From Antedon bifida (taxonomy: Eukaryota > Echinodermata > Crinoidea > Comatulida > Antedonidae): DNA of 64,000 bases. Where the stretch lies: positions 11,605,501 to 11,669,500 of the forward strand of contig OY727093.1 in NCBI GenBank assembly GCA_963402885.1, in the 5' to 3' direction. The notes beneath the pieces are model-generated. The model was not told the DNA's origin, ran no database searches, and worked only from the letters and a program-made list of their open reading frames with translations. The position numbers and the translations under genes were made by a program. Of this stretch, positions 1 through 64,000 are shown piece after piece. Each line of letters starts with the position of its first letter. Position 1 is the first letter of the stretch.

Positions 1-1096
1 CGCCATACACTTCACATTGTGAGATTCAATGAGGTCAAGTAGTGGGGCGGTAAATAAAATAAACAGAAGAGGACCAACCACAGACCCTTGTGGAACACCA
101 ACTGTAAGCAGAGTCGGGTTCGACAAAACATCCTTGATGACAATGGACCGGGACCTATCATTTAGATATGATGCAAACCAATTAAAACCAATTCCAGAGA
201 TACCGATGTAATAACTGCTTATGGTTGATGGTATCAAAAACAGCACTGAAGTCCAAAAGGACCATAAGAACCTCATTATGGTTGTCAAGTGCAATGCTAA
301 TATCATTATGCACAAGAAGAAGTGCAGATTCTACACTATGGTTTGCGTTGATCACATCCTAATACCTCATCTTTGTGATACTCCGTCTTGGCCTTGAAAA
401 GATGTTCATTGTAGTTAGTGCACTGATTATGGTACAGTTGTTTGTCTACCATGAGACCAGATTTCAGCCACTTGCGCTCCAGACGTCAACGCTCCTGCTT
501 CATTGAATGATGTTCACCTGTATACCAGGGTGCATGAGGGCGAAGCACAAGAGTGCGATGCATAGGTGGAGAATGAGAATCTAATATTTTCTGTAACGAC
601 ACATTATACCCCTTCACCATAGAATCAATGTCAGAGGCCAGGGAACATTGTGAGAGAGAATCATGAACATCTGACTGGAATTTGACGATGTCTATGTTTT
701 TGACATTTCGTGAAACTACTTGTGTTATGCTGGGCCCAGGACGATTGATGTCAACCTGACACTTAATGGCATGATGGTCCGAAGGCATACCATGTTGGAT
801 GGGTATTTTGCTAAGCAGGCCAGATTCTTTGCGGGAGATAAGTAAATCTAATGTATGGTTGGCGATGTGAGTTGGGTCATGGATGTGCTGATATAAATCG
901 AATGTCTCAAGAGTGTTGAGGAACAATACGGCAACGCTCTTGCATTGTAAATAAATAAAATCCACCATAAAAGCCCTTTAACTAATATTAGCTGACTCCT
1001 CGTTTTATGTAAATGTGGTGTGAACATAATTATGGGAGGGACGTGAATGTGCATATTTTGCATTGGGTGACTTTTCGAGCAAGTTAAACAGCCCAA
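1..1096 (-). mobile_element. LINE A, copy 1 (truncated by window start)
   Basis: Minus-strand remnant of a CR1/L2-like non-LTR retrotransposon. The 160-aa frame at 968-486 is the C-terminal part of an APE-type endonuclease plus linker (LETFDLYQHIHDPTHIANHT, then PSDHHAIKCQV). The RT part runs off the left edge of the window. It is nearly identical to 17836-18931 at a constant offset of 17,835 bp, so it belongs to a segmental duplication. The RT finger region between the endonuclease and the palm is deleted in both copies. Dead element. Confidence 0.85.
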
Positions 1097-1509
1097 TGTC
1101 TTGACATTTAAGATTAATCTTTTATAATAATATTATAGTCATGGTATTTATATTTTTAACCCCAAAAGTGTGCTTCTAATCTATGTTGTAAATTACTTAC
1201 GAAGCACATTTTAAAAGATATTCGTTTGTTCTTTGTTATGTCTTAAAGTTTTGCTTAACTCATGGTATGACATATATAATTACCGTATTTATTCGGATTA
1301 ACGTTTGCAAAACAATCAGTAATAAATCTATACATGCTGCAGCAGACACTGGGTGTGGGCTACCATGGTCTATTAATAGGCCTATTTCATTTCATTTATC
1401 TTTTTATTTCGGAATATCATGGTGACATAATATTATATCCATAGCAAAAAAGAGAAAAAAAAAATCTTAATCTAACAGCTCATAGAACAAAAACAAAGAT
1501 ATGTAAATA

Positions 1510-4358
1510 TATAAAGTCAATGCAACAAAGCATTCCATTGTATGTGCATTCTTGACACATTAAGAACGTGGCGATTAATGGCCATGATCAAGGAATTACT
1601 ACTTGCGTTCACACTAAAACTAAAAACAGATTTTCTAATGAACTCATCAAAGGATGGGACGTCATTTAAGACAAACATCATGCTTGCACTACAATGTCTA
1701 GGCTGCTTCAGCAGAAAACGTAAGGCATTGTTATAACATGCTTTCAGTGATCTCAGAGTGCTCTTATTATATCTACACCATAAGGTTGAACAGTACATGC
1801 TGACACAGTAACTCTTAAATAGATAACATTTAGTGTTAGTAGAACATTTTCCAAACTTTCTATTTAGAGAGTTGGCCCTAATGCAAATAGATCGATATTG
1901 ACGTTTGATGTCACTTTCATCACTCAGATTATTACTGATCACATGACCAAGATAGGTTATTGAATTATCAACGATTAGAGGTGCCCCATTTAAGGTAATA
2001 TGTGGAACACCTTTGAGGTTGCGGACTTTCGGGCAAAATAGCAAGCATTTGGATTTGTTTTCATTAAAAGTAATATCATGGTCACTAGCAAACCCTTCAC
2101 AGAGTCCAATTAGGCTTTGTAAGCCAGTCACTGACGGAGCCAAAAGGACCAAGTCATCGGCAAAGCTTAGGCAATTCAGTTTAAGACTGTTAATTTCACA
2201 ACCTTCTTTTGACTTAGTCAGTTCAACAGTTAACGGATCAGTGTACACATTGTAAAGTAGAGGGGACATAACGCCTCCCTGGCGAACCCCATTACGAACA
2301 GTGAAAGAATCGGAAACGGAACTACCCCACCTGACAACAAATTCCTGATTCCTATACCATGACCTCAGTATCTTAACTATAGGTGAAGGGGTACCCTGTC
2401 AATTAGGGTCTTGAAAAGTGTCCAGTGGTTCACTTTATCAAAGGCTTTGCTAGCGTCCAAGAAACAGCAATAAACTGGGCTACCATGATTGTTGTAATGC
2501 TCGATAATCTGTTTAAGAGCAAATATAAACAATTCGGTTGAGTGACCAGATTTGAAGGCAAACTGGTTGTCATGGGAGTCCAGTGAATTACCACAATGTT
2601 GTATCATTACAGATTCTAGAAGTTTAGAAGCTACACATGCCAAAGCTATTGGCCGATAATTCCCTTTATCAGTGATATTCCCTGATTTAGATTTAATTAC
2701 CGGCACAAGCGTGACTTTTGTGAGATTACTTGGAACAAACCCGTGAACAAACATAGCCTTAAAACATACACCTAAAATAATACTAAGTCGCTCAGAAGCG
2801 AATTTGAAATGCTCATTGCATAGACCATCATATCCCGCTGCTTTAGCATTGGGCAATTTGTCAATTAATAGCTTAATATTATGGGGTGAAACATCAATTT
2901 CACCGTCTGTACAGTTTTCAAGAGTTTCATTAACAAAAGTCTTATGCTCAGATGAGTCAATACTAGTAAATAAATCGGAGAAATGTTGACGCCATAGGTC
3001 ACAAATTTCATTTTCCCCTTTAGCACTACCAATAATGTTAGACTGGGAATTGGCGTAGTTGGCTTTCTTAACCTTACCCCAGAAACTATTATTTGTTTGT
3101 TTGTTTGTTTTGACCATATTTAATGAGGGTGATCCATCCAGCATTTGCTGATCATTACGGACCCTCAGAAGTTCACAAGACAAACATATACACAAGATGC
3201 TCTACATAAACAAAGTCTTATTACAAGTCTTTGGGAGTGGAGTTGTAATTTTGTCCTTAGAAAAATTCCTGACATGTGACAGGATTTGAACCCAGGACTC
3301 TTGGAGTGGTAGCCAAACATCATAACCACCAAGCCACAACTCCATTATAGTCCTTATCGTCAAAAGACTTGGCCATCGAGTCCGCCCTTAGCATTTCTTC
3401 GTTGGATTTACACTTTCTGAGGGCATTTTTGAAATTAGACCTAGTGATTTTCATGTGTTCATAGATGTGGCCATATCTGGGTTTACCCAACCCACGCCAC
3501 TTCAAAAATGCTTCCCGGGCATGTTTATGAAATCCAGCTACTCGGTTATTCCACCCAGGGACAACATTGACTTTTTGATTTTTAGTCGACTTAAAACACC
3601 ATTTAGAACTGACTTTCAGACACTCAATAATATTGTCATATAAATCACTAATATCATTGTAATGGCATTCATCTTTACATGAGGAATCATTACAAAGTAA
3701 ACCATCGCAATTGAGAGTAAGGTTACTAAGTAAGGATTCAGTTATCTCATTAAAATTGTTTATATCCTCCCTCTTAACATTATTCCAGTTAACTTTGATA
3801 AATTTTGAGGATTCATGCGTATTTTCACCCTTGTCATTACAATCATCACAAATATCAATGCCTAAATAGTCAAACGAAATAGGAAAGTGATCAAAACACA
3901 TAAAATCATAATTAACTATAAAATTACACAACAGAGAATGGGAACTATGAGTGCTCACAACATGGTCTAACCAACTTGTGGTACTGTGAGCATCACTAAA
4001 ATAAGTAAACGTATCTGAGTAATGACCTAAGTATTCCAAATCAGAGATATAACCAAGTTGTGTTCTTTACAGCAGACACGAATGTGTTCATTGGATTAAC
4101 AGGAATACAAGCTGATGATGCAGTTTGAACATCGCCTTCTTTAGTATTGGGATTCCCCTTACGAGGATTCCCTTCTATACTCTTGGAAATTTCACCAGCA
4201 ATTGCTTCAGCGGACGGAATTTGAGAATTCTTACAATCATGTGGTTTATAATACGGTTCGTCAAGAATAACGATTTGCTTTGTAGGATAATTCTCAGGTT
4301 TACGGGTAATCAGTGCAGGAGAATGCTGTGTCTGCATAGCTTCTCTCACTATAATCAT
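1510..4358 (-). mobile_element. LINE B, copy 1, interrupted by a SINE
   Basis: Minus-strand non-LTR retrotransposon relic of a second family. In element order it shows an N-terminal piece (4358-4041), endonuclease remnant and linker (4039-3320, with TTSWLDHVVSTHSS and FDHFPISF), RT fingers/palm (3195-2377, with AKAAGYDGLCNEHFKF, GNYRPIALACVASKLLE and FLDASKAFDKVNH) and RT palm/thumb (2269-1517, with FADDLVLLAPS). Frame breaks and a SINE at about 3200-3343 separate the parts. The clade is not certain from sight. Copy 2 lies at 19345-22185. Confidence 0.85.
3200..3343 (-). mobile_element. tRNA-derived SINE inside LINE B (copy 1)
   Basis: Read on the minus strand from 3343, the sequence starts GGAGTTGTGGCTTGGTGG (box A-like) and carries GGGTTCAAATCC (box B) at 3293-3282, followed by a non-tRNA body that ends near 3200. 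It splits the LINE B reading frame. The same insertion is in copy 2, so it predates the segmental duplication. It lacks a tRNA-like 3' end and is not a tRNA gene. Confidence 0.7.
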
Positions 4359-4422
4359 TTTATGTATAAATCTAAATTTTTAATTATTGTAGGTGTTGAA
4401 ATTTTATTGATACCGTAAGCAA

Positions 4423-5679
4423 CAATTACAATACAAACAAAAATTGATTTAATGAGATAATAATCATATAGGCCTAAGCATTAACAAAACTGAACATTGT
4501 TTTTCAAATTCATATATAGATAATAACAACACTTTAACAGTTCACCATATGCCTATTTTGTCAATAAAACAGATGGTCATATTAACATATAACAAACTAT
4601 TCAATATTTATGATAATTATAGGCCTTACATGATAATTATTATGCACCTTTGACAAACATGTTTATTTTTTGACTGTTTTTGAACGCTGTAACAAATACA
4701 AATGTGATTATGAAATAAAGTTTAAACTGAATAAGAAAATTAATTGTTTTAGAGTGTTTCATGACAACACTGCAACGACGCATCAATCGCAGTTAAAGAC
4801 ACATTTATTAACATACACCTGTCATACACCTGTCCTTATCAGGTATGTACAACTTTATATTTACTCTTTCATATTCAAATCATTTTTGTTAATGAAGACA
4901 ACATCATAGGCCATATCTTCTACCAATTTATATATAGATGCTTACGATACTGGACAAATTAAGGCATTATGTGGAGATACAGTCCAGAGAATCGAGTAAC
5001 GCGATGGTGACGGAGAAACGAAAAACTGTATTATGATATGATGATGACGACGACAGTCAAGGCGACAACGATTTGGAGGGAGTATTATTTGGAATGAATT
5101 ATAATAGATTAGGATTGCCAGGCAGCGTATTATCCTTTTGGAAATTTATAGAACTACCTCTATGAGCAAATTCATAGTCAGTCTACCATCCGATTATTTG
5201 ACCTCTTTTAAACCATACATGAGTCAAGTAGGGTAGACAGAATTGGACAGTCAGTGGAGGATCCATCATTATAGATTAGGGGGAGGGGGGAGAGTTAAAT
5301 ATTTTATAAATGATAAAAATGATCTGTCAGGTTGCAGGATAAAAAAGTCATTAATTTATTTTAAAAAGACATTGCTGTTAAATTTTAGTGGGTGCTAAAG
5401 CCTGTTTAGCCCCCGCCTGACAGTAGGTTCATGTCATCAGTTTGTATACACCTCAATCAAGTCTTGTACATCTGACGTAATATTTACGGCACACACTAAA
5501 GTACTTGAAAACTTCAAATTTATCGTTTACCACCCTGAACCTACGATCCTGTAGTAAAATCCCGAGTGAAATGGACATGGATGGAGTAGTCTGTCCAAAA
5601 GTGGACCGAAACTTCCTGATCTGACCGGGGATCTGACGAGGCCAAAACTTTGACCCTTTAGATTTCTTGGGGTTGGTTA
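4423..5679. repeat. 1.26 kb tandem duplication, unit 1
   Basis: Starts caattacaatacaaac and is followed head-to-tail by a near-identical unit at 5680-6942, with only a handful of substitutions and small indels. A diverged third version lies at about 22250-23330, where it is the 5' region of gene P1. The unit contains a P-type leader exon ending at 4842 (ATCAG before gtatgta) but no coding exon. Confidence 0.9.
4500..4842 (+). promoter_or_regulatory. Orphan P-family 5' module (copy 1)
   Basis: AT-rich upstream stretch followed by a putative non-coding leader exon whose 3' end is CTTATCAG at 4842, with donor gtatgt next to it. The same arrangement precedes P1. No signal-peptide or cysteine exon follows before the next unit, so the module is orphaned or drives only a non-coding transcript. 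Confidence 0.45.
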
Positions 5680-6942
5680 CAATTACAATACAAACAAAAA
5701 TTGATTTAATGAGATAATAATCATATAGGCCTAAGCATTAACAAAACTGAACATTGTTTTTCAAATTCATATATAGATAATAACAACACTTTAACAGTTC
5801 ACCATAGGCCTATTTTGTCAATAAAACAGATGGTCATATTAACATATAACAAACTATTCAATATTTATGATAATTATAGGCCTTACATGATAATTATTAT
5901 GCACCTTTGACAAACATGTTTATTTTTTGACTGTTTTTGAACGCTGTAACAAATACAAATGTGATTATGAAATAAAGTTTAAACTGAATAATTTTGAATA
6001 ATTAATTGTTTTAGAGTGTTTCATGACAACACTGCAACGACGCATCAATCGCAGTTAAAGACACATTTATTAACATACACCTGTCATACACCTGTCCTTA
6101 TCAGGTATGTACAACTTTATATTTACTCTTTCATATTCAAATCATTTTTGTTAATGAAGACAACATCATAGGCCATATCTTCTACCAATTTATATATAGA
6201 TGCTTACGATACTGGACAAATTAAGGCATTATGTGGAGATACAGTCCAGAGAATCGAGTAACGCGATGGTGACGGAGAAACGAAAAACTGTATTATGATA
6301 TGATGATGACGACGACAGTCAAGGCGACAACGATTTGGAGGGAGTATTATTTGGAATGAATTATAATAGATTAGGATTGCCAGGCAGCGTATTATCCTTT
6401 TGGAAATTTATAGAACTACCCTCTATGAGCAAATTCATAGTCAGTCTACCATCCGATTATTTGACCTCTTTTAAACCATACATGAGTCAAGTAGGGTAGA
6501 CAGAATTGGACAGTCAGTGGAGGATCCATCATTATAGATTAGGGGGAGGGGGGAGAGTTAAATATTTTATAAATGATAAAAATGATCTGTCAGGTTGCAG
6601 GATAAAAAAGTCATTAATTTATTTTAAAAAGACATTGCTGTTAAATTTTAGTGGGTGCTAAAGCCTGTTTAGCCCCCGCCTGACAGTAGGTTCATGTCAT
6701 CAGTTTGTATACACCTCAATCAAGTCTTGTACATCTGACGTAATATTTACGGCACACACTAAAGTACTTGAAAACTTCAAATTTATCGTTTACCACCCTG
6801 AACCTACGATCCTGTAGTAAAATCCCGAGTGAAATGGACATGGATGGAGTAGTCTGTCCAAAAGTGGACCGAAACTTCCTGATCTGACCGGGGATCTGAC
6901 GAGGCCAAAACTTTGTCCCTTTAGATTTCTTGGGGTTGGTTA
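5680..6942. repeat. 1.26 kb tandem duplication, unit 2
   Basis: Second unit of the tandem pair, 6 bp longer than the first because of a small insertion near 5990-6000. Ends tggggttggttac, the same junction as unit 1. Near identity implies a recent duplication or gene conversion. Confidence 0.9.
5757..6104 (+). promoter_or_regulatory. Orphan P-family 5' module (copy 2)
   Basis: Counterpart of the module at 4500-4842. The putative leader exon ends TATCAG at 6104 before gtatgt. Nothing resembling a family coding exon is found downstream on the plus strand before the CARD exon block. Confidence 0.45.
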
Positions 6943-7389
6943 CATCTATTACACTCTCACCTACTACTAACTAATCTAGGTGTAAAGCCTCAGCAGCGCC
7001 TTCCACTCTAGACTCTATAATAATGATCTATCTATACATTTTTATGAATAAGAATTGTTAAATAACACAAACATAACAAGGTTCTCAAATTGCTTATTCA
7101 TTTTTCTTCAGCTGCTTCAATTTAAGCTCTTCAATACATTCAATCGATAATTGAAGAACTGTTTCTTTATTTCTTTAGGCCGCCTACTTTTTAAATCATA
7201 CGCCACCCTTTACCAAATACTGATGAGAGTCGGGACTCTGAGATCAAGCAACTATGTGCTAGCCTCCTCCATTTGTTGTCAAAATAATCGTTTCGGTCTC
7301 TTCATCGAAAAAAGTTAATATTGATTCAAATAGGTGAATACGAAAAAAAGTGGTTTAAAAGATATGATGAGTAATAAATCAAATATACG
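6943..7389. other. Intergenic, no gene seen
   Basis: AT-rich sequence without a supported exon. Its right part (from about 7345) belongs to the duplicated CARD block. Confidence 0.6.
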
Positions 7390-7668
7390 TCAAATACTTC
7401 TACAATCTACCACGAATTCTGTTGTGAGGGTAATGTGAGGGACGAACAAAATGTTTTTAGAACACCTGTGCTTTTTTTGCGAAAGTAATCGCAGGAATAT
7501 GTCTGTACAATCGATAGTTGTCTTTCCACCCTGTATTTCTGTCTGTTCAGCTTTAGAAAAAACACCTTGATGTACTAATGAAGGTAATATTAAGGATACA
7601 TCAAGTTCATTCAACAGAGTGGCTTTGTGCTTATTTATTAATCTTGAAGCAAAATTAGCTTCAGCCAT
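7390..7668 (-). CDS. CARD-domain exon, copy 1
   Basis: Opens with ATG at 7668 (MAEANFASRLINKHKATLL) and runs 92 codons. The first 65 or so residues look like a death-fold CARD: amphipathic helices with NELDVSLILPSLVHQGVFSK and DCTDIFLRLLSQK, matching helices 1-4 or so of CARDs such as that of APAF1. CARDs mediate homotypic assembly of apoptosis and innate-immune complexes. The expected last helices (after LLSQK) are missing. The frame passes into KHRCSKN, and a possible donor (CACAG before gtgttc) lies right after LLSQK, so this is probably the first exon of a split gene, or a truncated copy. A TATA box sits about 50 bp upstream. Copy 2 is at 10866-11093. Confidence 0.55.
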   Translation of the reverse strand: MAEANFASRLINKHKATLLNELDVSLILPSLVHQGVFSKAEQTEIQGGKTTIDCTDIFLRLLSQKKHRCSKNILFVPHITLTTEFVVDCRSI

Positions 7669-7717
7669 ATTGTACGTTTAAGATACGAATGCGATACTTT
7701 ACATACAGGGGGCGCCC

Positions 7718-7725
7718 TATATATT
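7718..7725 (-). promoter_or_regulatory. TATA box of CARD copy 1
   Basis: On the minus strand AATATATAGGGCGCC lies about 50-57 bp upstream of the CARD start codon, which would give a very short 5' leader. The same spacing is kept in copy 2 (11143-11150). Confidence 0.5.
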
Positions 7726-7729
7726 GTCC

Positions 7730-8370
7730 AAACCAACCCTCTCAACCAATCTCTTTCAATATGAATGAAAGAATTATAAAGTATCACCAGTTCTCGATTT
7801 TAGGCGGCATGTACACATTCTTTTTATTCTAGGCATATTAGACGGGGTCTAGTGAAAATAATAAAAGAGTTTTATTTGAGACACTTTTATTGTAGACATC
7901 CATGTCTCTAAATTACATTTAATCAATGTTATAAAGCAAATTATTTGGCCTAAAATTGAAGCCAAAAATTACATCCGGAAAACTTAAGCCTACATGCTAA
8001 ATAATAATCTATTTTCTACTTCTTAGCATCGTCTATTGTTATGATCCATCAGCCCTGTTATGGTCCGGCAAACACTGTAATAAGAACCGAATCAATGTAT
8101 TCACTTGGCAGTCCATATGCTACAGATAACTCTTTCTACAAGTTTCAATCTATCATCCACCAATAAACTCCATGCCACTCAGGTTGCTGAACTTACCTTT
8201 AAAAGCTTATTAGACTATTTTATGCAGTCGCCACGGGTAAATAGACTTATCTTTGGGACTAAAAAACTGCACCCTTAATGAGGAATGTCCCCTGAATTGT
8301 TGTTGGTGTTAGTGTTTTGTGACATGACAACCATAAAATGTTCCCTGTCCCTTAATGGAGATGTTCAAAA
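7730..8370. repeat. Upstream part of duplicated CARD block
   Basis: About 7345-8370 matches about 10750-11790 closely in the same orientation. The stretch upstream of the CARD exon has no recognised gene. The block junction on the right is at 11790/8372, where the two copies diverge abruptly. Confidence 0.8.
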
Positions 8371-8850
8371 GAGACGTTCCAGAAAGATTAGCAATACATA
8401 CATGCATCTGTTTTACAATGAGAATATTACAACGCTTTTCAAATTAATTACACTAGTTCTTCTTGACTTTTTAAAAATGTATTTAGTATTTTGGCCTAAA
8501 TTAATTATTATCATAATAGTTAATTACGAACTGTAGGACACAGTTTAAACTGTTAAGTTGACTCAGGTTTTCAAAATGTATTATTTTGTAATAATCGTTT
8601 ATGATGAATAATAGAGCTAATAGAAATTTAAAAAAGAAAAACCACATAGTATTGATCTTGTTATTGTATTAGACCAGGTCAATATGTCCGAAATTATAAT
8701 CAGTGATTTCTGCTTAAAATCCCAATCCGATTGGCTACGGTACGGTAATACTGTAGTTCCTACATCCGGGAAAAACTGTCTATGTAGGCCTACTAAATAT
8801 CTTAAATTTATGAAATATTTCATAACTTCTTATTCACAACGTCTGTTTTA

Positions 8851-8897
8851 TTATCCGTTAGCCCTGTTAACGTCGTGTATGTTGCGATTAAATGAAG
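8851..8897 (-). pseudogene. Orphan tail exon of an M-D-like gene
   Basis: On the minus strand tttattacag is followed by a 47-nt exon coding SFNRNIHDVNRANG and a TAA stop, almost the same as the tail exon of M-D (15365-15319). Here it lies downstream of the M-A stop codon with no cysteine exon of its own. It could be a leftover of a duplicated M-D gene or an alternative last exon for M-A, since the phase is compatible. Confidence 0.5.
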
Positions 8898-9000
8898 CTG
8901 TAATAAAAAAAAAATCAGTGTAACACTTGATATCAGTGCGTTATCATCAAATCAATGACAATGGCCTAAATTGATCATTATCATAATAATTAATTACATA

Positions 9001-9772
9001 CTAACGGGCAGTTCTTGGTTCTTCTTCCGCCTCACGTATTGGCTCAGGTTCTGGTTCTGCGATTAACAAAAAGATGAAATCAACATCAATGAATTTAGAA
9101 CTAGAATATTCCATTATCAACATATCGTAAACGTGGGACAACTTTGTCCCCTGTTAATGGTGACAACGACAACTTACCGACCGGAAAATAAATACATGTA
9201 ATATTTCCAGCGAATGCACACATTCCGTTTTCTTTACATGGATTGGGATGACATGGATCGTCTAAGAATAAAAAAAGATAAAATCAGCATTAATAAAGCA
9301 TAATATCGAAATATCAAAACTGTGTGTCTTTATATCCCTGTTACTGTAGACTAATCGTGGGTTACAATTGTAATTAAAATGCATCATAAAACATCGCATT
9401 ATTCGAGATCTACGACTATAGTAAAGTTTCAATACTGTATGTTATTCCATGGTCACTCTAAAATGGTTTTAAAAGTAAAGTTAGAGTAAATGTGAAATAC
9501 AGTTTCATCAATCCAAATGCAATTGGCAAAACTTAGGTATTTAGTATAATGAATGGCTACAGAGCCACTAATTGTGATACGTCGTCAACTGTGTATAACA
9601 TCCTGAGAATGTCATGGAATTAGTAGACATTTAGGATAGTGCACATATTCAATTTAAAAAAAACTAATAATATTCATTGGACTATAAGTAGGTATCGGTC
9701 TCACTAACCTGCGCTAGACAACTCGACGGTTACATACAAAAACATGAATAGAATAATTGACAATCGAAACAT
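9001..9772 (-). CDS. M-A: secreted half-EGF peptide (3 coding exons)
   Basis: Exons 9772-9709, 9261-9178 and 9056-9001 join at phase-1 GT-AG introns to give 67 aa. Exon 1 encodes a signal peptide (MFRLSIILFMFLYV, ending in SSA). Exon 2 starts DDPCHPNPC and has four cysteines spaced C-x4-C-x5-C-x7-C, like cysteines 1-4 of an EGF domain. C4 is followed by IYF rather than x-C, so the second half of EGF is absent. Exon 3 gives an acidic proline-rich tail (EPEPEPIREAEEEP) ending TAR. The start lies at the first unit of a minisatellite that repeats the acceptor and ATG. A leader exon with donor AAG/gtgagt ends at 10274. Probably a secreted peptide; function unknown. The exon structure is inferred by hand, but a paralogue (M-C) keeps it. 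Confidence 0.72.
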
Positions 9773-10173
9773 CTTGCAGAAAAAGTCTATATTAAGAGGA
9801 GTAAGTGAAGAAAAACAAATATTTTAAAAGTTAAGAATAATTGACAATCAAAACATTTTGCAGAATGAAGTCTATATTAAGAGGAGTAAGTGAAGAAAAA
9901 CAAATATTTTAAAAGTTAAGAATAATTGACAATCGAAACATCTTGAAGAAGAAGTCTATATTAAGAGGAGTAAGTGAAGAAAAAAAAATATTTTAAAAGT
10001 TATGAATAATTGACAATCGAAACATCTTGCTGAAAGAAGTCTATATTAAGAGGAGTAAGTGAAGAAAAACAAATATTTTAAAAGTTAAAAATAATTGACA
10101 ATCGAAACATCTTGAAGAAAGAAGTCTATATTAAGAGGAGTACGTGAAGAAAAGCAAATATTTTAAAAGTTAA
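9751..10173. repeat. 85-bp minisatellite, 5 units, at M-A start
   Basis: Five head-to-tail units of about 85 bp, each beginning gaataattgacaatcg on the plus strand. The first unit overlaps the start of M-A exon 1. On the minus strand each unit carries a pyrimidine-rich tract, an AG and ATGTTTCGATTG, that is, a copy of the exon 1 acceptor and start codon. In the outer units the frame closes after about ten codons (MFRLSIILNF and variants). Unit 2 has slightly changed bases around the ATG. Confidence 0.9.
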
Positions 10174-10273
10174 GTATGATGACAATATGGATCACAAATA
10201 CAACAATATTGAAAACATGGAATAATGTAAATATGTAAACTGTTAATTAGATCTGAATAGAATGTTTACTCAC

Positions 10274-10345
10274 CTTAGTCGGTAATTTGTATCGTTACGC
10301 AAGCTCTCCGTAGACTAAAAGGTGTGGACCATGTAAACTGGTATT
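10274..10345 (-). promoter_or_regulatory. Leader exon/promoter region of M-A
   Basis: Minus strand: the sequence reads from GATAATAAATACC through CTTTTAGTCTACGGAG to CGACTAAG, then a strong donor gtgagt at 10273. Equivalent leader exons end at 12967 (M-B) and 14625 (M-C), and further orphan pieces lie near 10495-10560. The intron it opens contains the minisatellite. The 5' boundary is approximate. Confidence 0.5.
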
Positions 10346-10865
10346 TATTATCTCATCACGCATAAGTTTAAATATATTAATATTAACGATTATAATATTA
10401 GAAAAATTAGCAATAGAAATATACATACATCTGTTTTACAATTAGAATAATAAAACGCTGATTAGGCCCTACATACCAGTTTTTCTCGACTTTTTCTAGA
10501 CTAAAAGGTGTGAACATGTAAACTGGTATTTTATTATCTCATCACGCATAAGTTTACATATATTAACACTAACGCTTATAATAGAAATATTAGCAATACA
10601 AATATACATACGCATACATATACATCTGTTTTACAATTAGAATGATAAAACGCTAAATAAATTTTATACCAGTTCTTTTTTTTCATTTATTTTTTATTTG
10701 ACCTTCTTTATAGAGGGTGACTCTAAACAGCATATATGCTGACAATAAAAAAAGTGGTTTAAAAGATATGATGAGTAATGAATCAAATATACGTCAAATA
10801 ATCATGTTCATAATAGTTATTCCGAAGTAAGTACTTACTTACCTGAACAATCTACCACGAATCCG
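10346..10865. other. Duplicated upstream fragments, no gene
   Basis: Contains a second, partial copy of the M-family leader region (about 10495-10640) without a donor-linked coding exon, then the downstream edge of the CARD block copy 2. Confidence 0.6.
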
Positions 10866-11093
10866 TTAGGATATGAGGGTAATGGTAACACCTGTGCTTT
10901 TTTGCGAAAGTAATCGCAGGAATATTTCTGTACAATCGATAGTTGTCTTTCCACCCTGTATTTCTGTCTGTTCAGCTTTAGAAAAAACACCTTGATGTAC
11001 TAATGAAGGTAATATTAAGGATACATCAAGTTCATTCAACAGAGTGGCTTTGTGCTTATTTATTAATCTTGAAGCAAAATTAGCTTCAGCCAT
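10866..11093 (-). CDS. CARD-domain exon, copy 2
   Basis: Same first 60-odd residues as copy 1 (one change, D to E, in DCTEIFLRLLSQK). The T run at the end of the domain is six long instead of seven, so the reading frame differs after LLSQK and stops after STGVTITLIS, giving 75 aa. Upstream TATA at 11143-11150. Because both copies diverge in frame exactly after helix 4, the coding exon probably ends there, or one copy is frameshifted. Confidence 0.5.
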   Translation of the reverse strand: MAEANFASRLINKHKATLLNELDVSLILPSLVHQGVFSKAEQTEIQGGKTTIDCTEIFLRLLSQKSTGVTITLIS

Positions 11094-11733
11094 ATTGTAC
11101 GTTTAAGATACGAATGCGATACTTTACATACAGGGGGCGCCCTATATATTGTCCAAACCAACCCTCTCAACCAATCTCTTTCAATATGAATGAAAGAATT
11201 ATAAAGTATCACCAGTTCTCGATTTTAGGCGGCATGTACACATTCTTTTTATTCTAGGCATATTAGACGGGGTCTAGTGAAATTAATAAAAGAGTTTTAT
11301 TTGAGACATTTTTATTGTAGACATCCATGTATCTAAATTACATTTAATCAATGTTATAAAGCAAATTATTTGGCCAAAAATTGAAGCCAAAAATTACATC
11401 CGGAAAACTTAAGCCTACATGCTAAATAATAATCTATTTTCTACTTCTTAGCATCGTCTATTGTTATGATCCATCAGCCCTGTTATGGTCCGGCAAACAC
11501 TGTAATAAGAACCGAATCAATGTATTCACTTGGCAGTCCATATGCTACAGATAACTCTTTCTACAAGTTTCAATCTATCATCCACCAATAAACTCCATGC
11601 CACTCAGGTTGCTGAACTTACCTTTAAAAGCTTATTAGACTATTTTATGCAGTCACCACGGGTAAATAGACTTATCTTTGGGACTAAAAAACTGCATCCT
11701 TAATGAGGAATGTCCCCTGAATTGTTGTTGGTG

Positions 11734-12819
11734 TTAGTGTTTTGTGACATGACAACCATAACATGTTCCCTGTCCCTTAATGGAGATGTTCCACTTTATG
11801 ATGGCTAAAATCAATGAAACAAAATTATCGAGTCCGTGATGGTTGCCTAAATCAATATCTCAATCATATGAACAACTTACTTCCAAGTGCCCGACAGATA
11901 TAAGATCTAGTAACTTCGTAATAACAACAATAACACATTTGCCCACATGGGTCTTTCTTACATGGAGCTCCTATGAAAAAAAAGTCGGCACAATTAAGCT
12001 AGAACTATCCAAAAAATATCAACGTTATAAGAGTGCGACAATCTGTGTCTCCTGTCATTGACGAGGGGACTATTGATGGTGGCTATATTATTAGATAGGC
12101 ATATTCATTACCATTATAACGACTTACCATCAGGCATAATCGATTGACATCGAGTTCTATCATTTATGAACAGACATACTACTGAGCCCCCTCTTAATTC
12201 AATACAACCGTCCCCATCACATGGATTGTCGACTAATAAGAATAAAACATAGATAAAAATCATAATAACAGAACTTTTATTAACAAGATAATCAAAGATA
12301 TGATTAATGCTGGTTCATCCTTTATTAGGCCCCTACATGATTAGCGAAAAGCAATGTTTGCTCCCATCAAGGTCGAAAAAGAAAAATTGACGTAGTGCGT
12401 TTACGGCCGGCCGCGGATGGGTTACAAGATATGACTACACGATTAATCATTGTAAAGACTTACTACATTTAGCTTTTCCATCTTCAGACAGACACACGGT
12501 ACCTCCACATGCACTGTAATCACATGGATTGGCTAGAGATACAAAGGTATAATTTAAAATGTGAAATATTACTTGATCCAAATACAAATTAATATTATTA
12601 TTATTATACCAAACCTTCGGTTTATACAGTAGTTGGACCAGGTAGGCCAAATATATAGGTATAATAATATCAGTAAATCATCTTGACTGAAGCTCAGCTT
12701 TTGGTAGATTATGTCTAAATTGCCAGAATACGATTTAAATGTAACTCTCACTAACCTGCGCTAGACAACTCGACGGTTACATACAAAAACATGAATAGAA
12801 TAATTGACAATCGAAACAT
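11734..12819 (-). CDS. M-B: secreted peptide with three cysteine exons
   Basis: Exon 1 (12819-12756) encodes the same signal peptide as M-A. Three cysteine exons follow, all with good GT-AG sites in phase 1: 12532-12464 (NPCDYSAC..., C-x4-C-x4-C-x8-C), 12232-12128 (NPCDGDGC..., C-x4-C-x9-C-x8-C) and 11970-11881 (APCKKDPC..., with an odd CYCC cluster). Together about 109 aa before the last exon. The tail exon is uncertain: 11804-11734 has an acceptor (ttgattttag) in the right phase and stops at TAA, but it is created partly by a block junction at 11790. A leader exon with donor gtgagt ends at 12967. It is the only member seen with several cysteine modules, so modules can be added by exon duplication. 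Confidence 0.6.
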
Positions 12820-12966
12820 CTTGCATAAAGAAGTCTATATTAAGAGGAGTAAGTGAAGAAAAACAAATATGATGACAATATGGATCACAAATACAACAAT
12901 ATTGAAAACATTAAGTAATGGAAATATGTATACTGTTAATTAGATCTGAAAAGAATGTTTACTCAC

Positions 12967-13035
12967 CTTAATCGTTAATGCAGGTAATTTGTATCGTTGT
13001 GTAAGCTCTACGTAGACTAAAAGGTGTGGAACATA
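12967..13035 (-). promoter_or_regulatory. Leader exon/promoter region of M-B
   Basis: Counterpart of 10274-10345; on the minus strand it ends GATTAAG before gtgagtaaac. The intron between it and the signal exon keeps just one 85-bp unit (about 12798-12867). Confidence 0.45.
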
Positions 13036-13129
13036 AACTGGTATTTTATTATCTCATCACGCATAAGTTTAAATATATTAATATTAACTGTTATAATAGA
13101 AAGATTAGCAATACATACATGCATCTGTT

Positions 13130-13866
13130 TTACAATGAGAATATTACAGGTTCTGGTTCTGCGATTAACAAAAAGATGAAATCAACATCAATGAATTTAG
13201 AACTAGAATATTCCATTATCAACATATCGTAAATGTGGGACAACTTTGTCCCCTGTTAATGGTGACAACGACAACTTACCGACCGGAAAATAAATACATG
13301 TAATATTTCCAGCGAATACACACATTCCGTTTTCTTTACATGGATTGGGATGACATGGATCGTCTGCGAATAAAAAAGATAAAATCAGCATTAATAAAGC
13401 ATAATATTGAAATATCAAAACTGTGTGTCTTTATATCCTTGTTACTGTAGACTAATCGTGGGTTACAATTGTAATTAAAATGCATCATAAAACATCGCAT
13501 TATTCGAGATCTACGACTATAGTAAAGTTTCAATACTGTATGTTATTCCATGGTCACTCCAAAATGGTTTTAAAAGAAAAGTAAATGTGAAATACAATTT
13601 CATCAATCCAAATGCAATTGGCAAAACTTAGGTATTTAGTATAATGAATGGCTACAGAGCCACTAATTGTGATACGTCGTCAACTGTGTATAACATCCTG
13701 AGAATGTCATGGAATTAGTAGACATTTAGGATAGTGCACATATTAAATTTAAAAAAGATAATAATATTCATTGGACTATAATTAGGTATCGGTCTCACTA
13801 ACCTGCGCTAGACAACTCGACGGTTACATACAAAAACATGAAGAGAATAATTGACAATCGAAACAT
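13130..13866 (-). CDS. M-C: recent copy of M-A with altered tail
   Basis: Exons 13866-13803, 13363-13280 and 13158-13130, phase 1, 58 aa. Signal peptide and cysteine exon are nearly identical to M-A (one residue change in the cysteine exon, A to V). The tail exon starts like M-A (EPEP), but a deletion of roughly 600 bp joins it to downstream sequence, and the frame now ends after VIFSL at TAA. The flank next to this junction matches 8391-8430, where the full sequence is still present. The start is chosen from M-A. May be functional with a short tail, or decaying. Confidence 0.58.
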
Positions 13867-14524
13867 CTTGCAGAAAAAAGTCTATATTAAGAGGAGTAAG
13901 TGAAGAAAAACAAATATTTTAAAAGTTATGAATAATTGACAATCGAAACATCTTGCAGAAAGAAGTCTATATTATGAGGAGTACGTGAAGAAAAACAAAT
14001 ATTTTAAAAGTTAAGAATAATTGACAATCGAAACATCTTGCTGAAAAAAGTCTATATTAAGAGGAGTAAGTGAAGAAAAACAAATATTTTAAAAGTTAAA
14101 AATAATTGACAATCGAAATATCTTGCAGAAAGAAGTCTATATTATGAGGAGTACGTGAAGAAAAACAAATATTTTAAAAGTTATGAATAATTGACAATCG
14201 AAACATCTTGCTGAAAAAAGTCTATATTAAGAGGAGTAAGTGAAGAAAAACAAATATTTTAAAAGTTAAAAATAATTGACAATCGAAATATCTTGCAGAA
14301 AGAAGTCTATATTATGAGGAGTACGTGAAGAAAAACAAATATTTTAAAAGTTATGAATAATTGACAATCGAAACATCTTGCTGAAAAAAATCTATATTAA
14401 GAGGAGTAAGTGAAGAAAAACAAATATTTTAAAAGTTAAAAATAATTGACAATCGAAATATCTTGCAGAAAGAAGTCTATATTAAGAGGAGTAAGTGAAG
14501 AAAAACAAATATTTTAAAAGTTAA
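13845..14524. repeat. 85-bp minisatellite, 8 units, at M-C start
   Basis: Eight head-to-tail units of 85 bp, related to the M-A array. Units 3-8 alternate between two types (one with cttgctgaaaa and taagagg, the other with aaatatcttgcag), making a 170-bp higher-order dimer repeated three times, the last pair slightly changed. The second type changes the ATG of the repeated start to ATA (minus strand), so only alternate units keep the start codon. Confidence 0.9.
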
Positions 14525-14624
14525 GAACGATGACAATATGGATCACAAATACAACAATATTGAAAACATGGAATAATGTAAATATGTAAACTGTTAATTA
14601 GATCTGAATAGAATGTTTACTCAC

Positions 14625-14700
14625 CTTAGTCGTTAATACAGGTAATTTGTATCGTTACGCAAGCTCTCCGTAGACTAAAAGGTGTGGACCATGTAAACTG
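14625..14700 (-). promoter_or_regulatory. Leader exon/promoter region of M-C
   Basis: Minus strand: ends CGACTAAG at 14625 before gtgagtaaac, matching the M-A leader almost base for base. Confidence 0.5.
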
Positions 14701-15318
14701 GTATTTATTATCTCATCACGCATAAGTTTAAATATATTAATATTAACTGTTATAATAGAAATATTAGCAACACATACATGCATCTGTTTTACAATGAGAA
14801 TAATGAAACGCCAAATAAATTACATCCCGTTCTTTTTATTTCTTTTATTTTTTGTTTAATCTTCTTTATAGAGGTTGACTCTAAACAGGATATGCTGACA
14901 ATCAATTTCTCGATGATGTTTGCGCTTCCCACTTTAATTCGATTGTAGGTAATTAAAAAAACATATTTTTAAAAACAAGAGTGACTCTGTAGTACACAGT
15001 TCAAACAATTAAGTTGACTCAGGTTTTCAAGTCGTATTTTGTAATAATCGTTTATGATGATGAGAGCTAATAGAAATTTAAGAAAGAAAAACCATGACAT
15101 ATAGTTTTGATATTGTTATTTTATTAGATTTATTATATATTATTTATATGTCAGTAATTAAAATCAGTGAGTTCTGCTTGAAATCCCGATTTGCTACGGT
15201 ATTAGTCCCTACTATCCGGGAAATGTGAGTGATGTGCACAACTTAGTCTATGTAGGCCTACTAAATATCTTAAACTTATGACATATTTCATAACTTCTTA
15301 TTCACAACGTCTGTTTTA
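14701..15318. other. Intergenic, duplicated with 8480-8850
   Basis: No gene seen. About 14990-15318 is a diverged copy of about 8530-8850, including the orphan tail-exon surroundings. Confidence 0.6.
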
Positions 15319-16391
15319 TTATCCGTTAGCCCTGTTAACGTCGTGTATGTTGCGATTAAATGAATCTGTAATAAAAACAAAACCAGTGAAATACTCTGCG
15401 AGTGCATTATCATCAACTCAATGACAATTTTCAATTTAAAAATTACATTACTCACTAATTGTTATGTAATTACACATAGCATTTAGGTTAATAGAATCTT
15501 TTAATTTCTGTTAATGTTTGTAAATTTGGAATTGAAACATATTGTTTGTATTAAAATGAAATTAAATATGAAAATCACTCCTCCCTGGGTATATGAACGA
15601 CGACTTACCAATATACATACTGGTAACAGGTTCACATACGACAATTCCATTCGACATGTAACATACTTCCGACGTCTCACATGTATTGGAATGGGGAGGA
15701 CATGGCTCTGTATATAGTAATACAAAAATATCAATGTATCGTTTGTAACTTGTCTTCTGTCAGCAATGGTGAATATTAATGGGGTAAGAGGCCTTAGTAT
15801 CACATTAATCAGAACGACGACTTGGGACAAGAAATGCATACCAAACTTTGGACGATTAATCTAAGGAAATAAATTCTTACTTATAGCCGTACATTCAACT
15901 TGAACTAACACATGTCATCATTCCAACATGGGTCGTAACAAAGATAAGATTAAATGTGAAATACACTAATTTACATCGATCCAAATACAAATTAACTAAA
16001 TATTTGTATAATTGGTAAGATTTGACAAATTTAATTTTCAAGGAAACCTAAAACTACGTTATCAAACCACTTTTTATTTCTATTTTCGACAGACTATTAT
16101 TGGCCTAGGTAATATATGCGCTCTCCGTTTACAAAAAATCTCTGGATCCGCCTCTGACGCACTGGTGCACCTTCAGTCAGACCATAGAGGAAAAAATAAT
16201 CTGTAATATTTGTAATCTGTAACTTATCTTGAAATGTTTGCAAATTGTCCCTTATTGCCAGAATATAAAAAGTTGACAACTCTTTAATACCTGTAAATCA
16301 TTTGTAAAGAAATTACGATATGCTTACGTGCGCCAGATAATTCGACGTTTACATACAAAAACATGAATATTATAATTGACAATCGAAACAT
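15319..16391 (-). CDS. M-D: secreted half-EGF peptide with Gly-ending tail
   Basis: Exons 16391-16328, 15707-15609 and 15365-15319, all GT-AG and phase 1, give 69 aa. The signal peptide is MFRLSIIIFMFLYV..., ending SGA; the mature chain starts QPCPPHSNTC. Cysteine spacing is C-x6-C-x5-C-x8-C. The tail is DSFNRNIHDVNRANG with Gly as the last residue, which would allow C-terminal amidation if processed. Between exons 1 and 2, at about 15883-15934, is a decayed cysteine exon (PCWNDDMC then a stop) that has lost its acceptor, so the ancestor probably had two modules like M-B. No minisatellite here. A leader exon was not found. Confidence 0.72.
15883..15934 (-). pseudogene. Relic cysteine exon in M-D intron
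   Basis: Minus strand reads PCWNDDMC followed by TAG. It ends close to a gtaag donor, but the expected AG before ACCCATG is gone (ttgttacg). It is best read as a dead cysteine module skipped in M-D. Confidence 0.4.
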
Positions 16392-16910
16392 CGCAGAGAG
16401 AAATCTAAGAAATATGAATATAAGACATTATTTTTAAAGTACACAAATGAAATTGTCTGTACTGTATAAAACAGTTTATCTCCAACCGTTAACAATAAGT
16501 TACATGCAATATGTTTCATGACTCAATATCATCTTCGACAATTACCCCCTCCCTAATTGTGTGAAATCCTTGATCAAAGTAAAAAAAAGTGAACGCGCAA
16601 AAAACCCTCAGAATTTCAACGAAAATGTGCATACCATTCTCCAGATTTGCAATAAAGTCATAGATCCATATTCATTAACAGACCAAATATTTGGAACGCG
16701 CTCTATAAAACCAATGAATTAAAATCCTAATACTCTGTTAAAAAAGAAACTAAAGAAATGATATTGAGTACATACTAAAAAAAGGGGTGGAAAATAAATA
16801 AATAAAATATTATGCATATTATAGGCCTACTGAGTCGCTCATAATCGGTATACTTCCTCCGAGGGACAAACAGTCTCATGTCCTTTTATACCTAACCTGT
16901 GGTGGTCACT
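16392..16910. other. Intergenic, no gene seen
   Basis: AT-rich spacer between M-D and the 3' end of LINE A copy 2. Confidence 0.6.
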
Positions 16911-18945
16911 TAATAATAATAATAATAACTGGTACTTGATATAGCGCATTATGCTGAAAGCCTCAATGCGCCTTACAAAGACAGAAAATTTAGAAAAATT
17001 ACAAATTAAAAAGGTGGGTTTTGAGGAGAGATTTGAAGACACTGGTGGAAGCAGCCTGACGGATTCCAATAGGCAACGCATTCCATAGAGAAACGGATGC
17101 CGAAGAAAATGAACGATTTCCATAAAACTTAGTGGAAGGATGAAATATATGGGCAAGAAGAGACTCAGATCTAGATCTCAGAGACCGCTTAGGAACATAA
17201 GGTTGAATAAGTTCAGAAATGAACTTAGATGAAGAATTATGAAGAGCTTTGAAAACAAATAGCAGGATCTTGAAGGTAATTCTTTGTGTTACCGGAAGCC
17301 AATGAAGCTGTCTCAGCACAGGTGTGATATGTTGCCTTATGGGGCTTTGAACGACCAATCGGGCAGCTGTGTTCTGGAGTCGCTGAATTTTAGAGATATC
17401 TTTTGCTGGTAAGATATAAAGTAATGAGTTACAACAGTCTAGCATTGATGTAACAAAGCCGTGAACAAGAATCTCAGTTGATCTTGAATCCAGGTACTTC
17501 TGAATGCTTCCAATTTTACGAATAGCGTGGAGCCCAGCTTTGTAGATGTTATGTACCTGATAGGACATGCTAAGCGTTGAATCCATGACAACTCCAAGGT
17601 TTCTACAGGATGACGAAGGTTGAATGAAAGAATTACCAATCTTAACAGAGGCAGTCCAACACGCAGGCTTAAAACGAGAAGAAAAATGAATAAGTTCTGT
17701 TTTAGCATCATTCATAACCAGGTTGTTAGATTGACACCATGCTCTGACTTCGGCAATACAGGATTCAAGTTTACTGACAGCAGAATCACGCTGATTAGGG
17801 TTGAAAGTGACATAAAGCTGAGTGTCATCAGTATACGCCATACACTTCACATTGTGAGATTCAATGAGGTCAAGTAGTGGGGCGGTAAATAAAATAAACA
17901 GAAGAGGACCAACCACAGACCCTTGTGGAACACCAACTGTAAGCAGAGTCGGGTTCGACAAAACATCCTTGATGACAATGGACCGGGACCTATCATTTAG
18001 ATATGATGCAAACCAATTAAAACCAATTCCAGAGATACCGATGTAATAACTGCTTATGGTTGATGGTATCAAAAACAGCACTGAAGTCCAAAAGGACCAT
18101 AAGAACCTCATTATGGTTGTCAAGTGCAATGCTAATATCATTATGCACAAGAAGAAGTGCAGATTCTACACTATGGTTTGCGTTGATCACATCCTAATAC
18201 CTCATCTTTGTGATACTCCGTCTTGGCCTTGAAAAGATGTTCATTGTAGTTAGTGCACTGATTATGGTACAGTTGTTTGTCTACCATGAGACCAGATTTC
18301 AGCCACTTGCGCTCCAGACGTCAACGCTCCTGCTTCATTGAATGATGTTCACCTGTATACCAGGGTGCATGAGGGCGAAGCACAAGAGTGCGATGCATAG
18401 GTGGAGAATGAGAATCTAATATTTTCTGTAACGACACATTATACCCCTTCACCATAGAATCAATGTCAGAGGCCAGGGAACATTGTGAGAGAGAATCATG
18501 AACATCTGACTGGAATTTGACGATGTCTATGTTTTTGACATTTCGTGAAACTACTTGTGTTATGCTGGGCCCAGGACGATTGATGTCAACCTGACACTTA
18601 ATGGCATGATGGTCCGAAGGCATACCATGTTGGATGGGTATTTTGCTAAGCAGGTCAGATTCTTTGCGGGAGATAAGTAAATCTAATGTATGGTTGGCGA
18701 TGTGAGTTGGGTCATGGATGTGCTGATATAAATCGAATGTCTCAAGAGTGTTGAGGAACAATACGGCAACGCTCTTGCATTGTAAATAAATAAAATCCAC
18801 CATAAAAGCCCTTTAACTAATATTAGCTGACTCCTCGTTTTATGTAAATGTGGTGTGAACATAATTATGGGAGGGACGTGAATGTGCATATTTTGCATTG
18901 GGTGACTTTTCGAGCAAGTTAAACAGCCCAATGTCTTGACATTTA
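16911..18945 (-). mobile_element. LINE A, copy 2
   Basis: Minus-strand CR1/L2-like LINE. The RT frame (18150-16999) holds the palm motifs VPQGSVVGPLLF and YTDDTQ, then the usual C-terminal stretch (LHWLPVTQRITFKILLFVFK). Endonuclease C-terminus and linker are at 18931-18321. An internal deletion near 18190 removes the RT fingers (frame KTEYHKDEV jumps to NHSVESALLLVHNDI). The 3' end is a (TTA)n tail on the minus strand, at about 16912-16929. 5'-truncated; not active. Confidence 0.88.
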
Positions 18946-19344
18946 AGATTAATCTTTTATAATAATATTATAGTCATGGTATTTATATTTTTAACCCCAA
19001 AAGTGTGCTTCTAATCTATGTTGTAAATTACTTACGAAGCACATTTTAAAAGATATTCGTTTGTTCTTTGTTATGTCTTAAAGTTTTGCTTAACTAATGG
19101 TATGACATATATAATTACCGTATTTATTCGGATTAACGTTTGCAAAACAATCAGTAATAAATCTATACATGCTGCAGCAGACACTGGGTGTGGGCTACCA
19201 TGGTCTATTAATAGGCCTATTTCATTTCATTTATCTTTTTATTTCGGAATATCATGGTGACATAATATTATATCCATAGCAAAAAAGAGAAAAAAAAAAT
19301 CTTAATCTAACAGCTCATAGAACAAAAACAAAGATATGTAAATA

Positions 19345-22185
19345 TATAAAGTCAATGCAACAAAGCATTCCATTGTATGTGCATTCTTGACACATTAAGA
19401 ACGTGGCGATTAATGGCCATGATCAAGGAATTACTACTTGCGTTCACACTAAAACTAAAAACAGATTTTCTAATGAACTCATCAAAGGATGGGACGTCAT
19501 TTAAGACAAACATCATGCTTGCACTACAATGTCTAGGCTGCTTCAGCAGAAAACGTAAGGCATTGTTATAACATGCTTTCAGTGATCTCAGAGTGCTCTT
19601 ATTATATCTACACCATAAGGTTGAACAGTACATGCTGACACAGTAACTCTTAAATAGATAACATTTAGTGTTAGTAGAACATTTTCCAAACTTTCTATTT
19701 AGAGAGTTGGCCCTAATGCAAATAGATCGATATTGACGTTTGATGTCACTTTCATCACTCAGATTATTACTGATCACATGACCAAGATAGGTTATTGAAT
19801 TATCAACGATTAGAGGTGCCCCATTTAAGGTAATATGTGGAACACCTTTGAGGTTGCGGACTTTCGGGCAAAATAGCAAGCATTTGGATTTGTTTTCATT
19901 AAAAGTAATATCATGGTCACTAGCAAACCCTTCACAGAGTCCAATTAGGCTTTGTAAGCCAGTCACTGACGGAGCCAAAAGGACCAAGTCATCGGCAAAG
20001 CTTAGGCAATTCAGTTTAAGACTGTTAATTTCACAACCTTCTTTTGACTTAGTCAGTTCAACAGTTAACGGATCAGTGTACACATTGTAAAGTAGAGGGG
20101 ACATAACGCCTCCCTGGCGAACCCCATTACGAACAGTGAAAGAATCGGAAACGGAACTACCCCACCTGACAACAAATTCCTGATTCCTATACCATGACCT
20201 CAGTATCTTAACTATAGGTGAAGGGGTACCCTGTCAATTAGGGTCTTGAAAAGTGTCCAGTGGTTCACTTTATCAAAGGCTTTGCTAGCGTCCAAGAAAC
20301 AGCAATAAACTGGGCTACCATGATTGTTGTAATGCTCGATAATCTGTTTAAGAGCAAATATAAACAATTCGGTTGAGTGACCAGATTTGAAGGCAAACTG
20401 GTTGTCATGGGAGTCCAGTGAATTACCACAATGTTGTATCATTACAGATTCTAGAAGTTTAGAAGCTACACATGCCAAAGCTATTGGCCGATAATTCCCT
20501 TTATCAGTGATATTCCCTGATTTAGATTTAATTACCGGCACAAGCGTGACTTTTGTGAGATTACTTGGAACAAACCCGTGAACAAACATAGCCTTAAAAC
20601 ATACACCTAAAATAATACTAAGTCGCTCAGCAGCGAATTTGAAATGCTCATTGCATAGACCATCATATCCCGCTGCTTTAGCATTGGGCAATTTGTCAAT
20701 TAATAGCTTAATATTATGGGGTGAAACATCAATTTCACCGTCTGTACAGTTTTCAAGAGTTTCATTAACAAAAGTCTTATGCTCAGATGAGTCAATACTA
20801 TTAAATAAATCGGAGAAATGTTGACGCCATAAGTCACAAATTTCATTTTTCCCTTTAGCACTACCAATAATGTTAGACTGGGAATTGGCGTAGTTGGCTT
20901 TCTTAACCTTACCCCAGAAACTATTATTTGTTTGTTTGTTTGTTTTGACCATATTTAATGAGGGTGATCCATCCAGCATTTGCTGATCATTACGGACCCT
21001 CAGAAGTTCACAAGACAAACATATACACAAGATGCTCTACATAAACAAAGTCTTATTACAAGTCTTTGGGAGTGGAGTTGTAATTTTGTCCTTAGAAAAA
21101 TTCCTGACATGTGACAGGATTTGAACCCAGGACTCTTGGAGTGGTAGCCAAACATCATAACCACCAAGCCACAACTCCATTATAGTCCTTATCGTCAAAA
21201 GACTTGGCCATCGAGTCCGCCCTTAGCATTTCTTCGTTGGATTTACACTTTCTGAGGGCATTTTTGAAATTAGATCTAGTGATTTTCATAGATGTGGCCA
21301 TATCTGGGTTTACCCAACCCACGCCACTTCAAAAATGCTTCCCGGGCATGTTTATGAAATCCAGCTACTCGGTTATTCCACCCAGGGACAACATTGACTT
21401 TTTGATTTTTAGTCGACTTAAAACACCATTTAGAACTGACTTTCAGACACTCAATAATATTGTCATATAAATCACTAATATCATTGTAATGGCATTCATC
21501 TTTACATGAGGAATCATTACAAAGTAAACCATCGCAATTGAGAGTAAGGTTACTAAGTAAGGATTCAGTTATCTCATTAAAATTGTTTATATCCTCCCTC
21601 TTAACATTATTCCAGTTAACTTTGATAAATTTTGAGGATTCATGCGTATTTTCACCCTTGTCATTACAATCATCACAAATATCAATGCCTAAATAGTCAA
21701 ACGAAATAGGAAAGTGATCAAAACACATAACATCATAATTAACTATAAAATTACACAACAGAGAATGGGAACTATGAGTGCTCACAACATGGTCTAACCA
21801 ACTTGTGGTACTGTGAGCATCACTAAAATAAGTAAACGTATCTGAGTAATGACCTAAGTATTCCAAATCAGAGATATAACCAAGTTGTGTTCTTTACAGC
21901 AGACACGAATGTGTTCATTGGATTAACAGGAATACAAGCTGATGATGCAGTTTGAACATCGCCTTCTTTAGTATTGGGATTCCCCTTACGAGGATTCCCT
22001 TCTATACTCTTGGAAATTTCACCAGCAATTGCTTCAGCGGACGGAATTTGAGAATTCTTACAATCATGTGGTTTATAATACGGTTCGTCAGGAATAACGA
22101 TTTGCTTTGTAGGATAATTCTCAGGTTTACGGGTAGTCAGTGCAGGAGAATGCTGTGTCTGCATAGCTTCTCTCACTATAATCAT
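19345..22185 (-). mobile_element. LINE B, copy 2
   Basis: Near-identical to copy 1 at 1510-4358. It differs by a few substitutions and an 8-bp deletion near 21289, which breaks the linker frame and shifts the offset from 17,835 to 17,827. RT at 21030-20212 and 20104-19352; endonuclease remnant at 21866-21276; N-terminal piece at 22185-21868. Confidence 0.85.
21035..21178 (-). mobile_element. tRNA-derived SINE inside LINE B (copy 2)
   Basis: Same SINE and position as in copy 1, with box B GGGTTCAAATCC on the minus strand near 21128-21117. Shared by descent through the segmental duplication. Confidence 0.7.
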
Positions 22186-22249
22186 TTTATGTATAAATCT
22201 AAATTTTTAATTATTGTAGGTGTTGAAATTTTATTGATACCGTAAGCAA

Positions 22250-22689
22250 CAATTACAATACAAACAAAAATTGATTTAATGAGATAATAATCATATAGGC
22301 CTAAGCATTAACAAAACTGAACATTGTTTTTCAAATTCATATATAGATAATAACAACACTTTTAAACAGTTCACCATATGCCTATTTTGTCAATAAAACA
22401 GGTGGCCATATTAACATATAACACACTATTCAATATTTATGATAATTAGAACTTACATGATAATTATTATGCATCTTTGACAAACATGTTTTTTTAATGT
22501 AAACGCTTATTTTTAATGACTGTTGAGCGCCGTAACAAAGTGATTATGAAATAAAGTTTAAACTGAATAACTCTGAATAATTAATTGTTTTAATTGGCGT
22601 GTTACATGACAACACTGCAACGACGCATCAATCGCAGTTAAAGACACATTTATTAACATACACCTGTCATACACCTTTTCTTTTATCAG
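22250..22689 (+). promoter_or_regulatory. 5' module and leader exon of P1
   Basis: Diverged relative of the 4423/5680 units. The putative non-coding exon ends TTTTATCAG at 22689 before gtatgtaaaa. The next intron then carries a SINE before the signal exon at 23459. Confidence 0.5.
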
Positions 22690-22855
22690 GTATGTAAAAC
22701 TTTATATTTACTCTTTCATATTCAAATCATTTTTGTTAATGAAGACAACATCATAGGCCATATCTTCTACCAATTTATTATAGAATATGCTTACGACACT
22801 GGACAAATCAAGGCATTATGTGGAGATACAGTCCAGAGAATCGAGTAACGCGATG

Positions 22856-23223
22856 TAATGTAATACAACACTTATATAGCGCTTTTTCATAAAGATCAGA
22901 GATGTTACCTTTTCATTAACATTCTTCTCCCCTAAGGGTCACATCGTGTCATCGGCAGCCAACTACGGTGCCATTACGTCTGTCCACGACAGTGTGTGTG
23001 TGTGTGTACTAGTACACCAGGGTAACCCACTACTTATCTCGAAAGATGTACTAGGTTCTTTAAAGTGCACATGAGCTAGATGTGTACACTGGACCTACGG
23101 TTTATAGTCCTTATCCGAGAAGACTTGTTCTACCATCAGAACCATGGAGCGAGTGAACCTCGAACCCTTGCCGATGTTATGGCTATGGATTACGGTTCCA
23201 CTGTCTTAACCGCTCGGTCACTC
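22856..23223 (-). mobile_element. SINE with class II tRNA-like head
   Basis: 368-bp insertion flanked by 8-bp direct repeats ACGCGATG (22848-22855 and 23224-23231). Empty sites without it are seen in both tandem units (about 4998 and 6261). On the minus strand it starts GAGTGACCGAGCGGTTAAGA, resembling tRNA-Ser/Leu with box A, and has GGGTTCGAGG as box B. It ends in an AT-rich tail containing tatataagtgttgtattac-like sequence. A (GT)n run lies inside. Confidence 0.85.
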
Positions 23224-23458
23224 ACGCGATGGTGACGAAGAAACGAAAAACTGTATTATGATATGATAGTGACGACTACAGTCAAGGCGACCACGATCTG
23301 GTGGTTGTGATAGCAATAAATTCTAAGAAAATAATTCCCTAATTTCTTTTATTTTATTGTTTATTTCGCACACGTCATTTGATGGGATGTTGCATAAAAC
23401 GTTGCTTATTATTCGTTACTGTATTTTGTATCTGTAACAGGTTTTTAACATTTAAAAG

Positions 23459-24378
23459 ATGGTTCGAATGTTGATTGTTTTGTACGTATTTCTGTTTTTA
23501 AACAACGTAATGTTAGAAGCTTCTGGGGGTTAGTAATTATGACATTTTATTGCATTTTGTAGGCCTACGTCAAATGTCATTTTCTTTTTTAGAGGGTAAC
23601 CCTCATTTATAACATATACAAATACACATCCACTAAATATCACCTTTCCTCATATGTAAGTGTTGATACTCCAAACAACGTTCAATAATTTGTCAAGCTA
23701 TGCCGTTTCATTTTTTTTGTAGTTTTAATTGTTTAATTTCCTTTATATAGATTCAAAACCATGCGACTCAAATCCATGTGAATTCACTTGTAATGAGCTT
23801 AAACATGGAGACTAGGGTTACACATGCACCGAAACTACAACACCTGAACCTCCCTCACGTACGATTTGTTCGAATTGATTAAACTTTAATTAGACCTACA
23901 TCACATAAAACAAGTCGCACTGTAAATAATTTTAAATATATAAAATAAATAATCACGACGCATTTGGTCATCGTCGCTTGTGATTGGTCAACTCACTTGC
24001 GTTGCGTCTATGTGTCACTGCGTTGCGTACAAGAGATATTTTGAGAAATTAACAACTAAATGCAATTCATGGTTGGCAGTTATATTAACATAGCAATTAT
24101 AACCACCAGTATTCTCCAGATATGCACACAGTAACCAGTATCATGATTACCACCATACCTTTTACTAAGTATAGTACTTACTTTCTTTGTTAGCACGATA
24201 GCGCCTATAATTTTCAAGTTATAATTCTGAAAATGTAGGTGTACAAAATCGCTTTATTAATAACTTCACAAATAAAAAAAAAAGAAGAAAATGTTGTATT
24301 CTTTTTTCATTTATTATTTCAATGATTCTTCTAGAGTTTGGTATGTTCATCAGTAGCGGTGATACTAAACGTGGTTAG
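23459..24378 (+). CDS. P1: family member with in-frame stop
   Basis: Exon 1 (23459-23528) encodes a hydrophobic signal peptide (MVRMLIVLYVFLFL). Exon 2 starts at 23751 in phase 1 (DSKPCDSNPCEFTCNELKH), but TAG at 23813-23815 ends it after three cysteines, giving 44 aa. Beyond the stop the frame stays open and family-like (GYTC...) to a possible phase-1 donor at 23858. Exon 3 (24335-24378) has a good acceptor (ttcttctag) and encodes FGMFISSGDTKRG and a stop, the family tail. AATAAA follows at 24514-24519. The most economical reading is a recent nonsense mutation; a shortened three-cysteine product or a stop polymorphism is possible. Confidence 0.55.
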
Positions 24379-24779
24379 AAGAAATTCTGATCCAGCTGTA
24401 CTATACAAGCCATAGTACAAATACAGAAAAGAAGCACATGAGGAGAATGGCCGATAACGCCCGTGCAAATGTATTCTTTTTATTGATAGGCCTATTGTAT
24501 TGAAGTATTTAAAAATAAATGCAACAAAATAATTCTTAAGTGTATTTTTTAAATTTTGCTGAGGAGTCCGCGCAATAAAAACAACAGTAACTAATGTAAA
24601 TCATAATTAAAGTAAATTAAAATGCATGCCATTTACAAAAATTACGTAAGTAAAATGTATAAAAAGTCAGAAGGTCGAATTTTATGTTGACTCATTTTAC
24701 GATGGAATTTATTTTGTTCACAAAAACTATATAATAATTGTATGTACATTTTCACAAACATGCTTATTTTTTTGTTTGT

Positions 24780-24923
24780 TAATTGATTGTTTTATTAATA
24801 AGCACACACAACAGCATTATAATAATAATAAAACTGTTGTAAGCGATAGCAACAATTGCAGCACACAGGGAATGCGGTTCTTTTGAGATTTGCAATACAA
24901 ACGTAATTCTTTAATTTCATCAG
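24780..24923 (+). promoter_or_regulatory. 5' module and leader exon of P2
   Basis: AT-rich, less conserved copy. The putative non-coding exon ends TTTCATCAG at 24923 before gtaggtag. Confidence 0.4.
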
Positions 24924-25521
24924 GTAGGTAGTTTTATATACATTTAGATTTATTAAATCATATTGAAAACACAATCACAGGTTAAAATCATATTTGATCC
25001 AATCAATTATGTTTATTCACGAGAAACAATTAAATATTGAGAGAGAAAAGTCGAAATGACATTAACTTTAAAAGTTACGGTAAACATATCTTAATCACAA
25101 AGGACAATGATGAAAGATAAACGTGATGATGAATATGATAACGTTAGAAGAAGAAAAAGACGACGAAATAGGATGGAATGGTGACATTGAATGACAGTGT
25201 TACCTTTTCTTGTTTCATATTAGAATATATTCATATATTATTATTTGTATTTTTTTTTATTGGCTCTCTTTTTAAAATCGCCAAACTATGAACGAAATTT
25301 CTCTTTTTTAGTCATCATGGAAAAATAAAGTGAAATTGATAATTGTTGTAGTAGATTTTAGCGATGGAATTTGGCTCATTTCCTCATCATCTTTATCGTT
25401 TCAAATTAACTAATTAAATGTCAGTATATCACCGGGCGGTTTAGAATTCATATTCTGTGCATCACGTACGTAATCAATGGTGAATGTATCGTTATTTTGT
25501 ATCAACAGTTTTTTTTACACA

Positions 25522-26244
25522 ATGGCTCGAATTTGGATATTCATAGTTAGTAGTTTTGTGTGCAACCAACGTAAGGTTTGCAGTTTCTACGCGCCACGGT
25601 TTGTACAATATTATCCACTTCTTGTTCTCAATTCACACTTAAAATTTCCACCAAACCGAGTATTTTAGTTTGTATTCCGTATTGTAATCAGTATTCCAAA
25701 TGCCTTTACATTTTTAGAATTACATTTTTTTCATGGAAGATTTAGGATGAAAAGGAGAAGGAGGTTAATTATTCACACAACTATCTATACAATTAATTTT
25801 ATATTATTTCGATCAATAATGTATTCAATTTCTGAATAGTAAATGTTTATGTTTTAGTAAGTAAGTATATTATATATTATCCAATGGCGCTTTACTTGCC
25901 ATTGCGTCATCACATTATCGTTATTCTTTTTGTAGGCCTAATTTATGTTTATATTACAGAAAGAAGTCCGAATCTATGTTCATCAAATCCATGTGAATCA
26001 ACTGCAACTTGTGAGCGTACGATTTGATTTTTGTTTTTATAAATTGTAATCGACAGTTATTTTCATTGTTTGGTAGATGGTTAATATTTCTCTCATTGCC
26101 ACTGACCTAAAAACATTATCATTATTAATTATTCTAACAGAAAGTGGGACTGCTGAAACTGTATATTACAATCGTAGTCGAATACAAAATATATTTTCTT
26201 TTACAGGTGGCATGTTCCTCACTAAAGGCGATCGTATTGGATAA
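25522..26244 (+). CDS. P2: short three-cysteine member
   Basis: Exons 25522-25570 (MARIWIFIVSSFVCNQ), 25960-26010 and 26207-26244, phase 1, 45 aa. Exon 2 gives RSPNLCSSNPCESTAT. Using the donor gtgagc at 26011, the split codon T/GT at the junction makes the third cysteine, and exon 3 continues GMFLTKGDRIG and a stop. If this donor were not used, the frame would stop at TGA after ERTI. The joint therefore restores both a cysteine and the family tail, which supports it. The acceptor before exon 1 is not obvious (ttttttacacaatgg), so the leader junction is uncertain. Confidence 0.58.
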
Positions 26245-26638
26245 CTTCTACTATTACTATTACTGTTCCATTATGAATAGGAAAGATGACAATAATCATC
26301 GAATGTGCACGATAATGTTTGTTTGAAATATGTGCTATATTTTTATTTAATGTTATTGAATAATATATTATTGTTATATTATATTAATTAAACAAAGTCC
26401 ATCATTCATATTTCCTGATTGTAAATGTTCTTGTTTCCATGTGTTTGATCCCCCAAAAAAAATGACTGGGGTAATAATGTACAGCGCTTACAGGTTTCAC
26501 ACCAATAAGCGCTATATAATTTTGGAGTTTTTTTTAATCAACGAAATTAGCATTTCTTATCAAACCGTGACATATTATCACAATATATAATACAATTCGA
26601 TGTATAATAACATTATTTAATCAATTTATTTATTTAGA
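26245..26638. other. Intergenic, no gene seen
   Basis: AT-rich 3' flank of P2. Near 26463-26520 is a short repeat end (tgactggggtaataatg ... gcgctatataa), also seen at about 57485-57545. Confidence 0.5.
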
Positions 26639-26975
26639 TAACGGCTTTACCACGTTGAAACACCGGTTCTCGTCAGATCACCGAACGTTGGGCCTGGTTA
26701 GAGCTTGGATGGGAGACCATCTGGGAATATCGGGTGCTGTATATGGAGCCGGGGTCCCGTTAGGCATGTGAAATCAGCACTGCTGACTCTAATGGCAGCC
26801 CCTGCATCTAGCATGCCTTTCCTCTGGTCAAGGTGGGCACTGGACGAGAGAAGCCTTTGATCAATGTTAGGACCGATCAAGGTGCTTTAAACAGTCCTGG
26901 CTTTGTTTGTATCAAACCTGTTAGCGGTAATTATCGCTGTTGGTTTCGATTGAATAAAATTTAAAAAAATAAAAA
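26639..26975 (+). mobile_element. 5S rRNA-derived SINE
   Basis: The first 105 or so bases match 5S rRNA in order: TACCACGTTGAA, CACCGGTTCTCGTC, GATCACCGAA, GTTAGAGCTTGGATGGGAGA (internal promoter boxes A and C), CTGGGAATA, CGGGTGCTGTA. It lacks about nine bases present in canonical 5S after GATCACCGAA. The body runs on for some 230 bp to an A-rich tail (aataaaatttaaaaaaat). This head-body-tail plan is that of SINE3-type elements rather than a 5S gene. Confidence 0.8.
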
Positions 26976-27164
26976 AGTGCAATAATTCGAGATTATAATA
27001 CAACAGCATCACTTTTCAATACTGGCAAACAGATTGCATTATGTACTACATTATTAAGTAGAATAAATTAAACGAAAATAAAATGTTACTGTTATTTCAC
27101 ATAATATAAACTTGACACGAACATAAAATGAATATGTTAATCAAGCTATTATTGTACACCAATA

Positions 27165-27420
27165 ATCATTTAATTGGGTCAATAAAAATAAATAAATATA
27201 TAATGTACATATAGAATATTTTATTAATATTACCAAATTAAAATATTAGAGTAGTATAAAATCTGTATTGTTTTGATATATTATTAAATGACAATATTCG
27301 CTTTGAGCAACGACAACAGAACGGTCTTCTTGTAGTATTTAAATATATTCAAAAGTTTACTTAATGAGAACAAACACAATTCTCTTTTTCAAAAGACATT
27401 TATTTTCCTCCATAGCAATA
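27165..27420 (+). promoter_or_regulatory. Duplicate P-family promoter module without donor
   Basis: Contains catttaattgggtcaataaa and the TATA-like aaatatataatg at about 27195-27204, matching 28490-28660. The leader end and its donor are deleted (acggtcttcttgtag joins directly), so it cannot splice like the others. Confidence 0.5.
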
Positions 27421-27470
27421 CAATACAAAATAGTATACAGAAATGATAAGGTAAAATAATTAAGATTATG

Positions 27471-28265
27471 ATCAGTCAGTTTGTAGTATCAGTAAATAAA
27501 ACTCAAAACCACAGAGGATCAATGTACAGCAGTAAAAATCAAATTCGACATTCCATTGTTATCTTTTAATAGTTTAGCATTAGGTGTCGTTTTAATTTTC
27601 TGGAAGAAAATGAAGTAATTGAAACAACATTTGTAATTGGGGGTGGTAGACTGTTCATCATTGATGAACCAGGGTATCTAATACTGTTTTGAAAATAATT
27701 GGTATTGTGGATAGGTATGTGAATATCAGTTCTAGAACGTGTAGGGTAATTGTGAATAGAAAAATTGGAAATAAACATATTGCTTAAATGATTTGGAAAA
27801 GTGTCATGCAGGGCAAAGAATACAAATTTGCCTTGTTGCATTAAGTTTATATCAGTGAGTTTGAGGAGATTAAGGTTGGAAAATAAATGGGAAGAATGGG
27901 ACTGCGGTGGAGTGCCAGATATAATCCTGATAGCCTTCTTTTGTATTATTTGCAATTTACTGAGGTTGGATACGTAAGTGTTGGCCCAAACAATGTTACA
28001 GTAGCTCAAATAGGGAAGAATGAGGGAGCAGTAAAGGGTTCGAAGAATATTAAGGGGTACAAATGAGGATAACCTAGAAATGATACCAACGCTTTTGGAA
28101 GTTTTATTCTCTACTTCTTTAATATGTTTTTTCCACGTTAGATTGCTGTCAATAACTACACCTAAAAACTTAGCTGATTGTACACAAGGTATATCATGGT
28201 TGTCTATGGTAATTTTGTTGGCTTTCACTTTATAAAGGAGATTAAATTAAAGATTTGATATCCTT
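27471..28265 (-). mobile_element. 5'-truncated LINE 3' end
   Basis: The frame at 28228-27566 (220 aa) is the C-terminal part of a non-LTR reverse transcriptase, with AKFLGVVIDSNLTWKKHI, ILPYLSYCNIVWANTY and QKKAIRIISG. It is inserted in one of two tandem copies of the P3 upstream region; the uninterrupted copy is at about 28800-28930. Confidence 0.85.
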
Positions 28266-28479
28266 CATACTACTGTTTTTTTTGTTTGGCAAGTGACGTT
28301 TTGTTGAAACAAAATAATTCTAAAAAGTAAGCATAATCACATTCGACTAATAAGCAGACGAAACGTTAATTTTCATGTGAAGTAAGTTATAAGTTGTTGG
28401 CTACGAAGTAATCAAGTAGGCCTATACACATAATAATATTCCCGGTGACCTACAGTACGTAGTACAATGATATTATTGT

Positions 28480-28694
28480 ACACCAATAATCATTTAATTG
28501 GGTCAATAAAAATAAATAAATATATAATGTACATATAGAATGTTTTATTAATATTACCAAATTAAAATATTAGAATAATTATAAGTATAAAAACTGTATT
28601 GTTTTGATATATTATTAAATGACAATATTCGCTTTGAGCAACGACAACAGAACGGTCGGATATTGAAATAGCAAAGTTTCTTTGATTTCATCAG
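28480..28694 (+). promoter_or_regulatory. 5' module and leader exon of P3
   Basis: catttaattgggtcaataaa, then TATA-like aaatatataatg at about 28517-28529, a conserved tgacaatattcgctttgagc stretch and a non-coding exon ending TTTCATCAG at 28694 before gtatgtt. The same order is seen upstream of P6 and P7. Confidence 0.6.
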
Positions 28695-29302
28695 GTATGT
28701 TAAATTTACTTCTTGTAGTATTTAAAATATATTCAAAAGTTTACTTAATGAGAACAAACACAATTCTCTTTTTCAAAAGACATTTATTTTCCCCCATAGC
28801 AATACAATACAAAATAGTATACAGAAATGATAAGGTAAAATAATTAAGATTATGATGATTGTTGGGTGGACAAAAAAAATAGAATTAAACAAAAAAAAAT
28901 AGGCTATGGAGGAAGGCATAATCGTTAATTTTCATGTGAAGTAAGTTATAAGTTGTTGGATACGAAGTTATCAAGTAGGCCTATACACATATATTCCCGG
29001 TGACCTACGGTACGTAGTAAAATGATATCCTGAAACAGGAAACTTTACAAATAAATGTTCGATAAATATTTCATAAAAATGAAATTAATTGTACGACCAA
29101 TAAAAGTGAAAGAAGGTAGTGGAGACTAGAACAATTAAGAGTGAAACGATGTTAAAGATGAGGACAACATATACCATGAAGAAGATAAAGAAATTGATCA
29201 CAATAATGCTTAATTATTATTTAAACAATTTTCTTGTATGATAATGTTTATTTACGTAAATCACACAGGTGATTAGTGCACTTCTTTTTTTTTTTTAAGA
29301 AA

Positions 29303-32300
29303 ATGGTTCGAGTTTGTATTGCTTTAGTAGTTCTGTTCGTAACGTTCACCGCCGCAACACGATACGGTTTGTAAATCATTTTGTACATTAATTTTACAAG
29401 TGTATTTTTCAAAAAAATAATACAATACCAACTGTATAAAGTAAGTATTGTTTTTTCATCCTCCAATATATAAATAATTCAATTTTCAACATCTTGTTAT
29501 CAATCCTCAATCAAATTACCTGAACAGCCTATACCTACTTTTCCAGAATTTAGAATGTGATTAACACTTACTTGTTTAATTCTAAAATGAGGGCTAGATA
29601 TATATATAGGCCTATTTGTTTCAATATATTTCTTTAGGATCTTTATTTAACTGTTTTTTTTAAAAACCAACTCTGACGTAAATATACCAAAATTCGCTAT
29701 TTATATAGGAATTAGACCACCATATATAAAAACCATACAAGAGTCCCATGATAGTCTAGGACCTGGGTCAGATTTGTATGCATTTAATTTAGGAGAGAAT
29801 ATCTCAACTGTTATAGGATAATTTGACCCCCACGAACAACATGGAATGTGTGCCAAATTCGCTATCCGGGGCGAACATGCCCAAAATCGGGGTCAAAGGT
29901 TAAAAATGTATGGTTATTATATCTTGACAACCACGTGTCATACAGATTTACTTTTGGTGTCAAATTGTTCAGAATATACATATTTATATTCGATCTAACA
30001 CAACTTTAAGCGAAAAAATGACCGGAAATGCTTTTACTGACCTTTGACCCAAAAATGACCAAAAAACACATTTTCGGGTTAAATTATTCTTTAAAATGCC
30101 AATGGACAAACTGTATGGTATCAAATGAAAGCATACACAATATGCTACCCATTGCTACCCAACTTGTATTGAAAATGTTTAATTATGAAGCTAATTTTAT
30201 GGAAAATGTGCATATTTTGATTATTTTTATACAAAAAATGAATATTTGGTAGCGTAATTGTTATATTATATTAAATAATTTAAGTGTTTGGAAAAACTAT
30301 TTGGTATCAAATGAAAGTCCATAAAATATTCTATCCATTGCTATCCAACTTGTATTAAAAATCTTTAATTATGATGCTAATTTTGTTAAAAATGTACATA
30401 TTTTATTATTTTTTTAAAAAAATGAGAATACTAGATAGTGTAAATTTATTTTGGTTTATTTATGATATTAAATAATTCAAATGCTTGGAAGACATATTTG
30501 GTATCAAAGGAAAGCACATAAAATATGCTATCCATAGCTACCCAACTTGTATTGAAAATCTTTAATTATGTGATGCTATTTTTGGAAAATGTGCATATTT
30601 TAATAACTTTAGACAAAAATGAGTATAAATTAGTGTAAATTTATTTTGGTTTAAATAATTCTAGCGTTATATTTGGTATAAAAAATAAAACCCCATACAA
30701 TATACTATCCATTGGTACACAACTTGTATTGAAAATCTTTAATTACGACTTTTTTGAAAATATTCTTTTTTTTTTTTGACAAAAATGAGTATACAGTAAT
30801 AAGTAGTGTAAATTTATTTTGGTTTATTTATAATATTATATAACTCTATATTTTCCAAAAAAAATGATTCATTTTCAATACATATTGGATAATCTGTATG
30901 TACTAGGTAGCATGTATACCAAATATTTATTTAAAACACTAGAATTATATGTATAACTAGAGGGTACTCCGAGAGTACAAACCTCCGCCTACTATAAAAT
31001 TCCCCTACATATAATGTCCCCGGAAAATATATATATATTTTTTAAATATTTTTTTGTATTAGTTCTAAATGTAAATAGGCTAACTGCACACTACAAAGTT
31101 GTGGATGAGATCGTTGGTTCAAGTCCCGCTGAGGTTTTTTTTTTTTATTATTTTTTTATTTCTTTTTTTTTTGTGGACCTTGATCTTTGACCCTGACCCT
31201 TCAAAATTTAACCACAATTATATGATGAGTCATTGATCATTGTGGCTAAGTTTGGTGAGAATCGGATAAAAACTGTGGTCTCTAGGCAGTAAAATAGTTT
31301 TTTGTTAGTTGTGACCTTGACCTATGACCTTTTCCCCTCAAATTCTAACTCGTCCGAGCTTTTGAGGCATAGATCATTGTGTCCAAATTTGGTGAGAATC
31401 GGATAAAAACTGTGGCCTCCAGGCTGTTCACAGACACACACACAAACACACAGCACACAAACATACAGGGGTGAAAATATAACCTCCTTGGCGGAGGTAA
31501 TAAACCAAAATATATTTACACTAACTGTATAACACATTTTCTAAAAAACCTTTATAATTTTAACTTATACAGTACTCATTTTTGTCAAAAATTAATAAAA
31601 TATGCACATTTTTTTTAAAAACTATCATAATTAGATTTTCAATACAAGTTGGGTAGCAATGGATAGACTATTTTATGGGCTTTTATTTAATACCAATATA
31701 GATCTCCTAAACACTTTAATAATTTAATCATTATAAATAAACCAAAATAAATTTACACTATTTAATATACTCATTTTTGTCAAAAATTTATAAAATATGC
31801 AAATTTTTCAAAAAAATCTACATCATTATTCATAATTACAGATTTTCAATGCAATTTCAAAATGGCACCCAAATCTCCGTAACCTGTTGGTCTATCAAAA
31901 TGATATGGTATCAAAATGCTTGGTAAACTTACCAAGATCTTCCAAACACTTGAATTATTTAATATAAATAAACCAAAATAAATTTACACTTTTTAATATA
32001 CTCATTTTTGCACAAAAAAAATAAAATATGCAAATTTTAAACAAAATTAGCATTATAATTACAGATTTTTAATACAAGTTGGATAGCAATGGATAGAATA
32101 TTTTATGGGCTTTCATTTGATACCAAATAGTTTTTTCAAACACTTACATTATTTAATATTATATAAATAAATATAAAAATTACGCTACCAAATATTCATT
32201 TTTTGTATAAAAGTAATCAAAATATGCACATTTTCCATACAATTAGCTTCATAATTAAAATTTTCAATACAAGTTGGGTAGCAATGGGTAGCATATTGTG

Positions 32301-33636
32301 TATGCTTTCATTTGATACCATACAGTGTATTCATTGGCATTTTAAAGAATAATTTAACCCGAAAATGTGCTTTTTGTCATTTTTGGGTCAAAGGTCAGTA
32401 AAGCATTTCCGGTAATTTTTTCGCTAAAAAAAGTTGTGTTAGACCAAATATAAATATGTATATTCTGCACGATTTGACACCAAAAGAACATTTGAATTAT
32501 TTAATATCATAAATAAACCAAAATAAATTTACACTATTTAATATACTCATTTAAAAAAAAAATAATAATAAAATATGTACATTTTTAACAAAATTAGCAT
32601 TATAATTACAGATTTTTAATACATGTTGGGTAGCAATGGATAGAATATTTTATGGACTTTCATTTGATACCAAATAGTTTTTCCAAACACTTAAATTATT
32701 TAATATTATATAAATAAACTTAACAATTACGCTACCAAATATTCATATTTTGTATAAAAGTAATCAAAATATGCACATTTTCCATACAATTAGCTTCATA
32801 ATTAAAAATTTTCAATACAAGTTGGGTAGCAATGGGTAGCATATTGTGTATGCTTTCATTTGATACCATACAGTTTGTCCATTGGCATTTTAAAAAATAA
32901 TTTAACCCGAAAATGTGTTTTTTGGTCATTTTTGGGTCAAAGGTCAGTAAAAGCATTTCCGGTCATTTTTTCGCTAAAAGTTGTGTTAAATTGAATATAA
33001 ATATGTATATTCTGAACAATTTGACACCAAAAGCAAATCTGTACGACAAGTGGTTGTCGAGATATAAGAACCACACATTGTTAACCTTTGACCCCGATTT
33101 TGGGCATGTTCGCCCCGGATAGCGAATTTGGCACACATTCCATGTTGTTCGTGGGGGTCAAATTATCCTATAACAGTTGAGATATTCTCTCCTAAATTAA
33201 ATGCATACAAATCTGACCCAGGTCCTAGACTTAATAATGATTACGTCATTGGGGGAAACATATCTATATGCAAACCCAGTTGGTAGTAACATTTTCTTTT
33301 TCAATTATGATTTTGATCTAGTTGAAGGAAGAGATCCATGTCAATCTGACCCATGTGATCCAATGTGTATCCAAACAAATGACGATTACCCATGTCAGGC
33401 CGGTAGGTTATAGGGTATTGTTTGTTTTTTAAACATTCGATTTAGTTATTTCTGTGTTCTGATTTCAAGAATTACATAGTTCTGGTTAATTGAAAATTAC
33501 TAATTACTTTATTCTACTACTCGAATATCCGATACTTTCTTTTCTAGAAACTATTGACCAAGAACTAGCGGTAGCTGCTGCTATGTTCATCAGTGCAGGA
33601 GATTTTGAAGAAGAGTTATTGGGAAGGCTAGCATGA
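29303..33636 (+). CDS. P3: secreted half-EGF peptide, foldback in intron
   Basis: Exons 29303-29366, 33322-33402 and 33548-33636, all GT-AG, phase 1, 77 aa. Signal peptide MVRVCIALVVLFVTF..., then VEGRDPCQSDPCDPMC..., with spacing C-x4-C-x3-C-x8-C, then a tail ETIDQELAVAAAMFISAGDF ending in GRLA. The tail is longer than in relatives because a deletion relative to P4 removed the usual stop and the frame reads into old 3' UTR sequence. AATAAA lies at 33717-33722. Intron 1 is about 4 kb because a foldback element sits in it; the paralogous P4 intron lacks it. The acceptor before exon 1 (t-run then AAG) fits the leader exon ending 28694. Confidence 0.72.
29753..33231. mobile_element. Foldback element FB1 in P3 intron
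   Basis: Long inverted repeat. The left end AGTCTAGGACCTGGGTC is mirrored by GACCCAGGTCCTAGACT at the right end. The left arm is about 1 kb and the right arm about 1.6 kb, because a segment is duplicated inside the latter (around 31900-32470 and 32500-32960). The arms consist of diverged subrepeats (ttggtatcaaatgaaagc and its complement). No transposase frame. No clear target-site duplication. P4, a paralogue, lacks the insertion at about 36745. Confidence 0.85.
30955..31503. repeat. Nested repeat at the centre of FB1
   Basis: Unlike the arms, the centre has a unit bounded by gagagtacaaacctccgcc on the left and acctccttggcggaggtaat on the right, with paired ggtgagaatcggataaaaac segments, a box B-like GGTTCAAGTCC near 31110, and a CA-rich run at 31433-31470. 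It looks like a separate repeat inserted in, or captured by, the foldback. Confidence 0.6.
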
Positions 33637-33716
33637 GAAAAGTGTGCTTCGAATGCGCACGATATATGTGAAATGTATTCCTCTTTTCATGTTAATTGAA
33701 GTTATTATGGCAAGAA

Positions 33717-33722
33717 AATAAA
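33717..33722 (+). terminator. Poly(A) signal of P3
   Basis: AATAAA about 80 bp after the P3 stop. The surrounding aataaatacaatatgatatt is kept downstream of P4 (37256), P5 (41203) and P6 (43415-43424). Confidence 0.6.
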
Positions 33723-33989
33723 TACAATATGATATTGATTGCACAACTGCTTATTTTGTCTACTTCAATCGAACATTTCTAACCACATTGATAGTAATAA
33801 GGTTGCGCCCGAACGCGTTAACGTCATTTCCCAACATGCAACGCGCAAACTAAGGCCCCTTTATAATGTTCTGGGCATGTTTAATTTTTACGAAAAGCCT
33901 ATTGATTTGAGCATAATTATTTTACATATTCTTTTGTTCACTTTATTCAATCTGAAGTTCTCATATTCTAAATTAAATTGAATTTAAAT

Positions 33990-34303
33990 GTTTCTACTTA
34001 GTTACAATTTCATTTTCAATAAGCTCACCCGGTTTTTTTAATACTTTGGGACGTGATACTTTATCCGTATATTGTAGTACTGTATACGGATATCACGATT
34101 ATGATTACTTCAGATTAATGATGGCCCTAACAAAGGAAACAAAGAAAACAAACATTCAGCAGAAAGTTAATATAACCAATGTTAACAACAGGACACTGAG
34201 GTTGCCAAGAGGAACACGTAGCAGTCTTTCGATCTTAGGCCTATGTCTGGCTGCGACAAATACCAACAGTACTGTGATATGTACATATTCTCCGCGGTGC
34301 GAG
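33990..34303. repeat. P3 3' flank, duplicated at 37540-37800
   Basis: No gene. Parallel copy after P4 shows that the P3 and P4 units duplicated with more than 1 kb of 3' flank. Confidence 0.7.
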
Positions 34304-35165
34304 GACTGATCGTGTCGCAGCCACAGATAAACCCTTTGATCTCCGGAGCTCAACATTCTGACAACTTATTCTCTTTCTCAATTAATATAACCAAATATAG
34401 GCCTACAACAAGCATAAAATAAATACCATTTCCTAAATTTTAATATTGGTCAAATACGTTACATAATTGAAATTTATCATCATAACAAAAAGGAGATAAT
34501 ATATAGGCCTACAGTTGAACATCCGTAAGCGGCCACCTCCCTTAACGGGCGGACTTTCAAAAGCCCATTTGTTCCTCCTAATTAGTGCATTTGGTACCTC
34601 CCGTAACGGCCACTTCTGATAAACGGCCACGGCCACTTTTTTTTTAAACTACAAATTACATTTTTTGTATAGTAAATTACCTCCCGCAAGCGGCCACCCG
34701 AAAAATTCGGAAACAGAAATACAATTTTGATACTTATTGTGCTTGATATATTAGCTTTATTTCGAAGCGGTTTTTAAAATATTTCTGTGAAGAACATTCC
34801 TGTGTTTTTAAAAACATAAAAAACATTGTGCATAGCCACGTGATTTTGGCCCTCTATCGGCAGAACCTTCCGTAAGCGGTCACGTTCCGTAAGCGGTCAC
34901 GTCCCGTAAGCGGTTACCTCCCGTAATCGGTCACTTTTTCCGGTTCAAATGGTGGCCGCTTACGGGAGGTTCAACTGAGTTGATCGTGTCGCAGCCACAG
35001 ATAAACCCTTTGATCTCCGGAGCTCAACATTCTGACAACTTATTCTCTTTCTCAATTAATGTAACCAAATATACAACAAGCATAAAATACATACCACTTC
35101 CTAAATTTTAATAATTTATTGGTGAAATACGGTACATAATTGAAATTTATCATAAAAAAAAAGAG
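34304..35165. repeat. Local duplication with MITE between copies
   Basis: About 185 bp beginning gatcgtgtcgcagccacag at 34307 recurs at about 34982 and, with a slight change, at about 38298. The MITE at 34512-34977 lies between the first two. Confidence 0.7.
34512..34977. mobile_element. MITE with 'aagcggccac' terminal repeats
   Basis: Left end CAGTTGAACATCCGTAAGCG is mirrored by the right end (CGCTTACGGGAGGTTCAACTG). The interior repeats ccgtaagcggtcac several times. About 466 bp, no ORF. A partial copy is at about 38640-38755. Target duplication not evident. Confidence 0.75.
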
Positions 35166-35469
35166 ATAATCCGGGAATGTACAGTACATAAACGGATATG
35201 TAAATAAAATATTTATAACTTGGTATATCATACAAAGTATAATTCATATTAATCGGAAACATTGATAAGAAATGAAGAGTACCAGAATAATTATTATTTT
35301 AAAAATTGTTTGACATTAGACCTTGTCGATCGTATTGAACACGAAAATAGTTGGTTGTAAAATTACAAGAATAATAATCAAACAATTAAAATAATGACAA
35401 GGACACATAAAAAATAGAATAGAAACAAAATAGAAAATAATAGAATAATTGAAATGTAAAACTCTTATA

Positions 35470-35632
35470 TTTAATTGGATCAATAAGCATAAATAAATAT
35501 GTACATTTAATTAAAATCCAAAATAAATATTACAAAATTAGAATAATAAATAAAATATATTGACAATATTCATTTTAAGCATAGCAGAACAGACGGATAA
35601 TTGTAATCACACATTTACATTTATTACATAAG
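35470..35632 (+). promoter_or_regulatory. 5' module and leader exon of P4
   Basis: tttaattggatcaataagc followed by aaataaatatgtac and a non-coding exon ending TTACATAAG at 35632 before gtatgtta. Nearly identical to the P5 module. Confidence 0.5.
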
Positions 35633-36128
35633 GTATGTTAAATTTACTTATAATTGTACTTTATTGAAAGACTAAACAGAATGGTTCATTGAAAAACAAT
35701 TTTTTAAATATATAATCTTATTGTTCTTGGTTCTTCCTACTTGGATGCAACGCAAGTAAGTTGACCACTCACAAGAGACAATTCAACTGATCAACGCGTC
35801 ATGATTGGTCAATTTTTTTTTCGTTGCACTTAGGCCTACTCCCTTGCGTTGCGTCATGAAATTCTAAAAAAGTTAGCAATAGGCCTAAATGACGCCGACA
35901 ATAAACTAAATCTAATCTGAGAAAGACAATAATGTGACGAAGAAGGAGACAAGAAAGTGGGCAACGCATACCGTGACGGTGAACGCCGATAGTGAGTAGA
36001 TGATTATTACGAGACTAAATACACTGTCAATATTGTTTATTTAAGTAAACCACGCAAGTGACCAATGTACACATAACAGTTAATATAATATATATTTATT
36101 TGTTTTTCTTTTTCTTTATTTCAAGGAA

Positions 36129-37133
36129 ATGGCTCGACGTGTCTTTATTGTTACTGTAGTATTGTTGTTCGTAACCGGAAACGGTTTGAATAATCTTCAG
36201 CATTACATGCTGTTTATATTTTATTTCTTATTTATTTATATTTTAACTTTCAAGCAAGATACAAACCAAATTAGGCTACACAATTAAGAAAGGACTTAAA
36301 ACTAAATGCACAATTAAAAAAACAAAACGCACAATCAAAGAGATCAAATAATTTAACTACAAATTCACAAAAGTACATCGCGGCACGCGACTCTACAGCT
36401 CTCTATTGCTCACCGATTTCTACTTTATATTATTGTGCAATACTTGCTTGGCAGTTACGGAACACCGTAATTTCTATAATAATTGTTCTCACAAGTTGCG
36501 TTATTTATAGTACCAGTAATTGAATTTTAAATTTTTTGTTGACGTTTTTACCAACATTTCTCCGCACATGTATGTACGTGCAAATTGCGTTAGTGCGTTT
36601 TTTAATTAAATTGTAGGAAAATTAACTTCAATCACAAAGATCAAAGTGACGAATGAATACTAGTTTCTATAGGCCTATTAGACCACCGAGCTTGCGCTGA
36701 TGGCATTTTCTATATATAAAAACCATACAAGAGTCCAATGAGTACATGATGATTACGTCATTGGGGGAAACATATCTATATGCAAACTCAGTTGCTAGTA
36801 ACATTTTCTTATTTCAATTATGATTTTGATCTAGAAGAAGGAAGTGATCCATGTCAACCTGACCAAAATGGCGATCACCTATGTCAGCAGACGGCCGGTA
36901 GGTTTTATTGTTTGTTTTTTAAACATTCGATCTAGTTATTTCCATTGTTGGATTATTCTTTGTATATTGTGTTCTGAGTTCAAGAATTATATAGTTCTGG
37001 TTAATTGAAAATTACTTTATTCTACTACTCGAATATCCGATAGTTTCTTTTCTAAAAAACTATTGACCAAGAACAAGAACTACTAACAGAACCTGCTATG
37101 TTCATGAGTGCGGGAGATACGCGAATAGGCTAA
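36129..37133 (+). CDS. P4: degenerate family member (lost acceptor)
   Basis: Exon 1 (36129-36183, MARRVFIVTVVLLFVTGN) and exon 2 (36835-36897, EEGSDPCQPDQNGDHLCQQT) are joined in phase 1. Exon 2 is 18 nt shorter than in P3 and keeps only two cysteines. The P3 acceptor ttttctag is ttttctaa here. The next AG downstream (gaccaag at 37071) is in frame, so exon 3 can be 37072-37133: it gives EQELLTEPAMFMSAGDTRIG and a stop, with the family tail intact; 59 aa in all. AATAAA at 37256-37261. Either a gene with a shifted acceptor or an early pseudogene. Tandem duplicate of P3. Confidence 0.5.
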
Positions 37134-37796
37134 CTTCAGCTATGTTGATACATGTCATTGGGAAGACTAACATGAGAAAAGTGTGCTTCGAATGCGCACG
37201 ATATATGTGAAATGTATTCCTTTTTTCATATTAATTGAAGTTATTATGGCAAGAAAATAAATACAGTATGATATTGATTGCACAATTGCTTATTTTGTCT
37301 ACTTCAATCAAATATTTCTATACCACATTGATAGTAATAAGGTTTCGCCCGAACGCGTTAACGTTATTTCCCAACATGCAATGCGCAAACTAAGCCCCCT
37401 TTATAATTGTTATGAGCATGTTTAATTTTTACGAAAAACCTATTGATTTGAGCATAATTATTTTACATATTCTTATGTTCACTTTATTCAATCTGAAGTT
37501 CTCATATTCTAAATTAAATTAAATTAATATATTTCTACTTACTTAGCTACAATTTCATTTTCAATAAGCTCACTCGGTTTTTAAAATACTTTGGGACGTG
37601 ACACGTCACCTTTTCCGTATATTGTAGTATACAGATATCACGATTATGACTACTTCAGATTAATGATGGCCCTAACAAAACAGGAATGAAAACAAACACT
37701 CAGCAGAAAGTTAAGCTAACAACAGGACACTGAGGTTGCCTTCGATATTAGGCCTATGCCTGGCTGCGACAAATACCAACAGTACTGTGCTATGTA

Positions 37797-38297
37797 TAAT
37801 AATAATACGAATGTGTAATGTAGCAGTGAGTGATCAAAGGCGCGGTGTATGAGAGAGAGCTCAATTTGAATGAAAAAGATGAGTTTCAAGGCATATTTAA
37901 AGGCGATAGTAGAAGAACATGATCTAATAAAGGCGGGTAGGTAATTTCATAAGCGAGAGGCAGCAGAAGTAAAGGTACTTAGGCCATACGTTTTAGTGTT
38001 GAAAGTCGGAATGGAAAGGAGATTTTTTGACGACGAGCGAAGGCGACGGGAAGGTATGTGAACAGGAAGAAGGTCAGAGAGATATGAAGGGGATTTGAAC
38101 GAGAGAGCTTTATAGGTTAGGAGAAGTATTTTAAAAATTATGCGCTTTTCGACTGGTAGCCAATGAAGACTATGGAGAGCAGGAGTGACGTGATTGTATC
38201 TTGGGGTGAGCGTGCACACACGGGCGGCATTATTTTGGATGAGTTGCAGGCGTTTAATTGAGGAAGAAGGATGATTTAACAATAAGGAATTACAGGA
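37797..38297 (-). mobile_element. LINE 3' fragment
   Basis: The frame at 38291-37947 reads as the C-terminal tail of a CR1/L2-like RT (LHSLHWLPVEKRIIFKILLL, then TYKALSFKSPSYLSDLLPVH). Inserted in the P4 3' flank; the matching P3 flank at about 34282 is uninterrupted. Ends with an ataataata run at the left. Confidence 0.8.
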
Positions 38298-39080
38298 CTG
38301 ACCGTGTCGCTGCCACAGATAAACCCTTTGATCTCTGGAGCTCAACATTCTGACAACTTATTCTCTTTCTCAATTAATGTAACCAAATATACAACAAGCA
38401 TAAAATACATACAATTTCCTAAATTTTAATATTGGTGAAATATGGTACATAATTGAAATTTATCATTAAAAAAAGAGATAATCCGGGAATGTACAGTACA
38501 TAAACGGATATGTAAATAAAATATTTATAACTTGGGATATCATACAAAGTATAATCCATATTAATCGAAAACATTGATAAGAAATTAAGAGTACCAGAAT
38601 AATTATTATTTAAAAAAGTAAAATAATACGTGACTTTGGCCCTCTTATGGCAGAACCTTCCGTAGCGGTCACGTCCCGTAAGCGGTCACCTCCCGTTATC
38701 GGTCACTTTTTCCGGTCCCAAGGGTGGCCGCTACGGGAGGTTCAACTGAGAAGTCTTGCAATCAAGCTGATAGACCGGGAATGTACAGTACATAAACAGA
38801 TATGTAAATAAAATATTTATAACTTGGGATATCATACAATTATAATAAGTATAATCCATATTAATCGAAAACATTGATAAGAAATTAAGAGTACCAGAAT
38901 AATTATTAAAAATTGTTTGACATTAGATCTTGTCGATTTTAATGAACAGGAAAATGGTTGGTTGTAAAATTACAAGAATAATAATCAAACAATTAAAATA
39001 ATGACAAGGACACATCAAAAATAAAATAAAAACAAAATAGAAAATAATAGAATAATTGAAATGTAAAACTCTTATATGCC
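38298..39080. repeat. Duplicated flank with partial MITE
   Basis: Parallel to 34983-35460. It holds a partial copy of the 34512-34977 MITE at about 38640-38755, then a second copy of the tagaccgggaatgtacagt stretch. No gene. Confidence 0.65.
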
Positions 39081-39084
39081 TAAC

Positions 39085-39249
39085 CATTTAATTGGATCAA
39101 TAAGCATAAATAAATATGTACACTTATTTAAAATCCGAAATAAATATTACAAAATTAAAATAATAAATAAAATATATCGACAATATTCATTTTAATCATA
39201 GCAGAACAGACGGATAATTACAATCACGCATTTACATTTATTACATAAG
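39085..39249 (+). promoter_or_regulatory. 5' module and leader exon of P5
   Basis: Same as the P4 module; the putative non-coding exon ends TTACATAAG at 39249 before gtatgtta. Confidence 0.45.
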
Positions 39250-39535
39250 GTATGTTAAATTTACTTAAAATTATACTTTATTGAAAGACTATACAGAATG
39301 GTTCATTGAAAATGTCAAAAACAATTTTTTAAATATACAATCTTATTGAAGCCTTGGTTCTTCCTACTTGGATGCAACGCAAGTAAGTTGACCACTCACA
39401 AGAGACAATTCAGCTGATCAACGCGTCATGATTGGTTTTTTTTTTTGCATTTACTCCCTTGCGTTGCGTCATGAAATTCTAAAAAAGTTAGAAATAGGCC
39501 TAAATGACGACGACAATAAACCAATAGGGTTGGTG

Positions 39536-40602
39536 AAATTCAGTCCAAAATACGCAGAATTTTTTCCAAAATACGTCAAGTTGAGGGTGCTATACTAATC
39601 CAAAATCAGCGAGTCTTTCCAAAATACGTCGACTTGAGGGCGCTATTAATTTTCCAAAATACGCGAATTGCCAAAATACGTCAACTTGAGGGCGCTATTC
39701 ATTTTCCAAAATACGCGATTTGTTCAAAATACGTCAATTTGGAACCGCTTGTAATTTTCCAAAATACGTCAACTTGAGGGCGCTATAAATTACCAAAATA
39801 CGTGAATTGTCCAAAATACGTCAAATTGAGGGGGCTATTCATTTTCCAAAATACGCGATTTGTCCAAAATACATCAATTTGGGACCGCTAGTAATTTTCC
39901 AAAATACGTCAACTTGAGGGCGCTAATTATTTGCCTAAATACGCAATTTCTCCAATATAATTTTTGTGGCACTTCCAAAATACTTCAACTTGAGGCTACT
40001 ATTAATTTTCTAAAATTAGGAAAATTATCCAACTTAAAACAAGTTTTGTAGCGCTAATTGTGTTAGAATTCAGATTAGGTAACTTGTATTAGACCATAAG
40101 TACATTAAATTGAAAGCGATGTTGGTCTGTCGAACCCAGGAAAAATATCAATTTTGTAGATAACCAAATATATAACACACACCTATGACTATAATACTTG
40201 TACATGCTGTTTTGATAGCCGGTTTATGCCTCATTTAAACTAGCTACGTCTGGCAATAATGCAATCGTACATCGTTCAGACATTATTATATTATTATGAC
40301 ATTTTATTTACAAAAAATTCTACCTTCCAATAATTTCATTCATAACTAAAATGTACTTGTTTGTTTTACTCTAAGAAATACATTAAATTGTAATTTTACC
40401 TTACACTATTGGAAAGGCTCTCGTATTTTGGAAAAAAGTTTGCCGCTTTAAAGTTGACGTATTTTGGAAAATTACTAGTAGTCCCAAATTGACGTATTTT
40501 GGAAAAATCGCGTATTTTTGGAAATTGAATAGCGCCCTCAATTTGACGTATTTTGGACAATTCACGTATTTTGGATAATTTATAGCGCCCTCAAGTTGAC
40601 GT
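39536..40602. mobile_element. Foldback element FB3 made of short subrepeats
   Basis: The left side is a tandem series built from ccaaaatacgtcaacttgag and ccaaaatacgcgaattg (about 39540-39960). The right side (about 40425-40602) has the same units in reverse orientation. Between them is unique sequence without an ORF. It sits where the P5 signal exon would be expected. Confidence 0.75.
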
Positions 40603-40735
40603 AAAAAACATACAATCACTAGAACCTCTCTGAGTGTATATTTTTAAGTGTGTTGGGGTAGGTTTCTTTACCAAATAACCAGTTTGTCTATTATTATTAA
40701 TCATCATCCTTATGTTTGCAATTATTATTATCTAG

Positions 40736-41090
40736 AAAAAGGTAGCGGTCCATGTGGAAACAAATGTTTTACCAATTGTGTAGAAAACCAAAATGGCGGT
40801 TAAGAATGCAAGCCTTCTCGCCGTACGGTTTGATGTTTTTTTACATTTTTATGCGATATGTTCTGATATGTTTTTTACATGTAATTTGGCCATTATTAGT
40901 ATTATTTTGAATATCATACTATTGTACGGTAGTTACTTTCATTGTTTGCTTGCTTTATTTATTTATATCTTTCCTAGGTATTTTTAAATTAAAAATTATT
41001 GTATTAACTGCTAAGAATATTGTATATTTCTTTTTAGTGAAATTATCTCATGTGTTCATCAGTTGGGGAGATTCCAACGGAAGGGCGTAG
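40736..41090 (+). pseudogene. P5: family member without visible signal exon
   Basis: Cysteine exon 40736-40798 (EKGSGPCGNKCFTNCVENQN, C-x3-C-x3-C) uses a phase-1 donor gttaag, and exon 3 (41038-41090) encodes VKLSHVFISWGDSNGRA and a stop. Reading on past that donor meets TAA at 40801 just before a would-be fourth cysteine (ECKPS), so the current donor may have replaced an older one further right. No signal-peptide exon is seen between the leader exon (39249) and here; FB3 occupies that interval. AATAAA at 41203-41208. Probably dead, unless an unseen exon supplies the start. Confidence 0.5.
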
Positions 41091-41315
41091 CTTCTAGCCA
41101 TATCATTTGAAGACCAGTCACGGTACACGATGAGAATTGAATGCGCATGTGTGAAGTGTATTCCTCTTATATTGAATTGTATCATCATGGTTTGGCAAGA
41201 AAAATAAATGCAACAAAAATGATGTTTAATGTCTGTAAATTCTTCATTGATATGAGTTAAAATTATTTTTTGAGAGATACGTTATGTAATTTGATGTTTT
41301 AACGTATGATAATAA

Positions 41316-41361
41316 AAAAACAAACTCCCTAAAACCCCCTTACTTTTCGGAGTTTGTTTTA
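41316..41361. other. Hairpin downstream of P5
   Basis: aaaacaaactcc and its complement ggagtttgtttt flank a loop of about 21 nt. Could be a small foldback remnant; no function assigned. Confidence 0.4.
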
Positions 41362-41594
41362 TACTATCAGAATTGTATTAAACTTATTAGTGAACCCTCT
41401 GGTTACATGTAATTGTATACTTTTGTTTAGTTTTAGTCTGTCTGCAGCTGTTAGATCTACTCTTGAAATAAAGTTGAATAAATAAAATAATATTGTAAAT
41501 CTAAGTTGAATTTTAAAAAATGAAACAAAGTATTTGACATTTAATGTCAATTTTGACAGGAACATAAAATAGTGAGTGTCAATCAAGTTGTTAT

Positions 41595-41787
41595 TAATAA
41601 CCATTTAGTGGGTCAATAAAATAAATAAATATATAATGTACATATAAATGTTTTATTAATATCAGAAAATTAAAAATAATAGAATAATTATAAGTATAAT
41701 CTAAATATAACAGTATCGTTTAAACATTAAATGACAATATTCGCTTTGAGAATTTTAATGACTGTCGATATTACAAAGTTTCATCAG
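41595..41787 (+). promoter_or_regulatory. 5' module and leader exon of P6
   Basis: ccatttagtgggtcaataaa, TATA-like aaatatataatg at about 41628-41639, tgacaatattcgctttgag, then a leader exon ending TTTCATCAG at 41787 before gtatggt. Confidence 0.55.
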
Positions 41788-42594
41788 GTATGGTAAATTG
41801 ACCTTTGTACACCTACCGTATTTTATTGAATGATTAAACTTGCATTTGACAAAAAGTAGATGAATTGTTAATTTTCTTTCATGTGAATACGTGGATTTAA
41901 AGCGTTTTAAGTTAGCAGAAAACGAAGTTATCGAGTCGAAAATAATTATTCTGTGTACACTCACCGCGTAGTAAAATATATAGGATACCAATTCAATAAT
42001 ATTTGCTATAACATAAAATTATCGATTTATATTCAAGTCTATCTTTGCCTATTAGAAATAACACATTTTGACTGATTTCCAAGAATTATAAATAATTTTA
42101 TTTCTTATATTGTTTTCTTTTTATTTGGAAAAATATAATTTTTGTTTGTTTGTTAGCACGAGAGCGCCTACGATTTTCGAGTTATTATTCTGAAAATGTC
42201 GGTGTACATTAGGTAGTTACAGAACATGTCTATCGGCCAATTAATAATTTCACACAAAAATGGGAAATTTGTATTCTCTTTAAAATAGGCCGAAATATCA
42301 ACGTGGGCCGTCTGTGTACTTATTTTTCCAAGTACTTCACTCAGTTTCTGTGCATTCATTTCTATTTTTATCTACTTGTATGAGTAAAACAACTCTGTAT
42401 TTAAATTAGATATAGGCATAGGTTAGGTAAATGATATTACAGGTCAACTAAGTGATGTAAAATAATAGAACGGAAAGAAGCGATGCCATTATAAAAATAT
42501 CAATATTGGTGTTATTACTTAGGGAATTACATTGTGAAGAAAGTCTTGAAATAAAACTACGTTTACATTAACACCGAAGACAATGTTGACGATT

Positions 42595-42777
42595 GTGTCA
42601 CTGTTTTTTTATGATTTAATTGACGCCGCCTTCCGCGATTTTGTCCCCATCAAAACATTCAGACGTCAAATGCCGCCATGGTTTGACCATGAAATTAGAG
42701 CTATCTTGAAACGTGTCTTTTTAGAATGTGGAAAAAACATAAACTATCACACAAATGATTTCATTACGGCCAGGTAA
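42595..42777 (+). mobile_element. LINE linker fragment
   Basis: Reads FVPIKTFRRQMPPWFDHEI then RAILKR, typical of the endonuclease-RT linker of CR1/L2-like LINEs. Short, plus strand, in the P6 intron where a signal exon is expected. The ORF is not a host gene. Confidence 0.6.
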
Positions 42778-43004
42778 TTGTAGCGTAAGTAAGTTGTATT
42801 CAAACCAGCAACCTCTAGGTTACTGCCATCTGATTAATGATAGAGATCACTGAGCTTAGGGCTTAGAGATTTAAATAAAAGCAACACGAGAGTCTCACGC
42901 GAGAACAATTAATTCATAGTTTGGGGAAAATGTCAGTTCGTATGTGTAGTTGTAGTGTAACAATCAATCTAACAATTTCCTTTGTAATTATGATTTTGGT
43001 TTAG

Positions 43005-43320
43005 GAGAAGGCGATACATGTAACCCTTCATGTGAACCAAATAAAACTTGTGTGTACACGGTGACAGGTGATGGTAATGGTGATTATCAATGTATTATGA
43101 CAGTAAATACCAGTACGTGTTTGTTAAAGATTAACATACTATTCCATTGTTTGTTTGAGTTATTGCTTTTCTGAGCAAAGATATAATGATCCTATTAAGA
43201 ATTTTTATTTTTAGATTACGTATATTGTATTTTCTAGAGACTGTTGTTGCACAAGCACATGAACGTGTCTTACCTGTGCTTTTCATCAGTAGAGGAGATC
43301 ATACGGGCAAACATTTCTAG
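43005..43320 (+). CDS. P6: cysteine and RGD-tail exons (signal exon not found)
   Basis: Exon 43005-43112 encodes GEGDTCNPSCEPNKTC and a long last loop (C-x3-C-x5-C-x13-C) ending in GNGDYQC. Exon 43238-43320 encodes KTVVAQAHERVLPVLFISRG then DHTGKHF and a stop. Both joints are GT-AG, phase 1. The tail contains RGD. Poly(A) signals at 43415-43424. No signal exon is visible between the leader exon (41787) and 43005; a LINE fragment lies there. Exons are intact otherwise, so either exon 1 is lost or it has diverged past recognition. Confidence 0.5.
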
Positions 43321-43984
43321 CGGTTTTGCAAGCACCAATAATGCCAATAATTAAAGACTAGTCAGCATGCTGAGAAGAAATGCATTTGTGAAATGTATTG
43401 AAATGTAACATGGCAATAAATAAATGCAACAAACATGATATTGATTGTCAATCAACTGATTGTTTTTCCTATGTTGTTATTGTCATAAAATATGAAAGTA
43501 CAATAATGTGTCTAATTCTACATAGTGGTATGAACGTAATTATTTTACTCATTCTATATTTTTTTTAAACTTTATTTAATCTGCATTTCTATATTTCTAA
43601 ATTATAGGATTACCAATTGAATCACAATGCATTTCCATAACTTAGTTAAAATTATAGCCTATGAATAATACATTCTTGACTAAGGATTCTAAATGATTTA
43701 AATTGGAACCGTTTCCTTTTTGACATATATTGAGCAAACAACAACCATACATTTAAAACAGATCGAACTATTAACGACATATAAAATATACTAATGCCCA
43801 TGTCTCAAGGTCAAAGTGTAATTTCAATAAACTCACTCGGTTTGAAATTCGTTGGGACACTTTTTTAAATCACACATAATAGTACGCTATCTCGAATATG
43901 ATTTATACAAATCGTTTTGAAATTGCCAGAATTAAAATAACAAACAGAATAATTAAAATGTATTATAAAAAGCTGTTATAATAA

Positions 43985-44171
43985 CCATTTAATTGAGTCA
44001 ATAAAAATAAATAAATATATAATGTAAATTTACCTTGAAAATGTTTATATTTATCACCAAATTAAAAATTCTGGAATTATAATCGTTTTATTAAAATGAC
44101 AATATTATTATTAGCTTTGAACATTTTAACTATAACAGACCGGTCGGATATTGGAACCGCAATTCTATCAG
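43985..44171 (+). promoter_or_regulatory. 5' module and leader exon of P7
   Basis: catttaattgagtcaataaa, TATA-like ataaatatataatg at about 44011-44024, tgacaatattattattagc, and a leader exon ending TTCTATCAG at 44171 before gtaggcc. Confidence 0.6.
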
Positions 44172-44381
44172 GTAGGCCATGTAAAAATTATTTCTTGTAC
44201 TTTTTAGACTACAGAATGGTTAGCAGGCTACACTACAAGGAAAATAACTATTCCAAAAAATTAAAATCTATATTATGTTTACTGCATTCGACTAAAACGA
44301 AAGCGAAATTTAATGTTCATGTGAATAGGTCGGGGTTAAGGAGATAATAGGAAATTTCGGATTTTATATTTTTTTTAGAAA

Positions 44382-45332
44382 ATGGCTCGGCGAGTTTGTA
44401 TTGCTTTAGTATTGTTGTTCGTAATGTTTACCTTTGCAAATAGTGACGGTTTGTAAAATTCTTTATTATTCTTTATTTGTATACTATAACATATTATGGT
44501 ACTGTATATAGTAAGGTCAAGTAGGCATAAATGTTATTTATCAAGCAACATTGTGCGAGGAAAAACAAATATATTAAATGTCCCAATCCACTGAATTCCC
44601 TGCAATTAGTCTCTGCTTACTAACTATACTTTTCCGGTATTCAGAATGTCTTCAACATTACTTGCTTTTTGTTTTTTATTATATTAATTGTTCTCACACT
44701 GCCGCGTTATCTTACATTGCATTTTATGGTTGTGTTGCTTTTTTGATGATATTGATTAAACTCTGAAGAATTGTACCGAAATTAGCAAGTTGTCCTAAAT
44801 CCCACACCCTTTAGATTACCTTGCTGGTTCATACTTCAAGACGACCGAGCTTGTGATGATGGCTAACTAATCTAACTAAGGTAAAAAAAAAGACTAACAT
44901 GAGAGTCCCACGCGAGGACCATTACGTCCTCGCATTAGTATATAAATGTTGTTACGCCTAAAACAAAACAAAAACAATGCGTATTAGCAAATCATTCGTT
45001 AATTTCAATTATGTTTTGGTTTAGAAGGAAGACAAAATCCATGTGATGACGAACCATGTAAATCCATTTCAAATTCAATTTGTGATGAGAAAGGAAAAGG
45101 CGATTACAAATGTCTGATTGTCGGTATGGTTTGATAGTTGATTTTTAAAATTCGATTTAGATAGTTATTTGCATTATTTATTGTTTGTTTAAAAGCTCAA
45201 GTATAATGCGATCTAGCATTTTAAATTCATTCATCAGAGTAGGACGAACTTTTTTTTTCAGCGTCTGAAAAACCACGACCCAATCCTATGCAAGCCGTAT
45301 TTCTCAGTAGGGGAGATAGTCTTCGTGGCTAA
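44382..45332 (+). CDS. P7: best-preserved family member, RGDS tail
   Basis: Exons 44382-44448, 45025-45123 and 45262-45332, all GT-AG and phase 1, 78 aa. Signal peptide MARRVCIALVLLFVMF..., ending NS; mature part DEGRQNPCDDEPCKSIS... with C-x4-C-x7-C-x9-C, closing GKGDYKC as in EGF (aromatic two before C4). Tail ASEKPRPNPMQAVFLSRGD then SLRG and a stop: it contains RGDS, the integrin-binding tetrapeptide, and ends in Gly, the residue used for C-terminal amidation. Acceptor ttttttttag directly before the ATG links to the leader exon at 44171. AATAAA at 45477-45482. All parts are intact, so this is the reference member of the plus-strand group. Confidence 0.82.
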
Positions 45333-45476
45333 CTTCTAGTCATTTTAATACTACAACAAGCACAAGTAATGGTGCCATTATTAAGGAAAGACTGGTCAAC
45401 ATAAGAATGTGCTTTGAATGATAATGCTTGTGTGAAATATGTTCCTTCTATAATGTTAATTAAATTGTGACAAGAA

Positions 45477-45482
45477 AATAAA
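45477..45482 (+). terminator. Poly(A) signal of P7
   Basis: AATAAA about 145 bp after the P7 stop, in the conserved caagaaaataaa context. Confidence 0.55.
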
Positions 45483-45829
45483 ATGATATAAATTGTCAAT
45501 CACTGTGTATTTTTCTAATTATATATATTAAAATAATAATATTGATAAGAAATTCAGAGTAACAGAATAATTATGGCTTCAATACGTTCGTCTATATTTG
45601 TATTACAAACGAAACCATTTTTTTCAGTAAAACTTCTATTTGAATTTGAAGCTAATGTAAAGTGAAAGTCTTTCGTCACAGTGCCTCGTGCATTAATGAA
45701 GCAAACTTGCTGAGAGGAAAGTGGCTTCCACACGACGCGATCATCAGTAGGAAATTTTGAGTTCCATGTCGACTATGTCGACTGCTACCTTATTACGACT
45801 GGCACGTCGACTGGCGAATCTGAGCACCT

Positions 45830-47413
45830 GTTCAGTGGCATTTTGACGTTTCCGTAAGACTAAGGACTGAACAGCATTAGTACAGGCATTATTATCAATA
45901 GACTTACGAATACGATATAACTTTCTTAAATAGAAATTAGCGACTTGTTTAACCTTAGATACATGCTAATTCATTTTCAGGTGTTCATCAAGGAATACAC
46001 CAACATTTTTATCAACCTTTGACGGACGCACAATTGCTTCGCCAATTTGGAGCTCAATGTTGGGTGCATTACAGTTAAATCGTAGGGGTGAAAACATAAT
46101 CATCTCCGTTTGGGAGTCATTTAATTTTAGTTTGTTGTTTACGCATCCATCTTTTAATCTATTAATTCCCGTCTTAAAACAAGACATTGCTCTATCAACA
46201 TCAGTAGCTGATTTGGGATTGCATTGATAAAACTCCACTCCAGATCTCTAAGAATACTGGATAACGGTTGTGTGTATGCGCAGAATAGACTGGGGCTAAT
46301 TACGAACCCTTGGGGGACTCCAAACTCCAGGGGAAGCTATCAGAATTAGAGCCAAGTACAGAAACTGTACATTCCCGTCCACACACATAGGTTTCAAACC
46401 AACTAAGGGCTTCATCTGTAAAGCAGTTGAGGTCTATAGTTCACTATGTCGGTCGGTCGGTCGGTCTGTCGGTCTGTCTGTCGGTCCGGTATCACTATGC
46501 ATTGTAGCACGCGACTTAATGGCTGTTGGCTTTGTTATAACATATCGCGGTAACAATTCTTTTCTCTCTTCGGGATTTTGTAGTATCAAAACAACATTCT
46601 ATGATGTAGTGGTCGGATCCGTATGTAATAGGAGTGACCTCACATTTCGTAACTAGTTTATCCACCGATCTACTTAGGACATGGTCCAGAATGTGACCTG
46701 CAATATGTGTAGGACGATCCACTAATTGAATAAAGTCATGTTCTTGTAACACTTTGTAACTTTGTAACTTATAACTTCGCGTTTACTTGACTCATCGTAA
46801 TGCACATTGATGTCTCCTAAAATAGCTGTTTCACCTGAAAACCCTGAAACCCTAAATAACAAAGAATCGAGGTCGTTTATAAATTGTTCGTGTGTCAGTT
46901 TCTTTATGTGAGATGGTGGAGGTCTATATACCGCAATTATATGAAAGGAGTCATATTCGATGGTTTGGTATTCATCATTGTAATCGATAAGTGAGCAGAT
47001 ACAAAGCTTAAAGTATATATTTGTATATGAAAACAATGCCACCATGCTTATCGTTTTTTCGGGGAAAATTCAAAAATGAGTATCCAGGTGGTCGGCATTC
47101 CTAAAAAATAACCATATCATCTGGTGCTGTCCAGGACTCAGTTAATACATAAGTGATTATTATTGCACATTAAGTGAGCATTCCAAATATGAGCATCTAG
47201 CTCCTTATTTCCACAAAGGGGTATAAATATAAGGTTAGACGGGTTGATGGTGGTTAACTTACGAAGGTTTTGCTGCTGTGGTTTAGCTGGTCTTTCAACA
47301 TAACAGACACGAACTACGAGACTACGATATTTACCACCACGAGAACCACGATTCCTCCATCGTTTGCGAAATGTCACGGAATTGAGTGGAACTTTTTCAG
47401 GAAAACACGACAA
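45830..47413 (-). mobile_element. LINE relic (endonuclease + RT end)
   Basis: Minus strand, broken frames. 47413-47138 is an N-terminal part with NLRKLTTINPSN; 47045-46722 is endonuclease (AILGDINVHYDESSKREV); 46752-46516 continues it (VDRPTHIAGHILDHVLSRSV, GSDHYIIEC). Near 46300 a PQGFVISPSLF block matches the RT motif, and 46238-45966 is the RT end (VNNKLKLNDSQTEMIMFSPL). The RT fingers are deleted; a (TCGG)n run at 46448-46488 lies at the break. L2/CR1-like. Confidence 0.8.
46448..46488. repeat. (TCGG/TCTG)n microsatellite
   Basis: Tetranucleotide run ggtcggtcggtcggtctg and so on, located where the LINE relic lost its RT fingers. Confidence 0.9.
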
Positions 47414-47539
47414 ATGTAACCGATAGAGCTACCAGGTAGGCGAGGAGCGTCGGCTAAGACGGTTTGATAAAGTTATTTGCTTAAGCACTTCTTAAATATT
47501 TCAGCTTAAGCAAAAATATAAGCAAATATTGATAAATGC

Positions 47540-48290
47540 CGACACAGATCCCAAGGTCATTAACGTCATACGTTCACTGGCAGCACGTCAACGTAAATGT
47601 CCACTCAACACGCCTACGAGAAGTGTGTCGAAGAGATTCCGTGTAATGAGATTTTAATTGCAAAAAAGGCTACTTGGCTGAATCCTAAAATTTTGTGGGT
47701 TCCCGGTTGCTGTTGGCGTGTTAGAAGTGTCCTCTCGTTAAATATAAGTATGTGCTGTGAAAATGTTGACCAAATCTAGTAGATAATTGTGCTTTTTTTG
47801 CATATTTTAACTGATTTAGCACTTAACATTAACGCTAATTAATGTTGGCATAATTTGGCAAAATGTAGCATAGTTTTATCCTAATTCTAAAACATTTTAG
47901 CAAAAGCAGATTTAAAAAATCAATAACTGAATAAACTAAATTTTAAACGAAATCATCCGTTTTATTAAAATTCTTAATAAACTAATATTAATTCATAATG
48001 CATGCGAGTATATATAGAACTGCAAGGTTTTTGTGAGGTTGACCTCGGCCCGTGCAACACGCTAAAAATTAAAGACGTGTTCAAATTTAGGGTGTTGTAT
48101 AAACACAGCCATACAACACACTTCTCGTAGGCGTGTTGAATATGCGTGTAATAGCGTGTTGCATAAACGTGCCCTTAATCTAAACGTTCTTATATCTGTC
48201 GACGAGAACAGTCGACTACGACCCATGTGGACGTTACGTGACCGTTGTGTGCACGTTCACTCAATCTAAAAGTCCCTATATTACCCCGAG
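47540..48290. mobile_element. Repeat with nested 23-bp inverted-repeat MITE
   Basis: CAACACGCCTACGAGAAGTG at 47606 (23-bp repeat to 47628) is mirrored at 48116-48138. Outside this pair, 47540-47600 and 48165-48290 match, joined and inverted, 61635-61765, which lacks the central part. So the centre is probably an insertion into an older repeat. No ORF. Confidence 0.6.
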
Positions 48291-49938
48291 CCGTCGACGC
48301 TGTATTACCATAATTATTTCATACTGTACACATTTATCTGACAATCATGTTTTTAAATAAAAAATCACGGCATATTCAACAAAAAAATGTTTAAACGAAT
48401 TATATTATACATTAATATATATTATTTAATTGTAACATAGCACAGAAAAGTATTTAGGCTAGATACTTCCAGTGTGCGAATAATAAATAATATTTCATAA
48501 ATGTATGTTTATGTATTCCGATTATTATGAGACCCGAAATAGACTAGGCCTAATAGTACATAGCCTCTAGAGCTAGGGTGGGTGTGGTAGTGTAGTAGCT
48601 AATTAGTTGGGTGGTGTAGTCTGCATGCGCACGCGATGTGGTATGATGAAGGAGGAAATGACCTGAGCCAGACTAGGCCACTGAGTTCTCAGTTGGCCTG
48701 CTCTGGTGTCATGAGAATGCCTAAAGCCTTCTTTCTAGGCCCAATGGTTCAAATCAACAACTTTATTTAATAATAATAATAATAATATTTATTTCCACAA
48801 ATAATAAAGCGAAATACAGAGTAGCATAATACTGTAAATATACAACTGATAATGAACATAAATAATATAATGCAAGAAAAGATTGTGTTTGTAAAAAGTA
48901 ATATTCTTGAAAGGTCAAGACTGTAAGGAAAATTAGGAGGTTTCCTTTTTAATGAAAACCATTTTGATGTGTTTTCCATAATCTGCTTCTTAATAATAAC
49001 AATATCTGAATTATTATGCTGTACCACCGACTGTATCATCCTCATGTAAATTGTAAATCATGTGAAAGATTAAGAGAGCAGATTAGCATGCTTTTGCATA
49101 TGCATGAGACTCTGTGACGTCATTTAACTTTAGCTGTATGCAAAGAATTGAAGTAGTCATAATATTAAAACCAAAGATAGTATAGTAGGAAACTTACGCC
49201 GTAAATACATAGGCCTGGTTTCATTAGGCATTATTGTTTTACTTGCATAAAACTGTACTGTACAACTATATGCACGTTCAAAAACACCAGGTCAGTGCAA
49301 TTTGTGAATTGGCCTAGTGGACACTATCTTTGAACATGTATCAGCACTACTTCTGCTGCATGCTATGAATTGTCAGTTTTGTTTTTTTGTTGCCTGTTTG
49401 TTTACGACACATACATCAATTCTCGTTAGGGATATCGCATGAAAGACCAGGATATTTTATTTATTCATCTAATTTTTTAATATATTTTTTTTTTCGAGGA
49501 TTGTAAATTTTACTTTATAGAATAGTCAGAATTTTCTATCATAGCATGGGTTCGCGGATGCGCTGGAATGAGTCACATGGGTGCTCTTTATTGTTTTACT
49601 ATATTCATGCACTGGAGTGCAAAAATGCGCAGCATAAAAGTATAAAACAAAATACCGATTGCGCTAGTTGCTGTATGATTTACGAGTAAGGAACTAGTAG
49701 TCTAAAAACATAACAAAACAAACAAACACACACCACTTGTATAATTTCAATTCAGGCACACGATTGTTTTGCTAGGCTAGGCGGTGATTTGGTCGCCGAG
49801 CAGAGTGGAGCTTACGGCAGACCAATGTTATAAAACAAATAACAATGTCGTGCAACATGCACTCGGCTGCATTGTAAACATTTTCGAGTGCGCAGCATCT
49901 CCACTATAACGGACTCTGACCTGTGCGTTATTTGTATA
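48291..49938. other. Intergenic, no gene seen
   Basis: AT-rich. A (TAA)n run at about 48768-48790 begins a repeat 3' end read on the minus strand; the 92-codon frame over it has low complexity and no recognised domain. Confidence 0.55.
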
Positions 49939-50494
49939 TTAAAGATGTATTGTCCCTTGAAACACAAAAAAATGAAGGTCAAAATATTCTAAATTTAAAT
50001 TGGCCATATCAAAGTAATATTAAAGTTATTCACTTTAAGTCGAAAATTCCAGCAAAAAGCAACAAGTTTACGTAATTAACAGGTAAATTAGTTTGATTAC
50101 ATTTCGTCTGGAAAATCGTCGCGAGCGAAAGTAAACAAAGATTTCAAACCACGAGTACGCATTATGCATATGCTAATTAGGATTGTTTACAACTCGTCAC
50201 GGTAGAGAAGGTATTTTCACACAGATCATGAGGAAGTTTTATGATTATGCATACAGAGTAGCCAAACAAGCGCGTTTCATTATGGGGTATGTTTTGATCG
50301 AAAACTTTGACTGGAAGTCAGAGTTATTTTTTTAACAAAAAAACGTCTGTATTTCAGTTAAATGATTATTTTTTTCGACAAATTTTTGGTGATAGTTAAT
50401 AACTATTATGATACTTCAAAATGACCCACCTTTTTTCGAAATCTGTTATTTTTTTATTTTTTTGGAATTAGTCAAAGGGACAATACATCTTTAA
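49939..50494. mobile_element. TTAA-flanked MITE
   Basis: AGATGTATTGTCCCTT right after TTAA (49939-49942) is mirrored by AAGGGACAATACATCT right before TTAA (50491-50494). 548 bp inside, no ORF. The TTAA target fits piggyBac-type mobilisation. Confidence 0.7.
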
Positions 50495-51767
50495 CATAAA
50501 AGAACAACTAGATTTGAACTCGTCACTACAGACGAGTTAGGTTATCCGCAGCGCAGACCCCACGTGCACGTCATACGTTAGAATATTGCACACAGAAAAA
50601 CGATTATGCCATTGAAAAAATGTTAGTGCGCTCTCTATTTTGTGTCACGTCTAAGCATATACGGTATACACCATATACTGTATACGTACTACATACAGTG
50701 CAGAATAGGTGAAAATAAGTGACCCAAGTTATTGACGCTTTTGAACATGATGACGTCATCACAATTTTAAAAGTGATAAATCATGCGAAAGGTAATTGAT
50801 TGACCTAGACAATATAAAAATGGAATACGGATAAGTGGAGAAATAAATGTGATGAGCTATGACGAAAGAGACAAAAATTCTATATTTTATATTCGAGTGG
50901 CCATACGATGACGTCACAATGTCCGGTTAGCCATATTTATTCATGATTCGATATCTACAACTTATTAACTTCCAGAATCTGTAATTTTAAAAAAGTTCAC
51001 CACGTAGTTTAGAATCTATGACTTTTTAAAAAAGGCATAATTTTAACGAATTTTTTAACTTTTTCATCAAAAACGCGTGCAAATTGTCCAATTCGACGTG
51101 CTCGTATGACGTAATTTTAAGTCGAAATTGTTTAAAAGTTAGTAAAATTACTAGAAAAAGCTGGAAAAACAAAAATCACGCAAAAAAAGATGTTTTTAGC
51201 GCTACGTGCGCGCGCAGGAATTTTTGACATGCTCAAAATGACATGAAACGCGTAGAAAGTTGATTAGAAATTGATTTTTCGCATTTTTAATTTTTAAACG
51301 CGCGTGCGCGCGTAATTTTGTGTAATACATACCATTTTTAATCCATAGAAAGTTGGCCCTTGATATAACCTAAATTTTCACTAAGTGTCAATACAAAATG
51401 ACTTTTGGTTTATAATCTGACCAATCATTGAAATTCATCATATGTTGGCCAGAATTAGAGATATGCGTGCAACAAAATTCGTGGAAAGAAAGAAGAAAAT
51501 AGAAAAAAAAGAGAGAAAAAAAAAGAGAACCTGACAATAACAAGGGGTTATCCGCCAAATGCGGATAACCAATTAATAATAAGATAACCATTGTTTGCAG
51601 ACAATTTTAATTGAACAGATCAGATACAGTATACTAGTGAAAGCTACGAAAGCTATGAGTACAGGCCCTAAATATTATCCAATTACAATTCGACATTCTA
51701 AGTTGAAATTTCGATATCATTTTATTTTAACTTTTTATTCGAACTTTTATAGGCCATCACCATAAAT
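50495..51767. other. Repeat-rich spacer, no gene seen
   Basis: GGTTATCCGC at about 50542 and GCGGATAACC at about 51560 are inverted, with a box B-like GAGTTCAAATC on the minus strand near 50520. This may be one more repeat, but the edges are unclear. Purine-rich tract at 51484-51530. Confidence 0.4.
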
Positions 51768-54700
51768 AGTCCAGGAGTATTAGACAAAAAAAGGGCCAAA
51801 GGTAGAAATAAATATGCTAAAGCTGAATTTTTCAGGATAGGTCCCCAATGTTGTCTGGAACAACATACTAAAAGTCCCCGGGTTTCCCCGTTGTGCTTCA
51901 ACCTGATTGGGCCATTTTTCAAAATGGCGGCCATCTTAACAATTATTTACCATATTTTGACAACCAGTAGGTGTAAGTAAACAATTTTGGTGTCAAAATA
52001 CTCAGAAGACCAATATTTATATTCACTGTAATGGAGAAGTTTTTAAAAAAATGACCGGAAATGCCTGTTTTGACCTTTGACCATCAATTTGGATTTTCTC
52101 AATATCTTATCAACGACTGGCCGTAGAGAGTTCAAAATTGTCCCAAATTATTCAGAATGCCCAACTTTCTATTCACTCTAATGAAAGAAAAACACTAAAT
52201 TCCTTTAGAAACCTTCTATTCTGACCTTTGAACTATTGACCTAAGCATATTTTAATTTTATAGACATCTTGGTGATCGATAGGAGTGCATAAGCGAAATT
52301 GGTGTCAAAATACTCAGAAGACCCATATTTATATTCACTATAATGGAAAAGTTTTTAAAAAAATGACCGGAAATGCATGTTTTGAACTTTGACCCTAAAT
52401 TTGGATTATCTCAATATCTCATCAACGACTGGCCGTAGAGACTTCAAAGTTGTCCCAAATTATTCAGAATGCCCAACTTTCTATTTACTTTAATGAAAGA
52501 AAAATACTAAAAACCTTTAGAAACCTTCTATTTTGACCTTTGAACTATTGACGTAGGCATATTTATTTTTATAGACATCTTGGTGATCGATAGGATACGA
52601 AATTGGTTTAAAAATTTATAACTTTGACCCTAAATTTGGGTTATCTCAATACCGCATCAACTGCTGGCCGTAGAGACTTCAAAATTGTCCTAAATTAAGA
52701 AGAGTGCCCAACTCTCTATTCACTGTAGTTAAAGAAAAATACTAAAAGCCTTTAGAAACCACCTATTTTGCCATTTGAACTATTGATCTGGCCAATACAG
52801 TATTTTATATCATAAACATATAGAAATCTTGGTGATCGATAGGAATACATAAGCGAATTTGTTGTCAAAATATTCCTAAACACCCATGTTTTTTTACCTT
52901 TGACTTTAATCACTACATTATAATTTAATAATTTAAGTCCCAAATAGCATGATGGACATATCACACCATTCATCATGCCATGAGATGTCAAATTTATCCG
53001 AAACAGCCCAGAAAAAAATGTCCGATGGACGAATAATACTATTCATCAATATAGATATGAGGCCATAATTTCAGGTATCAAAGGGTCACAATGTGTCATT
53101 TGACAAATCACCTAAATAATAAAATACAATATGAAACTCTTACAAATCTATCAAGATGAATTATAAAGAAATTGTCACTGTAAAGTTGTTATGGTCTTCA
53201 ACAGATTTTCATGCCCTTATTTTATTAACCATCATAATTATAGTCCTGAAGTATTTTCGATTTTTAGAGAATTTTGATTGGAAAAAAACAGAGAAAAATG
53301 TTCACATCTTAAAGATAAATGCAATAATTCTTTTAAAATTAAATTGCATCATATCAGATAAGAATCGGAGGTATGACTAGAGCCTAAAATGAGACTTAGA
53401 CTGAGACCTTGATAAATGGTTGGGTGGGTGACTATGTACAGTGTGCAGTTTTAGACAATTTAAAAAATGTTATAAGATGAATTATGTACTCCAGACCTAT
53501 ATACACAAAGAAATGTAATAGTGCAGCTCAATTGAAAAAAAAAACCAATTTTACCAATAAGTGTGTGTCAAATCAACCAGTAGTGGTCTCTGCTATATAT
53601 TAAATGACACTGCCGAAGAGGAAACATTTCAGAATTGGTGTAGCTCCAAAGTTTAAACATGGACATTAGCCATATAGAGAAGGCGTGGCATTTTTTGGAG
53701 GACTAATTTCTAACCTTAAATAATAAATAAATAATAAAATTTGTTTGGTTACTAATGAATAAAAGAAGTGAAAACAGGCTAAAGCCCAAACAGACAGTAA
53801 AATGTATCATATATATATAGTTTAAAATTGGGGCTTGGTTTGTCTGTTTAGCATCTGAGCAATTTGGAATGAATTTTACCTCTCATGGCAATGGCCATAC
53901 TGATGAATTGTTAGATTCTGTCTATCTTTATGTCAACTTAAATTTAACTTTTTACATCTAAGCCCTCCCTCTGGAGAGCACGGGCTATTGTCGGTTTATA
54001 CAGTTAAGCTAGGCACGAAATAGACTAATTCTCATTAAAATGTAATTATTAGGGTCAAATGTCAAAACACTTTCAATCGCATTCAGTACATTATTTCTAT
54101 AAGAGTAAACAGAAACATGGGTGTTTTGGAGTATTTTGACACCAAATTCCCTTATGTATTCCTATCGATCACCAAGATTTCTATACAATTTTGGTATAAA
54201 ATATGACCAGATCAATGGTTCAAAGGTCAAAATAGAAGGTTTCTAAAGGAATTTGGTATTTTTCTTTCATTAAAGTGAATAGAAAGTTGGGCATTCTGAA
54301 TAATTTGGGACAACTTTGAAGTCCCTACGGCCAGTCGTTGATGAGATATTGAGATAATCCAAATTTATGGTCAAAGGTCAAAACAGGCATTTCCGACCAT
54401 TTTTTGTTAAACTTTTCCATTACAGTGAATATAAATGTGGGTCTTCTGAGTATTTTGACACCAATTTCGCTTGTGTACTCCTATCGATCACCAAGATGTC
54501 TATAAAATTAAAATATGTCTAGGTCAATAGTTCAAAGGTCAAAATAGAAGGTTTCTAAAGGAATTTGGTATTTTTCTTTCATTAAAGTGAATAGAAAGTT
54601 GGGCATTCTGAATAATTTGGGACAACTTTGACGTCTCTACGGCCAGTCGTTGATGAGATATTGAGATAATCCAAATTTAGGGTCAAAGGTCAAAACAGGC

Positions 54701-54984
54701 ATTTCTGACCATTTTTTGTTAAACTTTTCCATTACAGTGAATATAAATATGGGTCTTCTGAGTATTTTGACACCAAGATTGTTTACTTACACCTACTGGT
54801 TGTCAACATATGGTAAATAATTTTAAGATGGCCGCCATTTTGAAAAATGGCCCAATCGGGTAGAAGCACAACGGGGAAACCCGGGGACTTTTAGTATGTT
54901 GTTTCAGACAACATTAGGGACCTATCCTGAAAAATTCAGCTTTAGCATATTTATTTCTACCTCAAAGTCTAATACTCCTGGACT
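51768..54984. mobile_element. Foldback element FB2
   Basis: The left end AGTCCAGGAGTATTAGAC is mirrored by the right end TCTAATACTCCTGGACT. Arms of about 1 kb each contain two to three diverged subrepeats (tgaccggaaatgc, tgacctttga, ggccgtagagacttcaaa). The termini (AGTCYAGGA) and the tgaccggaaatgc subrepeat are shared with FB1, so the two are one family. The centre (about 52900-54040) has no transposase-like frame. It ends about 70 bp from the 3' end of X1. Confidence 0.85.
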
Positions 54985-55053
54985 AAAAGTGTTTAATGAA
55001 CGGAAGGCGCTAAGTAATTACGGTGACAGTTAAACACAATCTATTTCGCTTTC

Positions 55054-55623
55054 CTATCCTGATATATAAAATCTGGTGTCCTCCGAATCTGAAATAAAAG
55101 GAAGAAATATTGAATCCTAGCCCTCACAAACATTATGTTAAGTTAGGCCTATTGATTAAAACAATATTGAGTTGAATACAACAAATTCTTACAACATTCA
55201 ATTAAGTCAGGATTCCCATTCACATATTGACAGGCATATTGTTTACCACCACACAGTTCTTCACAATCTAGACCGTCTGTAACTCTTTCCAATCCTAAAA
55301 GAAAACACTAATTAATTAACTCATCTGTATCGCAAGTTTTGAATTGTGCGTATTGATTACCTTTAAAATCAATAATATATACACTTGAACTTTTAAATAA
55401 AATCTCGCCAGAGGGATCCATGTTAGTAATAGGTATGGTATTGATAATACAAATGTTATTTAAATATTTATTTATTGTAATAATGACGATAATTAACCGT
55501 ATCATGATGACGCAATAATCAGTGACGATGTAGATTATTATTACGAAATGTGAAAACCACCGTGAAAAACTTACCTTCGGTCATTGCTACAATTAGTATT
55601 GCAAACAAAACAGCTCGAAACAT
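55054..55623 (-). CDS. X1: distant family member, secreted cysteine peptide
   Basis: Exons 55623-55575 (MFRAVLFAILIVAMTE), 55294-55193 and 55088-55054, phase 1, 61 aa. Exon 2 carries GLDCEELCGGKQYAC and has four cysteines, C-x3-C-x6-C-x11-C, ending ...LIEC. The donor is gtaaga; exon 3 follows a strong acceptor (ccttttatttcag) and encodes YSEDTRFYISG and a stop, recalling the F-x-S-x-G tail of the P genes. If the donor is ignored, exon 2 reads on to a TAG at 55149 and gains two more cysteines (six in all); both forms are possible. TATA at 55718-55729. Not recognised as a known family; could be antimicrobial or signalling. Confidence 0.65.
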
Positions 55624-55717
55624 TTTAGAAACTGACGTGAATAACTGAATATTCTACGGAGAAAATAGAGACAACGGGTAACTAATATTTGCTAATAATA
55701 ATAAATAATAACGCTAA

Positions 55718-55729
55718 CTATTTATATAA
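55718..55729 (-). promoter_or_regulatory. TATA box of X1
   Basis: TTATATAAATAG on the minus strand, about 100 bp upstream of the X1 start codon. Confidence 0.55.
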
Positions 55730-56427
55730 TTGGCGGAGCCAAAATGAGGGTAGAAGATTAGACCACGTTTGTCAGTATAAAAAGTAAAACAAGTATTCCT
55801 TTGAATAACACTCATTTATAGGTACATTATTGTAAACTTAGGCCCTTTTATTGTTTAACGCTTTATGCGCGTTGTGCAGTGTTGTCTAAATTATGGGTAT
55901 GTGTCTCCTCCGTCAGGAAAAATCATGGCGTCACCACGAACAAATTACCTGGTAAAGAAATACTCGAATCTCAGCCTGGCCTGGCAAACATGAAAAAGTT
56001 TCTCAAAAAAGGATACGCCTATATTATTATCTGAAGACTTAAGCCAACTATAAATTCTAACATAAAATAAAACCCTCTAAAGCACCCAGCAGTAATGCCG
56101 AAGTAATAATAATAATGATGATAAAATCTATATAAATAATGAAACAACAATGTCCCTTTGTGGGACAACGTGGATATTGTTATCAAGTGAAAATATGTTC
56201 ATAAATAAATAAATAAATAAATAAAATGAAACGGTAAAGAAAAGAATGCGACAGCAAAAAAAGGTTTGGCTACTTACAAATCAATTCTGTTGAAACGTTG
56301 TGAACTTTTCACGGTGGTGACAGAACGCAAACTATAATGTTATGAAGAGTATGGCACGATTTATAGTAGTTAACTACAAGTTTGTTTTAGATGATAATAG
56401 CTTAATAAAGCAATATTTAAATTCGCA
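55730..56427. other. Intergenic, no gene seen
   Basis: Upstream of X1. A (AAAT)n microsatellite lies at 56201-56226. Confidence 0.6.
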
Positions 56428-57060
56428 CATTAACATTTTGTTAAATAACATTGCTTTCTGTGACATTTAGATATTCGGTTGATCTTTTGTCCAATTGTCG
56501 ATCTTATTAATATTAATGCTTATATATTTGATAATAAATTTGGTAAACATGTCCATATAAAATATTCTATTATATGGGTTCTCGTACCAATGCATTTTAC
56601 CACTCTGTTTTTTTACCCTATATTGAATTGACTGATTTGTGCCTTTTTGGTTCCTCTAAGGTTTTCCCTGCCTTATTTAATGTATTTTGCTGTTAACTTG
56701 TTTTTGTCTGCACCAGAAGGAGAGTACTCGCATAGTGACTTGTTACTTTTCTACAATCCGCCAGACTGGTGTTTCTTGTGTTTGTATTTTTTTATTGTAT
56801 TATATGTTTTATATGTCTTCTGGAAAATAAATGAATTGAATTGAATTGAATCTATTTCATTAAATTTATTATGAATCTAATCATTTCTGTGACATTTAAA
56901 TTTGTCTATGACGTAATGGGTTTTTTTCACATTAACATTTTGTTAAATAACATTGCTTTCTGTGACATTTAACTATTCGCTTGATCTTTTGTCCATTTGT
57001 CGATGTTATTAATAATAATGCTTATATATTTGATAATAAATGATAATAAATTTGGTAATT
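56428..57060. repeat. Direct repeat pair, about 500 bp apart
   Basis: cattaacattttgttaaata and the next 100 or so bases at 56433 recur at about 56932. Weaker relatives are near 58570 and 59995. A (TTGAA)n run at 56833-56850 marks a repeat tail between them. No gene. Confidence 0.65.
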
Positions 57061-58047
57061 AAAGTGTATTTGTGAATCTAATAATTTCTGTGACCTTTAA
57101 ATTTGTCTATTATATCTAATTTTAACTTAATGGTTTTTTAAAATGATAAATGAAAAGAAAAGTGGATTTGATATATCGTGACTTCTTTCTTTACCTTCTA
57201 TGAAGACAATTTGTTAACCCACACCTCTTAATCGATGACCATCACGTAATTCTGGATATTCGTCTTCATGCAACGGACGATGATAACATTTGTGAGTTTT
57301 GAGAATTGATTTACTCACATAACCATGTCAGAGCAGCACCATGAATTCAATCATTTAAGCTTGTTTCCCTGACCAATCGTCACGACGCGACAGATAATGC
57401 GTCGTGATTGGTCAAATCACTTACGTTGCGCTTGCATTGCGTCCTAGAGTGTGAACCAAGCTCAATCGCAAGCGCAAAGTACTGATAATGACTGGGGTAA
57501 TAATGACTTAGAGAGCTTGCTTGTATGCGCTATGTAAGAATGAACTATTATTATTATTATCAAGTGGTTTGACTAATTGAAATCGAAGTGTCGCTTGTCA
57601 TTGGTTGATGCGTTGCGTCTACGTCTATGCTTTGCGTCACTAGGGGCGGGACGCTTAAGACATAGATCGCGTGTTATAAAGTCTGTGAAAACCTACGTAT
57701 ACGTATAAGTATCCGTGTCACAATACGTATACGGTCCGGATACGTTTGAGTGTCCTATAGCTTTTTTCATTTGGGCAACATTGAATTTACAGCTTTGTTC
57801 ATTTGGGCAAAATCAAACCTAGGTTCATCGCATTAGCGCATCTAGCCTACAGTCAACATTTTTTACTTCTTTGTTGTACATTTTTATACTTAAAATCTGT
57901 GTATAAGTTTTGCTGTTAAAATGTGTGTGTCGCTAATTTCAACGAATAAATCTTAAACGTGTGAAATGAAATCTAAACGCATTGGAAATCGGTATCTGTA
58001 ATAAATTACCATTCCTTAACAATCCAGTAACATCTAAGTATCTACAT
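57061..58047. other. Intergenic, no gene seen
   Basis: Contains palindromic tacgtatacgta-like words near 57690-57740 and a repeat end (tgactggggtaataatg) at about 57489. No supported exon. Confidence 0.55.
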
Positions 58048-58202
58048 GAACATTCTAGAATATGATGTTTTTATTTAAGAAACCATTTATAATTAATATA
58101 AGAACAATCAGGAACATTCCAGAAGTGCTATAGAAACTGTAATCCAATAGAATAAGAAGTATAAGGAATGATCTAGAAGGTTATCAACATATTGTATATA
58201 AG
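58048..58202 (+). promoter_or_regulatory. Heat-shock-element cluster with TATA box
   Basis: HSE1 GAACATTCTAGAA (58048-58060). HSE2 GAACATTCCAGAA (58112-58124), extended on its left by GAACAATCAG to five alternating 5-bp units. A weaker HSE3 GAATGATCTAGAA (58166-58178). Then TATATAAGG at 58195-58203. Spacing and order are those of an HSF-driven promoter. The transcript side (58220-58420) has no long ORF and an attaaag near 58350. It may drive a non-coding RNA, be a promoter remnant, or lie in a solo LTR. Confidence 0.6.
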
Positions 58203-59615
58203 GGGAAGTATGACAATTGTAAGGAGGGAGAAGGATTTTTTTATTGAAGCATTTATTTTGAAGAAGGTTGGATATTAGATTGTAAAAGTTATTGTGAAGC
58301 TGTTGTTTAAAGTGCTTACTGGATTGTTGAAAGTTGAAGTTGATTGGAATTAAAGCTTTGTTTTTTTAGTTATTTTACAACTTTGTGGATTTTGTGTGTA
58401 TACTTTTATGTCACAAGGGAGTTCCTAAAGTATTTTCAACCGCTCGGAAACATACGTAAAGGGAGTTCGTGACAGTATCACGTACGGTATTGATGTCACG
58501 CTATACACCTAATGTGTGTGACGTAGTTTACTTTAACATTTTAATACTGCAAAATCTACAGTCGCTTACATTAACATTTTGTTTGTTAAATCGTATATAT
58601 TTGATAGTTAATAACTGCAATATCTGAATACGTTTGAATTAAATTGGTTAAATCGTAATAAATTAATATTCTATATTGTCTATTTGTCATTAATCGTATC
58701 TTTTGCTAATGATATTAACTCAATATTCCCTTAACAATGGTTATACGGTTATATATGACCTTTGTGGCCTTTAAATTAAACAATTACACATATACATATT
58801 TTTTTTATTGTCAACATATGATACAATAATATGCAAAGAAGAAGTACAGTAAATGTTATCGCTCGCCCCTTGGTCACTTATTACTTTGTTTCACGTTACT
58901 CGAATTGGAATTAATTAGGCCCTCTTTGGACAACGGAAGCCCCAGTGCAGTGGGATCGATAGAGGATCTCCTTAAAGCCCCCTTCCCTACGTTTTTTAGA
59001 TCTAATTTAAGATCACAAACTATATTTAATGTAAAAATAATACTATATGGTCCTATTGCGATAACTTTTTTCGTCTTTAAACGGTTAAAAATGTGAAAAA
59101 TAAGTTGATTCTAATAATTTTAGCGGCCCGCTATAAATCCCAAAATGCATTGCGCGCGGATTGATATTTTTGTTTTTCCACTGTAATTCGCCCACTTTTC
59201 GATCGATCGTGAGGCCAAAACAAATCGAAGACTCCTAACTTTTCAGCGAAAATACCGGGTTTTCCCCAATTTGTATCAACGGAGTCTGGCAAAAATAGAA
59301 AGACAATTAATGCAGCAACTATACAACGTCAGGCTAGGTATATAGCTAGCTTACGATGTTCGTACGTTACCGATGTTTACCAGCTAGGCCTACAAAACTA
59401 AGCCTAGCTAGGCTAGGCCTAAGACCGTCCACGAGAGGTCGATCGCCGCGAGCTACTTAGGTAGTGCATTGTTTCTCACTTTTTATCATAATTTACCATA
59501 AAACGTACATTTAAGACAAGGAATGACATAGTTTAATGTTTTTAAAGTGATATATATGTATTATTTTCCAAAAAACGTCTAAAATTGCAGGGAAGGGGTC
59601 TTTAAGCTCTTTTTA
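58203..59615. other. No gene seen
   Basis: Includes the possible heat-inducible transcript region. The 63-codon frame at 58905 has no features of a protein gene. Confidence 0.5.
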
Positions 59616-59754
59616 CACTATCAAACTTTATGTGACAAAAAAATGTGATGTGCCAACATATGGTAGTGATATGCTCAAATATAGTAGTGATATGACTTCA
59701 TAATGTCTTTATACGGGCACATCATATTTTGTTGTCACATAAAGTTTGATAGTC
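59616..59754. mobile_element. Short MITE with TA target
   Basis: ACTATCAAACTTTATGTGAC near the left end is mirrored by the right end (GTCACATAAAGTTTGATAGT), about 36 bp of inverted repeat in all. TA flanks both sides (59614-59615, 59755-59756). 139 bp, as for Tc1/mariner-derived MITEs. Confidence 0.75.
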
Positions 59755-60879
59755 TAGACATGGCTTTATACTACTCTACTTGTAAAGAAAGAGAGAAACC
59801 TTAGCACAATTCTAAAGATAGATAATAGAGTTATAATAACGTTATAAGAAATCTGTGAGAACGAAAAATCGTCCCTGACTGAAGCGTTGGGTCTACTTAC
59901 TAAACAAACCTTTCCTATTCTGTTGAAATGATGTTAATAACAACGTTGCTATTGTCAATTCACAACATTACTGCAATTTATATGTAGTACGTCATTGGCT
60001 TACATCAACATTTGTTTGTTAAATGGTATACATTTAATACACAGAAACAATCTTGATTGGTTCAGGTCGTAAACTCAAGCAGTTTAATTATGTTCTTATT
60101 ACTTATTTAGGTCAGCCTATTGTTACGGGCTCGCTCGTTAGGCTGAAACCAACAATAATAACATAACAAAACACGTTGTAGTTGTCGTCCATCTTTATTC
60201 ATCTCCCCTCTTTCTCTCTAGAGGGCTCACTTCCGTGTGACAAACCCATCACACTGTTCAACGTAAGACTTATTTCAAATATTTGGGGATTTCTATTAAT
60301 TTTATGTAAATGTTTCCGGGAACCAGTCGCAAAATCCGTTGTAAAGAAAGCTTGTAGAAATAGTATATTTGGCGTCAATCTTCTTTTATTTTGGTTGGTT
60401 TCATGGAATTAGTCAAGAGTTTAAAAAAAATAATCACTTTTCAAGGCAATTTGATCTCTTCAAGAAACTATGACATGCCATTGGTTATCTAATGTAAAAG
60501 ATATTTTAAATAAAACAAATTGTATAGACAAATGTAATCAAGAACCATCTATTATTGGTAAGGGTATTTTCGGAGGGTTATGCGAGATGCAATATTATAC
60601 AAATGTTAATGAGTGAAATGGTACAAATGATTTCAAGAGGTGAGAGATGAAATTCTGTTTTCACGAGCCGACAGCCGAGTGAATTGAAATTTAATATTTC
60701 ACCGAAGTTATTTGTAACATTACACAATTACAAAACATTCATTATATTATGTCAAAATTGACTATGGAGACAACATTGGAGAGAATTTCAATTTATCCAG
60801 TGCTTCTGTGTGAGTAGCAGTGGCTGATCTAGATTTTCCTTTCAGATACCTCTCTACATTTTCACTACGATATCTTTAT

Positions 60880-61363
60880 TCGCTGTGTACAAGTCCTGCC
60901 TTAATACAGTCTTTTCATACTTTAAAAGTCACCAGCCTTTATTCCGGGTGTTAACATTGATATCCATTGCCTTCAAGGCTCTTTTACATGCATATTTGAA
61001 ACGCAAAAATGGACGTCCTTTGGATCTTTTGCAATTCGCTCTCACCGTACAGCACAACCTTTGTATCATCCATTTTTCTGACATGAACAAGCCATCGTAG
61101 TCTTAGCTGTCGAATTAATGTAAACATTGAAGGAATGCTGATACCCCTGTTCTGATATTTAAGATAGTCCGTAGACAGCGGAGGTGAAATACATTTAGTT
61201 TCTTTTCTTGTCTAGCATAGGTTGTCCACGATTCAGCTCCATACAAGAGGACACTAATGACAAATGCTATATACACTTCGATCTTCACAGCCATATTATA
61301 TTTTTGTTTTCCCAAACAGACAACTGAACTGAAGCTCTTCCGATTCGAATGTTTAATTCGCAA
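60880..61363 (-). mobile_element. LINE C-terminal relic
   Basis: The minus-strand frame at 61363-61115 reads LLYGAESWTTYARQEKKLNV then FHLRCLRTIL, the hallmark thumb/C-terminal part of another LINE class. It continues in other frames with LRWLVHVRKMDD to about 60880. Frameshifted, dead. Confidence 0.8.
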
Positions 61364-64000
61364 TCAAGCGAGTTATAAGTTATAACTGAACCAATTTAAG
61401 AAAATTTACTAACATTTTCATTAAAAAAAATGTTAATTCTAATTCTGTCTTTTCCCTTTTTTTAAATCATACAAACAATCTGAAGCTAATTTAAGTGGTA
61501 TTCTGGTCTAAATTAGTACATATCACTTTAGAAAAATGTAACACTAATTGAGTGCCACTGTGCCATTGTGGCTGTAGGCCCTAATGCAAAAATAATAGAT
61601 GTAATGGGTATGGCGTTGTTGGATTTCACGAGTTAAAAGGGACTTTTATATTTGAGTGTGCGTTGTAGTCGACTGCTACTCGTCGACAGATATAGGAACG
61701 TTTAGATTAAGTAGATATTTACGTTGACGTGCCAGTGAACGTATGACGGAATGAACTTGGGATCCGACCTTTTAATCTCTAGTAGCGCTCGTCCGTGGAA
61801 CTATTCCACAGCGCTGAGTCGGTGGTCAGGCTAAGTGTGTAGCTTAGACCGACTAGTAGATTCTTCATTTTCTGAATGAAGGCTGACGTTCTAGTGATAT
61901 GACCCAGGCCAACCTGTATTATTAAAAGCTTTAATTAAAATAACCACAGTTTGCAAGTATAATTGACTGAAATTCAATTTACTACATTCTGGTACTCATG
62001 TCAGAAAGTGCCTTAGACCAAGTTGAGCCACCTTATTTTCTATGCATGATGTAATTCATGTTTCTCCTTATTTGGATGGCCTTATATATTTTGAAATGGG
62101 GCCAAAAACAGATTTCGGCGTAAATTGAATGTGACCAGTGAGGACATATACCCTCCCTGCAATTTGTAGCTCCGGATGACGTGTCAGACAAGAGATACAA
62201 TTTTCATGAATTCTACGATTTCTTTACATACAGTAACTACATTTAATTTAGTGGTCCGTATTTGCCTTTCATTGCTGCGCATGCGTCGGCTGAAACAATA
62301 TCCAGGATACAGTACCGACAATCTGGCGCATGAATGACACGTTGATGCAACGTATACTTTACAGAGATGTCATGGTCATGGCTTTACAACACGTAGTTGT
62401 TATGATAGGTATGTTGAGAGGACATCTTGGTTACAGTGATGTCTTTTTCAACAATTTTATACTTGTATTGAATGTTGTATGAAGTGTAACACATAGTAAT
62501 TTACAACATGGTAGTATGTGCGTATATTCCTTTATTTTAAAGACATTAACTATAACTAAATAGGATTGTTTATGTCGTGAGGTATTATATTTTGAGAGTC
62601 AGGTGGTATTGTTAGTGCACGTGCAAGTGCATGCAAATAAAATGCAAATGTTATGGAAATGAGGAAAAGGTATTTTGCCTAACACTTTATATTATAGCAT
62701 TAATTAGCGATCGTTATTCTACTTTTCCACAGAACCAGACTTTCATTATCCTCACAAATAAAATCTTACGCCATCTGGACCTGAAAAAAAAAGAATGATA
62801 TAAATAGATACATTTCGTTGAATATAAAAATAGAAAGGCGATAAAATACTATATAAACTACTATTTACTACTGTAAAATGTTGCTACATAAGAATTCACC
62901 GGGAAAAATTTTTATTTTTTATTTTTGTTTGTCTTAATGCTAGCTGTGTACGTGTGATTAGACTAATTTCACTACAACCATGTGTATGCGAATTTGGTGT
63001 ATGTTTTTTTAACCAGCTTTTCAACTAACAATAGTTTCAGTTGACTAACCATATAACAGCAACGCCAAAAAGAAACGGGTGAATTTGAAAGGAAATTGTT
63101 TTTTTTAAACTACTCGTATCAAAAAACCTGCACATTAAATCAAATTATGTTTTAAAATTACAAATCACAAAATTATAACTCTTGCCACTTGTATAAAAAT
63201 GAATTTTTTTGGACAGGAGTTCTCGACAAAATTTCAGTTGTTACTTGTTACTTTAGACTGCTCGCCTGGTTTCAACTAAGTTGGCCGTTAGTGGCTATAT
63301 CCATTTTAGTTTTTGTTTATTTTCGGATCGGACCGCGCGTGTGAAAGTACAGTAGTTAAAAAATAAAAATTATACTGCAAATTAATAAAGATCAAATTAA
63401 ATATACGCCATAAAGCATCGGAGTATATTGTGGGAAATAGTATTATACAATTACATAGGTAGATCTGATGACGATGACATTTTGTTTAAAATCGGGTGAA
63501 ATCCAGATAGCCGAGTTTTATTGAGTAAGCTGGCAGGAATAACTGTTGCAATGTGCCCATGTTGCAAGCCGTCTAAAACGTCTTCCTTCTTGGACCGAAA
63601 CGGCCCACTCTGTCGCGGAAATTAGTTTCTAAAGATGTTTAAACTAAATAATGTATTAATTATACCAATTAGGATGGTATTTATTTGAATAAACGCCCAA
63701 CACCTCCCCAATAAAACATCACTTTGAATAATAATCACATTTATACACATAATATTGTATTATATTTATAATAACACAATTATATTATTTGTAGTAGAAT
63801 TCATCATTTTGTTATTCTTTTTCATATATTAAAGGATTTTATTTGATTATAAATGTTACCATATTATTAAAACTCAAAAATTAAACATATCCCTTGAATA
63901 AGCACCTCCCTCAAATGAACTCCGCCTCCCCATCTCCGCCCTATAAGGGCCGTACCAAACAATAAACACACTTTAAAATGTTATTGATCATCTAAGACAC
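61364..64000. other. Intergenic, no gene seen
   Basis: 61635-61765 is the unfilled, inverted paralogue of the 47540-48290 repeat. The rest is AT-rich with no supported exon, RNA gene or element end. Confidence 0.55.

Follow-up and report, generated by a model that had tools for sequence, protein, structure and literature searches.

A duplicated cluster of small split genes predicted to encode secreted half-EGF peptides in the crinoid Antedon bifida

A region of the Antedon bifida genome contains a cluster of very small split genes, which we interpret as a tandem-duplicated family encoding secreted, amidated half-EGF peptides. Their most likely role would be that of a diversifying effector, either in defence or toxin-like, and we assign this reading as a whole a probability of about 0.47. 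In the window, i.e. the whole stretch of 64,000 nucleotides analysed, 12 loci could be modelled between positions 8851, where the M-A tail exon ends in its stop codon, and 55623. They fall into three groups, M-A to M-D, P1 to P7 and X1. The family continues past the window edges and spans approximately 122 kb on contig C1.

The modelled signal–core, core–core and core–tail joints combine a GT donor, an AG acceptor and phase 1. The two joints highlighted in the initial annotation, 44448|45025 and 9709|9261, have GT/AG sites and matching phase 1 at the sequence level. Ten cysteine exons fitting this grammar were found in the window, in eight loci (three of them in M-B), whereas 200 windows simulated with an order-2 Markov model yielded a mean of 0.015 such exons and a maximum of one. 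A chance origin of the core exons is thus excluded, and the cluster is a real feature. The initial annotation had proposed one shared plan for all 12 loci. All 12 can be modelled, but they are not uniform: the full plan, with a signal exon, an open frame and four or more cysteines in the core, is present in seven (M-A, M-B, M-C, M-D, P3, P7 and X1). A hydrophobic N-terminus, judged by eye, is present in 10 of the 12 models, that of P2 being weak, and several loci look broken or degenerate. Three M genes depart from the plan in other ways: M-B carries three consecutive cysteine exons, M-A has an extra 51-nt exon that lacks cysteines, and M-C ends in a truncated tail.

The M genes lie on the minus strand. 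The M block occurs three times. Upstream of M-A, a non-coding exon and promoter block (10274..10400; the low end, a hand-counted position, marks the splice donor, and the high end is approximate) has copies at M-B and M-C. The M-A signal exon (9709..9772, phase 1) encodes MFRLSIILFMFLYVTVELSSA and is followed by a cysteine exon (9178..9261; C-x4-C-x5-C-x7-C), the extra 51-nt exon (9006..9056, phase 1-1), which encodes an acidic EPEPEP linker, and a tail exon (8851..8897) that reads SFNRNIHDVNRANG up to its stop, with a C-terminal Gly. In M-B, a signal exon identical to that of M-A (12756..12819) precedes three cysteine exons: 12464..12532, which has 73% identity to an Antedon mediterranea module, 12128..12232 and 11881..11970, the last with six cysteines. 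Its probable tail exon (11483..11499, low end counted by hand) encodes MFAGP; it lies in sequence resembling the NRANG tails and stops early. M-C comprises a signal exon (13803..13866), a cysteine exon (13280..13363) and the truncated tail (13130..13158; EPEPVIFSL), located at a duplication break. M-D comprises a signal exon (16328..16391), a cysteine exon (15609..15707; C-x6-C-x5-C-x8-C), for which the grammar scan picked a nearer donor at 15621, and a tail exon (15319..15365) that again reads SFNRNIHDVNRANG up to its stop. Earlier tail choices for M-A (a stop after the 51-nt exon), M-D (EIKRFY) and M-B (LFTRGDCIK) were rejected once tails ending in NRANG and the A. mediterranea protein described below were taken into account. 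A reading of the M group as one multi-domain protein was likewise rejected; consecutive modules were seen in M-B and in genes to the left of the window.

The seven P genes lie on the plus strand. P7 is preceded by a promoter and 5'UTR-exon block (43960..44170, ends approximate), copies of which occur at 27140, 28464, 35448, 39060 and 41575, and consists of a signal exon (44382..44448), a cysteine exon (45025..45123; C-x4-C-x7-C-x9-C) and a tail exon (45262..45332; FLSRGDSLRG). P3 has a signal exon (29303..29366), a cysteine exon (33322..33402) and a tail exon (33548..33636; FISAGD...GRLA), with a 3.5-kb inverted-repeat insertion in the intron preceding the cysteine exon. In P1, the signal exon (23459..23528) and tail exon (24335..24378; FISSGDTKRG) flank a cysteine exon (23751..23858) interrupted by an in-frame TAG, which is left in the model. 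P2 has a weak signal exon (25522..25570), a short core exon with three cysteines (25960..26016) and a tail exon (26207..26244; FLTKGDRIG), and P4 a signal exon (36129..36183), a core exon with two cysteines (36835..36897) and a tail exon reached through an alternative acceptor (37090..37133; FMSAGDTRIG); both models require less usual splice sites. Signal exons were looked for and not found in P5, which has a three-cysteine core exon (40736..40798) and a tail exon (41038..41090; FISWGDSNGRA), or in P6, which has a cysteine exon (43005..43112) and a tail exon (43238..43320) reading FISRGDHTGKHF up to its stop. An integrin-binding RGD role for the P tails was considered and dropped because the residue preceding GD varies from P1 to P7 (S, K, A, A, W, R and R).

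On the minus strand, X1 comprises a signal exon (55575..55623), a cysteine exon (55193..55294) and a tail exon (55054..55088; SEDTRFYISG). A 13th gene, X2, has only its tail exon inside the window (62752..62780, minus strand, coordinates counted by hand from the sequence; GVRFYL), its signal and core exons lying outside it at 11670.6 and 11669.8 kb of contig C1.

The initial annotation likened the cores to EGF cysteines 1–4 in small secreted peptides from split genes, a likeness that the predicted products bear out, the usual core having four cysteines. EGF-like domains have six cysteines and three disulphides, whereas the usual core here lacks cysteines 5 and 6. The C-x4-C-x5-C-x7-C spacing of M-A and M-C fits the canonical EGF pattern as generally known; this spacing in M-A resembles the EGF first half, as do the G-D-Y-x-C ahead of the fourth cysteine in P6 and P7 and the phase 1-1 exons. 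Other cores vary, and among four-cysteine cores the ranges first reported were reproduced (3 to 9 residues between C2 and C3, 7 to 13 between C3 and C4). None of seven peptide models passed the Pfam cut-off in a scan that covered M-A, M-B, M-D, P3, P6, P7 and X1, and in which the M-A, M-B and M-D models had tails that were later changed or omitted. The best EGF match (PF00008) was M-A at 13.3 bits (E 0.1), below the cut-off of 21.5; the other six models had no Pfam EGF match. P7 and P3 each had one unrelated sub-threshold match. The same M-A model returned weak matches in a search of solved structures (best E 0.57), some of which are EGF domains.

The M genes have a relative outside this genome. 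The M-B model, in a query that carried a tail later rejected, matched an 'uncharacterized protein isoform X1' of Antedon mediterranea (P0037, sources ncbi and uniref) with an E of 2.9e-29 and 57% identity over 73%. The two share a near-identical signal peptide and half-EGF modules in the same order, and P0037 has a tail ending in NRANG; it contains, by reading, about six modules, whereas the genes described here have one to three. Its combination of signal, module order and tail recurs in M-B, with the tail altered, and in genes to the left of the window; its signal is common to M-A, M-C and M-D and its tail ending to M-A and M-D. All 24 scored matches of P0037 in this genome lie in C1 11554–11622 kb, and the cluster contains its signal, together with one of its modules and one of the tails, at 100%. 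Since its best-scoring stretch in this genome (residues 37–80) is 80% identical, P0037 probably derives from another species or another copy. The initial claim that gene finders miss the family therefore does not fully hold, P0037 being an NCBI-named protein closely related to the M-type multi-module gene. For the P group, none of the 281 candidates in a protein search with the group alignment was a homolog at E up to 1. Since the protein searches returned only one named animal protein, this result is weak evidence that homologs are lacking. The window also encodes a reverse transcriptase, with 36 matches in the protein search. From the shared plan and a weak resemblance of the P3 core to P0037 (E 0.03), we infer that the M, P and X groups form one family by common descent. 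Among the titles and abstract openings of the literature listed, and in the part of PMC12236594 consulted, no description of this family was found.

Seven of the 12 predicted peptides, counting the broken P1, have a C-terminal Gly, three have Gly-Lys/Arg plus one or two residues at the end and two have neither feature, although the models are paralogs and these counts, like the divergence counts below, are therefore not independent. In a background of 2051 reading frames, terminal Gly occurs in 2.8% and Gly-Lys/Arg near the end in 2.4%. These endings suggest that the peptides are amidated. With signal-like N-termini and the Gly expected of an amidated neuropeptide precursor, the genes could instead encode neuropeptide or peptide-hormone precursors with two disulphides, acting on receptors inside the animal. 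A 2022 survey describes, in the part consulted, two predicted crinoid neuropeptide precursors, AmedPCNP7 and AnjapPCNP6, with four cysteines and a predicted C-terminal amide as here, a likeness of description only; its authors do not regard them as homologs of each other (PMC9793003). P0037 also holds RR at two places and one KK. However, across the mature portions of all 12 models from the window, no dibasic sites bound a peptide; basic pairs occur there only in P1 (KR beside the C-terminus) and M-B (KK within a core), with none between signal and core. It would, moreover, be unusual for such signals to come from a large tandem array in which cores change fast and many copies are degenerate, and we consider this alternative unlikely, if the strongest of the rivals. 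Against the effector reading, the summed net charge of eight mature models ranges from -11 to +1, unlike the positive charge of classical cationic antimicrobial peptides.

Signal exons are better kept than cores, as initially reported (p=8e-5). Whether the cores evolve rapidly depends on the copies compared. In seven older pairs, pooled cores differ at 84/592 positions versus 131/1262 in the flanks (p=0.02), with cores above flanks in five pairs and below in two when taken singly; pooled signal exons, unlike pooled cores, show no excess over flanks. Between P3 and P4, coding exons are mismatched at 20/144 positions, a count in which part of the P3 tail is aligned to P4 sequence past its stop, versus 15/365 in introns and UTR (p=0.0003); gap-free codons alone give 9/93 (p=0.04). 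Recent block copies show no significant coding excess (9/558 vs 17/1857, p=0.16), nor does the comparison of M-A with M-C. In distant P pairs and M pairs compared by segment, many cores and tails, and some flanks, are barely above shuffled sequence. Several copies look dead, and part of the divergence may therefore reflect lost constraint.

Under the effector reading, a signal-peptide exon would be spliced to at least one cassette exon of phase 1-1 that resembles an EGF domain cut to its first half, with four cysteines and two predicted disulphides, and then to a short tail exon usually ending in Gly. Each gene would thereby yield a small secreted peptide stapled by disulphides and probably carrying a C-terminal amide. 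Copies would arise through segmental and tandem duplication and some would die, while the signal exon is kept and the pooled cores outpace the adjoining introns, giving lineage-restricted, EGF-exon-derived peptides. Conotoxins and similar toxin families also join a conserved signal to a variable cysteine-rich mature part, a possible likeness in working plan only. A crinoid-specific conotoxin-like arsenal, with a half-EGF cassette, fixed signal, amidated tail, three subfamilies with their own tails and cores under positive selection, is an idea we hold only tentatively. Among echinoderms, the SpTransformer genes have, to our knowledge, a different gene structure without a half-EGF cassette. These purple sea urchin immune genes are described, in the part of the source consulted, as clustered, with tandem repeats and segmental duplications, and are thought to diversify (PMC10887614); the likeness to the present cluster of duplicated echinoderm genes is one of architecture.

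Faster cores beside conserved signal exons would also suit gamete or mating signals diversifying among species, but no gonad-specific feature was seen in the sequence, and we regard this role as improbable. Least probable of all is that the loci are functionless, decaying EGF-exon relics whose seeming rapid evolution is relaxed constraint: breakage or degeneration is seen in P1, P2, P4, P5 and M-C, and the cores of recent copies show no clear constraint, but ten four-cysteine cores are still open between splice sites, signal exons are conserved above cores, most tails keep a terminal Gly, a relative has been named by NCBI and P3–P4 coding exons exceed the intron rate, an excess that decay alone would not produce.

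Crinoids are the sister group to all other living echinoderms, as stated in the part of PMC11336682 consulted. The cluster suggests a route by which an EGF exon shrinks to a minimal scaffold and is an example of genes overlooked by scans for long reading frames. With their conserved start and variable two-disulphide core, the predicted peptides are directly testable candidate effectors or signals.

We scanned the window for exons bounded by AG and GT, in phase 1 at both ends and carrying four cysteines at set spacings; ten exons spread over eight loci passed, against a mean of 0.015 and a maximum of 1 in 200 order-2 Markov windows. Gene rebuilding gave 12 loci, with M-A to M-D and X1 on the minus strand and P1 to P7 on the plus strand. 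All modelled signal-core, core-core and core-tail joints are in phase 1 and have GT and AG sites; where the signal exons begin is the less certain part of the models. The P genes have in common a block lying upstream, in six copies, that holds a putative promoter and 5'UTR exon; a separate upstream block is found in the M genes, in three copies and one remnant. The motif F-[ILM]-[ST]-x-G-D, a looser form of which also matches a few unrelated frames, occurs in all seven P tails. The tail of both M-A and M-D is SFNRNIHDVNRANG, and X1 terminates in TRFYISG.

The initial annotation had assigned one plan to all 12 loci. It holds for seven, which combine a signal exon and an open frame with a core of four or more cysteines, but not for the remainder. 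P1 contains an in-frame stop, the cores of P2 and P5 have three cysteines and that of P4 two, and a signal exon was looked for and not found at P5 and P6. M-B has three cysteine exons, M-A carries an extra 51-nt exon lacking cysteines, and the M-C tail ends early at a duplication break.

A terminal Gly is present in seven of the 12 models (P1, P2, P4, P7, M-A, M-D and X1), a tally of paralogs, hence not independent, that includes P1 despite its broken core and P4 via an alternative acceptor. Three more (P3, P5 and P6) end in Gly-Lys or Gly-Arg plus one or two residues, and M-B and M-C in neither; across the window, 2051 stop-to-stop frames give a background of 2.8% and 2.4%, respectively. The M, P and X tails differ in sequence, yet mostly retain this feature. 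Outside the models, X3, an X-type gene to the right (translated by hand), ends in Gly, and X2, whose tail exon alone lies in the window, does not. Amidation usually takes a C-terminal Gly as its substrate. Such genes would yield short secreted peptides held by two disulphides and amidated at the C-terminus; the net charge of eight mature models ranges from -11 to +1. The core had been equated with EGF cysteines 1-4 without 5 and 6. The spacing of M-A (C-x4-C-x5-C-x7-C) does resemble the N-terminal half of an EGF domain and cysteines 5 and 6 are absent, but the EGF match falls under the Pfam cut-off. The core is best described as EGF-like rather than an EGF member, and probably derives from EGF. 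The three groups resemble each other weakly in sequence; from their common plan, we infer one origin.

Since the pairs compared share a common history and the tests are uncorrected, p values serve here as mere guides. Between P3 and P4, 20 of 144 aligned coding bases differ versus 15 of 365 non-coding (p=0.0003), with a tail alignment extending partly past the P4 stop; in unambiguously aligned codons, 9 of 93 differ (p=0.04), eight of them in codons changing the amino acid. Seven core pairs from older paralogs, pooled, differ at 84/592 positions versus 131/1262 in 100-base flanks (p=0.02). Five exceed their flanks and two (the M-D core and M-B exon 1) fall below; two are significant singly. 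Three signal-exon pairs (8/192; flanks 34/556) and two tail pairs (6/81; flanks 28/372) were also compared, and cores exceed signal exons (p=8e-5). Coding and non-coding rates show no difference between M-A and M-C, and M-A with M-D gives no significant difference for tail versus flank (p=0.10) or signal versus flank (p=0.36). The proposed rapid evolution of cores beside conserved signals has support in the pooled older pairs and against signal exons; recent block copies show no significant coding excess (9/558 versus 17/1857, p=0.16). These comparisons support faster change in the cores and suggest, rather than prove, positive selection on them.

A search with the M-B model, including a tail that was afterwards rejected and discarded, returned one protein out of three candidates, P0037, an uncharacterized Antedon mediterranea protein, isoform X1 (E 2.9e-29, 57% identity, 73% of the query). 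By reading, it has about six half-EGF modules and, like most models, a C-terminal Gly (NRANG). It aligns to the cluster exon by exon, with 100% identity for the signal, one module and one tail. Its best-scoring stretch in this genome is 80% identical, so P0037 probably comes from a different species or a different copy than the window. All 24 matches scored (best candidates only) in the 315.6-Mb, 27-contig assembly fall at 11554-11622 kb of the contig. With 100 kb examined on each side of the window, the cluster spans about 11554 to 11676 kb, with multi-module genes in its left part and two further X-type genes in its right part. The M block occurs three times, the middle M-B cysteine exon of one copy having failed the scan, and P tails are, within this span, confined to the window. 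A genome search with P7 returned its own three exons and one match at E 6.2, nothing else; it missed P3 and P4, and therefore is no proof that P genes are absent elsewhere. At 11733786-11734078 of the contig (plus strand), two neighbouring phase 1-1 exons show a different four-cysteine pattern (KACSSDAHCTPPARC..., VECSSDNNCIAPERC...), with a short array of repeats after them; they may belong to an unrelated module family.

The window, at 11605501-11669500 of the contig, resembles animal DNA: it has a G+C content of 27 to 38% (per 2 kb), contains retrotransposon-like reading frames and the 5S-like sequence noted below, and holds 27 copies of AGGCCTA, against about 1.8 from base composition alone. 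A 5-kb retrotransposon-bearing segment occurs twice (1-5006 and 17836-22855, 98.4% identity). An 85-bp tandem repeat lies at 9750-10186 (about five copies) and 13844-14527 (about eight); the acceptor and the beginning of the M signal exon recur in its units, making the M gene start itself part of a minisatellite. The P3 intron houses a 3.5-kb element (29753-33231) with inverted ends of about 740 bp (95% alike) and internal repeats of about 197 bp, and a comparable fold-back structure, with units of 312 bp, occupies 51767-54985. A 5S rRNA-like sequence at 26638-26745 (47.4 bits) is perhaps a 5S-derived SINE. A CARD-like frame at 10844-11110 (minus strand, hand coordinates; Pfam CARD E 7.7e-5, 23.1 bits, cut-off 23.9) sits in a 1-kb segment that also contains M-type tail sequence and has a second copy, 93% identical, within 7343-8366.

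The gene plan taken alone is close to certain. Joined to an extracellular effector role, such as defence or toxin-like peptides, it has a probability slightly under one half (about 0.47); this role would fit a core that changes quickly, a signal that is conserved, the birth and death of tandem copies and the predicted amidation. The main rival is that the genes encode precursors of neuropeptides or hormones; a crinoid survey lists four-cysteine amidated candidates, known here by description rather than sequence (PMC9793003). In the literature searched, which covers part of published work, no description of the half-EGF family was found. Variable, cysteine-rich secreted peptides encoded in clusters are an already known kind; the crinoid combination of a half-EGF cassette with a tail predicted to be amidated appears to be a new version of it.
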